Origin: Candidatus Aminicenantes bacterium
GTDB taxonomy: Bacteria > Acidobacteriota > Aminicenantia > Aminicenantales > UBA4085
Direction of reading: 5' to 3'
Assembly: GCA_026393855.1 (NCBI GenBank)
Contig: JAPKZJ010000091.1
Location: forward strand, 1-64,000
Length of the DNA stretch: 64,000 nucleotides
Positions 1 through 64,000 of this stretch are shown here, piece by piece (positions within the stretch are counted from its first letter, which is position 1; each line of letters begins with the position of its first letter). Position numbers and translations under genes: made by a program. Below the pieces are notes generated by a model. That model was given only the letters and a program-made list of their open reading frames with translations, ran no database searches and was not told where the DNA came from.

Positions 1-148
1 GGGCTCGCGCCCGACCGAAGGCAACATCCGCCAAGCCGTCGACAAGGCGGCCGCGGACGCCGCGCCTTTGTCCGAGAACGGCTACAAGATCGACCTCCTT
101 CGCGCCGCCGTCATCGACGCGGTGATGAAGGCGGCCAAACCGGTTTGA
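1..148 (+). CDS. C-terminal fragment, probable FAD-binding subunit of a xanthine/CO dehydrogenase-type enzyme
   Basis: The first 48 codons in frame 2 encode the end of a protein that begins before the window and stops with TGA at 146-148. The visible residues (a run of alanines, then a PLSENGYKIDLL-like stretch and a terminal helix) resemble the C-terminus of the FAD-binding subunit (CODH_FAD_C region) of molybdenum hydroxylases such as xanthine dehydrogenase. Only the tail is visible, so this is a tentative family call. It lies 31 bp upstream of the next gene on the same strand and may share its transcript. Confidence 0.4.
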   Translation, partial: GSRPTEGNIRQAVDKAAADAAPLSENGYKIDLLRAAVIDAVMKAAKPV

Positions 149-179
149 TCGCGCAAATGGATCGCCGAGGGAGGACAGC

Positions 180-1316
180 ATGAGCCATCAGAAACGAATT
201 ATCCTGGGCGGTGTGGTCATGATAGCCGTCATCGCGACGGCGGCGTTCGCCGCCCAAGCGCCGGCCCGCTTCTTCGACACGGCCCAGGCGCCGCAGGGCA
301 AGGTCCGGCTGGCGGTCTTCTATCCTTCGGTCGGCTCGCTTAAAGCCCTGATCGCCGTCAAGGATCAAGGATTTATCCCCTACGCCGATTGGGAGATCGT
401 CGGCGTCCACCACGAGAGGGAACGGACGAACTACGCCGAGGCGGAGAAGTTCGTCAAGGACAACAACCTGGATTGGATCCATTTCCACACCATCCAAGCC
501 GACATCGGGCTGGATTCGCTTTACAAGAAGAACGCCGCCTCGGCCGAGCTGGAAAAGATCTTCGATCTCAGCAGCGGGATCGTCTTCAACGGCGGGCCGG
601 ATATCGTCCCTGCCGCCTACGGCGAGGAGATGAGCCTTCACACCGTCGTCACCGATCCCTACCGCCACTATATCGAGCTGACCGCGATCTTCCACCTGCT
701 GGGCGGTTCGCAGGACCCCGCCTTCAAGGCCTATCTCGAGAAGCGGCCCGATTTCCCCATCCTCGGCATCTGCCTGGGCATGCAGAGCTTGAACGTCGGC
801 ACGGGCGGAACGCTCATCCAGGACATTTGGTCGGAGTCTTATTTCGCCCGGACGGTGCAGGACGCCATCCGCTTGGGATCGTTCGCCTGGCATACCAACC
901 CTTACCCCAAGCTCGCCCCGCTCGAGAAGAGCCTCATTCCCTACATGCTGCACCCCATCCGGCTAGCCGAGACGGGTAAGCTCGTAGTCGCCCTGGGGAT
1001 GAAGCCGGACGCCCTGCCCTATGTCATGAGTGCCCACCATCAGTCGGCCGAGAAGATCGGCAAGGGCTTCAAGGTCATCGCCACGTCGGTGGACGGCAAG
1101 GTGGTCGAGGCCATCGAGCACGAGAAGTACCCCAATGTCCTGGGCGTCCAGTTCCACCCGGAATTCCCGATGCTTTGGGACGCGACGCCGAAGTACAAGG
1201 TCGCGCCCGACGACAAGAATCTATTCGCCTGCCGAACGATCCTGGAGAAGAATCCGCCCAGCTTCGAGTTTCACAAGAAGCTCTGGGGCTGGTTCTTCGC
1301 CGCCTTAAAAAAATAG
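180..1316 (+). CDS. Exported class I glutamine amidotransferase / gamma-glutamyl hydrolase-like protein (peptidase C26 type)
   Basis: A 378-residue protein with an N-terminal hydrophobic signal segment (about residues 8-25), predicting export. The class I amidotransferase triad is readable: nucleophile Cys198 in a GICLGMQ elbow, and His326 and Glu328 in VQFHPEF. This matches the gamma-glutamyl-GABA/folate-polyglutamate hydrolase family, which cleaves gamma-glutamyl bonds; the actual substrate is unknown. Cytoplasmic PuuD-type members are about 250 residues, so this one carries roughly 100 extra N-terminal residues. A strong Shine-Dalgarno (GGGAGGACAGC) precedes the ATG at 180. The stop codon overlaps the start of a G-rich repeat. 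Confidence 0.8.
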   Translation: MSHQKRIILGGVVMIAVIATAAFAAQAPARFFDTAQAPQGKVRLAVFYPSVGSLKALIAVKDQGFIPYADWEIVGVHHERERTNYAEAEKFVKDNNLDWIHFHTIQADIGLDSLYKKNAASAELEKIFDLSSGIVFNGGPDIVPAAYGEEMSLHTVVTDPYRHYIELTAIFHLLGGSQDPAFKAYLEKRPDFPILGICLGMQSLNVGTGGTLIQDIWSESYFARTVQDAIRLGSFAWHTNPYPKLAPLEKSLIPYMLHPIRLAETGKLVVALGMKPDALPYVMSAHHQSAEKIGKGFKVIATSVDGKVVEAIEHEKYPNVLGVQFHPEFPMLWDATPKYKVAPDDKNLFACRTILEKNPPSFEFHKKLWGWFFAALKK

Positions 1317-1353
1317 GGGGACAGTATACGTAATCCCCAATTATTTATTGGGG
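1316..1353. repeat. Hairpin-forming G/C-rich repeat, possible half of a REP-type element; may act as terminator
   Basis: Starting at the stop codon is a GGGGGACAGTATACG segment followed by CCCCAAT-TATTT-ATTGGGG (1335-1353), a perfect 7-bp stem with a 5-nt loop. The C-tract at 1335-1338 could instead pair with the G-tract at 1317-1320. The GGGGACAG-type end is like ends I remember flanking RAYT (REP-associated transposase) genes, but the matching right half is absent and no transposase is nearby. It lies between convergent genes, so a terminator role is plausible. Confidence 0.4.
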
Positions 1354-1406
1354 GGTTGGTTCTTCGCAGTTTCAAAGAAACAAGGGATCCGAAAAACACG
1401 CTGACG

Positions 1407-3179
1407 CTAAAACTTGATAATGGCATGCTCCGTGTCGACGGTGAAGAACCTATATTTGTCGTAACGAATCTGGGTATCGACGCGGACCCGCTTGCCGACG
1501 CCCCATTGGGGCACCAGGTACTCGATGAGGAGAGAGACGCGGCTCGGGAAAAGCACTCCGTTCTTCTCCTCTTCGTAATCCGCCGTCATCGTCCCCAGGG
1601 GACTGAGGCCGATCCGGGACGCTTCTTCGAACACGAATTCGTAGCCTTCGACCGGCAGGCCTTGCGTCTCGCAGCGGAGAATCTGGGAGGTTTCGGAGTC
1701 GATCCAAATCTTAGCGGCCGGGATGCGGCTCGCCGCGCCGGACCGGGCGGTCGCCTCGATAACGGCGACCGACCGGCCGCGTATTCTTTCCTGCCCTAGA
1801 AGGCGGAAGTCATATGACTCCTGGCGATCAGCGGCCAGCACATCCAGCGGCGCGAACAAAGGCTTCAAAGAGGCGTAGCGCTTTTCGTCGGGCAGGCCGG
1901 CTCCCTTGGCGGCTTTTTTGACGTTCGATTCCAAGAGAGCTCGCCGCTCCGTCGTCCGGCCTTCCTTTCGGATCATCTGGAAATCACTGCTGAAACGATA
2001 AGTCTTGGTTTTGAATGGATCTCTCGACAGGGAGGCCCTCCGATTGGCGATTGCAATGAATTCCCCGCCGCCGGTCGGCTTCGTAGTGGTCTTAATTTCT
2101 TCAGCCACAGTTTTTTCGGGCAGGTGAAGGGCACAATCAATGGAGCGGATGGATTCCTGACAAACAAAATCCAGCGCCGCCTCCGACAATCGCCGGCAGT
2201 AGGACGCCCCCAGGAGAAGGATCTTTTTCAATTCGGGAGAATAGGGCTCGAGCGCGCCGGCCTGCGGCCGGGCGGCCGTCACGGGCCACCGGGCCGGATC
2301 GAAATCGACCGTCCAATCGAATGATGCGGCCGAGGCCTTAAAGCCTTTGAGGACCGGCTCGAACGTCCATTGCCGGATGGCCTGTATGGCGGCGTCGTCA
2401 AGGAAAGGATGGACGGAAGTCTTCACGGCGACGTTGCGGACTTTGCCTTTTTCATCGATGCTGACTCGATAACGGCCCTGCCCGGCGATCCCTTGGCGGA
2501 TGAGATCGTCAGGATAGATCGGGAGAGCCTGAAGGATCGGCTGAGGGCGCGACGCCGGCATGAGGAGCAAGACAATTGTCTTGCTATTAAAAGGAAGGAA
2601 AAGAAGTCCCGGTTCCTCGACGGCCAGCGCGACCTCTTTCTCCAAAAGCTTCTCCATACGACTTTTGAAGAAGTCCGGATGCACGGCCGCCCGCAGACTT
2701 CTCACGGCGGCCGATTCTTCTTTGCTCCCCGCAATCGGCCATGGCGAGATTTCCTTGGCGTAAAGGGCCAACTTAAAGCTCAAGGCTCCGTCGAAGCGCC
2801 AAGCGGGAGTAATCTCGAACCGAAGGGCGGCCGGCGGTTGAATGACGAAATCACTCAGCGCCAGAGCTTGACCGTCCCAGAAGAAGATCAGGGAAAACAG
2901 GCTCTCGGCCGATTCAATCTCGCGGATTCCGGGTATGGCCCGAATCGCGGCGGATCGTAAATCGCTTTCCGACCCGTTGACGGCGGATTTAAGGGGTGCC
3001 AGCCGGGGATCGGAAACCGCGGCCAAGAACTCAACCGGGCTCGTCCGCGATTTTCCAGACGGTTCCGTGATCAGAAAGGCGCGGACTTGAAGCAGGGATT
3101 CTTGCGCAGGTAACAGGGCGACGGCGGTGATGCTGAGGCACAATCCCAAAATGATCAATCGCCGAAAATCGTGTCGCAT
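1407..3179 (-). CDS. Exported protein with TonB C-terminal-type domain
   Basis: A 590-residue protein. The start at 3179 (MRHDFRR) is chosen because GGGGAGGGGAT lies just upstream and a signal peptide follows directly; an ATG 17 codons earlier is in frame but lacks this. A central segment (about residues 210-280) has the TonB C-terminal pattern: YPDDLIRQGIAGQGRYRV, then a VSIDEKGKV strand, HPFLDDAA and the WTFEP signature. About 300 further residues show no motif I recognise but resemble a periplasmic beta-rich lipid-binding-like fold. A TonB domain away from ExbBD suggests an envelope or signalling adaptor rather than canonical TonB. Confidence 0.6.
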   Translation of the reverse strand: MRHDFRRLIILGLCLSITAVALLPAQESLLQVRAFLITEPSGKSRTSPVEFLAAVSDPRLAPLKSAVNGSESDLRSAAIRAIPGIREIESAESLFSLIFFWDGQALALSDFVIQPPAALRFEITPAWRFDGALSFKLALYAKEISPWPIAGSKEESAAVRSLRAAVHPDFFKSRMEKLLEKEVALAVEEPGLLFLPFNSKTIVLLLMPASRPQPILQALPIYPDDLIRQGIAGQGRYRVSIDEKGKVRNVAVKTSVHPFLDDAAIQAIRQWTFEPVLKGFKASAASFDWTVDFDPARWPVTAARPQAGALEPYSPELKKILLLGASYCRRLSEAALDFVCQESIRSIDCALHLPEKTVAEEIKTTTKPTGGGEFIAIANRRASLSRDPFKTKTYRFSSDFQMIRKEGRTTERRALLESNVKKAAKGAGLPDEKRYASLKPLFAPLDVLAADRQESYDFRLLGQERIRGRSVAVIEATARSGAASRIPAAKIWIDSETSQILRCETQGLPVEGYEFVFEEASRIGLSPLGTMTADYEEEKNGVLFPSRVSLLIEYLVPQWGVGKRVRVDTQIRYDKYRFFTVDTEHAIIKF

Positions 3180-3359
3180 ATCCCCTCCCCACATAGGCAA
3201 AACCCTATCAAAGGCCCTGCCCGGATTCAAGATAACACAGTTTTTCCAGCAAGAAACATGCCTTTGTGTCCCCCTAGGAATATCAATGAGAGCCCTTCGC
3301 CACCGTCCGGAAAAGCGGACGATTGTCTTAACCCCGAGACGGTTGACCAGCGGGCATTC

Positions 3360-4244
3360 TTATTTGACTTGAAGTGCCGCCCGCAGGGCCGCCTCGATCT
3401 TGACGGCATGGGCGGAGCCGGCGGTGACGAAAACGCGGCGGCCCGATTTCACAAGGTGAATAATGGCTTGGACAAGGTGCGCGTCGCGGGCGATCCCGGC
3501 CCGGCGGGCGATGGCCCCGAGGTAGCCGGGCAGGCCGTCCTCGTCGGATTCGTCGCGCCAGTCGAGCAGGCCGGCGAAATCCCGCCGCCAAACCGCGTCT
3601 ATCGCCCCCATATCCGGCAGCGTCCCCTCCAGCCCGGGCCATCGGGTGCGCTTGCGGAGGTATTCTTCGACGAAGCGCTCGGGATCGGCCGGTTTGCCGA
3701 AGCGCAGGTTTCCAAAGTAGGGCCGGAGCACATAAAATAGCGCGACTTGCTCCGGAGGGAATTCCCCAAGGACAAAGGCCAGCTCGGCCTCGAGGGGCTG
3801 TTCCCAGGTGTAGATTTCGACCCGGTGGCGCCGGGCCAGACCGTAAACGGCGCCGCTCTCGCCGAATTGCTTGACCGGATCGACGAAGGCGGCGGGGAGA
3901 AACCCCATCCGGCCCTCCACGAGCGCAACCGCGGGTTGGAATCGCGCCCAGCTTTCGCTGATAAGCCCGATCTGTGGATTTCGCGGATCGCGGGTATGTT
4001 CCGCGCCGAACACAAGGACAGCGCCCGCGCCGCTCGAAATCTCATAGATATAGGGCCGGCAATGCGTTTCGATGACCTGGCTATATTCGGCATCGGTCAT
4101 GACGGGCACGGACAAATCGATCGGCTCGAAGCCCGAATATTCCGGCGGATTCTTCCAGCCCGTCAGCCAGACGAGCGCGGCCAGGCCGAGGAGCGCCGCG
4201 ATGATACCTAACCCGAGCCGGATAACGAATCTTCGCGTCTTCAA
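3360..4244 (-). CDS. Membrane-anchored TraB/GumN/TIKI-like protein (putative)
   Basis: A 294-residue protein with one N-terminal transmembrane segment (about residues 9-28) and a basic start, consistent with an anchored or secreted domain. The body has a GAEHTRDP motif near residue 80, an ALVEGR strand, and a C-terminal FVTAGSAHAVKIE motif. These resemble the GxxH...GxxH pattern of the TraB/GumN/TIKI superfamily, some members of which are metalloproteases. Similarity is by motif only and catalysis is not shown. The gene stands apart from its neighbours: 26 bp downstream of the toxin gene and about 180 bp before the TonB-domain gene. Confidence 0.45.
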   Translation of the reverse strand: MKTRRFVIRLGLGIIAALLGLAALVWLTGWKNPPEYSGFEPIDLSVPVMTDAEYSQVIETHCRPYIYEISSGAGAVLVFGAEHTRDPRNPQIGLISESWARFQPAVALVEGRMGFLPAAFVDPVKQFGESGAVYGLARRHRVEIYTWEQPLEAELAFVLGEFPPEQVALFYVLRPYFGNLRFGKPADPERFVEEYLRKRTRWPGLEGTLPDMGAIDAVWRRDFAGLLDWRDESDEDGLPGYLGAIARRAGIARDAHLVQAIIHLVKSGRRVFVTAGSAHAVKIEAALRAALQVK

Positions 4245-4270
4245 ATCGCCCTCGCTGACAGAAGTCAGTC

Positions 4271-4726
4271 CTATCCTTGCCCGGCCAGAAAGCGCGGTAG
4301 ATAAGAATCCAAGAAAGCGGCCGGCAACAGGATCGGGAACGGAAGTCGGGGATCTTTGAGGCCGAGAAGATCGCGTTTGTCTCCGGTGACGAGGACGTCG
4401 GCCTTCCCGTCAACGGCCGAGGCGATGACCGGCGCGTCCTTGGCCGCCACGGAGGGGATCCATTGTTCGACAGCCTGTTGGCTTGGAAGAGGGATGATTT
4501 CGAATCCCAGCCGCTCGATTAAAGCCCGAACGAGAGGCTGCGCCTGCGGAAGCCGCTTTCCCAGGTTGCGCTCGATTTCGAGAAGGTTGTATTCGCCGAT
4601 CAGAGGATGTAGGGGCGGCAGCCGGGCGGCCAGCACATCGAGGATCCGGCTCGGCGCGCCCCGATCGGAGAAGAAGGCCGAGAGGACGACGTTGGAATCA
4701 AGAAAAACCCTAAGGCTTGCGGCCAT
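4271..4726 (-). CDS. PIN-domain toxin (putative endoribonuclease)
   Basis: A 151-residue PIN-family protein. The N-terminal FLDSNVVLSAF carries the first conserved Asp (Asp10). A conserved Glu lies in the EIERNLGKR helix, and the C-terminal AAKDAPVIASA and VTGDKRDLL segments supply the remaining acidic residues of the metal site. The start at 4726 (MAASLRV) overlaps the upstream antitoxin by 17 nt, implying translational coupling. PIN toxins typically cleave tRNA or mRNA in a Mg-dependent way; the target here is unknown. It belongs to the family often annotated as putative toxin component, PIN family. Confidence 0.8.
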   Translation of the reverse strand: MAASLRVFLDSNVVLSAFFSDRGAPSRILDVLAARLPPLHPLIGEYNLLEIERNLGKRLPQAQPLVRALIERLGFEIIPLPSQQAVEQWIPSVAAKDAPVIASAVDGKADVLVTGDKRDLLGLKDPRLPFPILLPAAFLDSYLPRFLAGQG

Positions 4727-4994
4727 AGGTCTCCTCGTAGATTTCCCCCCGGGCTTCGTCGAGGCCGTCGGCAAGCTCGTTCAGGGATAATCCCGAAGCG
4801 GTCAGAATGCGGCGCAATTCGCCGCGGGCCTCGTCCACACCCAGCCGGCGGGGTGTCACTAAGATGGAATCGCCCAGCGGGATGATCGTGACTTCCCGGC
4901 CTTGGGCCAAAGGTCCGGCTTCCCTGACGCCCTTGGGAATGGTCAATTGGCCGCGATCCTTGATTTCCCCTGAATAGGAACGATATTGTTTCAT
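4710..4994 (-). CDS. AbrB/MazE-type (SpoVT-fold) antitoxin
   Basis: A 94-residue protein with an N-terminal swapped-hairpin AbrB domain (IKDRGQLTIPKGVRE, then VTIIPLGDSILVTPRR) for DNA binding, and an acidic C-terminal half suited to binding and neutralising the PIN toxin. It has a good ribosome site (AGGAAG, 5 nt before the ATG). It precedes and overlaps the toxin gene, the usual antitoxin-first order. Autorepression is likely because an inverted repeat lies directly upstream. Confidence 0.8.
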   Translation of the reverse strand: MKQYRSYSGEIKDRGQLTIPKGVREAGPLAQGREVTIIPLGDSILVTPRRLGVDEARGELRRILTASGLSLNELADGLDEARGEIYEETYGRKP

Positions 4995-5005
4995 ACGTCT
5001 TCCTC

Positions 5006-5028
5006 AATCTGATTTCAGATTATCAGAT
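5006..5028. promoter_or_regulatory. Candidate operator of the AbrB-PIN module
   Basis: A perfect inverted repeat AATCTGA-TT-TCAGATT (5006-5021) is followed by a third TCAGAT half-site (5023-5028). It sits 12 nt upstream of the antitoxin start codon. Its position and symmetry suit autoregulation by the AbrB-type antitoxin; this is inferred. Confidence 0.5.
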
Positions 5029-5085
5029 TTCCGATTTTTTTGCAATCCAAAGCACCGGCGCGCCCGAGCGGCGGGAAGAGGATTC

Positions 5086-5808
5086 CTAGATTTTTCGCGC
5101 GGCGAGGGCGACGAGCCAGCGGTGGAACGGGATAAGCGGCGTGAACGCCTCGACGCAGTAATCCACGAAGCGGGCCGAATAGAACTCGTCCGGAATCTTG
5201 GTTTCGCGTCCGATCCACAGGCCGTTGTGCTTCAAGAGCGCGGCGTTGGGGTGCGCGGCGTCGTAGCCGGCGGGAATGCGCTTGTAATGCTCGCCGCCGA
5301 TCTCCCAGCCAGGCCTGGAGCGGGCCGCGTCCAAAATCTTCGTCAGATCACGGCCCGACTTGGGCGCCGTGACGGCCCGCCGGAACCGCTCCAGCAGAGT
5401 TTTGGGAATAATGTACATGCCCGCGCCCAGCATCAGATCCGGCGGCTCGAGATGGACGTAGAATCCAGCCGTCTCCAAGCGGGGCAGGTCGCTCTCCCAG
5501 AAGTAAAGCCCGAGGTTCGTCTTGTAGGGCGCCGGATCCAGGCTGAAACGAGTGTCCTTGTGGATGCGGAAGATCGATTTGTCGACCCGGGGGATCGCGG
5601 CCAGGCCGGGGACGAGGGGCTTCAGCCGGGCGCCCAGGGCCATGATGAACGACTTGGCCGGCGCCAACACGTGCTGATCGTAAATCTCGCGATGGCCCTC
5701 GAACCAGTCCCGGTTGTTATGGCGGGCCAAGTCGCGGAAGAACGCCGTCGTCTTGGGCGAGAATCCTTCGAACGGCCCGATCTCTTCGAGCGTCTTCGGT
5801 TTGGCCAC
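5086..5808 (-). CDS. DUF2461 (TIGR02453) family protein
   Basis: A 240-residue protein matching the DUF2461 family: N-terminal F-GFSPKTTAFFRDLARHNNRDWF block, then a FRIHKDTRFSLDPAPYKTNLG block and a LYFWE strand. The molecular function of the family is unknown. It is complete at the usual family length and lies 13 bp downstream of the heptose adenylyltransferase gene on the same strand, so co-transcription is likely. Confidence 0.75.
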   Translation of the reverse strand: MAKPKTLEEIGPFEGFSPKTTAFFRDLARHNNRDWFEGHREIYDQHVLAPAKSFIMALGARLKPLVPGLAAIPRVDKSIFRIHKDTRFSLDPAPYKTNLGLYFWESDLPRLETAGFYVHLEPPDLMLGAGMYIIPKTLLERFRRAVTAPKSGRDLTKILDAARSRPGWEIGGEHYKRIPAGYDAAHPNAALLKHNGLWIGRETKIPDEFYSARFVDYCVEAFTPLIPFHRWLVALAARKI

Positions 5809-5821
5809 GGCGCACGCTCCC

Positions 5822-6319
5822 TTAAGAGAAATTCTTCAGGATGGTCTCGATGATGTTGGTCGAGGAATGGCCCTTGAGATAAGGCACTCGCAGGACCTTG
5901 CCGCCGGCCGCTTCGACCTCGGCCCGGCCGACGATTTCGCCCTCGCCCCAATCGCCACCCTTGACCAGAACGTCGGGCAGGAGTGCGGCGATGATCTTGC
6001 GCGGGGTCGCTTCGCCGAACCAGGTGACATAATCGACATCCGCGAGCGCCGCCAGAACTTCCATCCGCTCGGCCAGCGGGAAGATCGGCCGGCCCGGGCC
6101 CTTGGCCAGGCGCCGGACCGAAGCGTCGCTGTTGAGGGCCACGACCAGGATGTCGCCCTTGGACTTGGCCCAGCGGAACAGGTGGATGTGGCCGCCGTGG
6201 ATGAGGTCGAAGCAGCCGTTGGTGAAGACGACGGTTTGGCCCTGCCGCCGCAGGCGGGCCCGGATCGGCAAGAGGGCTTGGGGCGATTTGATTTTGCGGC
6301 GAGTCGTGCTCTGTGTCAT
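5822..6319 (-). CDS. rfaE2: D-glycero-beta-D-manno-heptose 1-phosphate adenylyltransferase
   Basis: A 165-residue nucleotidyltransferase of the cytidylyltransferase fold. It carries the [13 protein letters not shown] (HxGH) nucleotide-binding motif, a [16 protein letters not shown] block, a DVLVKGGDW strand and a C-terminal GHSSTNIIE motif diagnostic of RfaE domain II. It makes ADP-heptose for LPS core or S-layer glycans. The start at 6319 (MTQSTTRRK) is preferred over one 47 codons earlier, which would read through a repeat. The kinase half (HldE domain I) is not fused and is not in the window. Confidence 0.85.
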
Positions 6320-6459
6320 TTGCTTATCCAACCCAAATCGAGATCGCCACGCCCTGCGCATAGCGCAGGGCTCGCGATGACATTCAAAGATCGCTACGCC
6401 ACCCCTCGCGACGACAAGCGAAGCGCCCGTCGTGTCGAGGGCGTCGAAGCGACGGCCCA
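6320..6459. repeat. Intergenic repeat of the GTCATCGCGAG...GCGATCT type with GC hairpin
   Basis: Read on the minus strand, two related modules of the form GTC-TCGCGAG...GTGGCG..GCGATCT follow each other. The second contains the hairpin GCCCTGCGC-ATA-GCGCAGGGC (6351-6371 on plus). Modules like this are widely dispersed in bacterial intergenic DNA; the function is unknown. It separates the ABC exporter ATPase from rfaE2. Confidence 0.5.
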
Positions 6460-7758
6460 TTATTTATCGGCCGGCTTGATCTTGATGTGCGACCCGAACT
6501 CCCATTTGTGCGGGAAGCGGATGATCCCCTCGTCCTTGTAGAGCGACGAGACCAGGAAGGTATACATGTTGCGGTGGTAGTCGTAGGGGTAGCCGTCGCG
6601 CTTGTGGAAGGCCACGTCGTGGTAGTAAGTGCCGTTGACCAGCCCCAGCCGGTCGATCCGGCAATCCACCTTGCCCGCGCCCTCGATGGACTGGGGATCG
6701 TGCTCCTCGAGGTCGGTGTTGGTGCCATAGCAGAGCGTGCCCAGGGAGTTGAAGACGCCGATGCCGAAGACAAAATCGTCCTGCGGCGCGCGGGCGGCCA
6801 CGTCGAGCTCGACCAGCATGCCGTCCTCGGGCGAGAAGACGTGCTTCTCCGTGCCATCAAGGCTGCGCAGCACGACTTTGCGGATTTCGATCTCGCGCTT
6901 GCCCCAGCGCCGCTCGCGCCGGCCGTCGTCGGTCGCCGCGGGCGGCTCGGCCGATTCCCCGGCCACGGCTTCGATCGTTTCCGCCTGGCGGGTCTTGAAA
7001 TCGTTCTCCTGCTTCTCGGCCACATCCTGGAGATAGGCGTCCACGACCTCTTGGGGATCGCCCAGCATCCGCAGGCGGCCGTCCTTCATCCAAGCCACCT
7101 GGTCGCAGATCTTGGCCACCATGGCCAGGTCGTGGCTGACGAACAGGATGGTCTTCTGGCGGCGACGGAAGTCGTCGATCCGATCCAGGCACTTGGGGAT
7201 GAAGGCCGCGTCGCCCACGGCCAGGACCTCGTCGACCAGCAGGACGTCGGGGTTGACGTTGATGGCGATCGAGAACCCCAGCCGCATGAACATGCCCGAG
7301 GAATAGGTCTTGACCGGGGCATCGATGAAGTCCTCAAGGCCGGCGAAGCGGACGATCTCGTCGAACTTGGCCGTGATCTCCTTCTTGGTCAGGCCCAGCA
7401 TGATGCCGTTGATGAAGACGTTCTCGCGGCCCGAGATCTCGGGGTGGAAGCCGGCCCCCAGCTCGATCAGGGCCGAGATCTTGCCCTCGACCTTGACCGT
7501 GCCCGAGGACGGCTTGGAGATCCCGGCGATGAGCTTGAGCAGGGTGCTCTTGCCCGAGCCGTTGCGGCCGATGAGCCCCAGGGTCGTGCCCTTCTCGATG
7601 GTCAGGTTGACATCCTCGACGGCGGCCACAACCTCGTCCGAGCGAAGCGAGCCGAACAGGTCGCCCTTGACGACGGCGCTCTTGAAGGTTTGGAAGCGGT
7701 GCCGGGCGGCGTATTTCTGGTAGCAGCGGGTCGCGTGCTCGAGGACGACGGCGGCCAT
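6460..7758 (-). CDS. wzt: Polysaccharide ABC exporter ATP-binding protein (Wzt/TagH type)
   Basis: A 432-residue protein with an N-terminal ABC ATPase: Walker [10 protein letters not shown] near residue 65, SGRENV and YSSGM signature region, Walker [14 protein letters not shown], and the switch His in VSHD. A C-terminal extension of about 180 residues has the beta-sandwich look of Wzt_C domains that bind the O-antigen terminus. It energises export of an undecaprenyl-linked polysaccharide across the inner membrane. The start at 7758 overlaps the permease stop (TGATG), so translation is coupled. Confidence 0.85.
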
Positions 7759-8573
7759 CAGACCTCCTCCGGGAACGAGTCCCGCAGGCGGTCGAAGACG
7801 GAATAGCCGATCCAGAAGACCACGAGCGAGACAAGGAAAGTGATCCCGAGGCGCTTCCAGTGAAGCCTTTGGCCGTAAAAGAGGGCATAGTGGTAGCCCT
7901 CGATGATATGGGTCATGGGGTTGAGGCTGAGCAGGGTTCTCAGCGTCGGCGAGCTCTGGATGGTCGGGAGCTGCAGCGAATAAATGACGGGGGTGGAAAA
8001 AAACCACAGGGTCAGGAGATTGCTCAGGATGTCGCGGATGTCGCGGAAATGGACGGTCAGAGCCGAAATAAGCAGAGCAAAGCCCAGGCAAAAGATGTAT
8101 TGGACGATTATGACGAGAGGCAGGAAGAGGAGGAAGAAGGAAAACTTGCCCCCGAACAGGATCATCAGCAGGAACAGGATGGGCAGGCCGAATAGGAAAT
8201 TGACCAGGTTGGCCGTGACCGTGACCACGGGCAGGACCTCGGCCGGAAAGAGAATCTTCTTGATCAGGTTGCCGTTGGCCATCAACACGCTGGCCGATTC
8301 CATGGTCGACGAGAGGAACCAATACCAGGGCAGGAGTCCGCTGAAGAGATATAGGGAGTACAAGAGCGGCGTGTGGAACGCCGCGTCGCGCGCCGGCAGG
8401 ATTAGCCCGAAAACGACCGAATAAACCAGCATCATGAGGAGCGGGTTGAAGAACGACCAGAAGAAGCCCAGCACCGTGCCCCGGTAGCGGGCCTTGAGCT
8501 CGCGCCCGACCAGGCTCTGGATGAGAACCCGGTACTTGAAGAGCTCCTTCAGGTTATGGACGAGCCGGACCAC
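7758..8573 (-). CDS. wzm: Polysaccharide ABC exporter permease (Wzm type)
   Basis: A 271-residue ABC-2 family permease. It has an N-terminal amphipathic LVGRELKARYRGTVLGFFWSFFNPL motif typical of O-antigen/teichoic-acid exporters, then about six transmembrane segments and a conserved FRDIRDIL loop before TM5. It partners the downstream Wzt-type ATPase. Its start overlaps the end of the preceding methyltransferase gene by 20 nt. The polysaccharide handled is unknown; glycosyltransferases elsewhere in the window are candidate suppliers. Confidence 0.85.
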   Translation of the reverse strand: MVRLVHNLKELFKYRVLIQSLVGRELKARYRGTVLGFFWSFFNPLLMMLVYSVVFGLILPARDAAFHTPLLYSLYLFSGLLPWYWFLSSTMESASVLMANGNLIKKILFPAEVLPVVTVTANLVNFLFGLPILFLLMILFGGKFSFFLLFLPLVIIVQYIFCLGFALLISALTVHFRDIRDILSNLLTLWFFSTPVIYSLQLPTIQSSPTLRTLLSLNPMTHIIEGYHYALFYGQRLHWKRLGITFLVSLVVFWIGYSVFDRLRDSFPEEV

Positions 8574-9291
8574 GGGTTCTTCCTTCGCAGACGGTCAGGG
8601 TTTCGGGCGTTTGCTCGCCGTCGGGTCCGTAGAGGACGAGCGGCTCCATGGTCAGAGGCACTTCGGCCGGCCCGAACCGGAATTCGCTTAAAAACAGATT
8701 GGCCGGATCCCCCGCGCGGGGATGGACGAAGCGCAGGCGGCGAGGGTGGAGGCCTCGGCCGCGGGCCGCATCCGCCAGGTCGTCGAAGCGGGAGGCGGGG
8801 AAGACAAAGCAGGCCCTTCCCAAGGGCTTCAAAAGGTCGGAAACGGCTCTCATAACTTCATATATATCGCACGTTATTTCTTGTTTTGCAACGGTTTTCT
8901 CGGCTTGGGGGCTGGGGAATCCGGTTCCCTTGCGGACATAAGGCGGGTTGGAAAAGACGAGGTCGAAAACCCGGCCGGGGCGGTATTCGCGAAGGTCCGC
9001 TTGAGCGACCTCTACCCGGCCGGCCAGGCCGTTCAGGGCGATATTGCGGACGGCCAGGTCGAAGAGCGAAGCCTGCAGCTCCAGGGCGACGATCCGCCGA
9101 AAGGGCTTCAGCGAGAGGAGAACGGCGATGACCCCGTTGCCCGTCCCCAGCTCGCAGATCTCGTCCTCGAGCCGGGTCTCGATGAAATCGGCTAAAAGGG
9201 GGGCGTCCAGGGCGAAACGATAGCCTTTGCGGGGCTGGAAGAGGCGGACTTTGCCCCGGTAGAACTCGTCCAGGGTTTCGTCGGGATTCAT
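8554..9291 (-). CDS. TrmN6-like (tRNA1Val A37-N6) methyltransferase family protein
   Basis: A 245-residue class I methyltransferase: GYRFALDAPLLADF N-terminal block, SAM-binding ELGTGNGVIAVLL, and catalytic NPPY near residue 120 as in N6-adenine or N5-glutamine methyltransferases. The overall pattern matches YfiC/TrmN6, which methylates A37 of tRNA1(Val). The start at 9291 (MNPDETL) is chosen because upstream codons show no family similarity. It follows atpC by 44 bp on the same strand. Confidence 0.7.
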   Translation of the reverse strand: MNPDETLDEFYRGKVRLFQPRKGYRFALDAPLLADFIETRLEDEICELGTGNGVIAVLLSLKPFRRIVALELQASLFDLAVRNIALNGLAGRVEVAQADLREYRPGRVFDLVFSNPPYVRKGTGFPSPQAEKTVAKQEITCDIYEVMRAVSDLLKPLGRACFVFPASRFDDLADAARGRGLHPRRLRFVHPRAGDPANLFLSEFRFGPAEVPLTMEPLVLYGPDGEQTPETLTVCEGRTRGPARP

Positions 9292-9335
9292 GCGATTATC
9301 ATACCCGAATTCCGAATTCGGCAAGGGTCTGGGAA

Positions 9336-11914
<2,579 letters not shown>

Positions 11915-11915
<1 letters not shown>

Positions 11916-13432
11916 CAGGCGGCTCCCTCGCGGAAGCGCTGATTGAACTCGGTCAGGGCGGCGGCGATCTCGGCGTCCAGGGCGTTGTCGATCGACTTAC
12001 GTTCGGCGATCTTGGCCGGGATGGCGGGGTGCTCGCGGTCGAAGAAATCGTACATCCGGCGCTCGTACTCGGCAATCCGGGTCACCGGGAACTCGTCCAG
12101 GAAGCCGCGGTTGCCGGCGTAGATGATCAGGACCTGCTTTTCGACCGGGAGGGGCAGAAACTGGCCTTGCTTGAGGAGCTCGGTCAGCCGGACGCCGCGG
12201 TCGAGCTGGGCCTGGCTGATCTTGTCCAGCTCCGTGCCGAACTGGGCGAAGGTCAGCAGCTCGCGGTACTGTTGGAGGTCGCCCCGCAGCTTCCCGGCGA
12301 TCTGCTTCATGGCCTTGATCTGGGCGTGGCCGCCGACGCGGGAGACCGAGATGCCGACGTTGATGGCCGGGCGGACGCCGGAGTTGAACAGCTCGGGCTC
12401 CAAGTAGATTTGGCCGTCCGTGATCGAGATGACGTTGGTCGGGATGTAGCCTGAGACGTCGCCGGCCTGGGTCTCGATGATGGGCAGGGCGGTCAGCGAG
12501 CCGCCGCCGAGCTCGTCGCTCATCTTGGCCGCGCGCTCCAGGAGCCGCGAATGGAGGTAGAAGACGTCGCCCGGGTAGGCCTCGCGGCCGGGCGGGCGGC
12601 GGAGCAGGAGCGAGATCTCGCGATAGGCCGCGGCGTGCTTGCTCAAGTCGTCGTAGATGCACAGGGCGTGGCCGCCGTTGTCCCGGAAGTACTCGCCCAG
12701 GGCGCAGCCGCTATAGGGGGCCAGGTATTGCAGGGGGGACGGATCGCTGGCCGAGGCGGCGACGACGATCGAGTAGGCCATAGCCCCGTAGTCCTCGAGG
12801 GTTTTGACGAAATGGGCGACGGTCGAGTTCTTCTGGCCGATGGCGACATAGATGCAGATGACCCCGGTCGTCTTCTGGCTCAGGATGGCGTCCATGATGA
12901 CGGCCGACTTGCCGGTCTGGCGATCGCCGATGATCAGCTCGCGCTGACCGCGGCCGATCGGGATCATGGCGTCGATGGCCTTGATCCCGGTCTGCAGGGG
13001 CTCGCGCACGGGCAGGCGGTCGACCACACCGGGGGCCTGCCGCTCGACCGGCAGGAAGACGTCGGTCTTGATCGGGCCCTTGCCGTCCAGCGGATGGCCC
13101 AACGGGTCGACGACCCGGCCGATCAGGGCCGGCCCGGCCGGCACCGAGATGATGCGATGGGTCCGCTTGACGACGTCGCCTTCCTTGATGACGTGGCTTT
13201 CGCTGAGCAGGACGGCGCCGACGCTGTCCTCCTCCAGGTTCAAGGCGATGCCGGAGATGCCGTGGGGGAATTCCAGGAGCTCGTTGTACATGACCCGGTC
13301 GAGCCCGTAGATCTTGGCGATGCCGTCCCCGACCGAGATGACCGTGCCGACTTCGCGGATGTCGACGTCGGTCTGGAACCCTTCGATCTCGCGCTGGATG
13401 ATCTTGCTGATCTCGTCGGCTTTGATGGCCAT
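11915..13432 (-). CDS. atpA: ATP synthase F1 alpha subunit
   Basis: A 505-residue non-catalytic nucleotide-binding subunit. P-loop [23 protein letters not shown] and the [23 protein letters not shown] block are all typical. Full length with an intact C-terminal helical domain. It sits between atpH (6 bp upstream) and atpG. Confidence 0.97.
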
Positions 13433-13438
13433 GTCGCA

Positions 13439-13981
13439 CTACCTTTCGCTGATCTTGTCCTTGAGCCGGTCCAACTGCCCCTTGAGCGAGACGTCGTAAA
13501 CGAGGTTGCCCTTGCGCACGGTCAGTCCGCCGACGAGCGAGGCCTCGAGCCCATACTCGCAGTGAACCGGCCGCCCCTCCAGCCGCTCGAGCTCAGCCTC
13601 CAAGCCGGACTGTTGGGCCGGGGTCAGGGGCACCACCGAGCAGACTTCGAAAGTCGGGACCCCATGGGCCGTCCGCCAGGCGGCGGGCAGATCCTCCAGA
13701 ACGCGCGGCAGAATTTCCATCCGGCCGTGCCGCAGGAGCAGGTCCAGGAAGCGGGCCGTCTTGGCGCCGGCGTCCATCTGGTCGAGCAGGGCCTTGACCA
13801 GAACGGCCTTGCGCGAAGCGTTGAGGAACGGGCGGACCAGGGCGAACCGCAAGTCCTCGCGGCTTACCACCAGGTCCGCGAAGCGGGTCAATTGGCCGCG
13901 CACCGCGTCGTACTCGGCCGGCGTGGGCAGTGACGCCGCCAGTCCCTCCACGTATCGCTTAACGAGGGTCGGATTCTTCAT
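13439..13981 (-). CDS. atpH: ATP synthase delta subunit (OSCP)
   Basis: A 180-residue protein with the N-terminal helical domain (VKRYVEGLA) and a C-terminal EASLVGGLTVRKGNLVYDVS block typical of delta/OSCP, which joins the peripheral stalk to F1. It overlaps atpF by 23 nt. Confidence 0.9.
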   Translation of the reverse strand: MKNPTLVKRYVEGLAASLPTPAEYDAVRGQLTRFADLVVSREDLRFALVRPFLNASRKAVLVKALLDQMDAGAKTARFLDLLLRHGRMEILPRVLEDLPAAWRTAHGVPTFEVCSVVPLTPAQQSGLEAELERLEGRPVHCEYGLEASLVGGLTVRKGNLVYDVSLKGQLDRLKDKISER

Positions 13982-14441
13982 GCAGGTCTTTCAGCTTGGC
14001 GATGGACTTGTCGATCAGGGCGGCCTGGTCGGCCTCAGTCAGGCGGGCCTTGATGCGGGCCTCGGCCAGCGAGGCGGCCAGCTCGGCCGTGTAGGCTTTG
14101 AGATCGCGGACGCCGGCCTTGAGCAGAGCTTCGACTTCGAGCCGGGCCAGCACCCGCAGGCGGTCGGCTTCCTTGCCGGCCATTTCGCGGATGCGGTCCT
14201 TCTCGCGTCGGCCCTCTTCCTCGGCCTCGTTCCGCAGGCGGATGAGCTCGGCCTCCAGGGCGGCGACCTTGGCCCGGGCCTCGGCCAGCCTGGCCTCGGC
14301 AGCGAGGCGTCCGGCCTGGGCCTCGTCCAGGGTCTTGGCGATGGTCTCGGTCCTCTGGGTCAACATGGCCATGAGGGGCTTGCGGAGAAAGAAGAAGAGG
14401 CCGCCGAAGAGAATGGCGAAATTGATGATCTTGCCGATCAC
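13959..14441 (-). CDS. atpF: ATP synthase b subunit
   Basis: A 160-residue protein with one N-terminal transmembrane helix (FAILFGGLFFFLRKPLMAML) followed by a long charged coiled-coil, the peripheral stalk architecture. It overlaps the upstream b' gene by 4 nt. Two b-type genes in a row suggest a heterodimeric b/b' stalk as in cyanobacteria and alphaproteobacteria. Confidence 0.88.
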   Translation of the reverse strand: MIGKIINFAILFGGLFFFLRKPLMAMLTQRTETIAKTLDEAQAGRLAAEARLAEARAKVAALEAELIRLRNEAEEEGRREKDRIREMAGKEADRLRVLARLEVEALLKAGVRDLKAYTAELAASLAEARIKARLTEADQAALIDKSIAKLKDLHEESDPR

Positions 14442-14854
14442 TGGAGCAGCCTCGCCTCGATCGATTCGGACAAGGACTGGGCCTCGGCGGTCAGCTTGGA
14501 TTTAAGGCCGTCAATTTCGGCCGCCATCTCGTCCTTGGCCTTGTCCACTTCGGCCTTGGCGGCCATTCCAACCTCGGACAGGAGACGGGTCTTTTCCCGC
14601 AGGGCTTCGACCTCTAGGTCGTCGCGGATCTTGTCCGCCGCGATCCGAGCCGCCTTAAGGGATTTATCGATGCCGAGCATGTCCTTGGCGCCCTCCTCGG
14701 CGGCGCGGCGGGAAGCCTCCCGGTCGCCGCCCAGGCGGGCTTCGCGCTCGGCCCGAATCTTCTGCAAGGGCCTGAAGAAAAAGCGAGTCAGAAAAGCCAC
14801 CAGAATCCAGACGACGACGAAGGTGACGAGGAGCGTTCCGTCGATCTCGAGCAT
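14438..14854 (-). CDS. ATP synthase b' subunit (second b-type)
   Basis: A 138-residue protein with a short N-terminus, one transmembrane segment (LLVTFVVVWILVAFLTRFFF) and a coiled-coil rich in Glu, Lys and Ala. The start at 14854 (MLEIDGTLL) is preferred because it places the membrane helix at the N-terminus and lies about 30 nt past a promoter; the longer frame enters the promoter itself. No clear Shine-Dalgarno. First gene of the cluster, where atpB and atpE would normally precede. Confidence 0.82.
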   Translation of the reverse strand: MLEIDGTLLVTFVVVWILVAFLTRFFFRPLQKIRAEREARLGGDREASRRAAEEGAKDMLGIDKSLKAARIAADKIRDDLEVEALREKTRLLSEVGMAAKAEVDKAKDEMAAEIDGLKSKLTAEAQSLSESIEARLLQ

Positions 14855-14887
14855 GGGGCGGGTTTTCCGGTCGAAATCAGAAATCGG

Positions 14888-14917
14888 ATGATAGCATATC
14901 GCCCGCGGAAAATGCAA
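14888..14917 (-). promoter_or_regulatory. Promoter of the ATP synthase cluster
   Basis: On the minus strand TTGCAT (14912-14917) and TATCAT (14888-14893) are separated by 18 nt. The start codon of the b' gene lies about 34 nt downstream. Predicted by consensus only. Confidence 0.5.
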
Positions 14918-14930
14918 AAAGGACATTCTC

Positions 14931-15153
14931 CCATCTCCGGGCTCGCGTCACGGTATCCAGCCCGGCGGCGCGGGTTTTTCACGCCTTTTTTGCGTTACTC
15001 TTCTCGGCGCCTGCGGAACTCCGCACATTCGATCTTTCCGTTCTACAAGATCGCCCACTCTGTCTCGTTTTCGATGATAGTCACGTGCTCAAACATCCCT
15101 CGGCACATGCAGCCGAAGGCGCTAACATATCCCCGCCTTCGAAGGCGGGGTAG
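14931..15153 (+). repeat. Dispersed repeat, copy A (ends in a GC palindrome)
   Basis: About 220 bp. The left part (CTCCCATCTCCGGGC, then CCCGGCGGCGCGGG, TTTTTCACGCC and TTTTTTGCG) matches copy B at 34254-34385. The middle (TCGGCGCCT, CGGAACT, CGCCCACTC, CGTGCTCAAACA, CCCTCGGC) matches copy C at 38840-39045 on the opposite strand. The end, CATGCAGCCGAAGGCGC, is again shared with B and is followed by the perfect palindrome CCCCGCCTTCGAAGGCGGGG (15131-15150). The copy overlaps the last codons of folC. Confidence 0.7.
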
Positions 15154-16284
15154 CGAGCCGGCGACCAGGACGGTTCCGGTGGGGCCGGCGAGGCGTCGGG
15201 CCAGGGCCAGGGCCAGGCCGAGGTCGGGCTCGATGACGATCTTGCGTTTGAACTCCGGCAAGGCTCGCAGGATCGCTTCGGGCTTTTCGGCCCGGGTGAA
15301 GGGGATCGTCGTCAGAATGACCCGCCGGGCCAGCGAGAAGAGATGCCGGGCGGACCGGCGGACGGCTTTGTCCTTCATCATGGCGAAGACGAGGACGAGC
15401 GGACCGCGGATTTCATCTCGGACGTAACGGGAGAGCGCTTTCGCCCCATCTTCATTGTGGGCGCCGTCAAGGATAACGGTCGGCTTGCGGCCGACAACTT
15501 CCAGACGGCCTTCCCAACGGACCGATTCGATCCCCTCGATCACGGCTTTCCGGGACGGCCCGCGGCCGAGCCGGTCCAGCTCGCGAAGTACTGCAATCGC
15601 CGTTGCGGCGTTGAGGCCTTGATGCTCGCCCCGCAGGCCGGGGACGAATTCGTAGGCCTCTCCCTCGACGGTATATCGGAATCGAATCCCGGCAGGGTCC
15701 TTGGCGGCCAGGAGCTCCCGGCCCCGGCCGAAGACCGGGCGGAAAGGCGCTTCAAGCTCGGCCGCCCGGGCCTTGATGACTTTGAGAGCGGCGCCCTGGT
15801 CGGGACCGCAGACGACGGGTATGCCTGACTTGATGATGCCGGCTTTCTCGAAGGCGATGGCGCCCAGAGTATCGCCCAAATGTTCCCGATGGTCGAGCGA
15901 GATCGATGTGATGACCGAGACGAGCGGAGTGACGACGTTGGTGGCGTCGAAACGGCCGCCCAGGCCAACTTCCAGAACAGCGATATCCACTTTGCGGGCC
16001 GCAAAATAGAGGCAGGCCAGGGTGGTCAGGACCTCGAAATAGGTCGGGTGGGCATCCAGCCGGCCGGCGGCCATGAGGTCCTCGATCGCGGCTCGGATCA
16101 AGCCGAGCAGGCGTCCGAATTCCGGTCGGCCGATCATCCGCCCACCCAGGGTGCGCAGCAGGACCCGGATATTATCGAGGCCCAGCTTGACCCCGAATCG
16201 CTCCAGGGCGCGAAGATAATCGCGGCTTTGGGACGGCGTCAGAGGGCGGCCGGGCGGACGCGGCGAGGCGGGGCCGTGGCTCAC
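15043..16284 (-). CDS. folC: Folylpolyglutamate/dihydrofolate synthase, apparently defective (P-loop region missing)
   Basis: A 413-residue Mur-ligase-family protein. PTYFEVLTTLA, DIAVLEVGLGGRFDATNVV and LDHREHLGDTLGAIAFEKAG are clear FolC blocks. However, the segment that should hold the GTNGKGS ATP-binding loop and the following SPH loop is absent: residues 43-48 run directly from LRTLG into GRMIGRPEFG, where the family has roughly 40-45 more residues. The last 25 residues or so are encoded by repeat copy A instead of the normal C-terminus. It overlaps accD by 4 nt. Either a decayed gene or an assembly collapse. Confidence 0.8.
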   Translation of the reverse strand: MSHGPASPRPPGRPLTPSQSRDYLRALERFGVKLGLDNIRVLLRTLGGRMIGRPEFGRLLGLIRAAIEDLMAAGRLDAHPTYFEVLTTLACLYFAARKVDIAVLEVGLGGRFDATNVVTPLVSVITSISLDHREHLGDTLGAIAFEKAGIIKSGIPVVCGPDQGAALKVIKARAAELEAPFRPVFGRGRELLAAKDPAGIRFRYTVEGEAYEFVPGLRGEHQGLNAATAIAVLRELDRLGRGPSRKAVIEGIESVRWEGRLEVVGRKPTVILDGAHNEDGAKALSRYVRDEIRGPLVLVFAMMKDKAVRRSARHLFSLARRVILTTIPFTRAEKPEAILRALPEFKRKIVIEPDLGLALALARRLAGPTGTVLVAGSLPRLRRRGYVSAFGCMCRGMFEHVTIIENETEWAIL

Positions 16285-17075
16285 TGCGGCCGGTTGAGCA
16301 GAAGCCGCAGGGCCTTGATCATGAACGGCCGCAGGGCCTTGCGCGGGACGATGTCGTCCAGGAAGCCGTGCTTGAGGACGAACTCCGAGCGCTGGAACCC
16401 CTTGGGCAGCTTTTCCTTGATCGTCTGTTCGATAACGACGGGGCCGGCGAAGCCGACGAAGGCGTTGGGCTCGGAAATGTTGATGTCGCCCAGCATGGCC
16501 CAGGAGGCCGTCGTCCCGCCGGAAGTGGGGTCGGCCAGGATGGAGATGTAGGGCAGGCGCGCTTCGTCCAGCCGGCTTAGGGCCGCGCTTGTCTTGGCCA
16601 TCTGCATCAGAGACAAGAGGCCTTCCTGCATCCGCATACCGCCCGAAACCGAGACGATGACGAGCGGCAGGCGCTCCGCGAGGGCCCGTTCGGCCGCCCG
16701 GGTGATCTTCTCGCCCAGGACCGAGCCGACGCTCCCGCCCATGAACGAGAAATCCAGGGCGCAGATGACCGTCCGGATGCCGCCGAGGTTGCCGACGGCG
16801 GTGACGGCCGCCTCCGGCAGGTCGGTCTTGCGCTGGTTGTCTTCGAGGCGCTTGGCATAAGGAAGCTTATCGACAAAGTGCAGGGGGTCCTGGGAGCAGA
16901 TGTCGTGATCGACGATGTCGAAGGTCCCGTCGTCGAACAGCATGGCCAGCCTTTCGGCGGCGGAGAGCCGGAAATGGAAAGAGCAGGCCGGGCAGACGGA
17001 CAGATTCTCCAGGATATCCTCCTTGAAGAGGATCCTCTGGCAGTTATTGCAACGGGTCCACAGGTTGGTGCTCAT
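16281..17075 (-). CDS. accD: Acetyl-CoA carboxylase carboxyltransferase subunit beta
   Basis: A 264-residue protein. The start at 17075 (MSTNLWTRC) places the four-Cys zinc ribbon (CNNC...CPAC) at the N-terminus; upstream codons are not conserved. The crotonase-fold carboxyltransferase domain follows (GSVLGEKITRA, SGGMRMQEG, ADPTSGGTTASWAMLGD, GFAGPVVIEQTI). It transfers carboxyl from biotin to acetyl-CoA in fatty-acid synthesis. The accD-folC order is common in bacteria. Confidence 0.95.
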   Translation of the reverse strand: MSTNLWTRCNNCQRILFKEDILENLSVCPACSFHFRLSAAERLAMLFDDGTFDIVDHDICSQDPLHFVDKLPYAKRLEDNQRKTDLPEAAVTAVGNLGGIRTVICALDFSFMGGSVGSVLGEKITRAAERALAERLPLVIVSVSGGMRMQEGLLSLMQMAKTSAALSRLDEARLPYISILADPTSGGTTASWAMLGDINISEPNAFVGFAGPVVIEQTIKEKLPKGFQRSEFVLKHGFLDDIVPRKALRPFMIKALRLLLNRPQ

Positions 17076-17112
17076 GGGTGACCTCGAGTCTAGCAATAAG
17101 GGGGCCGGGGTG

Positions 17113-17580
17113 TCAAACGGCCCTCTCCTTGCGGCGCTCGACCAGCCGTTTGCGCAGAAAAACGGCGATTTCGTCGGGAGTCGGCAGGTCCAGGCCGACA
17201 TCAACCTTTTCCCTCAACAGATCCTGGGCCAATTGCAGGAGGCGGGCTTCATCGACCGGCTTTTCCAAGTATTCGGCCGCGCCGAAGGCGGTCAGGGCCT
17301 CGTGGCGGTATTGCGGTCCCCGGTAGAGGCCGGTGACGATGATCACGGGAACGGCACCCCGGGAGTCCTGGACGATCCTTTTGGTTAGATCGAAGCCGTG
17401 GAGACGGGGCAGGATGGCTTCCAGGACGACCAGATCGGGCCGTTCCAGCTGGTATTTCTCCCAGGCGGACAGGCCGTCCATGGCGGTCGTCACCGCGAAG
17501 CCGAGGGGTTCAAACAGGGCAACCAGGCCTTCGACCGAGCGCTGGTCGTAATCGACGATGAGGATCTTCTTGTCGGCCAC
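17113..17580 (-). CDS. Single receiver-domain protein with Glu at the phosphorylation site
   Basis: A 155-residue CheY-like domain plus a tail of about 35 residues. The GTG at 17580 is the only plausible start giving a clean receiver N-terminus (ADKKILIVDYD). The site that should be the phosphoacceptor Asp reads LVVLEAILP, i.e. Glu54. Asp10, Thr83 and Lys107 of the active site are retained. Such a substitution may mimic permanent phosphorylation or mark a pseudo-receiver. No output domain is present. It lies 37 bp upstream of accD and diverges from the GT2 gene. Confidence 0.8.
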   Translation of the reverse strand: MADKKILIVDYDQRSVEGLVALFEPLGFAVTTAMDGLSAWEKYQLERPDLVVLEAILPRLHGFDLTKRIVQDSRGAVPVIIVTGLYRGPQYRHEALTAFGAAEYLEKPVDEARLLQLAQDLLREKVDVGLDLPTPDEIAVFLRKRLVERRKERAV

Positions 17581-17631
17581 GGCACCCGGATTCTCACACA
17601 ACCCCGCCGGAAATTCAAATCCCCCAGTAAT

Positions 17632-17637
17632 TATGAT
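17632..17637 (+). promoter_or_regulatory. -10 element for the GT2 gene
   Basis: TATGAT lies 12 nt before the ATG at 17650; an overlapping TATATT is at 17637-17642. No good -35 is seen at the right spacing. No Shine-Dalgarno lies between it and the start. Confidence 0.35.
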
Positions 17638-17649
17638 ATATTGGCGCGG

Positions 17650-18627
17650 ATGAACGCCGCCGATCCGATCCGCCTGTCCGTCATCGTCCCGGCCTACAAC
17701 GAGGCGCGCAACGTTCCCCGGATGGTCGAGGAGCTGACTGCAGCCTGCCTCAAGCTGGCCGTCCCCTACGAGATCATCTTCATCGACGACGGCAGTACTG
17801 ACGGGACCTTCGCGGCGCTCCGCGAGGCCCACCTCAGAGACGCCCGGATCAGAGTCATCCGGTTCCGTAAGAACTTCGGCCAGACCGCCGCCATGTCGGC
17901 CGGGTTCGACTATGCCCGCGGCGAGATCATCGTCACCATCGACGCCGATCTGGAAAACGACCCCAGCGACATCGCCGCTCTGGTGGCCAAGGTCGAGGAA
18001 GGCTACGATTTGGTCAGCGGCTGGCGCAAGGAGCGCTGGAAGAGCCGGTTTCTCACCCGCCGCCTGCCCTCCCTGATCGCCAATTGGCTCATTTCCCGGA
18101 TCACCAAGGTCCGGCTGCGCGACTACGGCTGCACCCTCAAGGCCTACCGCCGCGAGGTGGTCAAGAACATCCGGCTCTACGGCGAGATGCACCGCTTTAT
18201 TCCGGCCATCGCCGCCACGATCGGGGTCCGGATCGCCGAGGTCCCGGTCAACTTCCGGCCGCGCATCCACGGCACGTCCAAATACGGGTTCTCGCGCTCG
18301 ATCCGGGTCTTCCTGGACCTGCTGACCGTCAAGTTCCTGCTCAGCTATTCGACCCGGCCGCTGCAGATCTTCGGCTTGCTCGGCCTCGTCTCGGGCGGCG
18401 TCGGCGGCATCCTCGGCCTGATCCTGTCCTACCAGCGCCTGATCCTGAGGCAGAGCATCTCCAACCGCCCGTTGCTGCTGCTGGCCATCCTGCTGATCGT
18501 CATCGGCTTCCAGTTCATCACCATGGGCTTGCTGGGCGAGATCATGGTCCGGACTTACCACGAGGCCGTGGAGAAGCGCATCTACGTCGCCCGCGACATC
18601 CTCGGCGCGGGCGAGGACGAAGCCTAG
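17650..18627 (+). CDS. Family 2 glycosyltransferase, GtrB/DPM-like, with C-terminal membrane helices
   Basis: A 325-residue protein. GT-A domain: SVIVPAYNE, FIDDGSTDGT and a DADLENDP metal-binding DxD-like motif near residue 100. RNFGQTAAMSAG is the DPM/GtrB signature. Two C-terminal transmembrane segments (GLLGLVSGGVGGILGLIL and LLLLAILLIVIGFQFITMGLL) anchor it. It probably transfers a sugar from a nucleotide donor to polyprenyl phosphate. Closely similar in organisation to the GT2 at 29816-30805. The ATG at 17650 matches the family N-terminus. Confidence 0.88.
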   Translation: MNAADPIRLSVIVPAYNEARNVPRMVEELTAACLKLAVPYEIIFIDDGSTDGTFAALREAHLRDARIRVIRFRKNFGQTAAMSAGFDYARGEIIVTIDADLENDPSDIAALVAKVEEGYDLVSGWRKERWKSRFLTRRLPSLIANWLISRITKVRLRDYGCTLKAYRREVVKNIRLYGEMHRFIPAIAATIGVRIAEVPVNFRPRIHGTSKYGFSRSIRVFLDLLTVKFLLSYSTRPLQIFGLLGLVSGGVGGILGLILSYQRLILRQSISNRPLLLLAILLIVIGFQFITMGLLGEIMVRTYHEAVEKRIYVARDILGAGEDEA

Positions 18628-18639
18628 GACGCGGGGCCG

Positions 18640-19809
18640 ATGAACGTCCTGATGCTGGCCCCCGAGCCCTTCTTCCAGCCGCGGGGCACCCCCATCAGCG
18701 TATATTTCCGGCTGCGGGCCCTGACCGACCTCGGCCACCGCGTCGACCTCGTCACCTACCCGCTGGGCAAGGACGTCGCTTTCCCCGGCCTACGCATCCG
18801 GCGGGTGCCCAATTGGCTCGGCCTGCGGGCCATCAAGATCGGCCCTTCCTGGCCCAAGATCCCGCTCGACGCGATGATGGCAGCGACGGCGGCGGGGGCC
18901 TTGGCCCGACGACGATACGATGTCGTGTTCAGCCACGAGGAAGCGGCCTTCTTCGGCATCGCCCTGGCCGGACTCTTCGGCGTCCCGCACATCTACGACA
19001 TGCACTCCAGCCTGCCCCAGCAGCTCGACAACTTCGAGTTTTCCAAGTCCCCCCTGCTGAAACGGATCTTCACCGGGCTCGAGGACGCGGTCCTCAAGCG
19101 CTCGCGCTCGGTCATCGTCATCTGCAAGGACCTGCACGACTACGTCCAGAGCAAGGGCTTCGGAGGGAAGACCGTCTTCCTCCAGAATTTCATGGATTTC
19201 AACGATTTCGACGACACTCCCGTACCCGCGGGAGAGATCGATAGAATAAAGCGCGAGACGGCCCCGGGCGGGGAGAAGATCATCTTCTACGCCGGCAACT
19301 TCGAGCCCTACCAGGGCATCCCGCTTCTCGTCGAGGCCATGGCCCGGGTCCGCAGCAAGGCCGTGCTCCTCATCCTGGGCGGGTCGCCGGACGAGCACGA
19401 GGCGATGGGCCGCAAGGCCGAAGGGCTGGGCGCGCGCGACCGGATCCGGTTCGTGGCCAAGGTGCCGCCGCAGGAAGTGCCCCGCTACCTGGCCGCGGCC
19501 GACGTCCTGGTCTCGCCGCGCGTCTCGGGCACGAATACGCCGCTCAAGATTTATGCCTTCCTCAAATCCGGCAAGCCGTTCGTCGCCACCAAGCTCTACA
19601 CCCATACCCAGGTCCTGACGGACGAGATCGCCGTGCTAGCGCCGGCCGACCCCGATGGTTTCGCCGCGGGCCTCGATTTCGCCCTGGCCTCGGACGAAGC
19701 CAAAGCCCGGGCGGCGGAAGCCAAGCGGCGGGCGGACACCGAGTGGGTCTACCCGCGGTATCTCGAAAAGATCACCCTGGCCCTGGCCAAAGCCACGGGC
19801 CGCGGATAA
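18640..19809 (+). CDS. Family 4 (GT-B) glycosyltransferase
   Basis: A 389-residue protein. The N-terminal domain starts MNVLMLAPEPFFQPRGTPIS, the pattern of GT4 enzymes, with a glycine-rich acceptor loop. The C-terminal Rossmann domain has IIFYAGNFEPYQGIPLLVEA, LILGGSPDE and a donor-binding VLVSPRVSGTNTPLKIYAF block. It lies 12 bp after the GT2 gene and 11 bp before the epimerase, so the three likely form an operon making an envelope glycan. Donor and acceptor are unknown. Confidence 0.85.
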   Translation: MNVLMLAPEPFFQPRGTPISVYFRLRALTDLGHRVDLVTYPLGKDVAFPGLRIRRVPNWLGLRAIKIGPSWPKIPLDAMMAATAAGALARRRYDVVFSHEEAAFFGIALAGLFGVPHIYDMHSSLPQQLDNFEFSKSPLLKRIFTGLEDAVLKRSRSVIVICKDLHDYVQSKGFGGKTVFLQNFMDFNDFDDTPVPAGEIDRIKRETAPGGEKIIFYAGNFEPYQGIPLLVEAMARVRSKAVLLILGGSPDEHEAMGRKAEGLGARDRIRFVAKVPPQEVPRYLAAADVLVSPRVSGTNTPLKIYAFLKSGKPFVATKLYTHTQVLTDEIAVLAPADPDGFAAGLDFALASDEAKARAAEAKRRADTEWVYPRYLEKITLALAKATGRG

Positions 19810-19820
19810 GGGGAGGCGCC

Positions 19821-20789
19821 ATGCGCGCGTTGGTCACGGGGGCGACCGGGTTCGTCGGATCCAGACTCGTGGACCGGCTGCTGGCCGAAGGCTGGACGGT
19901 CCGAGCCTTCGATTTGGCGCCCGCTCCGGAAGCCAAGCCTGGATTTGAATACCTGCGGGGTGACGTGCGCGACGAAGGACTGGCGGCGCAGGCCGTCGAG
20001 GGTGTGGACATCGTCTTCCACCTGGCGGCGGCCCTGGGCGCGTCGCGGCTGGGGGAGGAAGAATTCATCGCCGTGAACGCCGGCGGCACCCGGGTCATGC
20101 TCGAGGCCGCGCGCCAGGCGGGGGTCAAGCGGGCCGTTCATTTCAGTTCGGCCGGCGTCCTGGGCCATGTGGCCGGCAACGAACCCGCCGACGAAACGCA
20201 TCCCCTCGACCCGCGCGACGCCTACGACCGGAGCAAGCTGGCCGGCGAGCGGGCCGCGCTGGAAATCGGCGGTGCGGGCTTGGATGTAGTCGTGGTCAGG
20301 CCCGGGTGGGCTTACGGCCCGGGCGACCGGCGGTCGTTCAAGCTCATCCGGGCGATCGCGCGCGGCCGACTCCTCATGGTCGGGCGGGGCGGCGCCAAAC
20401 AGACGCCCGTCTTCGTGGATGATCTGGTCCGGGGGACGATGCTGGCCGCAGCCAAGGGGAGGCGCAGCGAGATTTATAACCTGGCCGGGGCGGAAGTCCT
20501 GACCGTCAAGGCGATGACCGAAGAAATCGCCGCCGCCTGTGGGCGGAAGCTGCCCCGGGCCAAGGTCCCACTGGGGCCGACCAAAGCCGCGGCCTGGGTT
20601 CTGGGCAAGGCCTTCGGGGCGGTCGGCCGCGAGGCGCCGCTCAATCCGTCGCGGCTGGCGTTTTTTTTACACCCCAAGCCATTGCGGATCGATAAGGCGA
20701 GGACCGAGCTGGGCTTCAAGCCGGAGATTGGCTTTAAGGACGGAATGGCCCGGACGATCGCCTGGTGCCGCGCCTACGGCTGGCTATAG
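19821..20789 (+). CDS. NAD-dependent epimerase/dehydratase (extended SDR)
   Basis: A 322-residue Rossmann protein: GATGFVGSRL nucleotide-binding motif at the N-terminus, FHLAA, a Ser (SSAGVLG) and the YDRSK catalytic Tyr/Lys. The ATG at 19821 follows a GGGGAGG ribosome site; an upstream in-frame start would overlap the GT4 gene. Substrate unknown, probably an NDP-sugar given the neighbouring glycosyltransferases. Steroid-dehydrogenase-like relatives are an alternative. Confidence 0.85.
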   Translation: MRALVTGATGFVGSRLVDRLLAEGWTVRAFDLAPAPEAKPGFEYLRGDVRDEGLAAQAVEGVDIVFHLAAALGASRLGEEEFIAVNAGGTRVMLEAARQAGVKRAVHFSSAGVLGHVAGNEPADETHPLDPRDAYDRSKLAGERAALEIGGAGLDVVVVRPGWAYGPGDRRSFKLIRAIARGRLLMVGRGGAKQTPVFVDDLVRGTMLAAAKGRRSEIYNLAGAEVLTVKAMTEEIAAACGRKLPRAKVPLGPTKAAAWVLGKAFGAVGREAPLNPSRLAFFLHPKPLRIDKARTELGFKPEIGFKDGMARTIAWCRAYGWL

Positions 20790-20791
20790 GG

Positions 20792-20898
20792 TAGGGGTCA
20801 GGTCTTAAGATTTAAGATATCTAATATTTCTGGCGAAAATCGTCAAAATCAACAAATAATTGTTCTGAGAAAACTTATATCTTAAGACCTGACCCCTA
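20792..20898. repeat. 107-bp AT-rich element bounded by 20-bp perfect inverted repeats
   Basis: The left arm TAGGGGTCAGGTCTTAAGAT (20792-20811) is the exact reverse complement of 20879-20898. The 67-bp interior is strikingly AT-rich compared with its surroundings. It lies between convergent genes, 2 bp after one stop and 1 bp before the other. The GGGGTCAGG end resembles that of REP/RAYT-type mobile repeats as I remember them. It may also act as a bidirectional terminator. No transposase is in the window. Confidence 0.75.
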
Positions 20899-20899
20899 T

Positions 20900-21751
20900 T
20901 TAAACAAAAATGGGGGTGAATTTTCCGCGGGGATCGGCCAAGCGGGCCTTGACGATGGCTTCGATGTCCAGGCCCTTGGCGGCGAAATACTTCGCCACCA
21001 CTTCGCGGACGACGTTATCCTGCTTGCCCCGGACGTAATCGACGGTCATTTCTTCGTTCTGCTCGATCGGCTTGCCGAGGAGGTTGCGCTTCCAGTGCAT
21101 CAGCCAGCCCGAGAAGCACATCGGCTGGCTGCGCTTGACGACTTCCTTGGTCATCATGCCGGAAATCTTCTTGCTGTGGTCCTGGCTCAGATAGTCAATG
21201 GCGAAGCCCATCTCGCTGAGCTTCTGGCGGCGGGTCTCGCGGCCGCCGAAGTCGTAGGTCGGGGTCAGGAAGTGGACGCCGTAGCTCTGGGCAAAGCGCT
21301 TGCCGGCGTTGACGATGCTGGGATAGTTCTCGGCCGTCCCGGTCAGGTTGGTGTCGGAGGGGATCTGCTCGCGGTTGGAGCCGTCGGCGTAGCCGACCAG
21401 GCTGTTCTCCAGGGCAAAGATCATGGCCGCGATGCCCATGCTCAGCCGGCAGCCTACGCACCAGCGGATCTCGCTGTTGTACTTCTTTCGCTCCTTGAAG
21501 AAGAAGCGGACGGAGATGGCTTTATGCAAATCCTTGATGTCGACGATCTGGTGGGTGATGCGGTCGGCCCCGAACTTCGCCTTCAGCAGCTCGACGTTGG
21601 GCTGATTGTTCTTAACCCCAAACTCGAGGTAGCCTTTGTCGAAGGTGACCAGGTGGACCTTGTCGTATTCCTGGGCCAGCAGAACCGAGGCCAGCAGGGA
21701 ATCGATGCCGCCCGAGAACATGACGGCGACTTCATTCTTGATCGGATCCAT
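20900..21751 (-). CDS. PP-loop superfamily ATP pyrophosphatase, function unknown
   Basis: A 283-residue protein with the adenine-nucleotide alpha-hydrolase P-loop SGGIDSLLAS at residues 13-22. A WCVGCRLSM segment (two Cys, about residues 98-101) and a later single Cys in PMCFSGW could bind metal or carry sulfur. Related PP-loop enzymes adenylate tRNA bases, carboxylates or QueC-type substrates; I cannot assign one. A strong AAGGAG ribosome site precedes the ATG. Apparently monocistronic with its own promoter. Confidence 0.75.
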   Translation of the reverse strand: MDPIKNEVAVMFSGGIDSLLASVLLAQEYDKVHLVTFDKGYLEFGVKNNQPNVELLKAKFGADRITHQIVDIKDLHKAISVRFFFKERKKYNSEIRWCVGCRLSMGIAAMIFALENSLVGYADGSNREQIPSDTNLTGTAENYPSIVNAGKRFAQSYGVHFLTPTYDFGGRETRRQKLSEMGFAIDYLSQDHSKKISGMMTKEVVKRSQPMCFSGWLMHWKRNLLGKPIEQNEEMTVDYVRGKQDNVVREVVAKYFAAKGLDIEAIVKARLADPRGKFTPIFV

Positions 21752-21778
21752 GGGAAAACTCCTTGTCGAACGCGCCCC

Positions 21779-21807
21779 ATTCTACACGCGGGAGGGGAAA
21801 AATCCAA
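21779..21807 (-). promoter_or_regulatory. Promoter of the PP-loop ATPase gene
   Basis: On the minus strand TTGGAT (21802-21807), 17-nt spacer, TAGAAT (21779-21784); the start codon follows at 21751 after an AAGGAG site. Confidence 0.6.
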
Positions 21808-21850
21808 CCCGGGCGGGGAACCGGCCGAAGGCCGGCGGGAACGGGGGCGG

Positions 21851-22015
21851 TCAGCCCTGCTTCAGGACGGGTGCGACGTAGTCCTTGTGGGTCAGGCGGG
21901 CCTTGGCCTTGCGGATGCAGCAGCCGCCCTGGTGGAAAAAGATCCAGACCAGGAGGCCGATGCCGGCGGCAAGGACGCCGATGACGATGAGAAGGACCTT
22001 GAGAAACGTAGGCAT
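21851..22015 (-). CDS. Small single-span membrane protein
   Basis: A 54-residue protein starting MPTFLKVLL at 22015, preceded by AAGGAG 8 nt upstream. One transmembrane segment (LLIVIGVLAAGIGLLVWIFF) is followed by GGCC and a basic tail, so it probably inserts with the tail in the cytoplasm. A good ribosome site and an own -10 support it as a real gene. No known family recognised. Confidence 0.6.
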   Translation of the reverse strand: MPTFLKVLLIVIGVLAAGIGLLVWIFFHQGGCCIRKAKARLTHKDYVAPVLKQG

Positions 22016-22036
22016 GACGACCGCTCCTTGATTAAT

Positions 22037-22065
22037 ACTATAGAAACACTCGGAACAGTAGTGTA
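22037..22065 (-). promoter_or_regulatory. Promoter of the small membrane protein gene
   Basis: On the minus strand TACACT (22060-22065), 17-nt spacer, TATAGT (22037-22042), 21 nt before the start codon. Confidence 0.45.
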
Positions 22066-22119
22066 TCATAGCCATCGGCGGCGGACTTGTCAAGCCCCGA
22101 TCCGCCCCCCGACCCGGAC

Positions 22120-22148
22120 TTGAACGGAAGCTCCGGCTCGGCTAGGAT
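22120..22148 (+). promoter_or_regulatory. Promoter immediately upstream of the 22158 gene (leaderless arrangement)
   Basis: TTGAAC (22120-22125), 17-nt spacer, TAGGAT (22143-22148). The GTG start codon follows only 9 nt later, so transcription should begin at or within a few nucleotides of it. Confidence 0.5.
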
Positions 22149-22157
22149 ACCTCTCCA

Positions 22158-22961
22158 GTGATAGACGCCAAGCTTCGCCCCTCCCTCCCTTCGCTCTTCC
22201 GTCGCCTGGCCGCCGCCCTTCTGGCCCTCGCCGCCCTGCCCTTCGTCTTCGGCCAGGCCCGGCCCGACCTGCCGACCCTGCTCAACGGCGTCGAAGCCCG
22301 CCTGAAGGCCGGCTTCCACTATCAAGGCTGGACGGCCGACTCGACCACCGTCATCACCACGCTCGACAAAGCCGGCCGGCCAGAAAAGATCACCCGGATC
22401 GCCAAAACCGTCCGGGTCGTCGCAGGCGTCCGGACGGAGACGATCCTCAAGGCGGTCGAGACCGAGGACGGGCAAGACTCCGACATCACCGACGACTACG
22501 CCAAGGAGCAGCGGGCCCGCGAGGCGAAAGAACGGAAGCGCCGCGAAGACGAAGCCCGCAAGGGCGGCCCCCAGGGACGCCGCTCCGGCTCGTTCGACCT
22601 GGACGAGATCATGCCTTTCGCCGCCGCCAAGCGGCCCGGCTACGATTTCGTCCTGCGTCCCGGCATCGACGGCCAGCCCTTCCTCGTCCTGGAGGCCCGG
22701 GCCAAGGTCCCCGCGGACAAAAGCTGGAACGGCGTCTATACCATCGACCCCGCCACGTTCGACATCCGGCGGGCCGAAGTCCGGCCTTCCAAGAACCCCC
22801 GCTTCGTCAAGGAGCTCTGGGCCGAGGCCGACATCCTGGCCCTGCCCGGCGGCCAATTGTTCATCAAGCGGACCAAATTCAAAGTCGACGGCGGCATCTT
22901 CATCAAGCACATCCGGATGATCGTCGAGGACGATTACGCCGGCGTCCGGCTCCTGGATTGA
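22158..22961 (+). CDS. Exported protein of unknown function, LolA-like beta fold possible
   Basis: A 267-residue protein with an N-terminal hydrophobic signal (LAAALLALAALPFVFGQA). A lysine/arginine-rich stretch (about residues 118-140) interrupts two beta-rich halves. The C-terminal half (VYTIDPATFDIRRAEVRPSKNP, then IKHIRMIVEDDYAG) has the pattern of outer-membrane lipoprotein-sorting-like proteins, but this is weak. The GTG at 22158 is the start if the promoter just upstream is used; no Shine-Dalgarno. Confidence 0.6.
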   Translation: MIDAKLRPSLPSLFRRLAAALLALAALPFVFGQARPDLPTLLNGVEARLKAGFHYQGWTADSTTVITTLDKAGRPEKITRIAKTVRVVAGVRTETILKAVETEDGQDSDITDDYAKEQRAREAKERKRREDEARKGGPQGRRSGSFDLDEIMPFAAAKRPGYDFVLRPGIDGQPFLVLEARAKVPADKSWNGVYTIDPATFDIRRAEVRPSKNPRFVKELWAEADILALPGGQLFIKRTKFKVDGGIFIKHIRMIVEDDYAGVRLLD

Positions 22962-22972
22962 CCCCCGGCGGA

Positions 22973-23001
22973 TTGACTTCCCCGCTTCGAGCCGCTAAAC
23001 T
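22973..23001 (+). promoter_or_regulatory. Promoter of the 23029 methyltransferase gene
   Basis: TTGACT (22973-22978), 17-nt spacer, TAAACT (22996-23001), 27 nt before the ATG, which also has an AAGGAAA ribosome site. Confidence 0.6.
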
Positions 23002-23028
23002 GAGCCCCTCTTTTCCAAGGAAACATCC

Positions 23029-23790
23029 ATGAACAAGGAAAAAGTCGGCCGTTTCTACGACGTCGTCTGGACGGAATACGTCCCCGAATACGAGGCCTCC
23101 GAGCGGCACTGGGCCCTCTTTTACGCGCCGGAGGAAGTCCAGGGCCAGACCGTCCTGGACGCCGGCTGCGGCACCGGCATCTTCAGCACTATCTTCGCCA
23201 GGAACGGCGCCGCCATGGTCATCGGCATCGACATCAGCCCCGGCAGCCTGGGCACGGCCGAAAGCCTCAAGGAGAGGTTCGGGCTGACCAACGCCCGGTT
23301 CGAGCAGCAGGACATGCTGCACCTGCCCTACCCGGACGCTTCGTTCGACATCGTCTGGGCCTGGGGCACCGTCCACCACACCACGAACCCCCCGGCCGCC
23401 ATCACCGAGCTCATGCGCACGCTCAAGCCGGGCGGCTCGCTCTTTCTGGCCATTTACAAAAAGACCAAAGTCACTTGGATCCACGAGATCATCCGCAAGA
23501 CGCTCATCCGCACCCCCCGCTGGTCCTGGAACGGACTGGCCAAGGTCATGGCCTTCTTCGGGACGCCCATCGTCTTCTTCTTCAAAAAGAGGGAGAAATC
23601 GCGCCAGGGCGAGAAGCTCTCGGAGCTCCTCCTGGACTGGTACTTCGTCCCCATCCGGTTCCACTACACGCCGGAGGAGATCAAGGCGTTTCTCGAGGAG
23701 CGCGGCTATGCCATTGAGAAGTTTCTGGCCCACTCGGGCCGCTTCGACTCCTCGTCCAACTTCATCTACAAGGCCCGCAAGCCGGCCTGA
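23029..23790 (+). CDS. Class I SAM-dependent methyltransferase
   Basis: A 253-residue methyltransferase. Motif I is VLDAGCGTGIFST near residue 41, followed by a GIDIS acidic strand end and an FDIVWAWGTVHHTTNP motif IV region; LMRTLKPGGSLFLAIY is the usual motif VI. The C-terminal part has a basic hydrophobic segment (AKVMAFFGTPIVFFFKKREK) that may touch membrane or a lipid substrate. Substrate unknown. Monocistronic, with convergent neighbour downstream. Confidence 0.85.
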   Translation: MNKEKVGRFYDVVWTEYVPEYEASERHWALFYAPEEVQGQTVLDAGCGTGIFSTIFARNGAAMVIGIDISPGSLGTAESLKERFGLTNARFEQQDMLHLPYPDASFDIVWAWGTVHHTTNPPAAITELMRTLKPGGSLFLAIYKKTKVTWIHEIIRKTLIRTPRWSWNGLAKVMAFFGTPIVFFFKKREKSRQGEKLSELLLDWYFVPIRFHYTPEEIKAFLEERGYAIEKFLAHSGRFDSSSNFIYKARKPA

Positions 23791-23885
23791 AGCGGAACGC
23801 CGCGGGAGATCCCGGCGTCAACGCACTCAGCGGAGTCACAGGCGCGCGGGAAGCCGAAAGTCAGGCCGGGCGCGGAGGCGGACGC

Positions 23886-24311
23886 TCAGCGGGAATCGAT
23901 GATCAGAATCTCGGCCTTGGAGAGGCGTTTGGTCCGGCGTTTCTGGCTGATAATGTTCACCAACTCATGAAGGACGGCGTTATCCCGATCGCTCTCGACC
24001 GCCGCCGGATCATGCAGCAGGTCGCCCAAGGCGACTTCCAGCGCTTCGATAGGGGTCCCGGAGGGGACCATCAGGAGATGCCTAGCCTTGGCGATTTCAA
24101 TCATCTTCAGCCAGGGGATCTTTTTTAGGACGGTGTTCGGGCCGACGACGATCAGAGACTTGCCGGGAGCCATTTCGATAAGCTCGACCGGCTGGAAGCG
24201 CCCGCGACCCGTTCCCGCGACCGCTTCGGTGGCTTTAACGACGGCCCGGGTCCGGTCCGGATCGATGCCCGCCAATTGGGTCAGGATGCGGTCCGGCAGC
24301 GTCATGGTCAC
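23886..24311 (-). CDS. Hypothetical protein
   Basis: A 141-residue protein without a recognised domain. Visible features are a VELIEMAPGKSLIVVGPN beta segment, an IPWLKMIEIAKARHLLMVPSG segment and a basic QKRRTKRLSKAE stretch near the C-terminus. The GTG at 24311 (with AGGAG 12 nt upstream) or the ATG two codons later may be the start. It has its own promoter, and coding bias fits the neighbourhood, so I take it as real. Confidence 0.55.
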   Translation of the reverse strand: MTMTLPDRILTQLAGIDPDRTRAVVKATEAVAGTGRGRFQPVELIEMAPGKSLIVVGPNTVLKKIPWLKMIEIAKARHLLMVPSGTPIEALEVALGDLLHDPAAVESDRDNAVLHELVNIISQKRRTKRLSKAEILIIDSR

Positions 24312-24385
24312 GGGATGCCGAGGCTCCTGGAATTTCGGCGGCCGGCCGCTGGGTCTGGTTTTCGTGGGAGGCTCCCTTCGAACGC

Positions 24386-24414
24386 AATCTATCAGAAGGC
24401 GCGACCTTTTTCAA
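24386..24414 (-). promoter_or_regulatory. Promoter of the 24311 hypothetical gene
   Basis: On the minus strand TTGAAA (24409-24414), 17-nt spacer, TAGATT (24386-24391). The rest of the 373-bp gap 24312-24684 holds only the facing promoter for the barrel gene. Confidence 0.55.
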
Positions 24415-24506
24415 CGTCATAATGGCGGGCCGGCGCTCGCCGCGGGAACGGCCTCGCGCCCCGCCGGCTTCCCGGCGGGAGGGGAGGCGCCCCCTTTCCC
24501 CTCTGC

Positions 24507-24535
24507 TTGCCTTTCGATTTGTAATGCGATATTAT
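24507..24535 (+). promoter_or_regulatory. Promoter of the outer-membrane barrel gene at 24685
   Basis: TTGCCT (24507-24512), 17-nt spacer, TATTAT (24530-24535); the -10 lies inside the small palindrome GCGATA-TTA-TATCGC (24526-24540). A second TATAAT at 24559-24564 has no matching -35. A leader of about 140 nt is implied. Confidence 0.45.
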
Positions 24536-24684
24536 ATCGCTCCTGTGTATTTTAACGTTATAATTAACGCGATGGAGATTCCCGCCGGCCCCGGGGACGG
24601 GTCGAAGGCGGAGAAGGCCCGGCGGTCGGCAGGGCCGGCCGCTTCGACGGTCTTTTGTCCCCGAAGCACCAAGGAGAGTGGTTC

Positions 24685-25458
24685 ATGAACAAACGGGTTC
24701 TGGGGTTCGGTCTGGCCATGGCGCTTTGCGGCCTCGTCGTCATGGCCCGGGCTCAGGAGACGGCTTCGGCGGATCCGGTCCGGACGGGTTTTTTCCTTCA
24801 AATCCAAGGCGGAGGGGCTTTCTTTCTGAAAAGCCCGCTGTCCGCGTCCAAGGATTTTTCCCTCTTCGGCGAGACGGGCACATCCACGGAGACCTATAAG
24901 TATGGGACCGCTCCGGCGATCGACGCCGCGATCGGATCGTACTTCCGATGGGGAGGATTGACCATTAAAGCCGGCTTGGGATTCCAAAGATCTTTCCGCC
25001 GCGACTCGGGGAGCTATACCCTCACGCTCCCCCACCCGCTCGAGGCCGGCAACCCGCGGACCGTCGCTTTTAGCTCGGACGACCTTCCGGATACATCAAC
25101 GAGCTTTTACGTCTTTGGCTTGTTCTCCCTGATCCATTCCAAAGGCGTGGATCTTTGGCTCGGACCGATCATCGGATTGGGCCTGGAGAAGTTCGCCACA
25201 TTGGACGATTTCACCATCCAGGAAAAGCCGCCGTACTCGAGCGCCGATGTCTCGATCACGGATGTAACGATGATCAAGACGTCCGTCTCCTCTCTTTGGT
25301 ACGGAGTCGCCGCTGACGCGGAATTCGCTCTGAGCCGGCCTTTCGCCCTGGTCGCCTCGGCAAAGATCATCTATGACGACCCCAAGATCGCGGCCCTCGG
25401 CCGACGGGCCAACCTGCTGCGGATCGAGGGAGCCGCCGGATTCCGGATCGTTTTTTAA
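24685..25458 (+). CDS. Predicted outer-membrane beta-barrel protein (family 1)
   Basis: A 257-residue protein with a clear signal peptide (MNKRVLGFGLAMALCGLVVMARAQ) and an AAGGAGAG ribosome site. Alternating hydrophobic strands and a terminal aromatic (RIVF) fit a small barrel. It is a paralogue of the C-terminal half of the protein at 47513-48697: shared blocks include LPHPL/F, GETG/AS-ETY, LGPI-G and TLDDFTI/TLDDYTI. Followed 85 bp later by a secreted propeller gene. Confidence 0.7.
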   Translation: MNKRVLGFGLAMALCGLVVMARAQETASADPVRTGFFLQIQGGGAFFLKSPLSASKDFSLFGETGTSTETYKYGTAPAIDAAIGSYFRWGGLTIKAGLGFQRSFRRDSGSYTLTLPHPLEAGNPRTVAFSSDDLPDTSTSFYVFGLFSLIHSKGVDLWLGPIIGLGLEKFATLDDFTIQEKPPYSSADVSITDVTMIKTSVSSLWYGVAADAEFALSRPFALVASAKIIYDDPKIAALGRRANLLRIEGAAGFRIVF

Positions 25459-25543
25459 TCGGCCCGCTCGCCGTGAGGATACAGGATTCGGCAATAAGGA
25501 AACGTTCGAGCAAAATGTCGCGATTATCGGGAAGGAGTCTCCG

Positions 25544-26947
25544 ATGAAGAAAACCGCTGGGTTCGTTTTGGCCATTGTTCTTCTGGTTGCCGCCTCCTTC
25601 GGGCAGTCCCTGGGCAACGGCGCCCAGGTGGCGGAATCGGACGGGAAATTGCGCTGGTCGCAATGCGCCTTCGGTCCGGACGGCGTCCTCCACGTCATCT
25701 ACGGGGACGATACGGACACGGGTGATTCCATCTGGTACGTGAATTTCAACGGCTCGACGTCCAGCACGCCGCTGGCCTTGACCCCTTCTGGCATGCGCGG
25801 TACGCGGCCGGGCATCGGCGTCAACCGCAAAGGCTCCGTCATCGCGGCCTGGGGGACGGGCGCCGACAAAGGCATCTACATGCGGATTTACAATCCCCAA
25901 ACGAAGACTTGGGGCGCAACGGAGGCGGTCGAGATCGGCTACGGATTCGAGGAGCCCGCGCCCGTCCTCGACGACATCGGAAACATCTACGTCTTCTGGT
26001 CCGACGCCAACGGCTACGCCTACACGCGGCTGAAAATCAACGGCGTCTGGGAAAACCATGTCCGGATGACCGCGGGCTACGGCAAACAGGGCGGCATCAC
26101 CGTCGGTACGGACGGCTGGATCTGGACCGTCTGGCGCGAGAAGATCGGCTCGAACTACAAGAATTTCTGGTCCAAGCGGACCAAAACAACCGCCTGGACG
26201 GGAGCCACGATCCTGACCTCGGGCGGCGGCAGCTCGTCCCACCCAATCATCACCGTCGGACCCAACAACGTCCCCGTCGTCGTCTGGGGCGACATCGACC
26301 AAGCTCTGGAGAACGGTTGCGAGGTCAAGCTGATGCGGCCCGGCATCGACACGACCCGCGAGCTCCTGATCCCCTTCGCCATGCAACACTACCCGCGGGT
26401 CGCGGTCGACGCCAACAACAAGATCCACGTCGCCCTTCAATTGGGGGGCGGCGACTACGGCGACGGCTTTCGCTACACCAATAACGTCACGGGCAGCTGG
26501 TCGCCGGTCCAGACGATCCTCGGCTCCCTGCCCAAGCTCCCCGGCATCTCGGCGGATCCTTTCGGCAACGTAGCCGTCTGCCAAACCAGCTATGTCACGG
26601 CCACGAACAAGACCAAGGTCCACATCTACAGCCTGACGGCCCTCTCACTCCACTATTTCTATCCTCCCACTTCCCCTGCCTCGACGATCCAGACCAAGGG
26701 TGTTCGGAAAGTCCCGGAAGTGTCCTACAGCCTGTCCTGGGCCGCCAACCCCCTGAACAACGACCAGTATCTGCAGGGATACGTCATCTATGTCAAGGAA
26801 GGGACAGGCGCCTATCAGCCGCTCCTAACGGTCAACAAAGCGACGTTCACCGCGCTGTTCAAATACACCGATTTGAGCAAGAAGCGGCGTTTCGCCATAA
26901 CGACTCTTGCCGTCGGCGGGGGTGAATCGGATCTCGTGGAATTCTGA
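25544..26947 (+). CDS. Secreted beta-propeller protein with C-terminal FN3-like domain (family P)
   Basis: A 467-residue protein. The ATG at 25544 follows GGAAGGAG and starts a signal peptide (FVLAIVLLVAASFGQ). The middle holds sialidase-like propeller repeats (RWSQCAFGPDGVLHVIYGD, KQGGITVGTDGWIWTVWRE, SSHPIITVGPNNVPVVVWGD and further). The last 100 residues read as a fibronectin-III-like fold (YSLSWAANPLNNDQYLQGY, then FAITTLAVGGGES). No catalytic residues are recognised. It is a close paralogue of 44820-46232; both end in ESDLVEF/ESDLIEF. Confidence 0.75.
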   Translation: MKKTAGFVLAIVLLVAASFGQSLGNGAQVAESDGKLRWSQCAFGPDGVLHVIYGDDTDTGDSIWYVNFNGSTSSTPLALTPSGMRGTRPGIGVNRKGSVIAAWGTGADKGIYMRIYNPQTKTWGATEAVEIGYGFEEPAPVLDDIGNIYVFWSDANGYAYTRLKINGVWENHVRMTAGYGKQGGITVGTDGWIWTVWREKIGSNYKNFWSKRTKTTAWTGATILTSGGGSSSHPIITVGPNNVPVVVWGDIDQALENGCEVKLMRPGIDTTRELLIPFAMQHYPRVAVDANNKIHVALQLGGGDYGDGFRYTNNVTGSWSPVQTILGSLPKLPGISADPFGNVAVCQTSYVTATNKTKVHIYSLTALSLHYFYPPTSPASTIQTKGVRKVPEVSYSLSWAANPLNNDQYLQGYVIYVKEGTGAYQPLLTVNKATFTALFKYTDLSKKRRFAITTLAVGGGESDLVEF

Positions 26948-26951
26948 TCGG

Positions 26952-26980
26952 TTCGGGCCGGCCCGGGCGGCCGGCCCGGA
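26952..26980. terminator. Bidirectional terminator-like GC hairpin
   Basis: CGGGCCGGCC (26954-26963) pairs perfectly with GGCCGGCCCG (26969-26978) around a 5-nt loop, between the convergent propeller and acyltransferase genes. No U-tract is present, so termination is inferred from position and stem only. Confidence 0.4.
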
Positions 26981-26986
26981 TTATCG

Positions 26987-27739
26987 TTAGAGCGAGCGGC
27001 GGTCCGCGATCCGAAGCCGGCGGTCCGCGACGACGTAGGCATATTCGGGCAGCGACGCCGCTACCACCGCGCCCGCGCCGACCACGGTCCCCGTCCCGAT
27101 CGCCACACCGTCGAGCACGGTGACGCCGGCACCCAGCCAGACATCATTCCCGATCCGGATCCCGCCCTTGGCTTCGGACGGCTGCTCCATGATCGGCCGC
27201 GAGGTGTCCTTGATCGGGTGATTCCCTCCGGCCACCAGGTAGCATCCTCCGGCCAGGAAGCAGAAGCGGCCGATCTCGATGACGGATTCGGACAGCAGGC
27301 TACAGTTGGCCGAGACATTGCACGACTCGCCCAGGACGATCGAGCCTTCCTTGCAGCTCAAAATGGTGGAACGGCCGATCAGCGCCCCCGCCCCGATCCG
27401 AATGCCCCGATTGCCCTCGCCTTTGGCGTCGAGCACGGCCCCGTCGTCGATCACGGCGTTGTCCCCGATCACGATCTTGTGGGGATGCCGCAGGGTGACG
27501 CCGCGGCCGAAGACCACCCCGCGACCGACTCCGCCCAGGATCAGGGGCAGGAACATCTTGCGCAGAAAAAGCCCCAAAGCCCCGGGGACGGGCAGGACGA
27601 AAAGATTGACGAATTCATAGGCCAGGAGCGGCAGAAGCCCTTTCCGGCCGACAAACATCGATCGATATTTGGCTCCGGCCGACCGGCCGGACGCATGAAG
27701 CTCTTTCTGAGTGCTGCCGGGGAAAGACTGGCCGCTCAT
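26987..27739 (-). CDS. Hexapeptide-repeat (left-handed beta-helix) acyltransferase-like protein
   Basis: A 250-residue protein. Imperfect [LIV]-G-x4 hexapeptide repeats run from about residue 75 to 235 (IVIGDNAVIDDGAV, IRIGAGALIGRSTI, IRIGNDVWLGAGVTVLDGVAIGTGTVVGAGAVV). A His in AGGNHPIKD fits a catalytic position of O- or N-acetyltransferases. It overlaps the GT39 gene by 4 nt and closes a four-gene operon with deacetylase and glycosyltransferases, suggesting sugar acylation. Confidence 0.8.
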   Translation of the reverse strand: MSGQSFPGSTQKELHASGRSAGAKYRSMFVGRKGLLPLLAYEFVNLFVLPVPGALGLFLRKMFLPLILGGVGRGVVFGRGVTLRHPHKIVIGDNAVIDDGAVLDAKGEGNRGIRIGAGALIGRSTILSCKEGSIVLGESCNVSANCSLLSESVIEIGRFCFLAGGCYLVAGGNHPIKDTSRPIMEQPSEAKGGIRIGNDVWLGAGVTVLDGVAIGTGTVVGAGAVVAASLPEYAYVVADRRLRIADRRSL

Positions 27740-29811
27740 GGCAACTCCTTGGACGGGACGATATCAATCCAATCCAGGTCGGCAGTCGTGGCGCCGGGAG
27801 CCAGCACGCGCAAGCGAAGCGCTCCCGGAGTCCTGACACCAAACGAGGCTTCCACTTCGGCGAATGCCTCCAGGCCGGAGGCGAGACGGATCGTTCGCAG
27901 GGTTTCGCCTGTTCGAGAGTCCATGACGGCCAGGATCAAGGCTTCCCGCCCGCCGGCCTCTCGGCCCGTCCGGCCCCGCAGGCGCAGCCGGTACCGGCCG
28001 GGCGGGTATTCGCCGGGCAGGTCGACGGAGAATTCGTCCCGGCGGCCTTGCGGCCAAGACATCCAGGCCCGCCGCGAAGCGTCCCCGCCATAAGCCACCC
28101 GTCCCCGCCGCGCCGGCAACGACTCGCCCTCGAGCGTCCTCGTTCCGGAGGTAAGGCCGCCCACCGGATCGTTCCAGAGATAGACCTCGGAGACGCCGTC
28201 CCAGCCGCGGAAGACGCGCCGGTCCGCCTGGCCCGCCAAGAAGTCCGCGATCTCGCGATTGATATGATCGCGCCGGACGAGGGAGGTCGAGCCGACCAGC
28301 CAAACCCGGCGGGCGGGATTCGCCTCGATCACCTTCTTCAGGTCGGCCAAGTTGTTGATCCAGCGGGCCCCGACATAGAAATCCCGCCAGCCGTCCGGCG
28401 TCTTTTCCCAGGCGTCCCATGTTCCCGGCCCGCCCGACCACAGCCAGTAATCGACCCGGCCGACATAGACCTTCTGGAACACGACATGAATGGCCACGAC
28501 GATATCGTCATCGCGCAGGAAGTGCTTTACGTATAGACCTGTATTAGCGTTGTCCTCATGCTCGAAGCGGCCGGAGCGGGTAATGATGTCGGTCTCGATG
28601 GGATCGTTATAGCGGCGCTCGACGATGGCCAGAACCCGCTTGAGGCCGGCGCCCTCGGTCAGGACGGCCGCCGCGATCAGGAACAGAATCAAGCCGGCCG
28701 CTTCCCGGGCTTTCGGGCGCAAAGACGCGAACGGCGCCACGATCAGGTCCGGCAGGGCCCGAGCGGCCTCGCGCAGGGCGACCAGAAAGAGCAGGACGAA
28801 GACCGGATGCAGTGGGGCCAGGTAGCGCGGCTGGACATGGGTCCGGAAGAAGGCCAGGAAAAGGAGCGGGAAAAGGAGGCCAAGCGTGAGGTACAGCCAG
28901 GGGGAACGGCCCCGATCATCCTCCGCCGCCCCCCGCCCCAGGCGGATGCCCAGGTAGAGAAAGATCCCGCCCAGCACGACCAGGCTCATCAGCGGGAAAG
29001 AGATGAAAAATTCTTTAAAATATTTGAGGTTGAAGCTCCCGAAAAAATAATTGAACATCCCCCTCAGGCTGGTGTCGGTCTTCTCATAGACATAGCCGAC
29101 TTTCCAGAAGAAGAATTCGCCTACCTGCATGCCCAGGTAGAACAGGGTCACCAGGCCGAAGCTCGTCAGCAGGTCTTTTTTCAGGAACCGCTTGAGCCCC
29201 TTCATCACCAGCAGGGCGAAGAAACAGAAATAGACGCTCATCCCGAGCTGGTGGACCTGGGGCGTGAGGACGAACAGGACGACCACCCAGGGCCTGAACT
29301 TGGGCCGGTCCTCGATGAACGCCTGGTAGAAGACATAGATCGAGGCCAGGACCATGAGCTGCAACGGCGCGAAGTACAGGGCCAGCCGGGCGTCCTCGAC
29401 CTCCCAGGCCGAGAAGGCCAGGATGACTGCGGCCGCAAGCCCCACCGATCGGGAGAAGAATCGCTGGCCGACGAACCAGGCCAGGATAATCAGGCCGGCC
29501 GTAGAAAGCACCGAGACGATCCGCAGCGTCGTTGCCGTCAGGCCAAAGATCTTGCCGAGCCCGGCCAAGACATAGGCGTAGAGGATTGCCTTCCAATAGA
29601 TATGCCCCGATGGGTAGAGCGGGTAACCGTGCTTGAGGATGCCGTCTGCCGCCAGAATGTGGAAGCCCTCGTCCATCCAGTACGACAAGTAGCCGAGGTT
29701 GCGGAGCATCAGGGCGATCCAAGCCGCCGTGAAGGCCGCAATGAAGGCCCAGGCCAGGAGATCGGCCGTGCGGCGGGGCGAAGACGGGAGAGACGAGGGG
29801 CCGCCGGTCAC
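27736..29811 (-). CDS. GT39/ArnT-like polytopic glycosyltransferase with C-terminal periplasmic domain
   Basis: A 691-residue protein with around ten transmembrane segments in the first two thirds. The first periplasmic loop contains YWMDEGFHI, giving the Asp-Glu pair characteristic of PMT/ArnT (GT-C) enzymes that use polyprenyl-phosphate sugars. The last 150 residues are soluble and beta-rich, resembling a carbohydrate-binding module. It sits 4 bp after the GT2 gene, which could supply its polyprenyl-linked donor. Confidence 0.8.
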   Translation of the reverse strand: MTGGPSSLPSSPRRTADLLAWAFIAAFTAAWIALMLRNLGYLSYWMDEGFHILAADGILKHGYPLYPSGHIYWKAILYAYVLAGLGKIFGLTATTLRIVSVLSTAGLIILAWFVGQRFFSRSVGLAAAVILAFSAWEVEDARLALYFAPLQLMVLASIYVFYQAFIEDRPKFRPWVVVLFVLTPQVHQLGMSVYFCFFALLVMKGLKRFLKKDLLTSFGLVTLFYLGMQVGEFFFWKVGYVYEKTDTSLRGMFNYFFGSFNLKYFKEFFISFPLMSLVVLGGIFLYLGIRLGRGAAEDDRGRSPWLYLTLGLLFPLLFLAFFRTHVQPRYLAPLHPVFVLLFLVALREAARALPDLIVAPFASLRPKAREAAGLILFLIAAAVLTEGAGLKRVLAIVERRYNDPIETDIITRSGRFEHEDNANTGLYVKHFLRDDDIVVAIHVVFQKVYVGRVDYWLWSGGPGTWDAWEKTPDGWRDFYVGARWINNLADLKKVIEANPARRVWLVGSTSLVRRDHINREIADFLAGQADRRVFRGWDGVSEVYLWNDPVGGLTSGTRTLEGESLPARRGRVAYGGDASRRAWMSWPQGRRDEFSVDLPGEYPPGRYRLRLRGRTGREAGGREALILAVMDSRTGETLRTIRLASGLEAFAEVEASFGVRTPGALRLRVLAPGATTADLDWIDIVPSKELP

Positions 29812-29815
29812 GGGC

Positions 29816-30805
29816 CTACCTGGCGCCGGCGTCGTCCGGCCGCCGCGCGTCGATCCGCTCCAGCGAATAGATCTTTTGGTTGTGGGTGACGTAATAAATG
29901 CGCGAAATGACCTCGGCCAGCAGGCCGGTCATGATGAACAGCCCGCCCACGATCATCAGGAAGACGGCGAAGAGGAGATTGCCCAGATTGTCCCGCATCA
30001 CCCAGTGCAGGGCGTAATGGCCGAAAGTCAGGAGAGCGGCGATGCCGAAGCCGATCCCGCCCAGGACCAGGCCGATCATCCCGAAGATCTGCAGGGGTCG
30101 ATCGATGAAGCTGACGATGAACTTGACGGTCATCAGGTCGAAGAAGACCCGCCGGACGCGCGACAGGCCGTAATTGGACTTGCCCCGCAGGCGGACGATG
30201 TTGGAGATCGGCAGCTCGGTGATCTTGAAGCCCTCCCGGCTGATGAGGGCCGGGATGAAGCGATGCAGCTCGCCGTACAGCCGGATGCTGGACAGGACCT
30301 CGCGCTTATAAGCCTTGTAGGTCGTCCCGAAGTCGTGGATCTGGACCTTGACCAGCTTCTTCATCATCCGGTTGGCCACCCAGGAGGGGAGCTTGCGGAG
30401 CAGGGCGTTGTCCTTGCGGTCCTTGCGCCAGCCGCTGACGATGTCGTAGCCCTCGGCGATCTTGGCCAGGAACTGGGGAATCTCGGCCGGGTCATGCTGC
30501 AGGTCGCCGTCCATGGAGATGATGATCTCGCCCCGGGCGTGGTCAAATCCCGCCTGCAGGGCCGGCGTCTGACCAAAGTTGCGCCGCAGCTTGAGGACGA
30601 CGACTTTGTCGTCCCGCTTGGACATGTCCTTGAGCAGGGAGTAGGTTCGATCCGTGCTGCCGTCATCGATGAAAATAAGCTCGTAAGGATCACCGACCCG
30701 ATCCATGACCTCCTTCAGCCGGGCGTACATCTCCTCGACGTTCTCCGCCTCGTTGAAGAAGGGGACGATGATCGAGATCTTCGGGTTGGTCGCGTCGTTG
30801 GTCAT
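29816..30805 (-). CDS. Family 2 glycosyltransferase, GtrB/DPM-like
   Basis: A 329-residue GT-A protein: SIIVPFFNEAENV, FIDDGSTDRT, RNFGQTPALQAGFDHARG and MDGDLQHDP (DxD near residue 100). Two C-terminal membrane segments follow. Likely makes a polyprenyl-phosphate sugar for the adjacent GT39. A paralogue of 17650-18627, with the same SGWRK and RLYGE-HRFIPA blocks. It overlaps the deacetylase by 4 nt. Confidence 0.88.
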   Translation of the reverse strand: MTNDATNPKISIIVPFFNEAENVEEMYARLKEVMDRVGDPYELIFIDDGSTDRTYSLLKDMSKRDDKVVVLKLRRNFGQTPALQAGFDHARGEIIISMDGDLQHDPAEIPQFLAKIAEGYDIVSGWRKDRKDNALLRKLPSWVANRMMKKLVKVQIHDFGTTYKAYKREVLSSIRLYGELHRFIPALISREGFKITELPISNIVRLRGKSNYGLSRVRRVFFDLMTVKFIVSFIDRPLQIFGMIGLVLGGIGFGIAALLTFGHYALHWVMRDNLGNLLFAVFLMIVGGLFIMTGLLAEVISRIYYVTHNQKIYSLERIDARRPDDAGAR

Positions 30806-31656
30806 TTGCGCAGTCCGTGATAGGTCGTCAATTCCGGCCCGCCGGGGCGAAAGAGGGCCCGGACCGAAGGGTCGGTCACAGCCTTCAGCTCGCCTTCCCG
30901 GAACCGGTTGATATAATACGGGCCGGTCAGGGCTTCCAGGGCAAAAAGCTCCGGCCGGACGTAACCCGGATGGATCATGATCTCGGCGGAGCCCCGGCCC
31001 GGACGCTCGATCAGGCGGCGCAAATCCGCCGCCGTCATCCGGCCGCTATTACATATACCATAAAACCGGTCGGTGATCACGAGCCCGGCCGAACGGACGG
31101 CGGCCCGGGCCCGCGCGCTCCAGAGGGTCAGCAGGACGGCCTTGGCGCTCTGGACCGGGTGCCGCGACAGGCGGAACTCGCGGATGAATCGAATCCCGCC
31201 GATCCCATACTCGCCGGCCAGGCGGGCCGCGATCCGGAAGACAGGCGGGTAGGCGTGCATGTGCTTTTCGCTGTCGACATGGCTCGGCCGCAGGCCCGCG
31301 GCCAGGGCTTTTTCGATCTGGGCCCGCAATTCGATCTCGACCTCGGCCGGGCGGGCCCGGCCGGCCGCCATTTTGCGCATCAAGCGGCTGGGACTGCCCA
31401 GAAAACGGCCGTCGGGGCCCAGGATCGTCGGGATCCGGGAGGCGGGCGACAGGGGCAGCCCGCGGACTAGATTCAGATGGACGCCGACGCCCAAGCGGGG
31501 GTTCTCCTTGGCCAGGACGACGGCTTGATCGAACCCGGGCATATTGGCCATGATCGTGGCGCTGGACAGGGCGCCGTTCCTGTGGGCCTCGATGATGCCC
31601 TCGTTGACGCAGGCGCACAGACCGAAATCGTCGGCGTTGATGATGATGCGGGCCAT
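30802..31656 (-). CDS. YdjC/ChbG-family carbohydrate deacetylase
   Basis: A 284-residue protein opening with IIINADDFGLC, the YdjC metal-binding Asp pair, followed by GVHLNLVRG and PSHVDSEKHMHAYP, which supply the metal His residues. This family hydrolyses N-acetyl groups from sugars such as chito-oligosaccharides; some members act in hopanoid biosynthesis. First gene of the operon running down to 26987, so a lipid- or glycan-linked N-acetyl sugar is a likely substrate. Confidence 0.85.
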   Translation of the reverse strand: MARIIINADDFGLCACVNEGIIEAHRNGALSSATIMANMPGFDQAVVLAKENPRLGVGVHLNLVRGLPLSPASRIPTILGPDGRFLGSPSRLMRKMAAGRARPAEVEIELRAQIEKALAAGLRPSHVDSEKHMHAYPPVFRIAARLAGEYGIGGIRFIREFRLSRHPVQSAKAVLLTLWSARARAAVRSAGLVITDRFYGICNSGRMTAADLRRLIERPGRGSAEIMIHPGYVRPELFALEALTGPYYINRFREGELKAVTDPSVRALFRPGGPELTTYHGLRK

Positions 31657-31675
31657 GGAAATTCTTTGCCCCGCA

Positions 31676-31690
31676 ATTATAGTATAATCC
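31676..31690. promoter_or_regulatory. Divergent promoter region (near-palindromic -10)
   Basis: ATTATAGTATAAT lies in the 51-bp gap between the divergent deacetylase and asnB genes and reads almost the same on both strands. On plus it gives TATAAT (31683-31688), 19 nt before asnB; on minus it also gives TATAAT-like boxes. -35 boxes are weak. Confidence 0.4.
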
Positions 31691-31707
31691 TTCGGGATTT
31701 ATTCAAC

Positions 31708-33597
31708 ATGTGTGGAATCTGCGGCATCTATGGACAAGCCGGCCTGCCGGAGGACGCCCGGGCTCTGACCCGGGCCATGTGCGACGTCATCGTCCACCGG
31801 GGGCCGGATGAGGACGGCTATTACGCCGACGGGCCCATCTCCCTGGGTATGCGGCGCCTCAGCATCATCGACCTCACCACCGGCCGCCAGCCCATCCACA
31901 ATGAAGATAAGACGGTCTGGGTCGTCTACAACGGCGAAATCTTCAATTTTCCCGAGCTCAAGCCCGCGCTCATGGCCCGGGGGCACAAGTTCTACACCAA
32001 CGCCGACACCGAGGTCATCGTTCATCTCTACGAGGAGCTGGGCGAGGAATTCGCAACTAAGCTCAACGGCATGTTCGCCATCGCCCTCTGGGACACCAAA
32101 GCCCGCAAGCTGGTCCTGGCCCGGGACCGGCTGGGCATCAAGCCTCTGCACTACGCCTGGCAGGACGGCCGGTTCTACTTCGGCTCCGAGATCAAATCCC
32201 TCCTCAAAGCAGGCGTCTCGCGCGAGATCGACCTCGAATCCCTGTCGCGCTATTTCACCTACGAATATGTCCCGACGCCCGAATCGATCTTCGCCAAGAT
32301 CAAGAAAATCCCCCCCGCCCACCTGATGGTCGTCCGCGACGGCCAGAGCGAAGTCCGCCGCTATTGGGACGTCCACTATGCCGAGACCGCGCCGGCCCGG
32401 CGAAGCGAAGAATCCTGGGCCGAGGAGATCGCAGTACGCCTCCGCGAATCGGTGCACATGCGCCTGTTGAGCGACGTGCCGCTGGGCGTCTTTTTAAGCG
32501 GCGGCATCGACTCGAGCGCCGTCACGGCCCTGATGAGCGAGACGGCGGGCGGGCGGGTCAAGACCTTCTCCATCGGCTTCAAGGAAAAGACCTTCGACGA
32601 GCTCGACTACGCCAAGATCGTGGCCGACAAGTTCGGGACCGAGCACACCGAGTTTGTGGTCGAATCCCGCCAGGCAGCCGATCTGGTGCCGACGCTCATG
32701 GAGTATCTGGACGAACCGCTGGCCGACGCCTCGATCATCCCGACCTACGTCATCTCCAAGCTGGCCCGCAAGCACGTGACCGTGGCCCTGGCCGGCGACG
32801 GCGGGGACGAGCTGTTCGGCGGCTACGACACATATAAAGCCTTCAAAGTCGCCCGGCTGTACCGTAAGATCCCCGGCTTTCTTCGCCGTGGTCTGATCGG
32901 CCCGGCCGTCCGGCGGCTACCGGCGTCCGAGAAGCGATTGAGCTTCGAGTTCAAGGCCAAGAAGTTCACGGCCGGGGCCGAGTACCCGCCCGAGATCGCC
33001 AATACCTTGTGGTGGGGCGCCTACACGCCGGAGCTCAAGGCCCGGCTGCTTGCGCCCGGCCTGCGAGAGCATGTCTCGGCCGACCCGTTCGGCCCGATCC
33101 GCGAACAGGCCGCCCAAACCCGGGCCGCCGACCCTCTGGACCGCCTCGCCTACCTCGACCTCAAGCTCTATCTCCAGGACGACCTGCTGGTCAAAGTCGA
33201 CCGCATGAGCATGGCCAACTCGCTCGAGATCCGCACCCCCTTCCTCGACTACACGTTTGTCGAGTTCGCAGCCACGATCCCCAGCCGGCTCAAGCTCAAG
33301 GGCTTCGAGTCCAAGCACATCCTCAAGAAGGCTCTGGCTTCGCGCTTGCCGGCGGAGATCCTGAACAAGAAGAAGATCGGGTTCGACATCCCGCTCGGGC
33401 CGTGGCTGCGCAACGAGCTGAAGCCGTTCGTCATGGACACGTTGTCGCCCGCCCGGCTGAAGCGGCACGGCTTCCTCGACGAGGGCTTCGTCCGCACCAT
33501 CCTGGACGAGCACATGGCCGGCGCCCACAACCACCGTCAGCTTCTTTGGCCGCTGGTTATTTTCCAATTCTGGCACGACAAATACATCGCGGGCTGA
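31708..33597 (+). CDS. asnB: Asparagine synthase (glutamine-hydrolysing)
   Basis: A 629-residue protein. MCGICGIYG gives the N-terminal nucleophile Cys2 of the class II glutaminase domain. The synthetase domain has PP-loop SGGIDSS at residues 264-270 and DGGDELFGGY. Full length. AsnB paralogues often sit in glycan clusters, where they amidate sugars or lipids rather than making Asn; the neighbouring glycosyltransferases permit either. Start at 31708 is fixed by the MCGI motif. No Shine-Dalgarno. Confidence 0.93.
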   Translation: MCGICGIYGQAGLPEDARALTRAMCDVIVHRGPDEDGYYADGPISLGMRRLSIIDLTTGRQPIHNEDKTVWVVYNGEIFNFPELKPALMARGHKFYTNADTEVIVHLYEELGEEFATKLNGMFAIALWDTKARKLVLARDRLGIKPLHYAWQDGRFYFGSEIKSLLKAGVSREIDLESLSRYFTYEYVPTPESIFAKIKKIPPAHLMVVRDGQSEVRRYWDVHYAETAPARRSEESWAEEIAVRLRESVHMRLLSDVPLGVFLSGGIDSSAVTALMSETAGGRVKTFSIGFKEKTFDELDYAKIVADKFGTEHTEFVVESRQAADLVPTLMEYLDEPLADASIIPTYVISKLARKHVTVALAGDGGDELFGGYDTYKAFKVARLYRKIPGFLRRGLIGPAVRRLPASEKRLSFEFKAKKFTAGAEYPPEIANTLWWGAYTPELKARLLAPGLREHVSADPFGPIREQAAQTRAADPLDRLAYLDLKLYLQDDLLVKVDRMSMANSLEIRTPFLDYTFVEFAATIPSRLKLKGFESKHILKKALASRLPAEILNKKKIGFDIPLGPWLRNELKPFVMDTLSPARLKRHGFLDEGFVRTILDEHMAGAHNHRQLLWPLVIFQFWHDKYIAG

Positions 33598-33604
33598 GAA
33601 GCAG

Positions 33605-34282
33605 ATGGTCGACAAGAAGCGGGTTTTCGAGGTCTTCAAGGGCCGGGGCTTCTGGACGACTCTTTACACCCGGATCAAGTTCAAGATCTGCCCGCTCTTG
33701 CCGGTCGAGCCGCATCTGCCCGCGGCCGGGCGATTCCTGGACCTGGGCTGCGGGAACGGCCTGTTCGCGGCCATTCTTAAGCTGGGCTCGCCGGAGCGGC
33801 GGGTGGCCGGCTTCGACCTGGACGAGGGCAAGGTCGCCCTGGCCAGGAAAACGTTCGAGGGCTGGGACGGGATGGACTTCTGGACGGGCGACGTGGTCGC
33901 CTCGGACTATCCGGCGGCGGACGCGATCACGATCATCGACGTCCTCTATCTCATCCCGTTCGAAGCCCAGGAGGCGATCCTGCGCAAGTGCCATGCGGCG
34001 CTGCCGCCGGGCGGTGTGCTGGCCCTCAAGGAAATGGACGACCGGCCGCGCTGGAAAGCGCGCTGGAACGCATTCCAGGAGACGCTGGCCGTCAAGATCA
34101 TCGGCTTCACCCTGGGCGGCAAGTTCTATTTCGCCGGGCAGGGCGAGTACACCCCCCTGCTCGAGCGGATCGGCTTCGAAGTCGAAGTGGTGCCGCTCCA
34201 CAAGGGCTATTGGTACCCGCATATCCTCTACTTGGCCAGAAAGAAAGGATCTTCTCCCATCTCCGGGCCTGCGTCACAGTGA
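33605..34282 (+). CDS. Class I SAM-dependent methyltransferase
   Basis: A 225-residue protein with motif I FLDLGCGNGLFAAIL, FDLDEGKVALAR and IIDVLYLIPFEAQ. No specific substrate can be inferred. The last ten residues or so are encoded by the start of repeat copy B, so the natural C-terminus probably ended near LARKK. It lies 7 bp after asnB. Confidence 0.8.
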   Translation: MVDKKRVFEVFKGRGFWTTLYTRIKFKICPLLPVEPHLPAAGRFLDLGCGNGLFAAILKLGSPERRVAGFDLDEGKVALARKTFEGWDGMDFWTGDVVASDYPAADAITIIDVLYLIPFEAQEAILRKCHAALPPGGVLALKEMDDRPRWKARWNAFQETLAVKIIGFTLGGKFYFAGQGEYTPLLERIGFEVEVVPLHKGYWYPHILYLARKKGSSPISGPASQ

Positions 34283-34385
34283 TCGGCCCGGCGGCGCGGG
34301 TTTTTCACGCCTTTTTTGCGCTACTCGCCTCGGCCCATGCAGCCGAAGGCGCCAACCTGATCCCTCCTTGAAGGAGGGGCCGGGG
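34254..34385 (+). repeat. Dispersed repeat, copy B (ends in a CCCTCCTTGAAGGAGGG hairpin)
   Basis: Starts within the 3' end of the methyltransferase gene. CTCCCATCTCCGGGC, GCCCGGCGGCGCGGG, TTTTTCACGCC, TTTTTTGCG and CATGCAGCCGAAGGCGC are shared with copy A in the same order, but copy A's 70-bp middle is absent. The terminal CCCTCCTTGAAGGAGGG palindrome (34363-34379) replaces the one in A. Confidence 0.7.
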
Positions 34386-34676
34386 TGGTGATATCAATTA
34401 AATTAAAAGTGTTAAGCGCCTTCGGAATCTAAGGATTTCCCTCGGCGCCCGTTGGGTGCCCTCGAAGAGGCTCGCAAAAAAGTCTAAACCCGCGCGGTTT
34501 CGCCAGTTGCCGACCATATGCTGTTTTAATCCCCTCGAAGCAAACAGACTGCCTTAATCCGATCACAGCATATGGCTCCGTTCCCCCGAACGGTGTCACC
34601 GTGCCGCCTGACCATCCCCGGAGATGGGTGAGGATCCGGAAGAAATCGTCGGAGCCAATCCGGGAGAGCTCATCCG
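34386..34676. other. Gene-free interval containing an 11-bp inverted repeat
   Basis: No supported ORF, tRNA or known RNA. CCATATGCTGT (34514-34524) is exactly inverted at 34565-34575 with a 40-nt loop region. The interval follows repeat copy B and ends at the GT9 promoter. It could be a decayed element or a structured RNA; I see no further motif. Confidence 0.4.
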
Positions 34677-34705
34677 TTGAAATAGCCCCCTAAATGTGGC
34701 ATAAG
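34677..34705 (+). promoter_or_regulatory. Promoter of the GT9 gene (leaderless arrangement)
   Basis: TTGAAA (34677-34682), 17-nt spacer, CATAAG (34700-34705). The ATG lies 7 nt later at 34713 with no ribosome site. Confidence 0.45.
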
Positions 34706-34712
34706 TAACGCG

Positions 34713-35822
34713 ATGAAAATCTCCACCCTGGTCCGGCCGGACTGCGTCCACTTCAAGGGCGAGAAGCCCTGCAAGTTCAAGCGCGTCTGCGACGGCTGCC
34801 CCGAGTTCCAGGCCTTCGGCCCCAAGGTTCTGGTCATCAAATGCCGGGCCCAGGGCGACGTGCTGCGCACGACCCCGGTCCTGACCAGCATCCGGCGGGC
34901 CTTCCCCCACGCCTTCATCACTTGGGTGGTGGATGAGGAGACGGTCGACCTGCTCAAGCCGATTCCGCTCATCGACCGCGTCCTGCCGCTCAATGTCGAG
35001 ACGGCCCTGGTCCTGCAGGCCCAGAAATTCGACGCCGTCTACTCGCTGGACAAAGACCCCGGCCTGACCGCGCTGGCCGCCCTCGTCGCCGCGCCCCGCA
35101 AATTCGGTTACACCATCAACGCCCACGGCAACCTCGAGGGCTTCTCTCCGGCCGCGTCCTACTCCCTGCGGCTAGGCGTCGACGACGAGCTCAAGTTTCG
35201 CGTCAACCAGAAAACCTACCAGCAGATGATTTTCGAGGCGGCCGAGCTGGAGTACAAGGGCGACGACTATGTCTTTGTTTTGCCGGAGGCGGCCAAGGCC
35301 AAGGCCGCGGCCTTTTTCAAATCCAAGCGGGTGCCCGCGGGGCGGCCGAATATAGGGCTCAATACCGGGGCGGGCGCCAAGTTCACGACCAAGCAGTGGC
35401 CCGAAGCCCATTTTCTGGCTCTCATCAAGATCCTCAAGCGCGAGCTCAAGGCCAACATCTTTCTTCTCGGCGGCAAACGCGAGCAGGCCCTTAACAAGCG
35501 CCTGGCGGCGGGCTCTGCCGTCCCCGTCTTCGACACGGGCTCGGACAACTCGCTCCTCGACTTCGCCGGCTTCCTGGATCGCATGGACGCCGTGGTCTGC
35601 TCGGACACCCTGGCCATGCATATCGCCCTGGCCCTCAAGAAGAAAGCCGTCATTCTGTTCGGACCCACCTGCCCGCAGGAGATCGAGACCTACAGCCGCG
35701 GCGTCAAGCTTTTCGCCGGGGCCGCCTGCGCGCCCTGCTACAAGCAGGCCTGCCCCGACCCGGTGTGCATGGAATCGATCCGGCCCGAAGAAGTTCTGCA
35801 AGCCCTGCGGCGACTCCTATGA
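34713..35822 (+). CDS. Family 9 glycosyltransferase (heptosyltransferase-like) with Cys-rich N-terminus
   Basis: A 369-residue GT-B protein. VLVIKCRAQGDVLRTTPVLTSIRRAFP, NTGAGAKFTTKQWP and VCSDTLAMHIALALKKKAVILFGPTCP are the GT9 signatures used by ADP-heptose:LPS heptosyltransferases. Unusually, the first 35 residues carry DCVHFKGEKPC and CDGCPEF, a four-Cys motif suggesting a bound metal, and the C-terminus has more Cys (CAPCYKQACPDPVC). Overlaps the next gene (ATGA). Confidence 0.85.
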   Translation: MKISTLVRPDCVHFKGEKPCKFKRVCDGCPEFQAFGPKVLVIKCRAQGDVLRTTPVLTSIRRAFPHAFITWVVDEETVDLLKPIPLIDRVLPLNVETALVLQAQKFDAVYSLDKDPGLTALAALVAAPRKFGYTINAHGNLEGFSPAASYSLRLGVDDELKFRVNQKTYQQMIFEAAELEYKGDDYVFVLPEAAKAKAAAFFKSKRVPAGRPNIGLNTGAGAKFTTKQWPEAHFLALIKILKRELKANIFLLGGKREQALNKRLAAGSAVPVFDTGSDNSLLDFAGFLDRMDAVVCSDTLAMHIALALKKKAVILFGPTCPQEIETYSRGVKLFAGAACAPCYKQACPDPVCMESIRPEEVLQALRRLL

Positions 35823-36580
35823 GCGAGACACCCGCGCCCCGGCGGCCGCTTGTTGCGGCCATGATCCCGACCTACAACGAGGCCGAGAACATTGCCGATC
35901 TCGCGCGCGCCATCCGGGATCTGCCGCTTCCCGATTATGATGTCCATGTCGTGGTGGCCGACGACAATTCACCCGACGGAACGGGCCGCATCGTCGAACA
36001 GATGGGCAAGAGCGATCCGCATGTCCACGCTTTGATCCGGACGAAACGGCGCGGCCGCGGCTCCGGCGGCATCGACGGCTTCAAGGCCGCACTGGCCCTG
36101 GGCGCCGACTTCGTGATCGAGATGGACGGCGACTTTTCCCACCAGCCGAAATATATCCCGGACCTTTTGGGCGCCCTCAAAACCCATGATATGGCCCTGG
36201 GATCCCGCTACGTCGAAGGAGGCCGGGACGCCAACCGCGGCCCGCTCCGGCGCCTGATCACGCTGTGCGTCCGGACTTTCATCCGCCGCCTCTACAAGGT
36301 CAAGATCCGCGACGTTTCGTCCGGTTACCGCGCCTACCGACGCGAAGTCCTCGAAGCCATGGACCTCAACGACCTCATCTCGGTCGGCCAGTCCATCGTC
36401 ATGGAGATCCTGCGCAAGGTCGATCTGCTGGGCTTCTCGGTCGTCGAGGTTCCGATTGACTTCATCGACCGAACCCGCGGTCAGACCAAGCTCGACTTTT
36501 TGGCCCTGCTTGAAACCCTGCTCATGGCCGTCAAATTCAAAAGACGCTATACCGCGAAGACCGTCCAATCCGTCCGATGA
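35819..36580 (+). CDS. Polyprenol monophosphomannose synthase-like GT2
   Basis: A 253-residue GT-A enzyme: AAMIPTYNEAENI, VADDNSPDGTG, MDGDFSHQPKYIP and GSRYVEGG are typical of dolichol/polyprenol-phosphate mannose synthases without a membrane tail. The start codon overlaps the GT9 stop (ATGA) and its stop overlaps rsmA by 4 nt, so all are translationally coupled. Could feed the GT39 enzymes in the window. Confidence 0.88.
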   Translation: MSETPAPRRPLVAAMIPTYNEAENIADLARAIRDLPLPDYDVHVVVADDNSPDGTGRIVEQMGKSDPHVHALIRTKRRGRGSGGIDGFKAALALGADFVIEMDGDFSHQPKYIPDLLGALKTHDMALGSRYVEGGRDANRGPLRRLITLCVRTFIRRLYKVKIRDVSSGYRAYRREVLEAMDLNDLISVGQSIVMEILRKVDLLGFSVVEVPIDFIDRTRGQTKLDFLALLETLLMAVKFKRRYTAKTVQSVR

Positions 36581-37407
36581 AAAAATCGCGGCGGCACGCC
36601 CTCGGCCAGCACTTTCTGGCCAGCCGGGGCATCCTGGACCGCATCGCCGCGGCTGCCGCCCCGATCCCCGGCGAGACGATCCTCGAGATCGGCTCCGGCA
36701 AAGGGGCGCTGACGCTGTCCCTTCTGGCCTCCGGGGCCCGCATCGTCGCCGTAGAGAAAGACCCGGTTCTGGCACAGGGGTTGAAAGCCGACGCCCACGA
36801 GGGTTTGACGGTCATCGAGGGCGACATCCTCGACGTCGATTGGGCGGAGCTGATGAAGGCCCAAGGCGCGGGTGACGGACCCTATCTCGTCACCGGGAAC
36901 CTCCCTTATTCGATCTCGTCGCCGATCCTTTTCCGGCTGCTCGATCAACGGTTGTTCTTCCGAAAAGCCGTCTTCCTGGTCCAGAAAGAGGTCGCCGAGC
37001 GCTTCATCGCCGGGCCAGGCGGCAAGGACTACGCGCCGCTCGGAATCCTGCTCCAGATCTATTTCGCGGTGAAGATCCTGTTCAAGGTCGCGCCCGGGTC
37101 GTTCGTCCCGCCACCCAGGGTCGATTCGGCCGTCGTCTCGCTGGAGCGGCGCGAGGCGCCGCTGGTCGAGGTGGGGGACTTCGACCGCTTCCGCCGCTTC
37201 GTCAACGCCTGCTTCGCCCAGCGCCGCAAGACGCTGTCCAACAACCTGGCCGCGGCCGGGTATCCACACGACGGCGTTTTCGCCGCCCTCGATTCTCTCG
37301 GCCTCGACCACCGCGTCCGGGCCGAGCAGATCCCGGTGGCTTCGCTGCTGGAGATATCCCGGCTCCTCGCCTCCCCTTACACGGGGCGGCCGAATCCGCT
37401 ACAATAG
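36577..37407 (+). CDS. rsmA: 16S rRNA dimethyladenosine transferase (KsgA)
   Basis: A 276-residue enzyme: ALGQHFLASRGILDRI N-terminus, SAM motif ILEIGSGKGALT, and catalytic NLPYSISSPIL near residue 108. The C-terminal FAQRRKTLSNNL helix is present. It dimethylates two adjacent adenines in helix 45 of 16S rRNA. Coupled to the upstream GT2 by a 4-nt overlap. Confidence 0.95.
   Translation: MKKSRRHALGQHFLASRGILDRIAAAAAPIPGETILEIGSGKGALTLSLLASGARIVAVEKDPVLAQGLKADAHEGLTVIEGDILDVDWAELMKAQGAGDGPYLVTGNLPYSISSPILFRLLDQRLFFRKAVFLVQKEVAERFIAGPGGKDYAPLGILLQIYFAVKILFKVAPGSFVPPPRVDSAVVSLERREAPLVEVGDFDRFRRFVNACFAQRRKTLSNNLAAAGYPHDGVFAALDSLGLDHRVRAEQIPVASLLEISRLLASPYTGRPNPLQ
37377..37405 (+). promoter_or_regulatory. 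Promoter of the radical SAM gene (leaderless arrangement)
   Basis: TTACAC (37377-37382), 17-nt spacer, TACAAT (37400-37405), overlapping the end of rsmA. The ATG follows 9 nt later at 37415 with no ribosome site. Confidence 0.5.
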
Positions 37408-37414
37408 CGCCCTC

Positions 37415-38392
37415 ATGACCCGACTGGAATACTACAAGCGGCTGGGCAAGATCGCCCGCGCCTACAAGGGCCGCCGGACGCGCCTCGACTATATGCCCAT
37501 CCGTCTGTGGATCGAGCCGACCAGCGTTTGCAACCTGCGCTGCGTCATGTGCCCCAACAAGAACCTGACCAAGGACCAGAAGGGGTTCATGGACTTCGAG
37601 CTGTTCAAGAAGATCATCGATGAGGCCAAGGATTTCGTCTCCGACGTCCATTTGCTCCACCGGGGCGAGTCGCTCCTGCACCCCGACTTCTTCAAGATGG
37701 TCCGCTACGCCCACGACGCCGGCATCGTCACCCGCTTCCACACCAACGGCACCCTGCTCGACGAGGACAAAGCCCGCAAGCTGATCGAGGCCGGGCTGGA
37801 CCAGTTTGCCTTCTCCTTCGACGGGATGGACAAGGAAACCTACGAGTCCATCCGGGTCAACGCCGATTTCGACAAGACCGTGGCCAACATCGTCCGCTTT
37901 CTGGAGATCAAGAAGGAGATGGGGGCCAAGAAGCCCGTCACCCTGATCGAGCTCATTCGCTTTCCCGAGGTCTTCAAGAAGTACGACCAAGCGGCCCAAA
38001 AGGCTTTCCTGGCCCGCTTCAAGGGCCTGCCGCTGGACCACCTCCATATCAAAGAATTGCACAACTGGGCCGGCGACGTCGGCCAGGCTCCGCCCAAAAC
38101 CTCTTACTCGCCCTGCACCTTCCTCTGGCACGCCCTGATCATCTTCTGGGACGGGTCGGTCCTGCCCTGCACCCAGGACTTCTTCGGCTATTACACCCTG
38201 GGCAACGTCAAGGACGCGTCCATCCGCGAGATCTGGAACAACAACATGATGGTCCGCCTGCGGGAGAAGGTGCTGTCCCGGGACGTCTCCGACCTGGAGA
38301 CCTGCTCCAAGTGCGACCGGCTATGGCGCCGCCAGTTCCTGGGCATTCCGCGCGAGTATCTCGGCCGAGCCCTGCGCAAAAACATGAGCTAG
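37415..38392 (+). CDS. Radical SAM protein with SPASM-type C-terminal cysteines
   Basis: A 325-residue enzyme. The CNLRCVMC motif binds the 4Fe-4S cluster that cleaves SAM; FHTNGTLL and FSFDGMDKETYESIR are conserved barrel motifs. The C-terminal region has SPCTFLW, VLPCTQDFFG, LGNVKDASIREIW and CSKCDRLW, the SPASM arrangement for an auxiliary cluster. Substrate unknown; related enzymes modify peptides, sugars or lipids. Confidence 0.88.
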   Translation: MTRLEYYKRLGKIARAYKGRRTRLDYMPIRLWIEPTSVCNLRCVMCPNKNLTKDQKGFMDFELFKKIIDEAKDFVSDVHLLHRGESLLHPDFFKMVRYAHDAGIVTRFHTNGTLLDEDKARKLIEAGLDQFAFSFDGMDKETYESIRVNADFDKTVANIVRFLEIKKEMGAKKPVTLIELIRFPEVFKKYDQAAQKAFLARFKGLPLDHLHIKELHNWAGDVGQAPPKTSYSPCTFLWHALIIFWDGSVLPCTQDFFGYYTLGNVKDASIREIWNNNMMVRLREKVLSRDVSDLETCSKCDRLWRRQFLGIPREYLGRALRKNMS

Positions 38393-38444
38393 AGGGGACG
38401 CGCCCCTAGCTCCGACGCACCGCGATCGCGATAGGAGTCAATCG

Positions 38445-38792
38445 ATGGACTTGAAGACTTATATGGCCAGGCAGATCCAGGAAGCCCTTAAGCACAAGTG
38501 GTGCCGGGGAGTCGAAATCAAGGGCGATCCGGGCGAAGCCGCCGTCTCCGAATGGATCACGAAATACGCCGCCGAATACCGCAGGGAATACGAGGATAGT
38601 TTCCTGACGATCGTCCGGAAGGTCAGGAAACACTTGAGGGACAAGGGCTTGATCTCGACCGTGTGTAAGAGTTGCCCCGGCCTGGAAGAGATGCTCGACG
38701 ACATGACCCTGGCCATCATCAAGGAATTCACGGACCAGTGGACCGAAGAGATGGCCAAGCCCGAGCACAATTCTCACTTGGCTGAAATCTGA
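38445..38792 (+). CDS. Hypothetical protein
   Basis: A 115-residue, mostly helical and charged protein with no recognised domain. Conserved-looking features are a SEWITKYAAEYRREY helix and a CKSC pair near residue 75. AGGAG lies 7 nt before the ATG, supporting the start and the gene. It is 52 bp after the radical SAM gene; its two adjacent cysteines could be a substrate or metal site, but that is speculation. Confidence 0.55.
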   Translation: MDLKTYMARQIQEALKHKWCRGVEIKGDPGEAAVSEWITKYAAEYRREYEDSFLTIVRKVRKHLRDKGLISTVCKSCPGLEEMLDDMTLAIIKEFTDQWTEEMAKPEHNSHLAEI

Positions 38793-38839
38793 AGGCTTAT
38801 TTCCCGATTCCGGGGAGGCAAAGGCGGTTCGGGGTGTCG

Positions 38840-39045
38840 GCCGACGGCGAAATCGCGAGGGCGACGCCTTTTTCCATAGCTCGCTGAGGGAAGCCAACGG
38901 CCGCCGAGGGCTGTTTGAGCACGCGACCATCCGACGGAACCGAAACGGAGTGGGCGGTCTCTATATCCGGGTGATCCAGAATGCGCAGTTCCGAGGCGCC
39001 GAAGAGAGCTGTGGGAAAAGGCGCGAAGAGCCCGAAGCCGCCGGG
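38840..39045 (-). repeat. Dispersed repeat, copy C (divergent, reverse orientation)
   Basis: Read on the minus strand, CCCGGCGGC, TCGCGCCTTTT, TCGGCGCCT-CGGAACT-CGCA, ACCGCCCACTC-GT-TCG, GGTCGCGTGCTCAAACA and CCCTCGGC line up with the middle of copy A at roughly 70 percent identity by eye. It fills most of the gap 38793-39105, which contains no supported gene. One frame stays open for about 60 codons and reads like protein, so it may be a gene remnant. Confidence 0.55.
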
Positions 39046-39105
39046 ACGGCACTCCGGACCGTCCTCCCCGGAATTGGGCGAAGATAAAAGAATAAAGAAC
39101 CGAGA

Positions 39106-41316
39106 TTATCGGGGCCGGGCCACGATGAAGACAGAGTGAACGGGGGGCAGAGCCAGCGAAAATTCCGTCACGTCGCGGCCGCGGTCGACAGCCCGGCGCG
39201 ACTTCAGTCGTTCGACGCGGCCCGTATGCGGGTCCCATATCTCCATCGTCGCGAAGCGGCCCCGCAGACGGACCGTGGTCTCGGCTTTCTCGTCGCTCGA
39301 GTTGGCAAAGAAATAGACGTCCCGTCCTTCGATCACTTTATGAAGATAAGATAAATTCCCGCCCTTCGCTTCCGCCGGCGCCTGCCAAGCGACGTCGGGA
39401 GCGGCGGCGCCCTCGTCAAGCGCCGCCAGAAGCGCCGCTGCCGAAGGAACGGGGACAAAAAACGCCCGGCCGGGACTCGAACCGCCGCTTTTCGTCCCGC
39501 CGCCGAGCATGGCTTCGAGCAGGGCTTTGACCTCATCATCCTTGCCGGGCTCGGCCGATCGGTCCGGGAGCCTCGTAGTGAAGATGACCCGGCCGCCCCG
39601 GTCAAAGAAGGCCTTGATTGCCCGTAGGTTGTCGGCCCGAATCGCGACGCCCCCCGGAACGATGACGGTCGTGAAGGCCTGCGACCAGTCCGGATGGACG
39701 AGCCGTAAGACGCCGTCCTCAACCCGGCATTGGGCGGCCAGGACCTCGGGATGGAGATAGGTGAAATCCCGCCGCAGGCGGAGCGAGAGCCGCTCGCCGA
39801 CCTCCATGTAATCCGCCTCGGGCGGAATGACTCCGCCTTCGTAGGGCTTGCCAGTCCCGAAATGGTACCCGGCCTGCAGCCCGGCGATGGGATACAGGAC
39901 GGCGATGTCGACCGCAGGGACGCCCTGCTGGAGAATCCTTTGCAGGCGGCCCATATATTTATTATAGGCCGGGAGCTCGGCCGCGTAGGGCGGCGTGCGG
40001 GGTGAAAGCTCGGGCGGGAAGGTGATGTCGGCCGAGTTCGTCCAAACGGCATGCGGAACCATGACGTTGATCCCCTTGGCGAACTGGTCCATGGCCTCCC
40101 GGTAGAGCGTCGCGACCGGCATGTCTTTCATGGCTCCGTAGGTCTCGGTCATAACTTTGCGGCGATCGTAGTTTGCGGCCGCAGAGCTCACGACCTTGTA
40201 GGCTTTGGAGGCGCGGCCGTAGGTGAAGATTTCGTCCACCCCGGGGATGGGCTGGTCGCGGAAGCACTTGATCAGATCGCCGCACAGCCCGACCGGGTTG
40301 ACGATCTCCTCCTGGTCGACGTGACCGGTCAGGGCGATGCCGTGCGCCCGACACCAGTCGGCCAGGGTCTTGACGAACCCCGAAGCGAAGAGCTCGGCCC
40401 GGAACCCGAACAGGGCGTTGCGCGCCGCGGTAGTGTCGGGGCCGATATCGAGCCACAGAGCCGGATAGAGCAGAGTCGGGTCGCCGCCGCGGGCGGCCCG
40501 GAAGCGCTCGTTGAACTTCGGCGTCCAAGCCCGTCCTCCTTCGACCCAATGGAAGGTCGGCTCGTCGTAGAAGGCGCTGTCGATGGTCGTCCCGAAATGT
40601 CGGCCCAGGCGCTCGAAGTACTTTTCGTAGGTCAGCGAGATAAAGTCGCGGACCGCCGCGGGGTCCAGGTAATCGACCAGGCCGCGGGCCCCGTCGGGGA
40701 CGCAGGCGAAGAACATCACCGTCCAACGGCCCGCGGGAGCGTCCCAGGACAAACGGCCGTCCTTGATCCGCGAGGCCAGATCAAGGCGCTCCAGGGTCGT
40801 CTCGTTCATGGCCACGGCGGCCATCAGCTCGCCCTTGGGGACGGCGGCCGAGAACCGGCGCGGCCCGGTGACCGGCAGGGCCGTCCTGTCCAGCCGTTTG
40901 GACAGCGAGCCGGGGAATTTCGCCGCCAACAGGCCGCCGGCACTACCGCTGGGAAACCAGAACTCGTCGTACAGGCACATAGTCATGCCCAACGAGGCGG
41001 CCTTTTCCACGGCCTCCTCATAGCGATCAAGGTATTCCGGCCCCATGAAGGCGAGCTTCATCTTGGGCGTCGGAAGGATGCCGAAGCCGCCATAGCCCGC
41101 GGTCCGGGACTGGCCCATCAGCGCCTCCGTACCGGATCGGCTCGGCGGGGCGTTCCAGAACCACAGTGGCCGCGGCTTCCAACGGGCCGGGGGATCGGCG
41201 AAGTCCTGCTTCATCCCGGACCAGGTCGGATCCGGACGACACGAAGGGAAAAAGAGGACGGCGGCCAGCGCGGCCGGGAGGATACGGCGAAGGAAGATAG
41301 GGGCTGGGTGCGGCAT
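39106..41316 (-). CDS. Exported GH106-like glycoside hydrolase
   Basis: A 736-residue protein with signal sequence (ILPAALAAVLFFPSC) and a possible lipidation Cys. PRPLWFWNAPP, CLYDEFWFPSGSAGGLL and AFYDEPTFHW match the large glycosidases annotated as alpha-L-rhamnosidase family GH106 and relatives. TGHVDQEE and the NVMVPHAVW region follow. Members cleave terminal rhamnose from pectic or microbial glycans; the substrate is unproved. It lies 13 bp downstream of the TolB-like gene. Confidence 0.7.
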   Translation of the reverse strand: MPHPAPIFLRRILPAALAAVLFFPSCRPDPTWSGMKQDFADPPARWKPRPLWFWNAPPSRSGTEALMGQSRTAGYGGFGILPTPKMKLAFMGPEYLDRYEEAVEKAASLGMTMCLYDEFWFPSGSAGGLLAAKFPGSLSKRLDRTALPVTGPRRFSAAVPKGELMAAVAMNETTLERLDLASRIKDGRLSWDAPAGRWTVMFFACVPDGARGLVDYLDPAAVRDFISLTYEKYFERLGRHFGTTIDSAFYDEPTFHWVEGGRAWTPKFNERFRAARGGDPTLLYPALWLDIGPDTTAARNALFGFRAELFASGFVKTLADWCRAHGIALTGHVDQEEIVNPVGLCGDLIKCFRDQPIPGVDEIFTYGRASKAYKVVSSAAANYDRRKVMTETYGAMKDMPVATLYREAMDQFAKGINVMVPHAVWTNSADITFPPELSPRTPPYAAELPAYNKYMGRLQRILQQGVPAVDIAVLYPIAGLQAGYHFGTGKPYEGGVIPPEADYMEVGERLSLRLRRDFTYLHPEVLAAQCRVEDGVLRLVHPDWSQAFTTVIVPGGVAIRADNLRAIKAFFDRGGRVIFTTRLPDRSAEPGKDDEVKALLEAMLGGGTKSGGSSPGRAFFVPVPSAAALLAALDEGAAAPDVAWQAPAEAKGGNLSYLHKVIEGRDVYFFANSSDEKAETTVRLRGRFATMEIWDPHTGRVERLKSRRAVDRGRDVTEFSLALPPVHSVFIVARPR

Positions 41317-41329
41317 GAAGAATTCCTTT

Positions 41330-42319
41330 TCAGCGCCAATCGGGGAAGACGTCGCGAGCCCCGCTCCCGAAGAGGGGGATGACCCGCTTAGTCGTCACGC
41401 GGACGATCGCCAGCGACCAGATCCCCTGGGTCGGATAATGTTCGGTGCCCGAGCTGAAGACGATGGACCGGCCGTCGGGGGACCAGGAGGCGAAATAATC
41501 ATAGGTATCCGGCCGGTCGGTCAGCCGTTCCCGGCCGCTGCCGTCGGAATTCATGATCCAGATGTCGCCCTTGCCGTCGGCCTCGGAAGAGGCATAAGCG
41601 ATCTTGGCACCGTCGGGCGAGAAATGCGGCCGGCAGGCATGGCCGCCCTCGGTCAGCGGCCGGACGGCCCTCGTGGCCAGATCGACGACATAGATATCCC
41701 AGCCACGCAGCCGCTTGCCGGTGAATCCAAGCACGGGGGCGGCAGGAGAAAACTCGGGCAGGGCGCTCGAACCTTCGAACTCCGGCAGGAGCGTTTCGGC
41801 CGTCCCGCCGTCCAGGCCGACCGATTTCAGAATGTAAGAGCGCCCGACCGCCCTCCGCCGCTCCTCGGTGAAGGCCAGCCGCCGGCCGTCCGGGAACCAG
41901 GCTTGTTCAATGGCGTCCGCCTCGGAATGGGTGACCTGACGAACATCGGAGCCGTCGGAGGCCATGGTATGGATCTGATAGCGCCCGGTCCGGTTCGAGC
42001 TGAAGGCGATCCGCTTGCCGTCGGGGGACCACTTCGGGAACTCGTCCGAAGCCGGGTCGTCGGTCAGGCGCCGCAGCCCGGTTCCGGTCAAAAGATAGAT
42101 GTCGTTGTCCCCATCCAGGTCGGACTGGAAAACGATGCCGCCGCCGAACTCGAAGGACGGGCGCAGGGAGGACAAATCGATCCTTGCGGCGGGGGGCGCG
42201 GCTGGTGCGCTCGGGTTGGACTTGCCGCAGGCCGTCGCCAGAAACGCCGCCGCGGCGATGAGGCCGACGAAGCCGGCGGCCGGCGAAACGCCTCGCCAGC
42301 GCTTGTCCGAAAGTTTCAT
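41330..42319 (-). CDS. TolB-like (PD40/WD40) beta-propeller lipoprotein
   Basis: A 329-residue protein. The start at 42319 (MKLSDKRW) gives a signal sequence ending in a lipobox-like FLATAC. Repeated blade motifs follow: SDEFPKWSPDGKRIAFSSNRTG, FPDGRRLAFTEERR, HFSPDGAKIAYASSEADGKGDIWIMNSDGSGRERLT and FASWSPDGRSIVFSSG. These are PD40 blades as in TolB. No catalytic site. Probably binds glycan or protein at the outer membrane and works with the glycosidase gene downstream. Confidence 0.75.
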   Translation of the reverse strand: MKLSDKRWRGVSPAAGFVGLIAAAAFLATACGKSNPSAPAAPPAARIDLSSLRPSFEFGGGIVFQSDLDGDNDIYLLTGTGLRRLTDDPASDEFPKWSPDGKRIAFSSNRTGRYQIHTMASDGSDVRQVTHSEADAIEQAWFPDGRRLAFTEERRRAVGRSYILKSVGLDGGTAETLLPEFEGSSALPEFSPAAPVLGFTGKRLRGWDIYVVDLATRAVRPLTEGGHACRPHFSPDGAKIAYASSEADGKGDIWIMNSDGSGRERLTDRPDTYDYFASWSPDGRSIVFSSGTEHYPTQGIWSLAIVRVTTKRVIPLFGSGARDVFPDWR

Positions 42320-42390
42320 GCTCGTATTGTAGGATAAGAACGGCCCGGCGGCCAGCCGCACCGACGATGCCGGCCCGAAAACTACCGGAG

Positions 42391-42419
42391 TTGAGGCCCG
42401 GCGCGTCCTATGCTATAAA
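42391..42419 (+). promoter_or_regulatory. Promoter of the 42439 barrel gene
   Basis: TTGAGG (42391-42396), 17-nt spacer, TATAAA (42414-42419), 19 nt before the ATG. Confidence 0.5.
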
Positions 42420-42438
42420 CCGGACAGAGCTAAAAACG

Positions 42439-43050
42439 ATGAAGATCCTCTTTCCGGCCAGAACCGCTGCGGCTGCCTTGGCGCTCATCTTCCTCCTGCC
42501 GGCTTTTTCCGCGGCCCAGGACGAGCTCCGTCCGGCGGCCGCCCCCAATGCCTGGCTCGGGATTCTCGGCGGCCGGTTCGCTCCCTCCGACTCCGTCTTC
42601 AAGGAAGTCTACGGGACAGAAGGCTTGGCGCTAGGCCTCAGCGCGGGCCGCATGCTTTACCGGTCCGAGGGATTCAGCCTGGCGGTCGATCTCGATGTCC
42701 GGCGCTTCGCCAAGCCCGGCGGATCGACCATCTCCGGCACCGCCTCCCGCCTGACCCTGATCCCGATCGCCGCCGGGCTCGAAGCGGCCGTTCGTCGCGG
42801 CACCGTCGGCCTCTGGCTGGGAGGGGGCGCGGATTGGATCTTTTACAGCGAGGATAGCGAGTGGATCTTGAGCCGGGGGTCGGCCTTCGGCTTCCATGTC
42901 GCGGGAGGGCTCTTCCTCGAGCCCGCCTCCGGCCCCATCCTTAAGGCCTACATCCGCTGGTCCAAAGCTTCCAAAGCGATGGAAGGGTTCACCGTGGACC
43001 TGGGCGGGACGGAGATCGGGGCTGCGCTTCTTTTCCGGTTCGATCTCTAG
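42439..43050 (+). CDS. Predicted outer-membrane beta-barrel protein (family 2)
   Basis: A 203-residue protein with a signal peptide (ARTAAAALALIFLLPAFSAAQ). Amphipathic strands and a terminal Phe (LLFRFDL) suggest an 8-stranded barrel. It shares GRF-x4-D-x2-F-EVYG near the N-terminus and VDLGGTEIGAALLF at the end with 48705-49313. The start at 42439 follows a promoter with no strong ribosome site. Confidence 0.65.
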   Translation: MKILFPARTAAAALALIFLLPAFSAAQDELRPAAAPNAWLGILGGRFAPSDSVFKEVYGTEGLALGLSAGRMLYRSEGFSLAVDLDVRRFAKPGGSTISGTASRLTLIPIAAGLEAAVRRGTVGLWLGGGADWIFYSEDSEWILSRGSAFGFHVAGGLFLEPASGPILKAYIRWSKASKAMEGFTVDLGGTEIGAALLFRFDL

Positions 43051-43056
43051 ACGGGC

Positions 43057-44805
43057 TTAGCGCCGATCCAGCCGCTTGACGCCGGTAGCTTTATCCTTGG
43101 CGTCCGTCTCTTCGGCCGTATTATTGGTGTCCGAGCTCAAGGGGCTTTCGTGGCCCGACGCGTCCAGAGCCGACACCGCGTAAACATATGTCGCTCCGGC
43201 CGCCATCTTGGTATCGCGATAGGCGAAAACCGTCCCATCGACGTCGGCCACCTTCAAGTAGATCGAGTCGTCGTCGTCGGTCCGTTTGCGATAAACCCGG
43301 TACTTGGTGATGGCGGCCACGGCGTCGTTGGCCGGATTGGCCGCCCAAGTCACTTCGGTGACGCTCCGAGTCTGGAACATGCTCTTGTCGAGGTGGACCG
43401 TCCAATCCACGTTCAGCGGGGCATACAGCCCGAGCACGGCGAGCGTCTGGATCTTGGAGCCGGGCTTGCCGAGGTTGTCGACGACGGTCAGCTTGACGGA
43501 ATAATTGCCGCGCGTTTCGAAGGTGTGGTTGACGGTGCGGCCGCTGCCCGTGTCGCCGTCGCCAAAGATCCAGTCATAGCGGGCGATGGTGCCGTCGGGG
43601 TCCCGCGAGGCGGAGCCGTCGAAGGTCACCGTCAGGGGGGCGATCCCGGTCGAGGGGGAGAAAGCGAAATCGGCGATCGGGGCCACATTCGTGGGCGTGC
43701 CGCCGCCACCCGAGGCGCCCAAGGAATAAATGATCTCCCCGCCGGCGTCCCAGACGATGTTGGCCTTGCCGGCGGAATCCACGGCAACATCGACAAAAGT
43801 GCAGCCGTTGGAACCGGAAATGGCGCTCTGGCCGCCCCACTTGCCGCCAGAGTAAACATTCTGGTAGACGGCCTGGCCGGCGCCATAGGAGCCGACCTGC
43901 CAAACGGCGTAGAGGGAGCCGGACTTCTCGGCCAGAGAAGGATAGTGGAGCATGGTCTCGTCGGAGATGTTCTGGGGCGAGCCGAATCCGGAGCCGGTCC
44001 AGGCGCAATGCTGGACAATCCGGTTAGGGTCGGTGACGGGAGTGAAGACCACATGCGGCGTCGTACCGTTGGCGTATTCGGCCACGGGATGCTGTTGGGA
44101 AATCGAGCCGGGCGCCAGACGGACGCTGGAGTTCCAGCCCGATCCGTAGCCCGAGCTGCGAAGTCGATAGGCGGCTTGGTAGATCTCGCCGCTCTTTTCC
44201 ACCCAGCAGACAAGAGCCTGGCTCGTGCCGACGGCGATATCGGGGAACTTCGCCCGTCGGCCGCTTTCGCTGACCGACTGGGCGCCTTCCCAGCTGCCAT
44301 TGATCCTAGCCCGAGTGATGATCGTCCCGTCGTCGGACCACCAGACGCAGAAAAGATCCCCACCGCCCGTGACCGCGATCCGCGATCCGTCCAGGCCGCT
44401 TCCCGAACCGATCTGGCTGACGCTGCCCCAACCGCCTGAAGTTCGGACTCGAAGCATGACCGCGTTCTGGGCCGACCAGATGACATAGACGTTGCCGGAA
44501 TCGTCGATATCGACGGAGCAGGCCATCAGGGTGCCGCTCCAGACCCGGCCCGACTCGCTTAAGTTGACGGGGGCGCTCCAAAGGCCGGTGCTCTTGACCA
44601 GGCGGCTGAAGAAAAGATCTCCGTTGCCGGAGCCGTAGACTTCGATCCAGGCGACGTTGACGTTGCCCTCGGGATCGATGGCGACGCGGGGATACCAGGA
44701 CTGCCAGCCGGGGGAGTTGGAGATGTTGACTTGGCCGAAGGCGGCGGCCGCCAAAACAAAAAGGAGTCCGGCGGCCAGCGCCGGGCTCCTCAGCATACGT
44801 TTCAA
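43057..44805 (-). CDS. Secreted beta-propeller protein with PKD and FN3-like domains
   Basis: A 582-residue protein. The TTG at 44805 is preferred to an ATG three codons later because AGGAG lies 5 nt upstream of it and it supplies the basic N-region of the signal peptide. Order: propeller blades (YPRVAIDPEGNVNVAWIEVYG and similar, to about residue 380), a PKD domain (PLTVTFDGSASRDPDG, WIFGDGDTGSG, HTFETRGNYSVKLTVVDN), then an FN3-like region. Likely cell-surface adhesion or binding; no catalytic site. It lies 14 bp after a related gene. Confidence 0.75.
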   Translation of the reverse strand: MKRMLRSPALAAGLLFVLAAAAFGQVNISNSPGWQSWYPRVAIDPEGNVNVAWIEVYGSGNGDLFFSRLVKSTGLWSAPVNLSESGRVWSGTLMACSVDIDDSGNVYVIWSAQNAVMLRVRTSGGWGSVSQIGSGSGLDGSRIAVTGGGDLFCVWWSDDGTIITRARINGSWEGAQSVSESGRRAKFPDIAVGTSQALVCWVEKSGEIYQAAYRLRSSGYGSGWNSSVRLAPGSISQQHPVAEYANGTTPHVVFTPVTDPNRIVQHCAWTGSGFGSPQNISDETMLHYPSLAEKSGSLYAVWQVGSYGAGQAVYQNVYSGGKWGGQSAISGSNGCTFVDVAVDSAGKANIVWDAGGEIIYSLGASGGGGTPTNVAPIADFAFSPSTGIAPLTVTFDGSASRDPDGTIARYDWIFGDGDTGSGRTVNHTFETRGNYSVKLTVVDNLGKPGSKIQTLAVLGLYAPLNVDWTVHLDKSMFQTRSVTEVTWAANPANDAVAAITKYRVYRKRTDDDDSIYLKVADVDGTVFAYRDTKMAAGATYVYAVSALDASGHESPLSSDTNNTAEETDAKDKATGVKRLDRR

Positions 44806-44819
44806 ATAAGCTCCTGGCG

Positions 44820-46232
44820 TCAGAACTCGATCAGGTCGCTTTCGCCGCCGGCAGGGTTGACCGTCGTAATGGCGAAGCGGCGCTTCTTGGTCAAGTCGCT
44901 GAAGGTGAAAGTGGCGTTCAGGGTCGCCTTGTTCACGTTAAGCAGCAGCTGATAGGCGCCGCCGTTTTCCTGCATATAGACGTTATAGCCCGTGATCCAG
45001 GCGTCCGTATTCGCCGGATTGGCGGTCCAGGTCAGGTTGTAAGTAATGCCGGGCGAGCGGCGGACGTTCTTGAGGCTGATGGCCGCGGCCACGCTCTGCG
45101 GAGGGTAGATAAAGCGGGGAATGATGGCCTGTGTCGTCCAAATATAGATATCGGAGCCCTTGCCGTCGGTCAGCATGTCCGACAGGCAAATCCCCACGTT
45201 GCCGTAAGGGTCGGAGGAAAGCCCGACGACTTTATCCATCGAAGTGAGACATTGCTGGGGCGAAGACCAAGACCCGGTGACGTTGTTGGCATAGACCGCG
45301 CCGCTGCCGAAATCGCCGCCGCCGATCTGGGCGGCGACGTGGATCTTCAGGTTGGGATCGACGACGGCCCGGGGGTAGTGCTGCATGGCGAACGGGATGG
45401 CGATCTCGCGAACCGCGCCGCTGACCAGCTTGATCAGCCGAATCTCGGCGCCCGTTTCGTTGTTGATGTCGATGTCGCCCCAAACACCGATGGCGACGCT
45501 GTCCGGGCCGACGGTGATGGAGGGGTGGGAAGAGCTGCCGCCGGATGACGTCACGAGGTCCGCGCCCGACCAGGTACCGCCGTGGGGCCGCGAGGCGTAA
45601 TAGTTTTTGTAGACGCCTCCGCCCCCCTTTTCCCGCCACAGGGCCCAAGCCTTGTTGTTCGGACCGACGGCCACACCGCCCTGCTTGGCGTAGCCGCTGC
45701 TCAAACGGACGGCGGAGCCCCAAACCCCGTTGGTCCGGGTGGAGCAATAAGTCCGTCCTTGATCGTCATTGGAGAAGAAGCAATGCACGGTCCCGTCCGA
45801 TTCGATCGCCAGTTGGGGTTCGCCCCAGCCATAGCCGGGCGCGATCGAGTCAATGGCGCCCCACGCCTTGGTCTTGGGATCATAGATCCGGACGAAAATG
45901 CTGTCCCCGGCATCCACGCCCCAGGCGACCGCAACGACCCCGTGAGAGCTGACGGCGATCCCGGGCCGCTCGCCCCGGATGTCCAAGGAACCAGTCACAT
46001 TAAAGGGAGTGCTGGCCGTCGTCCCATCATAGTTGACATACCAGATCGGATGGCCCCGGTCGGAGTCCTCTTCGAAGCAGACATGAAGGACTCCCTCAGG
46101 GCCGAAGGCACATTGGGACCAGCGGACACCGCCCGTGACGTGGGCGATCTTCTTGTTATTGCCCAAAGTCTGAGCAAAAGGGAAACCCGCCAGGAGGATC
46201 ACGGCGGCGGCGAGGGCGATGCATCTCTTCAT
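44820..46232 (-). CDS. Secreted beta-propeller protein with FN3-like C-terminus (family P)
   Basis: A 470-residue paralogue of 25544-26947, sharing RWSQCAFGP-GVLHV, IWYVN, GYAKQGG/GYGKQGG, IPFAMQHYPR, NNVTGSWS and a FAITT...GGESDLIEF end. The start at 46232 follows AGGAG at 7 nt. A signal peptide (ALAAAVILLAGFPFAQ) is present. First gene of the two-gene unit with the PKD protein. Confidence 0.75.
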   Translation of the reverse strand: MKRCIALAAAVILLAGFPFAQTLGNNKKIAHVTGGVRWSQCAFGPEGVLHVCFEEDSDRGHPIWYVNYDGTTASTPFNVTGSLDIRGERPGIAVSSHGVVAVAWGVDAGDSIFVRIYDPKTKAWGAIDSIAPGYGWGEPQLAIESDGTVHCFFSNDDQGRTYCSTRTNGVWGSAVRLSSGYAKQGGVAVGPNNKAWALWREKGGGGVYKNYYASRPHGGTWSGADLVTSSGGSSSHPSITVGPDSVAIGVWGDIDINNETGAEIRLIKLVSGAVREIAIPFAMQHYPRAVVDPNLKIHVAAQIGGGDFGSGAVYANNVTGSWSSPQQCLTSMDKVVGLSSDPYGNVGICLSDMLTDGKGSDIYIWTTQAIIPRFIYPPQSVAAAISLKNVRRSPGITYNLTWTANPANTDAWITGYNVYMQENGGAYQLLLNVNKATLNATFTFSDLTKKRRFAITTVNPAGGESDLIEF

Positions 46233-46382
46233 TAGCAACTCCTTTAAAGGATTCGGCGACATGATGCCCTAATAGAATAGCCCTTGTCAACCCAAATGGA
46301 CGTCCCTGGGCGCAAAGTATGATACATCGGCCCCAGTCGATTGAAAAAAATAAAATATCAAGCTATAGTGGGAGCGCCAACC

Positions 46383-47468
46383 ATGAGGAAAGAAAGCTTG
46401 CCGAAGCCAAAAAATGCCGCTAAAGCCTATCGGAATGTAGCCTTTAGGGGCCTAGCCGTCCTCGGGCTCGCGGCTAGCCTTTTCGCCGCTCACGGGGCGC
46501 AGAAAATTCAAGCCCCAAGGCTCGGCCGTGGGGCCATGGCGGCCCAAGGCCCTATATTTAACCCTGCTCTTAATGAATCCCGATATATCGGCTTCGGGGA
46601 CAGCATCACATACGGGACAATCAACCACGACTATCACCCCGAGCTGGGCTACATTCCCCGCTTAGAAGCGCTCTTGGACACAGCATATGGGCCGTCTGAA
46701 GTGGTCAATGAAGGAGTGGGCGGCGAGGAAACGAGCCAGGGCAATTTGAGGATCGACACCGTCATCGCCATTCGTCAAGCGAGATATATCTTAATAATGG
46801 AGGGGACTAACGACGTTACCTTCCTTCGGCCGGTTTCGACCATCATCGGCAATCTTCGAACCATGATCGGGAAATGCCTGAGCTACGGCCTGCTGCCGGT
46901 CCTGGCTACTATCATCCCCCGGCGCGACGACAAATGGTACATTGCCTCGCACCGCGAGATCCATCTCGCGCTCAATCCGGCCATCCGCCTTCTAGCGGTC
47001 GAGATGAAAGTCCCCCTGGCCGACATGGATCAAATCTTCAACAACTACCTACCGGGCGGGCCGGAAGCCCTTTTGTCCGAAGATCTCAAGCATCCCAGCG
47101 AGAAGGGCTATCAGGTCATGGCCGAGGCCTGGGCCGCGGCGATCAAGGCTCTGCCTTTCCCTCCCGAACTGGTCCGGGCCCGCGCGGATTCGGATAAAAT
47201 TCTGTTTTACCGAAAGCCCGGAAATATGATAACGTGGCGCCCGAATGCCAAGTCCGAAGCCGCCGGCACCGAGGGCAGTTACCGGGTTTACCGGCGCAAA
47301 TCGGGCGAGGGCGCGGGCGCCTTTCGCCTGTTGGCCGAGATCGAAGCGGCCGAATCTTACTTCGACGTCTCGGCGACGGCCGGCACGATCTATGAGTATG
47401 TCGTTTCCGCGGTCCGGATGGACGGAGTCGAAGGTCCGTGTTCCGCCGTCGCGACGTTGGAACATTAG
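46383..47468 (+). CDS. SGNH/GDSL-family hydrolase (exported), FN3-like C-terminus
   Basis: A 361-residue protein. FGDSITYG is block I with the nucleophile Ser; GGEETSQG holds the block II Gly; EGTNDVT is block III (GxND); and DLKHPSEKGY gives the catalytic Asp-x2-His. A signal segment (FRGLAVLGLAASLFAAHGA) lies near the N-terminus. The last 100 residues resemble FN3 (YRVYRRKSGEG...YEYVVSAVRMDG). Probably a carbohydrate or lipid esterase. The ATG at 46383 is preferred over a TTG 14 codons earlier. Confidence 0.82.
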   Translation: MRKESLPKPKNAAKAYRNVAFRGLAVLGLAASLFAAHGAQKIQAPRLGRGAMAAQGPIFNPALNESRYIGFGDSITYGTINHDYHPELGYIPRLEALLDTAYGPSEVVNEGVGGEETSQGNLRIDTVIAIRQARYILIMEGTNDVTFLRPVSTIIGNLRTMIGKCLSYGLLPVLATIIPRRDDKWYIASHREIHLALNPAIRLLAVEMKVPLADMDQIFNNYLPGGPEALLSEDLKHPSEKGYQVMAEAWAAAIKALPFPPELVRARADSDKILFYRKPGNMITWRPNAKSEAAGTEGSYRVYRRKSGEGAGAFRLLAEIEAAESYFDVSATAGTIYEYVVSAVRMDGVEGPCSAVATLEH

Positions 47469-47485
47469 GATGAGTCCTGTATAAT
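47457..47485 (+). promoter_or_regulatory. Promoter of the AMIN-barrel gene
   Basis: TTGGAA (47457-47462), 17-nt spacer, TATAAT (47480-47485). The -35 overlaps the end of the esterase gene; a GGAGGATCAG ribosome site precedes the ATG at 47513. Confidence 0.6.
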
Positions 47486-47512
47486 GAATCGATTTTACCA
47501 ACGGAGGATCAG

Positions 47513-48697
47513 ATGAAAAAGTCGTTCATAACGGCAGCCGCCTTGGCGCTGGCTGCGTTGATCGTTCTCTGCCCGGCTCTTCAGGCCCAGACCGCCGGCA
47601 CGCTGAAAAGCATTTCCACCCAGAAGGAAGGCAATCAGCTTCAGGTTCTGGTCATGGTCGACGGGGCGTTCACCCGCGAAGTGTCCTTCCTGACCTCGCC
47701 CAAACGCCTGGTCGTCGATCTGACGGGTGTGGCAACGATCGCCGCCGCCCCCTATATGCAGGTCGGGGACGCCGGGATCCTGGATATCCGCACCGGCCAG
47801 TTCAAGCCCGACACCGCCCGTCTCGTTTTCGACATGGGCCAGGCCACCCCCGCCTACACGGTCACCGAAATCCCGGGCGGGTTGAAGCTGTCGTTCTGGC
47901 TGGAAGCGGCCGACCAAGCCCAAGTCCAGGAGACGGTCAAGGAGCCCGTGCGCGAGCCCGTCCGCGAGACGGTTCGCCAGGCCGAGGAGCAGACCTCCAC
48001 CGAGCCCTATGCGGGGCGGAACGGCTTCTTCATCCGGGTCGGCGCCGGCATGGCCTTCTTCCTCAACCCGACCCACATCGTCGAGACGGATTTCCCGCTC
48101 TATGGCGAAACGGCCAGCTCGATCGAGACCTACACATGGAAGTCCGGGATCGCAGCGGACTTTTCCATCGGCAAATACTTCCATATCGGCAGCCTGCCGA
48201 TCAAGGCGGGCTTGGCGTTCTCCTATTGGCAATTCCTGCCCGAAGTCAACGTGGCCTTGTCGCTTCCTCACCCCTTCCTGACCGGATCCAATCGGAGCGT
48301 GACGTTCAGCGAGAGCACCGCCATGGCTTCGGCCTTCATGCGCTACTCCGCCTACTTCATGTTCTCCTTCCTGGATACGGGCAAGATCTCGGTCTGGTTC
48401 GGCCCCATCGCCGGAGTGACCAAAGGCAAGCTGATCACGCTCGACGATTACACCATCGAGGAGAATGCCCCCTACGCCTCGGCCGACATCCGGATCAGCG
48501 ACAAGACGGTCTATGAGCACGTCATCAGCCAGTTCCACGCCGGCGCCTGGCTGGGGATCGAGTACCGGCTGGACACCAAGCTCTCCCTCGGCTTTGACGC
48601 CAAGTTCCTCATCTTCAGCCCCAAATCGATCCGGTTTGCCGACAGCTTCAACCTGATGAGCCTGCAGCCGACCCTGTCGCTGCAGTACAGCTTCTAA
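47513..48697 (+). CDS. AMIN domain fused to a family 1 outer-membrane barrel
   Basis: A 394-residue exported protein. After the signal peptide, residues 25-135 form an AMIN domain (VMVDGAFTREVSFLTSPKRLVVDLTGV, then ARLVFDMG-AT-AYTV), the module that localises PilQ and AmiC near peptidoglycan. A repetitive linker (KEPVREPVRETVRQAE, about 145-165) leads to a barrel of about 220 residues ending QPTLSLQYSF, paralogous to the free barrel at 24685-25458. This architecture suggests the barrel is tethered to the cell wall. It lies 7 bp before the family 2 barrel gene. Confidence 0.75.
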   Translation: MKKSFITAAALALAALIVLCPALQAQTAGTLKSISTQKEGNQLQVLVMVDGAFTREVSFLTSPKRLVVDLTGVATIAAAPYMQVGDAGILDIRTGQFKPDTARLVFDMGQATPAYTVTEIPGGLKLSFWLEAADQAQVQETVKEPVREPVRETVRQAEEQTSTEPYAGRNGFFIRVGAGMAFFLNPTHIVETDFPLYGETASSIETYTWKSGIAADFSIGKYFHIGSLPIKAGLAFSYWQFLPEVNVALSLPHPFLTGSNRSVTFSESTAMASAFMRYSAYFMFSFLDTGKISVWFGPIAGVTKGKLITLDDYTIEENAPYASADIRISDKTVYEHVISQFHAGAWLGIEYRLDTKLSLGFDAKFLIFSPKSIRFADSFNLMSLQPTLSLQYSF

Positions 48698-48704
48698 GAG
48701 GCGC

Positions 48705-49313
48705 ATGACCAAGCGCTCGCTGGCGGCGACGGCGACCCTGGCCCTGCTGGGATTGCTGTGGCTGTCGTCGCCGGCGATCGCCGCGGCCCAGGATGAAGGC
48801 GGCGGCGCCTCTTCCAAGCGCCAGGGCTCTTTCGAGATCATCTACGGCCGCTTCTCCGTCAAAGACCCGCTGTTCACCGAGGTCTACTCCGCAGGGGGGA
48901 GCATCCAGGGGCTGGGCATCACAGCGGCCCTCTTCCTGAACATCGACTTCTACCTCGAAGCCAAGGCCTTCTATAAGAAAGGCCAATTGACCTTCACCAA
49001 AGAATCGACCAGCTTCCTCCTGCTGCCCTTTTCGGTCGGGTTCCGCTGGCGGGCCCCCCTGGGGCTGATCGAGCCCTTCGTCGGCGCGGGGCTCGACTAC
49101 GACGTCTACTACGAGAAGAACGCCATCGGCACGGCCCTCGATTACGCCAAGGGGACCCATGTCCTGGCCGGGGTCAGCCTGCGGCCGGGCAGAAACTCGC
49201 CGATCGCGCTGACCGGCCGGCTCCGCTATGCCATGGTCAAGGCCGAGCACGCCGGCGTGACCATCGACCTGGGCGGCCTGGAGGCGGGGGCCTCGCTGTC
49301 CCTCATCTTCTGA
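48705..49313 (+). CDS. Predicted outer-membrane beta-barrel protein (family 2)
   Basis: A 202-residue protein with signal peptide (TATLALLGLLWLSSPAIAAAQ). It shares GRFSVKDPLFTEVYSAGG and the terminal IDLGGLEAGASLSLIF with 42439-43050. Alternating hydrophobic strands and the final Phe support an outer-membrane barrel. Co-transcribed with the AMIN-barrel gene 7 bp upstream, so the pair may act together. Confidence 0.65.
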   Translation: MTKRSLAATATLALLGLLWLSSPAIAAAQDEGGGASSKRQGSFEIIYGRFSVKDPLFTEVYSAGGSIQGLGITAALFLNIDFYLEAKAFYKKGQLTFTKESTSFLLLPFSVGFRWRAPLGLIEPFVGAGLDYDVYYEKNAIGTALDYAKGTHVLAGVSLRPGRNSPIALTGRLRYAMVKAEHAGVTIDLGGLEAGASLSLIF

Positions 49314-49359
49314 GCCCACCCTCTCCGACCGTCTTTTCCTATCAATTTGATATAGTCTG

Positions 49360-49388
49360 TTGATTTCAGCCCCGATCGGGCTTATATT
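49360..49388 (+). promoter_or_regulatory. Promoter of the 49430 methyltransferase gene
   Basis: TTGATT (49360-49365), 17-nt spacer, TATATT (49383-49388), 41 nt before the ATG, with GAGAGGA as ribosome site. Confidence 0.6.
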
Positions 49389-49429
49389 GAACAGTCGATC
49401 GGCGCTATAGCCCCCGAGAGGATAATCCC

Positions 49430-50194
49430 ATGACACCGAGCTCCCGTTTCCGATTCCGTCGCCCCACCCTCGCGGTCGGGCTTCTGGCCGCGGCCGTGGC
49501 CCTGGGGGGCGCCGCCTGCACCAAGGACAAGAAAGGGTCCGAGATCCGGCAGCTGACCAACACCAACTATACGGCGGCCCAGTTCGACGACATCGCCCAG
49601 CGGGTCTTCGGTCCGATCTATCCTTACCTGGCCCAACAGGTCAAGCAGGACTATGGCATCACCGCAGGAACGGCCGTCGACGCCGGCTGCGGCCCGGGCT
49701 ACTGGGCCCTGGCCCTGGCCAAGGCGACGGACCTCAAGATCAAAGCCATGGACGTCGACCCCGCCGCGCTGGCCATCGTCCGCCGCAACATCGCCGCGGC
49801 CGGCCTCCAGGGGCGGGTCGAGGCCGTCGAGGGGGATGTCCACAAGATGCCCTTCCCCGACGAATCCGTCGATCTGGTCGTCAGCCGCGGATCCTATCCC
49901 TTTTGGAAGGACAAGGTCCGGGCTTTCCGGGAGATCAAGCGCATCCTCAAGCCCGGCGGCGTCGCCTTCATAGGCGGCGGCTTGGGCAGCCTCATCCCGG
50001 TCGAGGAGCGCAACCGGATCAAGGCCGTCATGGAGGCCGAAAAGATCGGCCCGCCCAAGGATCTCGAAGTGAGCTTTGAAGAGATGGGCCGCATTCTACG
50101 GGAGGCCGGCATCCCGATCTTCAAGATCGCCACCGACGAGGGCTGCCTGTGCGGCTTATGGGTCGAATTCCGCAAACCGGCCGCCCGGCCCTGA
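49430..50194 (+). CDS. SAM-dependent methyltransferase fold with an N-terminal export/lipoprotein signal
   Basis: A 254-residue protein. Residues 1-30 are a basic then hydrophobic signal ending in a lipobox-like GGAAC (Cys30). The rest is a class I methyltransferase: TAVDAGCGPGYWALALA, AMDVDPAALAIVR, GDVHKMPFPDESVDLVVSRGSYPFW and EIKRILKPGGVAFIGG, with three Cys near the end (DEGCLCGLW has two). SAM is not known to be available outside the cytoplasm, so the location is puzzling. Followed 17 bp later by the secreted propeller. Confidence 0.75.
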   Translation: MTPSSRFRFRRPTLAVGLLAAAVALGGAACTKDKKGSEIRQLTNTNYTAAQFDDIAQRVFGPIYPYLAQQVKQDYGITAGTAVDAGCGPGYWALALAKATDLKIKAMDVDPAALAIVRRNIAAAGLQGRVEAVEGDVHKMPFPDESVDLVVSRGSYPFWKDKVRAFREIKRILKPGGVAFIGGGLGSLIPVEERNRIKAVMEAEKIGPPKDLEVSFEEMGRILREAGIPIFKIATDEGCLCGLWVEFRKPAARP

Positions 50195-50211
50195 CCAGCG
50201 AGGTAATTTCG

Positions 50212-51684
50212 ATGAAACTGAAGCTTAAGATACTGCCTCTCCTGGCAGCCGCGATCGCGATCGCCTTTCTCATCCTGCCGGACGCCTATTCCTGCCACGG
50301 CGTCCTAGCCTACCGGTTCATGCCCAAGGCCCAAGCTCGCCTGGAGGTCGCCCGCATCGAGCGCGAGCTGGCCAAGAACAAGCTGGCCCTATCCAATTTC
50401 GCCTTTCCCCAGCTCGACAGCTGGATCCGCTATTACAAGAATCCCATCTTCCAGCCCGGCCCCCCGGGGTCGTGGGAAGAAAAAAGCGTGGACTGCTTCA
50501 CTGTCGGCTATTTCCAAGGCCAGTACTGGATGTGGTACGTCGGGACGCCCAACAACCTCAATTGCCAGATGGGCTTGGCCACCTCGCCGGACGGGATCAA
50601 CTGGACCCGGCATCCGAACAACCCGGTCCTGAAGATCGGCAACGCCGGCGAATGGGACGACGGCATCCTGATCTGCCAGCATGTCATGTTCGACAAGGCG
50701 GAGCAGATCTTCAAAATGTGGTATGTCGGCGGCAGCGATGCCGGCGCCTTCGGGATCGGCTATGCCACTTCACCGGACGGCGCCCATTGGACGAAATACG
50801 CCGGCAATCCGGTCATGATCCCGACTCAGCCCTGGGAGCTCGGCACCGTCCTGGAAGGCCAGACCCTCCTCCGGATGAACGGCGAATACAAGATGTGGTA
50901 CGGCGCCATCTCCATCGGCTCCGACATCTCCAACATCGGCTATGCCTCGTCCCCGGACGGCATCCATTGGACCAAAAGCCCCTTGAACCCTCTCATCACC
51001 CCCTCGGGCGGCACGCCGCTTGAATGGGACGGCTACAGTGTGGACACTCCCGACGTCCTCTATGACGGCCACATCTTCCACATGTATTACCGGGGCTGGC
51101 GGAAAAAAAGCGGCATTTCCTATATCGGAATAGCCACTTCCCCGGACGGCATCGCCTGGACGCGCGATCCCGACAACCCCAACTTCATCACGGGGAATAT
51201 CCCCGGCGCCTGGGATTCGTTCCAGATCTACCGGGGTCGGATCTTTTGGGCCCAGGGCGGCGAAGACCGGCCGACGGCGGCCGTGGACCGGTTGTGGTTC
51301 ACCGGCCGGGACTACACCCTGAAGTCGCAAGTCGGACTGGCCTTCAGCCCGCGCCGCGACGTCGTCGCGCCCAAGCCTCCCGGCGGCCGCATCCCGATGA
51401 AAGTCAATCAGGACAACCTAAGCCTGGAAGCGGCGCCGAACCCCGCGGGCGGGACCGCCTTCCGGTTCTTCACGCCCTGGCTGGGCTCGTTGAGCCTGAA
51501 GGTTTACAACGCCGAAGGCCGAGCGGTCCGAACGCTCGTGAACGAGCCGCGGCTGCCCGGCTTTTACGAAGGCGTTTGGGACGGCAAGGACGCCCGAGGC
51601 CGGGCCCTTAAGCCCGGTCTCTACTATGTCGAGCTGTCCAGCCCGGGCTGCGTTCTGACCAAGGAAGTCGTTCTTGTCAGGTGA
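50212..51684 (+). CDS. Secreted GH43/GH130-like five-bladed propeller with C-terminal FlgD/T9SS-like domain
   Basis: A 490-residue protein with signal peptide (ILPLLAAAIAIAFLILPDAYS). At least four blades repeat the pattern [YI]A-[ST]SPDG-x-[NHA]WT-x4-NP (MGLATSPDGINWTRHPNNP, GYATSPDGAHWTKYAGNP, GYASSPDGIHWTKSPLNP, GIATSPDGIAWTRDPDNP), typical of the GH43/GH130/GH32-type fold. The last 80 residues (AAPNPAGG...LKVYNAEGRAVRTLV...ARGRALKPGLYYVELS) resemble FlgD-Ig or type IX secretion sorting domains. Start at 50212 directly precedes the signal peptide. Confidence 0.75.
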   Translation: MKLKLKILPLLAAAIAIAFLILPDAYSCHGVLAYRFMPKAQARLEVARIERELAKNKLALSNFAFPQLDSWIRYYKNPIFQPGPPGSWEEKSVDCFTVGYFQGQYWMWYVGTPNNLNCQMGLATSPDGINWTRHPNNPVLKIGNAGEWDDGILICQHVMFDKAEQIFKMWYVGGSDAGAFGIGYATSPDGAHWTKYAGNPVMIPTQPWELGTVLEGQTLLRMNGEYKMWYGAISIGSDISNIGYASSPDGIHWTKSPLNPLITPSGGTPLEWDGYSVDTPDVLYDGHIFHMYYRGWRKKSGISYIGIATSPDGIAWTRDPDNPNFITGNIPGAWDSFQIYRGRIFWAQGGEDRPTAAVDRLWFTGRDYTLKSQVGLAFSPRRDVVAPKPPGGRIPMKVNQDNLSLEAAPNPAGGTAFRFFTPWLGSLSLKVYNAEGRAVRTLVNEPRLPGFYEGVWDGKDARGRALKPGLYYVELSSPGCVLTKEVVLVR

Positions 51685-51743
51685 GGCCCGAAGAGCCTAT
51701 ACTTGACCGGCGCGGCCCGAGCGGCCGCCCGAAACGGCGACCG

Positions 51744-53126
51744 ATGACCAAACCGAGCGTCCTACTGTTGAATCCCCCCGGGGACAAGCTCTACATTCGG
51801 GACTACTACTGCAGCTTTTCCTCCAAGGCCAGCTACTACTGGCCGCCCCAGGACCTTCTGGCCCTGAGCGGCATCCTCAGCCGCGATTTCGAAGTCCATG
51901 TCCTGGACGCCATCATCCCCAAGCGGACGCCCGAAGACGTACTGGCCGCCGTCGCCTCTCTAGCCCCGGCCGCCGTCGTCTTCACGACCGGAACGGCGAC
52001 CCTCAAGAGCGACCTGGCTTTGATGGAAAAAATCCGGGCCGCCCGGCCGGAAGCCAAGATCACGGCCAGCGCCGGGATCATGAAGTTCATCGGCCGCGAA
52101 CTGTTGGAGACAAACCCAGTCCTCGACGCCGTCCTGCTCGATTTCAGCGACAGCGGCCTCCCGGCTTACTTGGCCGGCACCACCTCGCCCCCGTTTACGG
52201 GCCTCCTCGTTCGAACGCCGGCCGGAATCGTCGAAGGCCCCCTGTCCAAAGCCCGCGAGTTCGCCTACCCCGTCCCCCGTCACGAGCTCTTCGACTTCCG
52301 CAAATACCGCCTGCCGATCGCCCGACGCTTTCCGTTCACCGTCGTTGTCACTTCGCTCGGCTGCCCCTACCACTGCGGGTTCTGCACGGCCGGCGCTTTC
52401 GGCTACAAGGTCCGGGCCGTGGACAACGTCCTTGAGGAGCTCAAGGCCCTGGCCGGGCTGGGGGTCAAGGAGATCCTCTTCCAGGACCCGACCTTCACCA
52501 TCAACACGCGCCGGGTCGTCGAGATCTGCCGCGGCATCCTCGAAGCCGGCCTCGACCTGACCTGGAGCTGCAATGCGGACCTCCACGCCCTGGACGAGGA
52601 CAAGATGGCCTGGATGAAGAAAGCCGGCTGCCACACCGTCTCGGTCGGCATCGAGAGCGGCGACGACGGGATGCTGACGAAATATTCCAAGATGATCACG
52701 GTCGAGGAAGTCCGGGCCAAGGTGGCCCGGCTGAACGCCCACAAGATCAAGGTCCTGGGCTATTTCATTCTCGGCCTGCCGGGCGAAACCCGAGCCTCGG
52801 CCGAGCGGACGATCGCCCTGGCCCGCAGCCTCAAGCTCGACATCGCCTCGTTCGCCATCGCCACCCCCGACTTGGGCACGCGCCTGCGCGAGGAGGCCGT
52901 GGCTAAAGGCTGGATCCCGGCCGGCCGGACCGACTGGGACAGCACCGAGTTCCCCATCCTGGAGACGGGCACCCTGACTCGGGAGGAGATTTGGGACCTG
53001 CGGCGGCGGGCCGTCCGCGCCTTCTTCCTTCGCCCCGGATACATCCTGGGGAAGCTCCTCGGCGTCCGCTCGCCGCGCGACGCCGCATCCCTGGTCTCGA
53101 ACGCCCTGGCCCTGCTCCGCAAATGA
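51744..53126 (+). CDS. B12-binding-type radical SAM protein
   Basis: A 460-residue enzyme. An N-terminal Rossmann-like cobalamin-binding region (VLLLNPPGDKLYIRDYYCS, GILSRDFEVHVLDAIIP) precedes the radical SAM core with cluster motif CPYHCGFC near residue 210, followed by EILFQDPTFTINTRR, SVGIESGDDGML and FILGLPGETRASAERT. Related enzymes methylate or rearrange lipids and porphyrins; the substrate is unknown. The stop overlaps the GT39 start (ATGA). Confidence 0.85.
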   Translation: MTKPSVLLLNPPGDKLYIRDYYCSFSSKASYYWPPQDLLALSGILSRDFEVHVLDAIIPKRTPEDVLAAVASLAPAAVVFTTGTATLKSDLALMEKIRAARPEAKITASAGIMKFIGRELLETNPVLDAVLLDFSDSGLPAYLAGTTSPPFTGLLVRTPAGIVEGPLSKAREFAYPVPRHELFDFRKYRLPIARRFPFTVVVTSLGCPYHCGFCTAGAFGYKVRAVDNVLEELKALAGLGVKEILFQDPTFTINTRRVVEICRGILEAGLDLTWSCNADLHALDEDKMAWMKKAGCHTVSVGIESGDDGMLTKYSKMITVEEVRAKVARLNAHKIKVLGYFILGLPGETRASAERTIALARSLKLDIASFAIATPDLGTRLREEAVAKGWIPAGRTDWDSTEFPILETGTLTREEIWDLRRRAVRAFFLRPGYILGKLLGVRSPRDAASLVSNALALLRK

Positions 53127-55135
53127 GCTTGGATACGCCCCGCCGTCGCCGTCTGGCCTGGATTCTCCTTCTCGTTCTAGCGGCTGCGACCCGGTTCTGG
53201 GGCCTGGGCTGGGGGCTTCCCCACACCTATCACGTGGACGAGAACGCCTTCGGCGACAAGGCCATCCGGTTCTTCTACGGCGACCTCGATCCGCATTTCT
53301 TCCACGTCGGAACCCTGCACATGTACGCCCTGGCCGGGATGTGGAAGGTCTACCAGGTTGTGGGAGGATTCGAATCCACGGACGCCTTCGTCTCCCACTA
53401 TCAGAAGAACCCGACGACGTTCTACCTGATCGGGCGGTCCTTGTCGGCCCTGCTGGGGGTTGGATCGGTGCTGCTCGTCTTCCTTCTCGGTTTGCGAATG
53501 GCCGGCCTCGGGGCGGGCTTCGCGGCCGGGCTCTTCCTGACGTTTTCGCCGGAACACGTCAAGATCTCCCACGCCATGCTGCCGGACGGCCCGACGCTCT
53601 TCTTTCTCTTGCTGACCTTTTTTTTGATCTGGCGGATCTATGAGAAAGGACGGGCCCTGGATTACGCCCTGGCCGGCCTGACGGCCGGGATCGCCATGGC
53701 CATGAAATACGCCGGCCACATGATGGTCATTCCCCTACTCTTCGCCCACACCGCCCGGATTCTCGAGCTGGGATTGCCGAAGAAGAAGATCTTCCTCCAC
53801 CCGCCGCTCTTCCTGTTCGGAGCAACGTTTCTGCTGACCTTCGCGGCGGGATGCCCCTACGCCGTCCTCGATTTCCCCCGCTTTTGGGCCGACTTCAAAT
53901 GGCAGTCCGGCCATTTGATGAGCGAGGGCCATTTCGGCTCGTCCATGCGGCAGCCGGCGTGGCTCTTTTATCTCCAGTACGGCTTCCGCGACAACCTCGG
54001 CCGCTGGGTCCAGTATCTGGCCTTCGGCGGCGTCATCCTGGCCTTGGCCCGCCGCAAGGCCCGCGAGTGGATTCTGCTGTCCTATCCGCTGGTCCTGTTC
54101 GTGTTGATCGGGATGTGGAAGACGCGGGCCACCCGCTATTTCCTCCCCCTGGCCCCTTTCTTCATCCTCCTGGCCGCGCCTTTCGTCGAAGCGGCCGCCG
54201 CCTGGCTGGCGCCGCGGCTGCGGGCTTTGGTCCGCCGCACCGGCCCCGCCCCCCGCACGGCGGCGGTCTTGACGCTGCTCTTCGCGCTCGTCGCCGTGGC
54301 GCCTTCGGCCGTCCGGGTCGTTCGCTACGACGCCTCGGTCGCCGGGCCGGATACGCGGACCCAGGCCCTGGAATGGATCCGCTGGAACATCCCGCCCGGC
54401 GAGACGATCGCCCACGAGGCCTACGACCCGCCCCTGCCGGGGAAGGTCTATGCCCTGTTCTATCGCAACTCGCTGAGCGACGTCGATCTCAACGTCCTGG
54501 CCCGCGGCGGTGTCCAATACGTGGTCGTCAGCGACATTAATTACGCCCGATTCACCCGCTATCCCAAAGAGTTCCCGGAGCGGGCCGCATTCTATTTCGA
54601 TCTGGAGAAGGAAGCCACCCTGATCAAGTCCTTCGTCCCCACCTACGACGAGGACCTGCTCGACCTGCACAACCCGACCATCAAGATCTACCGGCTCGGC
54701 CGAACTCCGGACTTCCGATTCCCCGGCCATTTCGAGCGCTTGGCCGCCGCGGCGACCCTGAAAAAATCCGCCGGCGGCGGCTGGACCCTGGAGGCCTCGA
54801 TCGAAGGGCGCCTCGGGCCTTATGTCGGCGAGAGGGTCGGCGAACCCTACGCCCGGCTTCTCGATTCGGCCGGCCGCGAAATCGCCCGACTGGTCCTGCG
54901 GGAGGGTCCGGTGCCGAGCGGCGATTTCCAAGCCTCCGCCTCCCGAAAAGTGGCCGACCCGCCCGAGGGGACGCGGATCGCCCTGGGCTATCTTTATGAC
55001 CTGGCGCCGAATCCCCTGCGCGTCCCGCCCGAACAGCCGTTCTTCAAGGAGGCCGTTCTGCCCAAACGGTTGGATGCGGCGGCGCGCCGCGAGGGCCGGT
55101 TGGAGGCTTCGTTCCGGTACGGCCCGGAGCATTGA
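53123..55135 (+). CDS. GT39-family polytopic glycosyltransferase (tandem copy 1)
   Basis: A 670-residue protein with about ten membrane helices. The first periplasmic loop has YHVDENAFGDKAIRF with the Asp-Glu pair expected of GT-C (GT39) enzymes. A C-terminal beta-rich domain of about 150 residues (KSAGGGWTLEASIEGRLGPY...DLAPNPLRVPPEQPFF) completes it. Strongly similar to the next gene throughout. Its ATG overlaps the radical SAM stop. It should transfer a lipid-linked sugar outside the inner membrane. Confidence 0.82.
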   Translation: MSLDTPRRRRLAWILLLVLAAATRFWGLGWGLPHTYHVDENAFGDKAIRFFYGDLDPHFFHVGTLHMYALAGMWKVYQVVGGFESTDAFVSHYQKNPTTFYLIGRSLSALLGVGSVLLVFLLGLRMAGLGAGFAAGLFLTFSPEHVKISHAMLPDGPTLFFLLLTFFLIWRIYEKGRALDYALAGLTAGIAMAMKYAGHMMVIPLLFAHTARILELGLPKKKIFLHPPLFLFGATFLLTFAAGCPYAVLDFPRFWADFKWQSGHLMSEGHFGSSMRQPAWLFYLQYGFRDNLGRWVQYLAFGGVILALARRKAREWILLSYPLVLFVLIGMWKTRATRYFLPLAPFFILLAAPFVEAAAAWLAPRLRALVRRTGPAPRTAAVLTLLFALVAVAPSAVRVVRYDASVAGPDTRTQALEWIRWNIPPGETIAHEAYDPPLPGKVYALFYRNSLSDVDLNVLARGGVQYVVVSDINYARFTRYPKEFPERAAFYFDLEKEATLIKSFVPTYDEDLLDLHNPTIKIYRLGRTPDFRFPGHFERLAAAATLKKSAGGGWTLEASIEGRLGPYVGERVGEPYARLLDSAGREIARLVLREGPVPSGDFQASASRKVADPPEGTRIALGYLYDLAPNPLRVPPEQPFFKEAVLPKRLDAAARREGRLEASFRYGPEH

Positions 55136-55161
55136 CCCGGGACCGGAGCATCCCTTATAGT
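55132..55161 (+). promoter_or_regulatory. Promoter of the second GT39 gene (leaderless arrangement)
   Basis: TTGACC (55132-55137), 18-nt spacer, TATAGT (55156-55161). The ATG at 55168 is only 6 nt downstream with no ribosome site. Confidence 0.5.
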
Positions 55162-55167
55162 CATGCC

Positions 55168-57222
55168 ATGGCGAAAGCTTCGGTTTCCAGCCGGACGGCG
55201 GCCCTCCTTCTGCTTCTCGTTTTAGCGGCGGGGACACGGTTCTGGGGGCTCGGCTGGGGCCTTCCGAACACCTATCACGTCGACGAAAACTTCTTCGCCG
55301 AAAAAGCCGTCCGCTTCCTCTCGGGCGACCTGAACCCGCACTTCTCGGGCATCCCCACCCTGCACATGTACATGCTGGCAGGGATGTGGAAAGTCTATAC
55401 GATCGCCGCCGGTCACAAAACCTTCGCCGAATCCAACGAGGACCTGGTCCAGAACCCCACGCCCTATTACCTCATAGGGAGGGCTCTATCGGCCGTCCTG
55501 GGCATCGGCACCGTGCTCCTCATTTTCCTTCTCGGCCTGCGGATCTACAATCTAAGCGTCGGCTTCGCGGCCGGCCTGTTCATGGCCTTCTCGCCCGAGC
55601 ACGTCAAGATCTGCCACGCCATGCTGCCCGACGGGCCGATGCTATTCCTGCTCGTCCTGACCTTCTATTTTATCTGGAGGATCTACGAAACGGGACGGCC
55701 CCGCTTCTACATCCTGGCCGGCCTCGCGGCCGGCGCCGCCATGGCCATGAAATTCGGCGGCCACATGCTTCTTCCGACGCTGTTTCTGGCCCATCTTCTG
55801 CGCGTCCTGGACAAAGGCGAACCGAAGAAGCGCATTCTGCTTCACCTCCCGCTCTATCTGGCCGGCCTGGCCTTCGCCGCGGCTTTCTTCCTCGGTTTTC
55901 CTTACGGTTTTCTGGATTGGAAGCTGACGCTCTTCTGGTACAAATGGCAAACGACGACCCTGCTGACGCAAGGTCATTTCGGATCCTCGGTCCAGCAGTC
56001 GGCCTGGCTTTTCTACCTCCAGTACGGATTCCGGGACAACCTCGGCGCCTGGGTCCAGTTCCTCGCGTTTGCCGGCATCGTCGCGGCCCTGATCCGGCGC
56101 AAGGCCCGGGAGTGGATTCTGCTCTTCTATCCCGTTCTGCTTTTCCTGTTGATCGGCGTCTGGAAGGCGCGGGCGACCCGCTATCTCCTGCCTGCCGCGC
56201 CCTTCTTTCTCCTGCTGGCCGGCCTGGCGGCTTGGTCCTTGGCCGGAACGGCGTCCCGCTTGGCGGCTAAAGCGGTCCACGGACGGCCGGCTTCGGGCCG
56301 GACGATCGCCGGACTGACGGCGGCCTTCGCTTTGATCGCGGTCGGACCTTCGGCCGTCCGGGTTGTTCGCTATGACGCCTCGATCGCCGGGCCGGACACG
56401 CGGACCGAAGCCCGCGACTGGATCCATTGGAACATTCCGGCCGGGGAAAAGATCGCCCTCGAAATGTACGATCCTCCCATCTCCCGGGAAAAATACGACA
56501 CCTTCTACCTTCATTCTCTGAGCGACATCAGCTTCGCATCCCTGTTCAACAAAGGCGTGCGCTACGCCGTGATCAGCGACATCAACTACGCCCGGTTCAC
56601 CCGCTTCCCCGACGAGTTCCCCAGCCGGGCCTCCTTCTATTTCGATTTGGCCAGGGACGCCACGCTGATCAAGTCCTTCGTCCCGGCCTACGACGAGGAC
56701 CTGCTGGACCTCCACAACCCGACCATCAAGATCTACCGTCTGACAAAGGCTCCCGATTTCCGCTTCCCCGGCCACTTCGAGCGCTTAGCCGCTGAAGCCG
56801 TCTTGGAGAAGTCCGCCGGAGGCGCCTGGACCTTGAGGGCCTCGATGACGGGGCACCTCGGCCCCTACGTCGGCGAGCGCGTCGCCGAGCCCTATGTCCT
56901 GTTGCGCGGCCGGGACGGCCGCGAGATCGTCCGGTTGGTCCTGCACGCGGGCCCGGTGCCGGACGGCGAGTTCCGGGCCGAGGCCTCCCGAGAAGTCCCC
57001 GATCCGCCCGAAGGCGCGCGGATGATACTGGGCTATCTCTACGACCTGGCGCCCGACCCGCTCCGCGTCCCGCCCGAACAGCCGTTTTTCAAGGACACGG
57101 TCCTGCCCGAGCCGGTGGATGCGGCGGCCCTGTCCCGCGGGCGTTTGGCGTCGTCGTTCCGATACGAAAAAGCGGCTCCCCGGGAAGCCGCTAATAAGAC
57201 GGGCCCGACCGTCCTCCGCTAG
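55168..57222 (+). CDS. GT39-family polytopic glycosyltransferase (tandem copy 2)
   Basis: A 684-residue paralogue of the preceding gene: FWGLGWGLP-TYHVDEN, TLHMYMLAGMWKVY, FSPEHVKI-HAMLPDGP, LYDLAPDPLRVPPEQPFF are shared. The start at 55168 (MAKAS) matches the paralogue's N-terminus; a start 12 codons earlier would lie in the promoter. The two genes probably arose by tandem duplication and may have diverged in sugar or acceptor. Confidence 0.82.
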   Translation: MAKASVSSRTAALLLLLVLAAGTRFWGLGWGLPNTYHVDENFFAEKAVRFLSGDLNPHFSGIPTLHMYMLAGMWKVYTIAAGHKTFAESNEDLVQNPTPYYLIGRALSAVLGIGTVLLIFLLGLRIYNLSVGFAAGLFMAFSPEHVKICHAMLPDGPMLFLLVLTFYFIWRIYETGRPRFYILAGLAAGAAMAMKFGGHMLLPTLFLAHLLRVLDKGEPKKRILLHLPLYLAGLAFAAAFFLGFPYGFLDWKLTLFWYKWQTTTLLTQGHFGSSVQQSAWLFYLQYGFRDNLGAWVQFLAFAGIVAALIRRKAREWILLFYPVLLFLLIGVWKARATRYLLPAAPFFLLLAGLAAWSLAGTASRLAAKAVHGRPASGRTIAGLTAAFALIAVGPSAVRVVRYDASIAGPDTRTEARDWIHWNIPAGEKIALEMYDPPISREKYDTFYLHSLSDISFASLFNKGVRYAVISDINYARFTRFPDEFPSRASFYFDLARDATLIKSFVPAYDEDLLDLHNPTIKIYRLTKAPDFRFPGHFERLAAEAVLEKSAGGAWTLRASMTGHLGPYVGERVAEPYVLLRGRDGREIVRLVLHAGPVPDGEFRAEASREVPDPPEGARMILGYLYDLAPDPLRVPPEQPFFKDTVLPEPVDAAALSRGRLASSFRYEKAAPREAANKTGPTVLR

Positions 57223-57244
57223 CGCGCCGCGTCCGCCGCTGTGA

Positions 57245-57250
57245 TATAAT
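57245..57250 (+). promoter_or_regulatory. -10 element for ftsK
   Basis: A perfect TATAAT lies 11 nt before the ftsK ATG with no ribosome site; no good -35 is seen 17 nt upstream. Confidence 0.4.
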
Positions 57251-57261
57251 TTCCGAAGCTC

Positions 57262-59625
57262 ATGAGTCCGTCCAAGAAGAAAAAATCGGGGAAACCGTCC
57301 GCCCGCAGCGGCAACGGCAAAGCCGCGCCGGCCAAGAAGCGGCCGCTCTCCGCCGAGATCGCCGGCGTCATCCTTTTGTTTGCCGCCCTGTTTCTCCTGC
57401 TCAGCCTGGTCGGATACGACTCCAGGGATCCGTCCTGGGCCCGGGCCGTCGAGCCCGGATACAAAGTCCGCAACATCGCCGGCCCGGTCGGCGCCTGGCT
57501 GGCCGAGACGGCGCTTCAGGGCTTCGGACTGACGGCCTTCGCCTTTCCCTTCCTGATGGCCTTTCTGGGCATCCGGGCCGTGCTCTTCGGCGGCCGAAAG
57601 CATTTGTTCCGGCAGGCGGCCAAGATCCTCCTCGGCCTGGCCATCCTTTGCCCATTGCTCAACCTCGTCTTCCAGGCTCTGGCCTGGCGGGGGGCGGATA
57701 TCGAACCGGGAGGATTCTTCGGCAGCCTTCTCGACGAGGGGCTGACCGGCTTGTTGAACTCCACCGGCGCCCTCATCGTTCTCCTGGCGGCCGCGGTCCT
57801 CTATCTGGTCTTCGCCACCGGGATTTCGCTGAAGACCGTGTTCCGCGCCGTCGGCCGCCTGTTTGCCTCGGCCACCCGAGAGGTCACGATCAAAATCACC
57901 GACGCCCGGGCCCCGGCCAAGACCGGGGGCGAGGCGAAGGAGGCCGAGGACGGCGCCAAGATCGTCGAATCGAAGAAGGCGGCCAAGGAGCGCAGGCGGG
58001 GCAAGGCGGAATCGGCGGCAGCCGAAGAGACTCCGGCCGTCGTCCGGCCGCCCGCTTCGCGAGAGATCAAGCGCGGCTCGATCAGGCCCCCGGCCCCGCC
58101 CAAGCCCGAGCCGGCCCTCTTCCCCGAGCTGGCCGCAGGCTACAACTTTCCCCTGCTGACCCTGCTCGACGCCGGATCGCCGCCCGAAAAGATCGACAAG
58201 AACGAGCTGCTGGAGAAGAAGCGGCTGATCGAGGAAAAGCTTAAGGAGTTCAAGATCGACGGCGAGGTCCGCGAATACCACCCCGGACCGGTCATCACGA
58301 CCTACGAGTTCACCCCCAGCCCCGGCATCAAGATCAGCCAGGTCATGAACCTGGCCGAGGACCTGTCCCTGGCTCTGCGGGCCGAATCGGTCCGCGTCCA
58401 GCGCCTGCCGGGCAAGGCCTCTATCGGCGTCGAGATCCCCAACAACAAGCGCGAGATCATCCGCCTGCGCGACATCCTGGCCTCGGATGACTTCCAGAAC
58501 TCCTCCTCCAAGCTGGCCTTCGCCCTGGGCAAGACCGTCCACGACGAGGTCTATGTCACGGATTTGACCCAGATGCCCCACCTGCTTATCGCCGGGGCCA
58601 CCGGCACCGGCAAGAGCGTCTGCCTCAACGCCCTGATCGCCAGCATCCTCTACAAAGCCACCCCGGCCGAGGTCAAGCTGATTCTGATCGACCCGAAACG
58701 CCTGGAGTTTTCGCTGTTCGAGGGCATTCCCCATCTTCTCAGCCCGGTCATCAACGACCCCAAGAAGGCCGCCTTCGTCCTGATGGACGCCGTCAAGCGG
58801 ATGGAGGAGCGGCTCTACCTCATGGGCCAGCACAAGGTCCGCAACATCCAGCAGTACAACCAGCACATCGCCCAGCTGCTGCAGGAAAAGAAGGGGACGC
58901 TGACCGACGAGGAGAAGGCCAAGCTCAAGCCTCTGCCGTATATCGTCATCATCATCGACGAGCTGGCCGAGCTGATGCTGGTCTCCGGCCAGGACATCGA
59001 CTACGCCATCAGCCGGCTGGCCCAATTGGCCCGGGCCGTCGGCATACACCTGGTCCTGGCCACCCAGCGTCCCTCCACCGACGTCATCACCGGGACGATC
59101 AAGGCCAATTTTGCCACCCGCATCGGCTTCCGGGTCTCCTCCTCGATCGACTCCCGGATCATCCTGGACGCGACTGGGGCGGAGAAGCTCCTGGGCAACG
59201 GCGACATGCTCTTTATCCCGCCCTCCAATCCGCAGAAGATCCGGCTGCACGGCGCCTATGTTTCGAACGCCGAAGTCCGCCGGGTGATCAAGTTCGTCAA
59301 GGAACAGGGCGAGCCCGAGTACGATGAGCGGATCGCCGACATACTGGAGTCCACTTCCGGCCCGGAATGGGGCGACGACGACGAGAAGGACGAGCGCTAC
59401 GAAGAGGCCCTCAAGCTCGTTCTCAGCACGGGCCAGGCTTCCGCCTCCTATCTCCAGCGGCGGCTCAAGCTGGGCTACGCCCGGGCCTCGCGGATCATCG
59501 ATCAGATGGAGCGCGAGGGGATTCTGGGCCCGTCCGACGGCAGCAAGCCGCGCGAGATCATGGTCGATCCCAAGCAGTTCCTGGCCGACCGGCGGAAGGC
59601 CAAGATCGCCGCGGAGCCGTTCTAA
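57262..59625 (+). CDS. ftsK: DNA translocase FtsK/SpoIIIE
   Basis: A 787-residue protein. Four transmembrane segments fill residues 30-200, then a linker rich in Ala, Glu and Lys. The motor domain carries GATGTGKSVCLN (Walker A, about residues 445-456), YIVIIIDELAELM (Walker B) and the LATQRPSTDVITGTIKANFATRIGFRV block. The C-terminal gamma winged helix (SASYLQRRLKLGYARASRIIDQME) recognises KOPS-type sequences. It pumps chromosome ends across the septum during division. Confidence 0.95.
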   Translation: MSPSKKKKSGKPSARSGNGKAAPAKKRPLSAEIAGVILLFAALFLLLSLVGYDSRDPSWARAVEPGYKVRNIAGPVGAWLAETALQGFGLTAFAFPFLMAFLGIRAVLFGGRKHLFRQAAKILLGLAILCPLLNLVFQALAWRGADIEPGGFFGSLLDEGLTGLLNSTGALIVLLAAAVLYLVFATGISLKTVFRAVGRLFASATREVTIKITDARAPAKTGGEAKEAEDGAKIVESKKAAKERRRGKAESAAAEETPAVVRPPASREIKRGSIRPPAPPKPEPALFPELAAGYNFPLLTLLDAGSPPEKIDKNELLEKKRLIEEKLKEFKIDGEVREYHPGPVITTYEFTPSPGIKISQVMNLAEDLSLALRAESVRVQRLPGKASIGVEIPNNKREIIRLRDILASDDFQNSSSKLAFALGKTVHDEVYVTDLTQMPHLLIAGATGTGKSVCLNALIASILYKATPAEVKLILIDPKRLEFSLFEGIPHLLSPVINDPKKAAFVLMDAVKRMEERLYLMGQHKVRNIQQYNQHIAQLLQEKKGTLTDEEKAKLKPLPYIVIIIDELAELMLVSGQDIDYAISRLAQLARAVGIHLVLATQRPSTDVITGTIKANFATRIGFRVSSSIDSRIILDATGAEKLLGNGDMLFIPPSNPQKIRLHGAYVSNAEVRRVIKFVKEQGEPEYDERIADILESTSGPEWGDDDEKDERYEEALKLVLSTGQASASYLQRRLKLGYARASRIIDQMEREGILGPSDGSKPREIMVDPKQFLADRRKAKIAAEPF

Positions 59626-59627
59626 TC

Positions 59628-59656
59628 TTGACTTGGCCCTCCCGTTGCGGTAGCGT
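59628..59656 (+). promoter_or_regulatory. Promoter of the 59666 methyltransferase gene (leaderless arrangement)
   Basis: TTGACT (59628-59633), 17-nt spacer, TAGCGT (59651-59656). The ATG at 59666 follows after 9 nt with no ribosome site. Confidence 0.5.
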
Positions 59657-59665
59657 AACCGATTC

Positions 59666-60556
59666 ATGAGCGAAGAGATCCGGCGGCGAGACTATCCCTG
59701 CCCCGTCTGCGGCGGCACCGGGCGAAGGCCGCTCTATGCCATTCAGGGGTTCACGCTCGTCCGCTGCCGGACTTGCCGGATGGTATACGTCAACCCGCGC
59801 ATCCCGGACGAGGCCATCTTTGATATTTACCGGGATCATTATTTCCAGCGCTCCGCGGACGGATACGGAGGCTACGAGCTCATCGCCCCGATGCGCAAAC
59901 GGACCTTCGCCCGCTGGTACGAGACGATCAAGCCGTTTCTGCCGGAAGGCCGGGGCAACGCCCTGGACGTCGGTTGCGCAGCCGGCTACTTCATCGACGT
60001 CCTGCGGGAAGACGGCTGGGCGGCCGAGGGGATCGAGCTCGACCTGGGCATGGCCGAGGATCTCGTCCGCCGGGGCTACCGGGTCAGCAATGTGCCGCTG
60101 GAGTCCTTCGCCGCGACCCGGAAATTCCGGCTCATCACCCTCTTCGACGTCATCGAACACCTGCCCGGAGTCGCCGGCGACATGACCAAGATTGCAGACC
60201 TCCTGGACGACGACGGGATCCTAGCGATCGTCACCCCCAATGTGATGAGCCCGCAGCGTAAGCTCATGGGCCGCCGCTGGTTCCAGTTCAAGCCGCGGGA
60301 GCACATCCATTACTTTTCGCCCGCCACGCTCGGCCGCATGGCCGCCCGTCACGGCCTGACGCCGGTCCATGTCTCCCCCTCGGGGCAATACGCCGACTTC
60401 GGCTTCCTCGGCGAGCGGCTGAAGAAATACGGCTACGCTGCGCCGGCTGCCGTCTTTCGTTGGTTTATGAAAGCCTTCCGGCTGGCCGACGCTTCGCGCT
60501 TCGTCCGAACGGGCAGCATGCTCGTCGTCTTGAAGAGGACAAAGCCCGCGGCTTGA
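59666..60556 (+). CDS. Zinc-ribbon SAM-dependent methyltransferase
   Basis: A 296-residue protein. The N-terminal CPVCGG...CRTCRMVYVNP is a four-Cys zinc ribbon that often precedes sugar or lipid methyltransferases. The core has ALDVGCAAGYFIDVL, GIELDLGMAED and a HLPGVAGDMTKIADLLDDDG region, then EHIHYFSPATL, a conserved motif of this subgroup. Substrate probably a glycan or lipid, by analogy only. Confidence 0.82.
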   Translation: MSEEIRRRDYPCPVCGGTGRRPLYAIQGFTLVRCRTCRMVYVNPRIPDEAIFDIYRDHYFQRSADGYGGYELIAPMRKRTFARWYETIKPFLPEGRGNALDVGCAAGYFIDVLREDGWAAEGIELDLGMAEDLVRRGYRVSNVPLESFAATRKFRLITLFDVIEHLPGVAGDMTKIADLLDDDGILAIVTPNVMSPQRKLMGRRWFQFKPREHIHYFSPATLGRMAARHGLTPVHVSPSGQYADFGFLGERLKKYGYAAPAAVFRWFMKAFRLADASRFVRTGSMLVVLKRTKPAA

Positions 60557-60577
60557 GGAGACGCGCCGCCCGGCCGC

Positions 60578-60606
60578 TTGCGGGCGCATCGCGCCGGCCC
60601 TATAAT
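60578..60606 (+). promoter_or_regulatory. Promoter of the ECF sigma gene
   Basis: TTGCGG (60578-60583), 17-nt spacer, perfect TATAAT (60601-60606), 18 nt before the ATG at 60625. It looks housekeeping-type rather than the GAACTT-like box of ECF autoregulation. Confidence 0.6.
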
Positions 60607-60624
60607 GTCCCGGATTATCCAGCC

Positions 60625-61161
60625 ATGCCCCAAAGCCCTCCCGCCGTCGACCTCGATCGGATGATCGAGGAATTCCGGCCCAAGATCGGATTCAAGGTCC
60701 GCCGCGCGCTCGGGTCGGCCAATCCGGACTGGGAGGACGTGGTCAACGAGATTCTGACCCAGGTGCTGGACAAGGTCCGATCGGGCGAGTTCCGCGGCGA
60801 ATCGTCCATCGGCACCTTCATCTACACCATCACGATCCGCCGCATCGCCGATTACATCCGCCAAAAGACGCGCGTCCTGCGCCATGTTCCCGAGCCCGGC
60901 ACGCCTCCGGATCCGATCGACGAGGCCGAACGTGATCAACGCCTGACCCGGCTGGCCGAGGCTGTGGCGGCTCTGGCCCCCAAGTACAAGTCCGTCCTGG
61001 AGCTGTACTACTTCCGCGAGCTCAGCCGCGAGGAGACGGCCCGCCGGCTGGGGATCAGCCCGGCCAAAGTCAGCGAACGAACCAACTACGCCCAGAAACT
61101 CCTACGCCGGATGCTGGGAAGCGATTTTTCCATTTTTGGCCCGCCCCGACGACTAAAATGA
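60625..61161 (+). CDS. ECF-type RNA polymerase sigma factor
   Basis: A 178-residue sigma-70-family protein. Region 2 (DWEDVVNEILTQVLDKV, then STFIYTITIRRIADYIRQ-like) and region 4 (LAPKYKSVLELYYFRELSREETARRLGISPAKVSERTNYA, a helix-turn-helix) are separated by a short linker; region 3 is absent, as in ECF factors. The start at 60625 follows a consensus promoter. The adjacent anti-sigma gene, 22 bp later, supports the pairing. Confidence 0.88.
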   Translation: MPQSPPAVDLDRMIEEFRPKIGFKVRRALGSANPDWEDVVNEILTQVLDKVRSGEFRGESSIGTFIYTITIRRIADYIRQKTRVLRHVPEPGTPPDPIDEAERDQRLTRLAEAVAALAPKYKSVLELYYFRELSREETARRLGISPAKVSERTNYAQKLLRRMLGSDFSIFGPPRRLK

Positions 61162-61183
61162 TATCTTTTCAATCGGAACCAAA

Positions 61184-61816
61184 ATGAAGAGTTGCAACTT
61201 TAAATACCAGATCGACGATTTCCTCCTGGACCGACTGGGCGGGCCGGACAGGGACCGATTTGAGGAACATATCTTCAATTGCGACCGGTGTTTTCACGAT
61301 GTCTTTGAGCGAGGGGCCATCCTCGCGGCGGTACGGGCGCACGGCGGGAGAATCTTCTCCCCCGAGGCGATTCCGGCCGCTCGGAAAACACCTTCCCGAA
61401 CTGCATTCCTCCGGCTTTGGCCCTATGCGGCCGTCGCGGCAGCCGTTCTGATCGCCGTCTGGATCGGGATCAACCCGGGGCGCCCGGACGCCGGCCCCTT
61501 GCCCCTGACGGCCCCCGTCGACGATACGGTCCGCGGCGGATCCGTCGAGCTCATCGGGCCCCTGGGCGCTCTAGCCCAAGCCCCCTCCGCGTTGGAATGG
61601 AAGACGGCAGGAACGGGAACCGACTACTCGATCACCCTATCCGGACCGGGCGTGGCTTGGTCGGGGCGGACGGCAGCCGGCCGGATCGATCTGCCCGCGG
61701 ATATCCGGAACAAGATTGTCCCCGGCAACGAGTACCATTGGAAAGTCAGGGCTTTCGCCCCCCAGGGCGGCTTCATAGGCGCCTCTCAAGAGGGCGTTTT
61801 CCGGATCGCCCGCTAA
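61184..61816 (+). CDS. Zinc-finger anti-sigma factor-like membrane protein
   Basis: A 210-residue protein. The N-terminal H-x3-C-x2-C element (EEHIFNCDRCFHDV) is the ZAS anti-sigma zinc motif. One transmembrane helix (YAAVAAAVLIAVWIGI, about residues 86-101) separates it from a periplasmic FN3-like domain (LEWKTAGTGTDYSITLSG...YHWKVRAFAPQGG). It should hold the upstream ECF sigma at the membrane until a periplasmic signal releases it. Confidence 0.8.
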   Translation: MKSCNFKYQIDDFLLDRLGGPDRDRFEEHIFNCDRCFHDVFERGAILAAVRAHGGRIFSPEAIPAARKTPSRTAFLRLWPYAAVAAAVLIAVWIGINPGRPDAGPLPLTAPVDDTVRGGSVELIGPLGALAQAPSALEWKTAGTGTDYSITLSGPGVAWSGRTAAGRIDLPADIRNKIVPGNEYHWKVRAFAPQGGFIGASQEGVFRIAR

Positions 61817-61819
61817 GTT

Positions 61820-62509
61820 CTAGTCCTCGTTAGCCCCTTCTTCCTCGTAGTACATCCGGCCCCGGCTTTCGTCCTCGAAGGCCAGGCAGCACATCAGCCG
61901 CCCGCAGAGGCCGGAAATCTTGGTCGGATTGATGGCGATGTGCTGCTTGCGGGCCTTCTGGATGGTCACCGGCTCGAAGGTCCGCATGAAGCTGGCGCAG
62001 CAGAGAGCCCGGCCGCACACGCCCAGCCCGCCCAGGATCTTGGCCTCATCGCGCACGCCGACCTGGCGCATCTCGATACGCATCCGCAGCTCCTTGGCCA
62101 GGTCCTTGACCAGCTGGCGGAAGTCCACCCGGCCGTCGGCGGTGTAAAAGAAGACGCCTTTCTTCTCGGTGAAGAAATAGCGGACCGAGGTCAGCTTCAT
62201 CGGCAGATTACGGCCGCGGATCCGCTGCAGGCAGATCTCGAAAGCCCGCTGTTCGCGGTCCTCCAGCCACTGCATCTTGCGGACGTCGTCGTCGTTGGCC
62301 TTGCGCAGAATGACGGGGGCCAGCTCGATCCGCCGGGCGTGACAGCAGAGCACGGAGTCGGTGTCGGCGACGACGCCCAGCTCGCCGCCGAACTCGGAAT
62401 CGACCAGGCAGAGATCGCCCTTTTCGACCTCCAGGCCGTTGCGGCGGGCCCGGAGCATCCGTCCCGTCCGCTCGGAAATCAAGCAAACCAGTTCTGGCAT
62501 GAGTGTCAT
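61820..62509 (-). CDS. ricT: RicT/YaaT (PSP1-domain) regulator
   Basis: A 229-residue protein with the PSP1 C-terminal domain: FFYTADGRVDFRQLVKDLA, RIEMRQVGVRDEAKILGGLG and the Cys motifs CGRALCC and CGRLMCC that bind a 4Fe-4S cluster in the Bacillus RicAFT complex. It affects RNase Y processing and development in Bacillus; the role here is unproved. Starts at 62509 or 62500. It lies 1 bp after holB, a conserved pairing. Confidence 0.85.
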   Translation of the reverse strand: MTLMPELVCLISERTGRMLRARRNGLEVEKGDLCLVDSEFGGELGVVADTDSVLCCHARRIELAPVILRKANDDDVRKMQWLEDREQRAFEICLQRIRGRNLPMKLTSVRYFFTEKKGVFFYTADGRVDFRQLVKDLAKELRMRIEMRQVGVRDEAKILGGLGVCGRALCCASFMRTFEPVTIQKARKQHIAINPTKISGLCGRLMCCLAFEDESRGRMYYEEEGANED

Positions 62510-62510
62510 C

Positions 62511-63536
62511 CTACATCGAATCGGCCGCCTGCCGCCAGCGGGCGGTCAGGGCGGCGGCCAGCAGGCCCAGGTGGACGTTGCGGTCAAGGCCGGAAGCGGC
62601 CCCCAAAAGAAGGCCGACGATCCGCATGGCCGCTTCGGGCGTCGTGCGGCCGGCGCAGGTTCGGAGCTCGTCCTCGTAGTCGGGATTGAGCAGGAGGCGT
62701 GAGTCGCCCCCTTCGCCCAGCAAGGCCAGGTCGCGCCCGAAGGCCGCCAGGAGCTCAAGCGTCCGCTCCATCTCTTCTTTGACGTCCTTGCGCCTGCCAT
62801 AAGCGAACCGCCGCAGGAAGGCCGCCGCATCCTCGCCCAGCGTAAGGGCCTTGAACACCGTCCAGGCTTCGCGCCGCTCCGCCTCGATCGCATCCCAGTC
62901 CAGGTCCAGGGCCCGCTCCAGGTTGCCGCGGACGACCAGGGCCATGATGCGGGCCTTCTCGGGCTCAACGCCCCGATCGATCAAGGCCTTCTCCACTTCC
63001 TCGTCGGAGACGGGCAGGAATGTCAGGATTCGGCAGCGCGATTTAATGGTCGGCAAGACCGGGGCGGAGTTGTCGCTTAAAAGGATGATGTGAGTAAAGA
63101 GTGGCGGCTCTTCCAGGACTTTAAGCAGGGAGTTCTTCGCTTCTTCGGACAAAACGTCCGCATCATCGATGATAAAGACCCGCTTACGCCCCAGCATTGG
63201 CTTTAAATAGGCCAACGAGATCAGTTCTCTGACCTGGTCGATCTTAACCTTAGCCTTGTCCTCCATGAGCTCATACTCGAGGACGTCGGGATGCGTTCCG
63301 ATACGCTTGCTCAGTTCGTCGTATTTGACAATCGCCCGGCACGACTCGCATTCGCCGCAAGCGTCGTCGATTCCGACCCGGCAGTTGAGAGCTTGGGCCA
63401 GGGCGCGGGCCGTGGCCCGCTTGCCCACGCCGCGCGGCCCGATGAATAGAAGGGCATGCGGCACTCGTCCGCGTCGAAGGGCCATGCGAAGCACGCTCTT
63501 GACGCGTCCGTTCCCGGCGATATCGTGGAAGGGCAT
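62511..63536 (-). CDS. holB: DNA polymerase III delta prime subunit
   Basis: A 341-residue clamp-loader AAA+ protein. FIGPRGVGKRATA is the P-loop, CGECESC part of the zinc module, VFIIDDADVLSEEAKNSLLKVLEEP the Walker B region, and SRC near residue 170 the arginine finger. The C-terminal helical collar is divergent but of normal length. It loads the beta clamp at replication forks. Located 6 bp downstream of uvrA on the minus strand. Confidence 0.9.
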   Translation of the reverse strand: MPFHDIAGNGRVKSVLRMALRRGRVPHALLFIGPRGVGKRATARALAQALNCRVGIDDACGECESCRAIVKYDELSKRIGTHPDVLEYELMEDKAKVKIDQVRELISLAYLKPMLGRKRVFIIDDADVLSEEAKNSLLKVLEEPPLFTHIILLSDNSAPVLPTIKSRCRILTFLPVSDEEVEKALIDRGVEPEKARIMALVVRGNLERALDLDWDAIEAERREAWTVFKALTLGEDAAAFLRRFAYGRRKDVKEEMERTLELLAAFGRDLALLGEGGDSRLLLNPDYEDELRTCAGRTTPEAAMRIVGLLLGAASGLDRNVHLGLLAAALTARWRQAADSM

Positions 63537-63542
63537 GACGGT

Positions 63543-64000
63543 CTAGGTTCCGGTCCTTTCTCCCCGCAGGGCCCGCCGCAGGTAGGTCCCGGTGTACGAG
63601 CCGGGGGCCGCGGCGACCTCCTCGGGCGTTCCGGCGGCCACGACCCAACCGCCCTCCTCGCCCCCTTCGGGACCCAGGTCAATAATATAGTCGCAGGCCC
63701 GGATGACTTCAAGGTTGTGCTCGATGACCAGGACGGTGTTGCCCCGCCGGACCAGCTCGTCCAGCAGCTCCAGGAGCTTGCGCACGTCGTCGAAATGGAG
63801 CCCGGTGGTCGGCTCGTCCAGGAGGTAGAGCGTCCGGCCGGTGGCCCGGCGGCCCAGCTCCTTGGTCAGCTTGATCCGCTGAGCCTCGCCGCCCGAGAGG
63901 TGGGGGGCGGGCTGGCCCAGGCCGATATACCCCAGCCCGACCTGGCGCAGGGTGGCCAGCTTGCGCTTGAGCTGGGGGTGGGCCTTGAGATGGTCGTAGG
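63543..64000 (-). CDS. uvrA: UvrABC excinuclease subunit A, C-terminal part
   Basis: Runs off the window end; 152 codons are visible. [18 protein letters not shown] is the ABC signature, [24 protein letters not shown] the Walker B and D-loop, and VIEHNLEVI the H-loop. The C-terminal tail ([16 protein letters not shown], then [12 protein letters not shown]) is complete. UvrA recognises DNA damage in nucleotide excision repair. Confidence 0.95.

Follow-up and report, generated by a model that had tools for sequence, protein, structure and literature searches.

The nearest published design to the genes described here is that of the type IX secretion system (T9SS). According to PMC9143113, PorP/SprF proteins anchor cargo and PorP is joined to peptidoglycan via PorE; according to PMC12618676, a sprF-like gene lies directly downstream of type B cargo in 9 of 12 cases in F. 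johnsoniae. The stretch of DNA analysed here (64,000 nucleotides, hereafter the window) comes from the class Aminicenantia (Acidobacteriota), little-studied soil and sediment bacteria known mostly from metagenomes. It carries genes of secreted proteins with a common C-terminal domain (CTD), hereafter cargo, close to genes of small outer membrane barrels.

These Aminicenantia pairs may work like T9SS type B cargo with SprF, but by the tests made their parts are unrelated to it. Common to both are a Sec signal combined with a C-terminal signal domain and the existence of some orphan cargos (PMC9143113 and PMC12618676), as well as the position of the barrel gene, which here follows a cargo gene directly for 26 of 46 barrels. 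The CTD, in contrast, is fibronectin-III (FN3)-like and has no match to the T9SS signal models, as far as these were listed; the barrels are OmpA/OmpW-like, whereas PorP/SprF are 14-stranded FadL-type proteins; and, unlike in PorP, an AMIN domain is fused to the barrel itself.

Other known proteins resemble single components. Like OmpA, the modelled AMIN-barrel would combine an eight-stranded barrel and a peptidoglycan-binding domain on one chain, although AMIN at the N-terminus replaces the C-terminal OmpA domain and cargo genes are paired with the barrel. The GDSL autotransporter EstA, found by Foldseek with the AMIN-barrel model as query, displays an SGNH hydrolase on a barrel; unlike in EstA and type V autotransporters, hydrolase and barrel are here in separate genes, and the barrel is smaller than that of EstA. 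The predicted fold of propeller P is similar to those of PLL-type seven-bladed lectins and sialidases, a likeness of predicted fold only, with about 10-15% identity and an added C-terminal CTD.

Organisation of the gene cluster

Open reading frames are present at every coordinate named in the sequence-only reading, and the genes and the paralogies that it described are confirmed (Table 1). In profile searches, barrel 1 and the barrel part of the AMIN-barrel were related with an E-value of 2.4e-38, and the two barrel 2 proteins with 2.1e-14. The arrangement of these genes into three sets did not stand. The second set had been drawn as barrel 2 with two propellers, but the propeller genes lie on the minus strand and are convergent with barrel 2 at 42439, which is therefore outside their operon; a single operon of this barrel with the propellers is ruled out by the opposite strands. 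The second and third sets, which had been treated as separate, form one cluster (42439-49313) with an SGNH hydrolase gene in between. This hydrolase is a member of the cluster that was absent from the earlier sets, and the C-terminal domain common to the propellers and the hydrolase had been overlooked.

Within the cluster, barrel 2 at 42439 and the PKD propeller are 6 bp apart. The hydrolase, AMIN-barrel and second barrel 2 genes are all on the plus strand, divergent from propeller P copy 2, the AMIN-barrel starting 44 bp after the hydrolase and barrel 2 starting 7 bp after the AMIN-barrel. Outside the cluster, propeller P copy 1 starts 85 bp after barrel 1. The cluster is syntenic with a region of a same-genus genome (locus L076; 42.4-49.3 kb of the window), and at a locus from another family of the class (L206) propeller P, PKD propeller, a propeller-SGNH protein and an AMIN-barrel form a one-strand operon. 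The SGNH relatives carry an extra N-terminal propeller, which the window copy lacks. An orthologue of barrel 2 at 48705 (77%) was found in the same-genus Acidobacteriota MAG STD1_136, and several Candidatus Aminicenantes MAGs are also among its nearest relatives.

Table 1. Barrel and cargo genes of the window
Feature	Coordinates	Strand	CTD	Matches and remarks
Barrel 1, no AMIN	24685-25458	+		35% identity to barrel of 47513; signal peptide; C-terminal F
Propeller P, copy 1	25544-26947	+	26669-26944	50% identity to 44820
Barrel 2 copy (b2-type)	42439-43050	+		34% identity to 48705; OMP_b-brl E 0.005, below cut-off
Propeller with PKD domain	43057-44805	-	43132-43416	PKD_4 E 7e-23; propeller K group
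Propeller P, copy 2	44820-46262	-	44823-45098	upstream of PKD propeller, same strand
SGNH (GDSL) hydrolase	46383-47468	+	47172-47447	Lipase_GDSL_2 E 7.8e-23
AMIN-barrel (AMIN fused to barrel 1)	47513-48697	+		AMIN about 47591-47905, E 1.9e-7; barrel about 48008-48694
Barrel 2	48705-49313	+		b2 HMM match; ends ..SLIF

Cargo proteins and their C-terminal domain

A single kind of FN3-like domain, the CTD, closes the propellers of both types and the SGNH protein, and it also terminates subtilase and FG-GAP proteins adjoining barrels elsewhere. At the fetched loci, each of the 93 frames with a CTD has it ending at most 37 residues from the C-terminus; the CTD model was trained on C-terminal copies and still detects internal copies where present. 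The CTD of propeller P copy 1 is a row of this model, and that of the window hydrolase, whose sequence is outside the model's rows, scored 55.8 bits. Weak matches to fn3-like Pfam families, and to no T9SS family, were obtained for 28 CTD rows.

The bodies preceding the CTD are diverse. Among 55 barrel-adjacent proteins they belonged to SGNH (15), BNR_4 (9), subtilase (7), FG-GAP with UnbV (6), InlB-type repeats (4) and SBBP (1), with PKD repeats also present. The propeller was rejected as the constant partner of the barrel, since the bodies vary while the CTD is constant. The partner is any Sec-type protein with a terminal CTD, be it a propeller, SGNH hydrolase, subtilase, FG-GAP, SBBP or InlB-repeat protein, the signal-peptide rule applied being a lax one that 122 of 222 control frames also pass.

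A structural model of propeller P copy 2 (pLDDT 81, pTM 0.81) consists of a propeller followed by a small C-terminal sandwich. Among solved structures it best resembled sialidases and the seven-bladed PLL-type lectins; for the lectins, TM scores by target length reached 0.72.

Barrel families

Barrel 1 at 24685 had no Pfam match and scored 298 bits against the b1 HMM, of which it is itself a row. The AMIN domain that had been assigned to the protein at 47513 was recovered above the Pfam cut-off, and its fold was modelled too. The model of this protein (pLDDT 80, from an alignment of seven sequences) comprises AMIN and an OmpA-like barrel: residues 27-131 match AmiC with a Z-score of 13.0 (rmsd 2.3 over 103 residues), and residues 166-394 match OmpA, NspA and OmpW along the whole length with Z-scores of 18-19, the comparison covering Foldseek's own matches. 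The number of eight strands is taken from these matches, DSSP of the model showing extra hairpin strands. Peptidoglycan binding is an established property of AMIN domains elsewhere.

Of 23 b2-type barrels, nine matched OMP_b-brl at an E-value of 0.01, one matched OmpW, and no other family was matched; AMIN was detected at the same threshold in 12 of 14 AMIN-barrels. PorP_SprF had no match in either group. Five matches to the Omp85 family were found elsewhere in the same genome and none in the window. An aromatic residue is present among the last three residues in 68 of 78 barrels and in 13 of 78 cargo proteins.

Of 94 genomes searched across the order, 15 contain barrel 1, 37 give a match to the propeller P profile and 60 have barrel 2. 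A barrel profile including AMIN was discarded for these counts, because it matched all 94 genomes, in some of them in frames with the sizes of other AMIN proteins. Most barrel-1 matches are in frames of about 400 amino acids and the aligned orthologues have AMIN; judging by this, the copy at 24685, which lacks the domain, seems to be a derived form.

In a tree of 121 barrels the state of being paired with cargo is clustered, requiring 19 changes as compared to a mean of 39.7 for shuffled labels (none of 500 shuffles was as low), and AMIN presence changes at least 12 times. Of the 20 rows in the clade that contains barrel 2 at 48705, 16 are unpaired. Six plain barrels of the same family adjoin unrelated genes (L255:1111-1695, L256:1148-1747, L257:967-1542, L258:1610-2185, L259:1613-2179 and L261:1394-1969); this subfamily is perhaps the ancestral stand-alone form.

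Pairing of cargo and barrel genes

The sequence-only reading had proposed co-occurrence in other genomes as its test. Such co-occurrence holds widely, with the CTD, and not the propeller, as the constant partner. Profile searches of 12 genomes gave 46 barrel and 84 CTD matches. A CTD lies no more than 1 kb away from 30 of the 46 barrels, whereas random placement produced 0.30 pairs on average and three at most in 2000 runs. Five of the 30 paired CTDs are rows of the search model; without them, 25 of 41 barrels are paired. Seven of the 12 genomes were chosen as the window's own or for having few contigs, and G008, G038, G040, G046 and G079 were chosen with matches already known. In two single-contig genomes the pairing was 3 of 5 (G003) and 3 of 4 (G004). 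Twenty control windows of 20 kb yielded two weak barrel matches and no match to the propeller, CTD, SGNH or AMIN.

In 26 of the 30 pairs the genes are on the same strand, with the barrel directly downstream of the CTD gene. The remaining four pairs are convergent, and for these no shared transcript is possible. Distances from cargo stop to barrel start, measured on the fetched cargo-barrel pairs, cluster around overlap; they are mostly between -37 and +64 bp, most commonly -4.

Counted from the other side, 30 of 67 CTD matches of at least 55 bits have a barrel within 1 kb, as opposed to none of the 12 generic fn3 domains that these genomes show above the Pfam cut-off (Fisher p 0.0025). Among four more fn3 matches below the cut-off, one was near a barrel, and that one lay on a CTD. 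No partner was found within 1 kb for 37 of the 67 strong CTDs and 16 of the 46 barrels.

CTD and barrel identities are weakly correlated over 69 pairs (Spearman 0.126), a value reached in none of 500 within-genome swaps; for within-genome comparisons only, the correlation was 0.553, and three of 500 swaps were as high. Judged from these sequence identities, the correlation shows that the pairs are inherited together and not that they bind each other, since joint duplication of gene pairs would yield the same result.

Possible function of the pairs

We regard the pairs as a class-wide cargo-dock system of Aminicenantia, in which the barrel holds the cargo by its CTD, with a probability of about 0.5. 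The cargo would consist of a Sec-type signal, a variable body and the terminal FN3-like CTD, and the dock would be a small barrel of OmpA/OmpW type whose gene either follows that of the cargo immediately or faces it tail to tail. Cargo would enter the periplasm by Sec and then cross the outer membrane, where the CTD bound to the cognate barrel may keep it at the membrane; the N-terminal AMIN of some docks would tie the barrel, together with its cargo, to peptidoglycan. Surface display of the cargo is the likeliest role. More tentatively, Aminicenantia might possess an outer membrane secretion and display pathway of their own, with the CTD as address, cognate OmpA-like barrels, AMIN as wall anchor and an unrecognised translocon, which would be convergent with T9SS and unrelated to it; on balance we consider this broader proposal possible but doubtful.

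The genes might instead form only an envelope gene island, brought together by co-regulation or as one surface coat, in which the CTD is a spacer or sugar-binding FN3 domain without barrel binding. C-terminal FN3 domains are common in secreted enzymes, the cluster sits amid glycosyltransferases and other surface genes, unrelated genes recur around it in relatives, and many CTDs have no adjoining barrel, all of which is consistent with an island. The pairs, however, are scattered over the genomes, each with one barrel and one CTD cargo gene that overlap or are a few bases apart; generic fn3 domains are not found near barrels; and CTD and barrel stay constant while cargo bodies vary. An island without docking seems unlikely, though it keeps some weight.

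Alternatively, the cargo could remain periplasmic and attach to its barrel from the inner side, thereby helping to connect the outer membrane with the cell wall. The AMIN fusions point into the periplasm, and searches of 94 genomes revealed no outer membrane translocon: secretin-like genes occur in 93 of them, none above the GspD cut-off, and the search for SprA was one without a working control. As lectin-like propellers, subtilases and FG-GAP bodies are typical of proteins working outside the cell, we give a periplasmic location a low probability.

A diverged T9SS, with the CTDs as type A or type B signals and the barrels in place of PorV or SprF, appears improbable as well. It would account for the gene order, which is the same as that of type B cargo with a downstream sprF-like gene (PMC12618676); type A signal domains are Ig-like, and PorP has a peptidoglycan link, PorE (PMC9143113). 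No T9SS signal family was found, however, for the window cargo at E-values up to 1, nor for the 55 cargo proteins among the 25 of 28 families listed; the barrels match OMP_b-brl and not PorP_SprF, and SprA (TIGR04189) was found in 0 of the 94 genomes, control genomes being equally without a match.

The suggestion of the sequence-only reading that barrels export propellers draws on the pairing of barrel and cargo genes, but is very improbable, because the modelled barrel fits eight-stranded OmpA, NspA and OmpW, and barrels of this size have no protein-sized lumen and leave too little room for a propeller, whether folded or extended.

If the barrels act as docks for CTD cargo, they would be a second instance, independent of T9SS, in which a C-terminal domain directs cargo to its cognate barrel, and this could help to separate the needed parts of such a design from chance history in T9SS. 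Under this proposal, many enzymes and lectin-like proteins should have one partner barrel each, and CTD-barrel pairing offers a simple gene rule for finding surface proteins of Aminicenantia.

Taxonomic distribution

The phylum was sampled with 396 genomes, of which 51 contain the CTD at an E-value of 1e-10. They comprise 22 of the 28 genomes belonging to the order, 19 that share its class but not the order, and 10 from other classes. Among these ten, G105 has strong matches and the remaining ones start at 1e-11 to 1e-15. No non-carrier of the same class was present among the genomes listed without a match, beyond which there are 325 further non-matching genomes. By sequence matches, the CTD is a trait of the class Aminicenantia. 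Outside the order, an adjoining barrel is present in 12 of 20 loci (L205-L211, L215 and L220-L223); these loci were chosen for their CTD match and part of the fetched loci for propeller matches, so neither this count nor the 78 of 135 obtained in the comparison of CTD and barrel identities is unbiased.

A search of one open-access literature collection found no published account of such pairing of CTD cargo and barrel and no paper joining Aminicenantes with the AMIN domain; Aminicenantes together with fibronectin type III gave nothing related.

Neighbouring genes

Adjoining the cluster, a gene at 39106-41316 (-) encodes a secreted protein similar to GH106 alpha-L-rhamnosidases (Pfam E 1e-35), which is kept in the same-genus locus L076. 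Three further genes recur around the cluster in relatives: those of a TolB-like PD40 propeller (41330-42361, -), a radical SAM/SPASM protein (37415-38392, +) and a B12-binding radical SAM protein (51681-53126, +).

The product of 50209-51684 (+) is a secreted GH130-like protein with a FlgD_ig C-terminus, which gave a weak TIGR04183 match below the cut-off and is not of the CTD type. The gene at 49430-50194 (+) encodes a methyltransferase-like protein whose N-terminal signal resembles that of lipoproteins (..LGGAAC, identified by eye), although export would be unusual for a SAM enzyme; matches to this protein recur near barrels in L076 and L098. Two tandem paralogous glycosyltransferases of the PMT family are encoded at 53018-57222 (+). 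Their relatives sit between propeller genes in L101, L102, L103 and L105, and glycosylation of the cargo is therefore possible.
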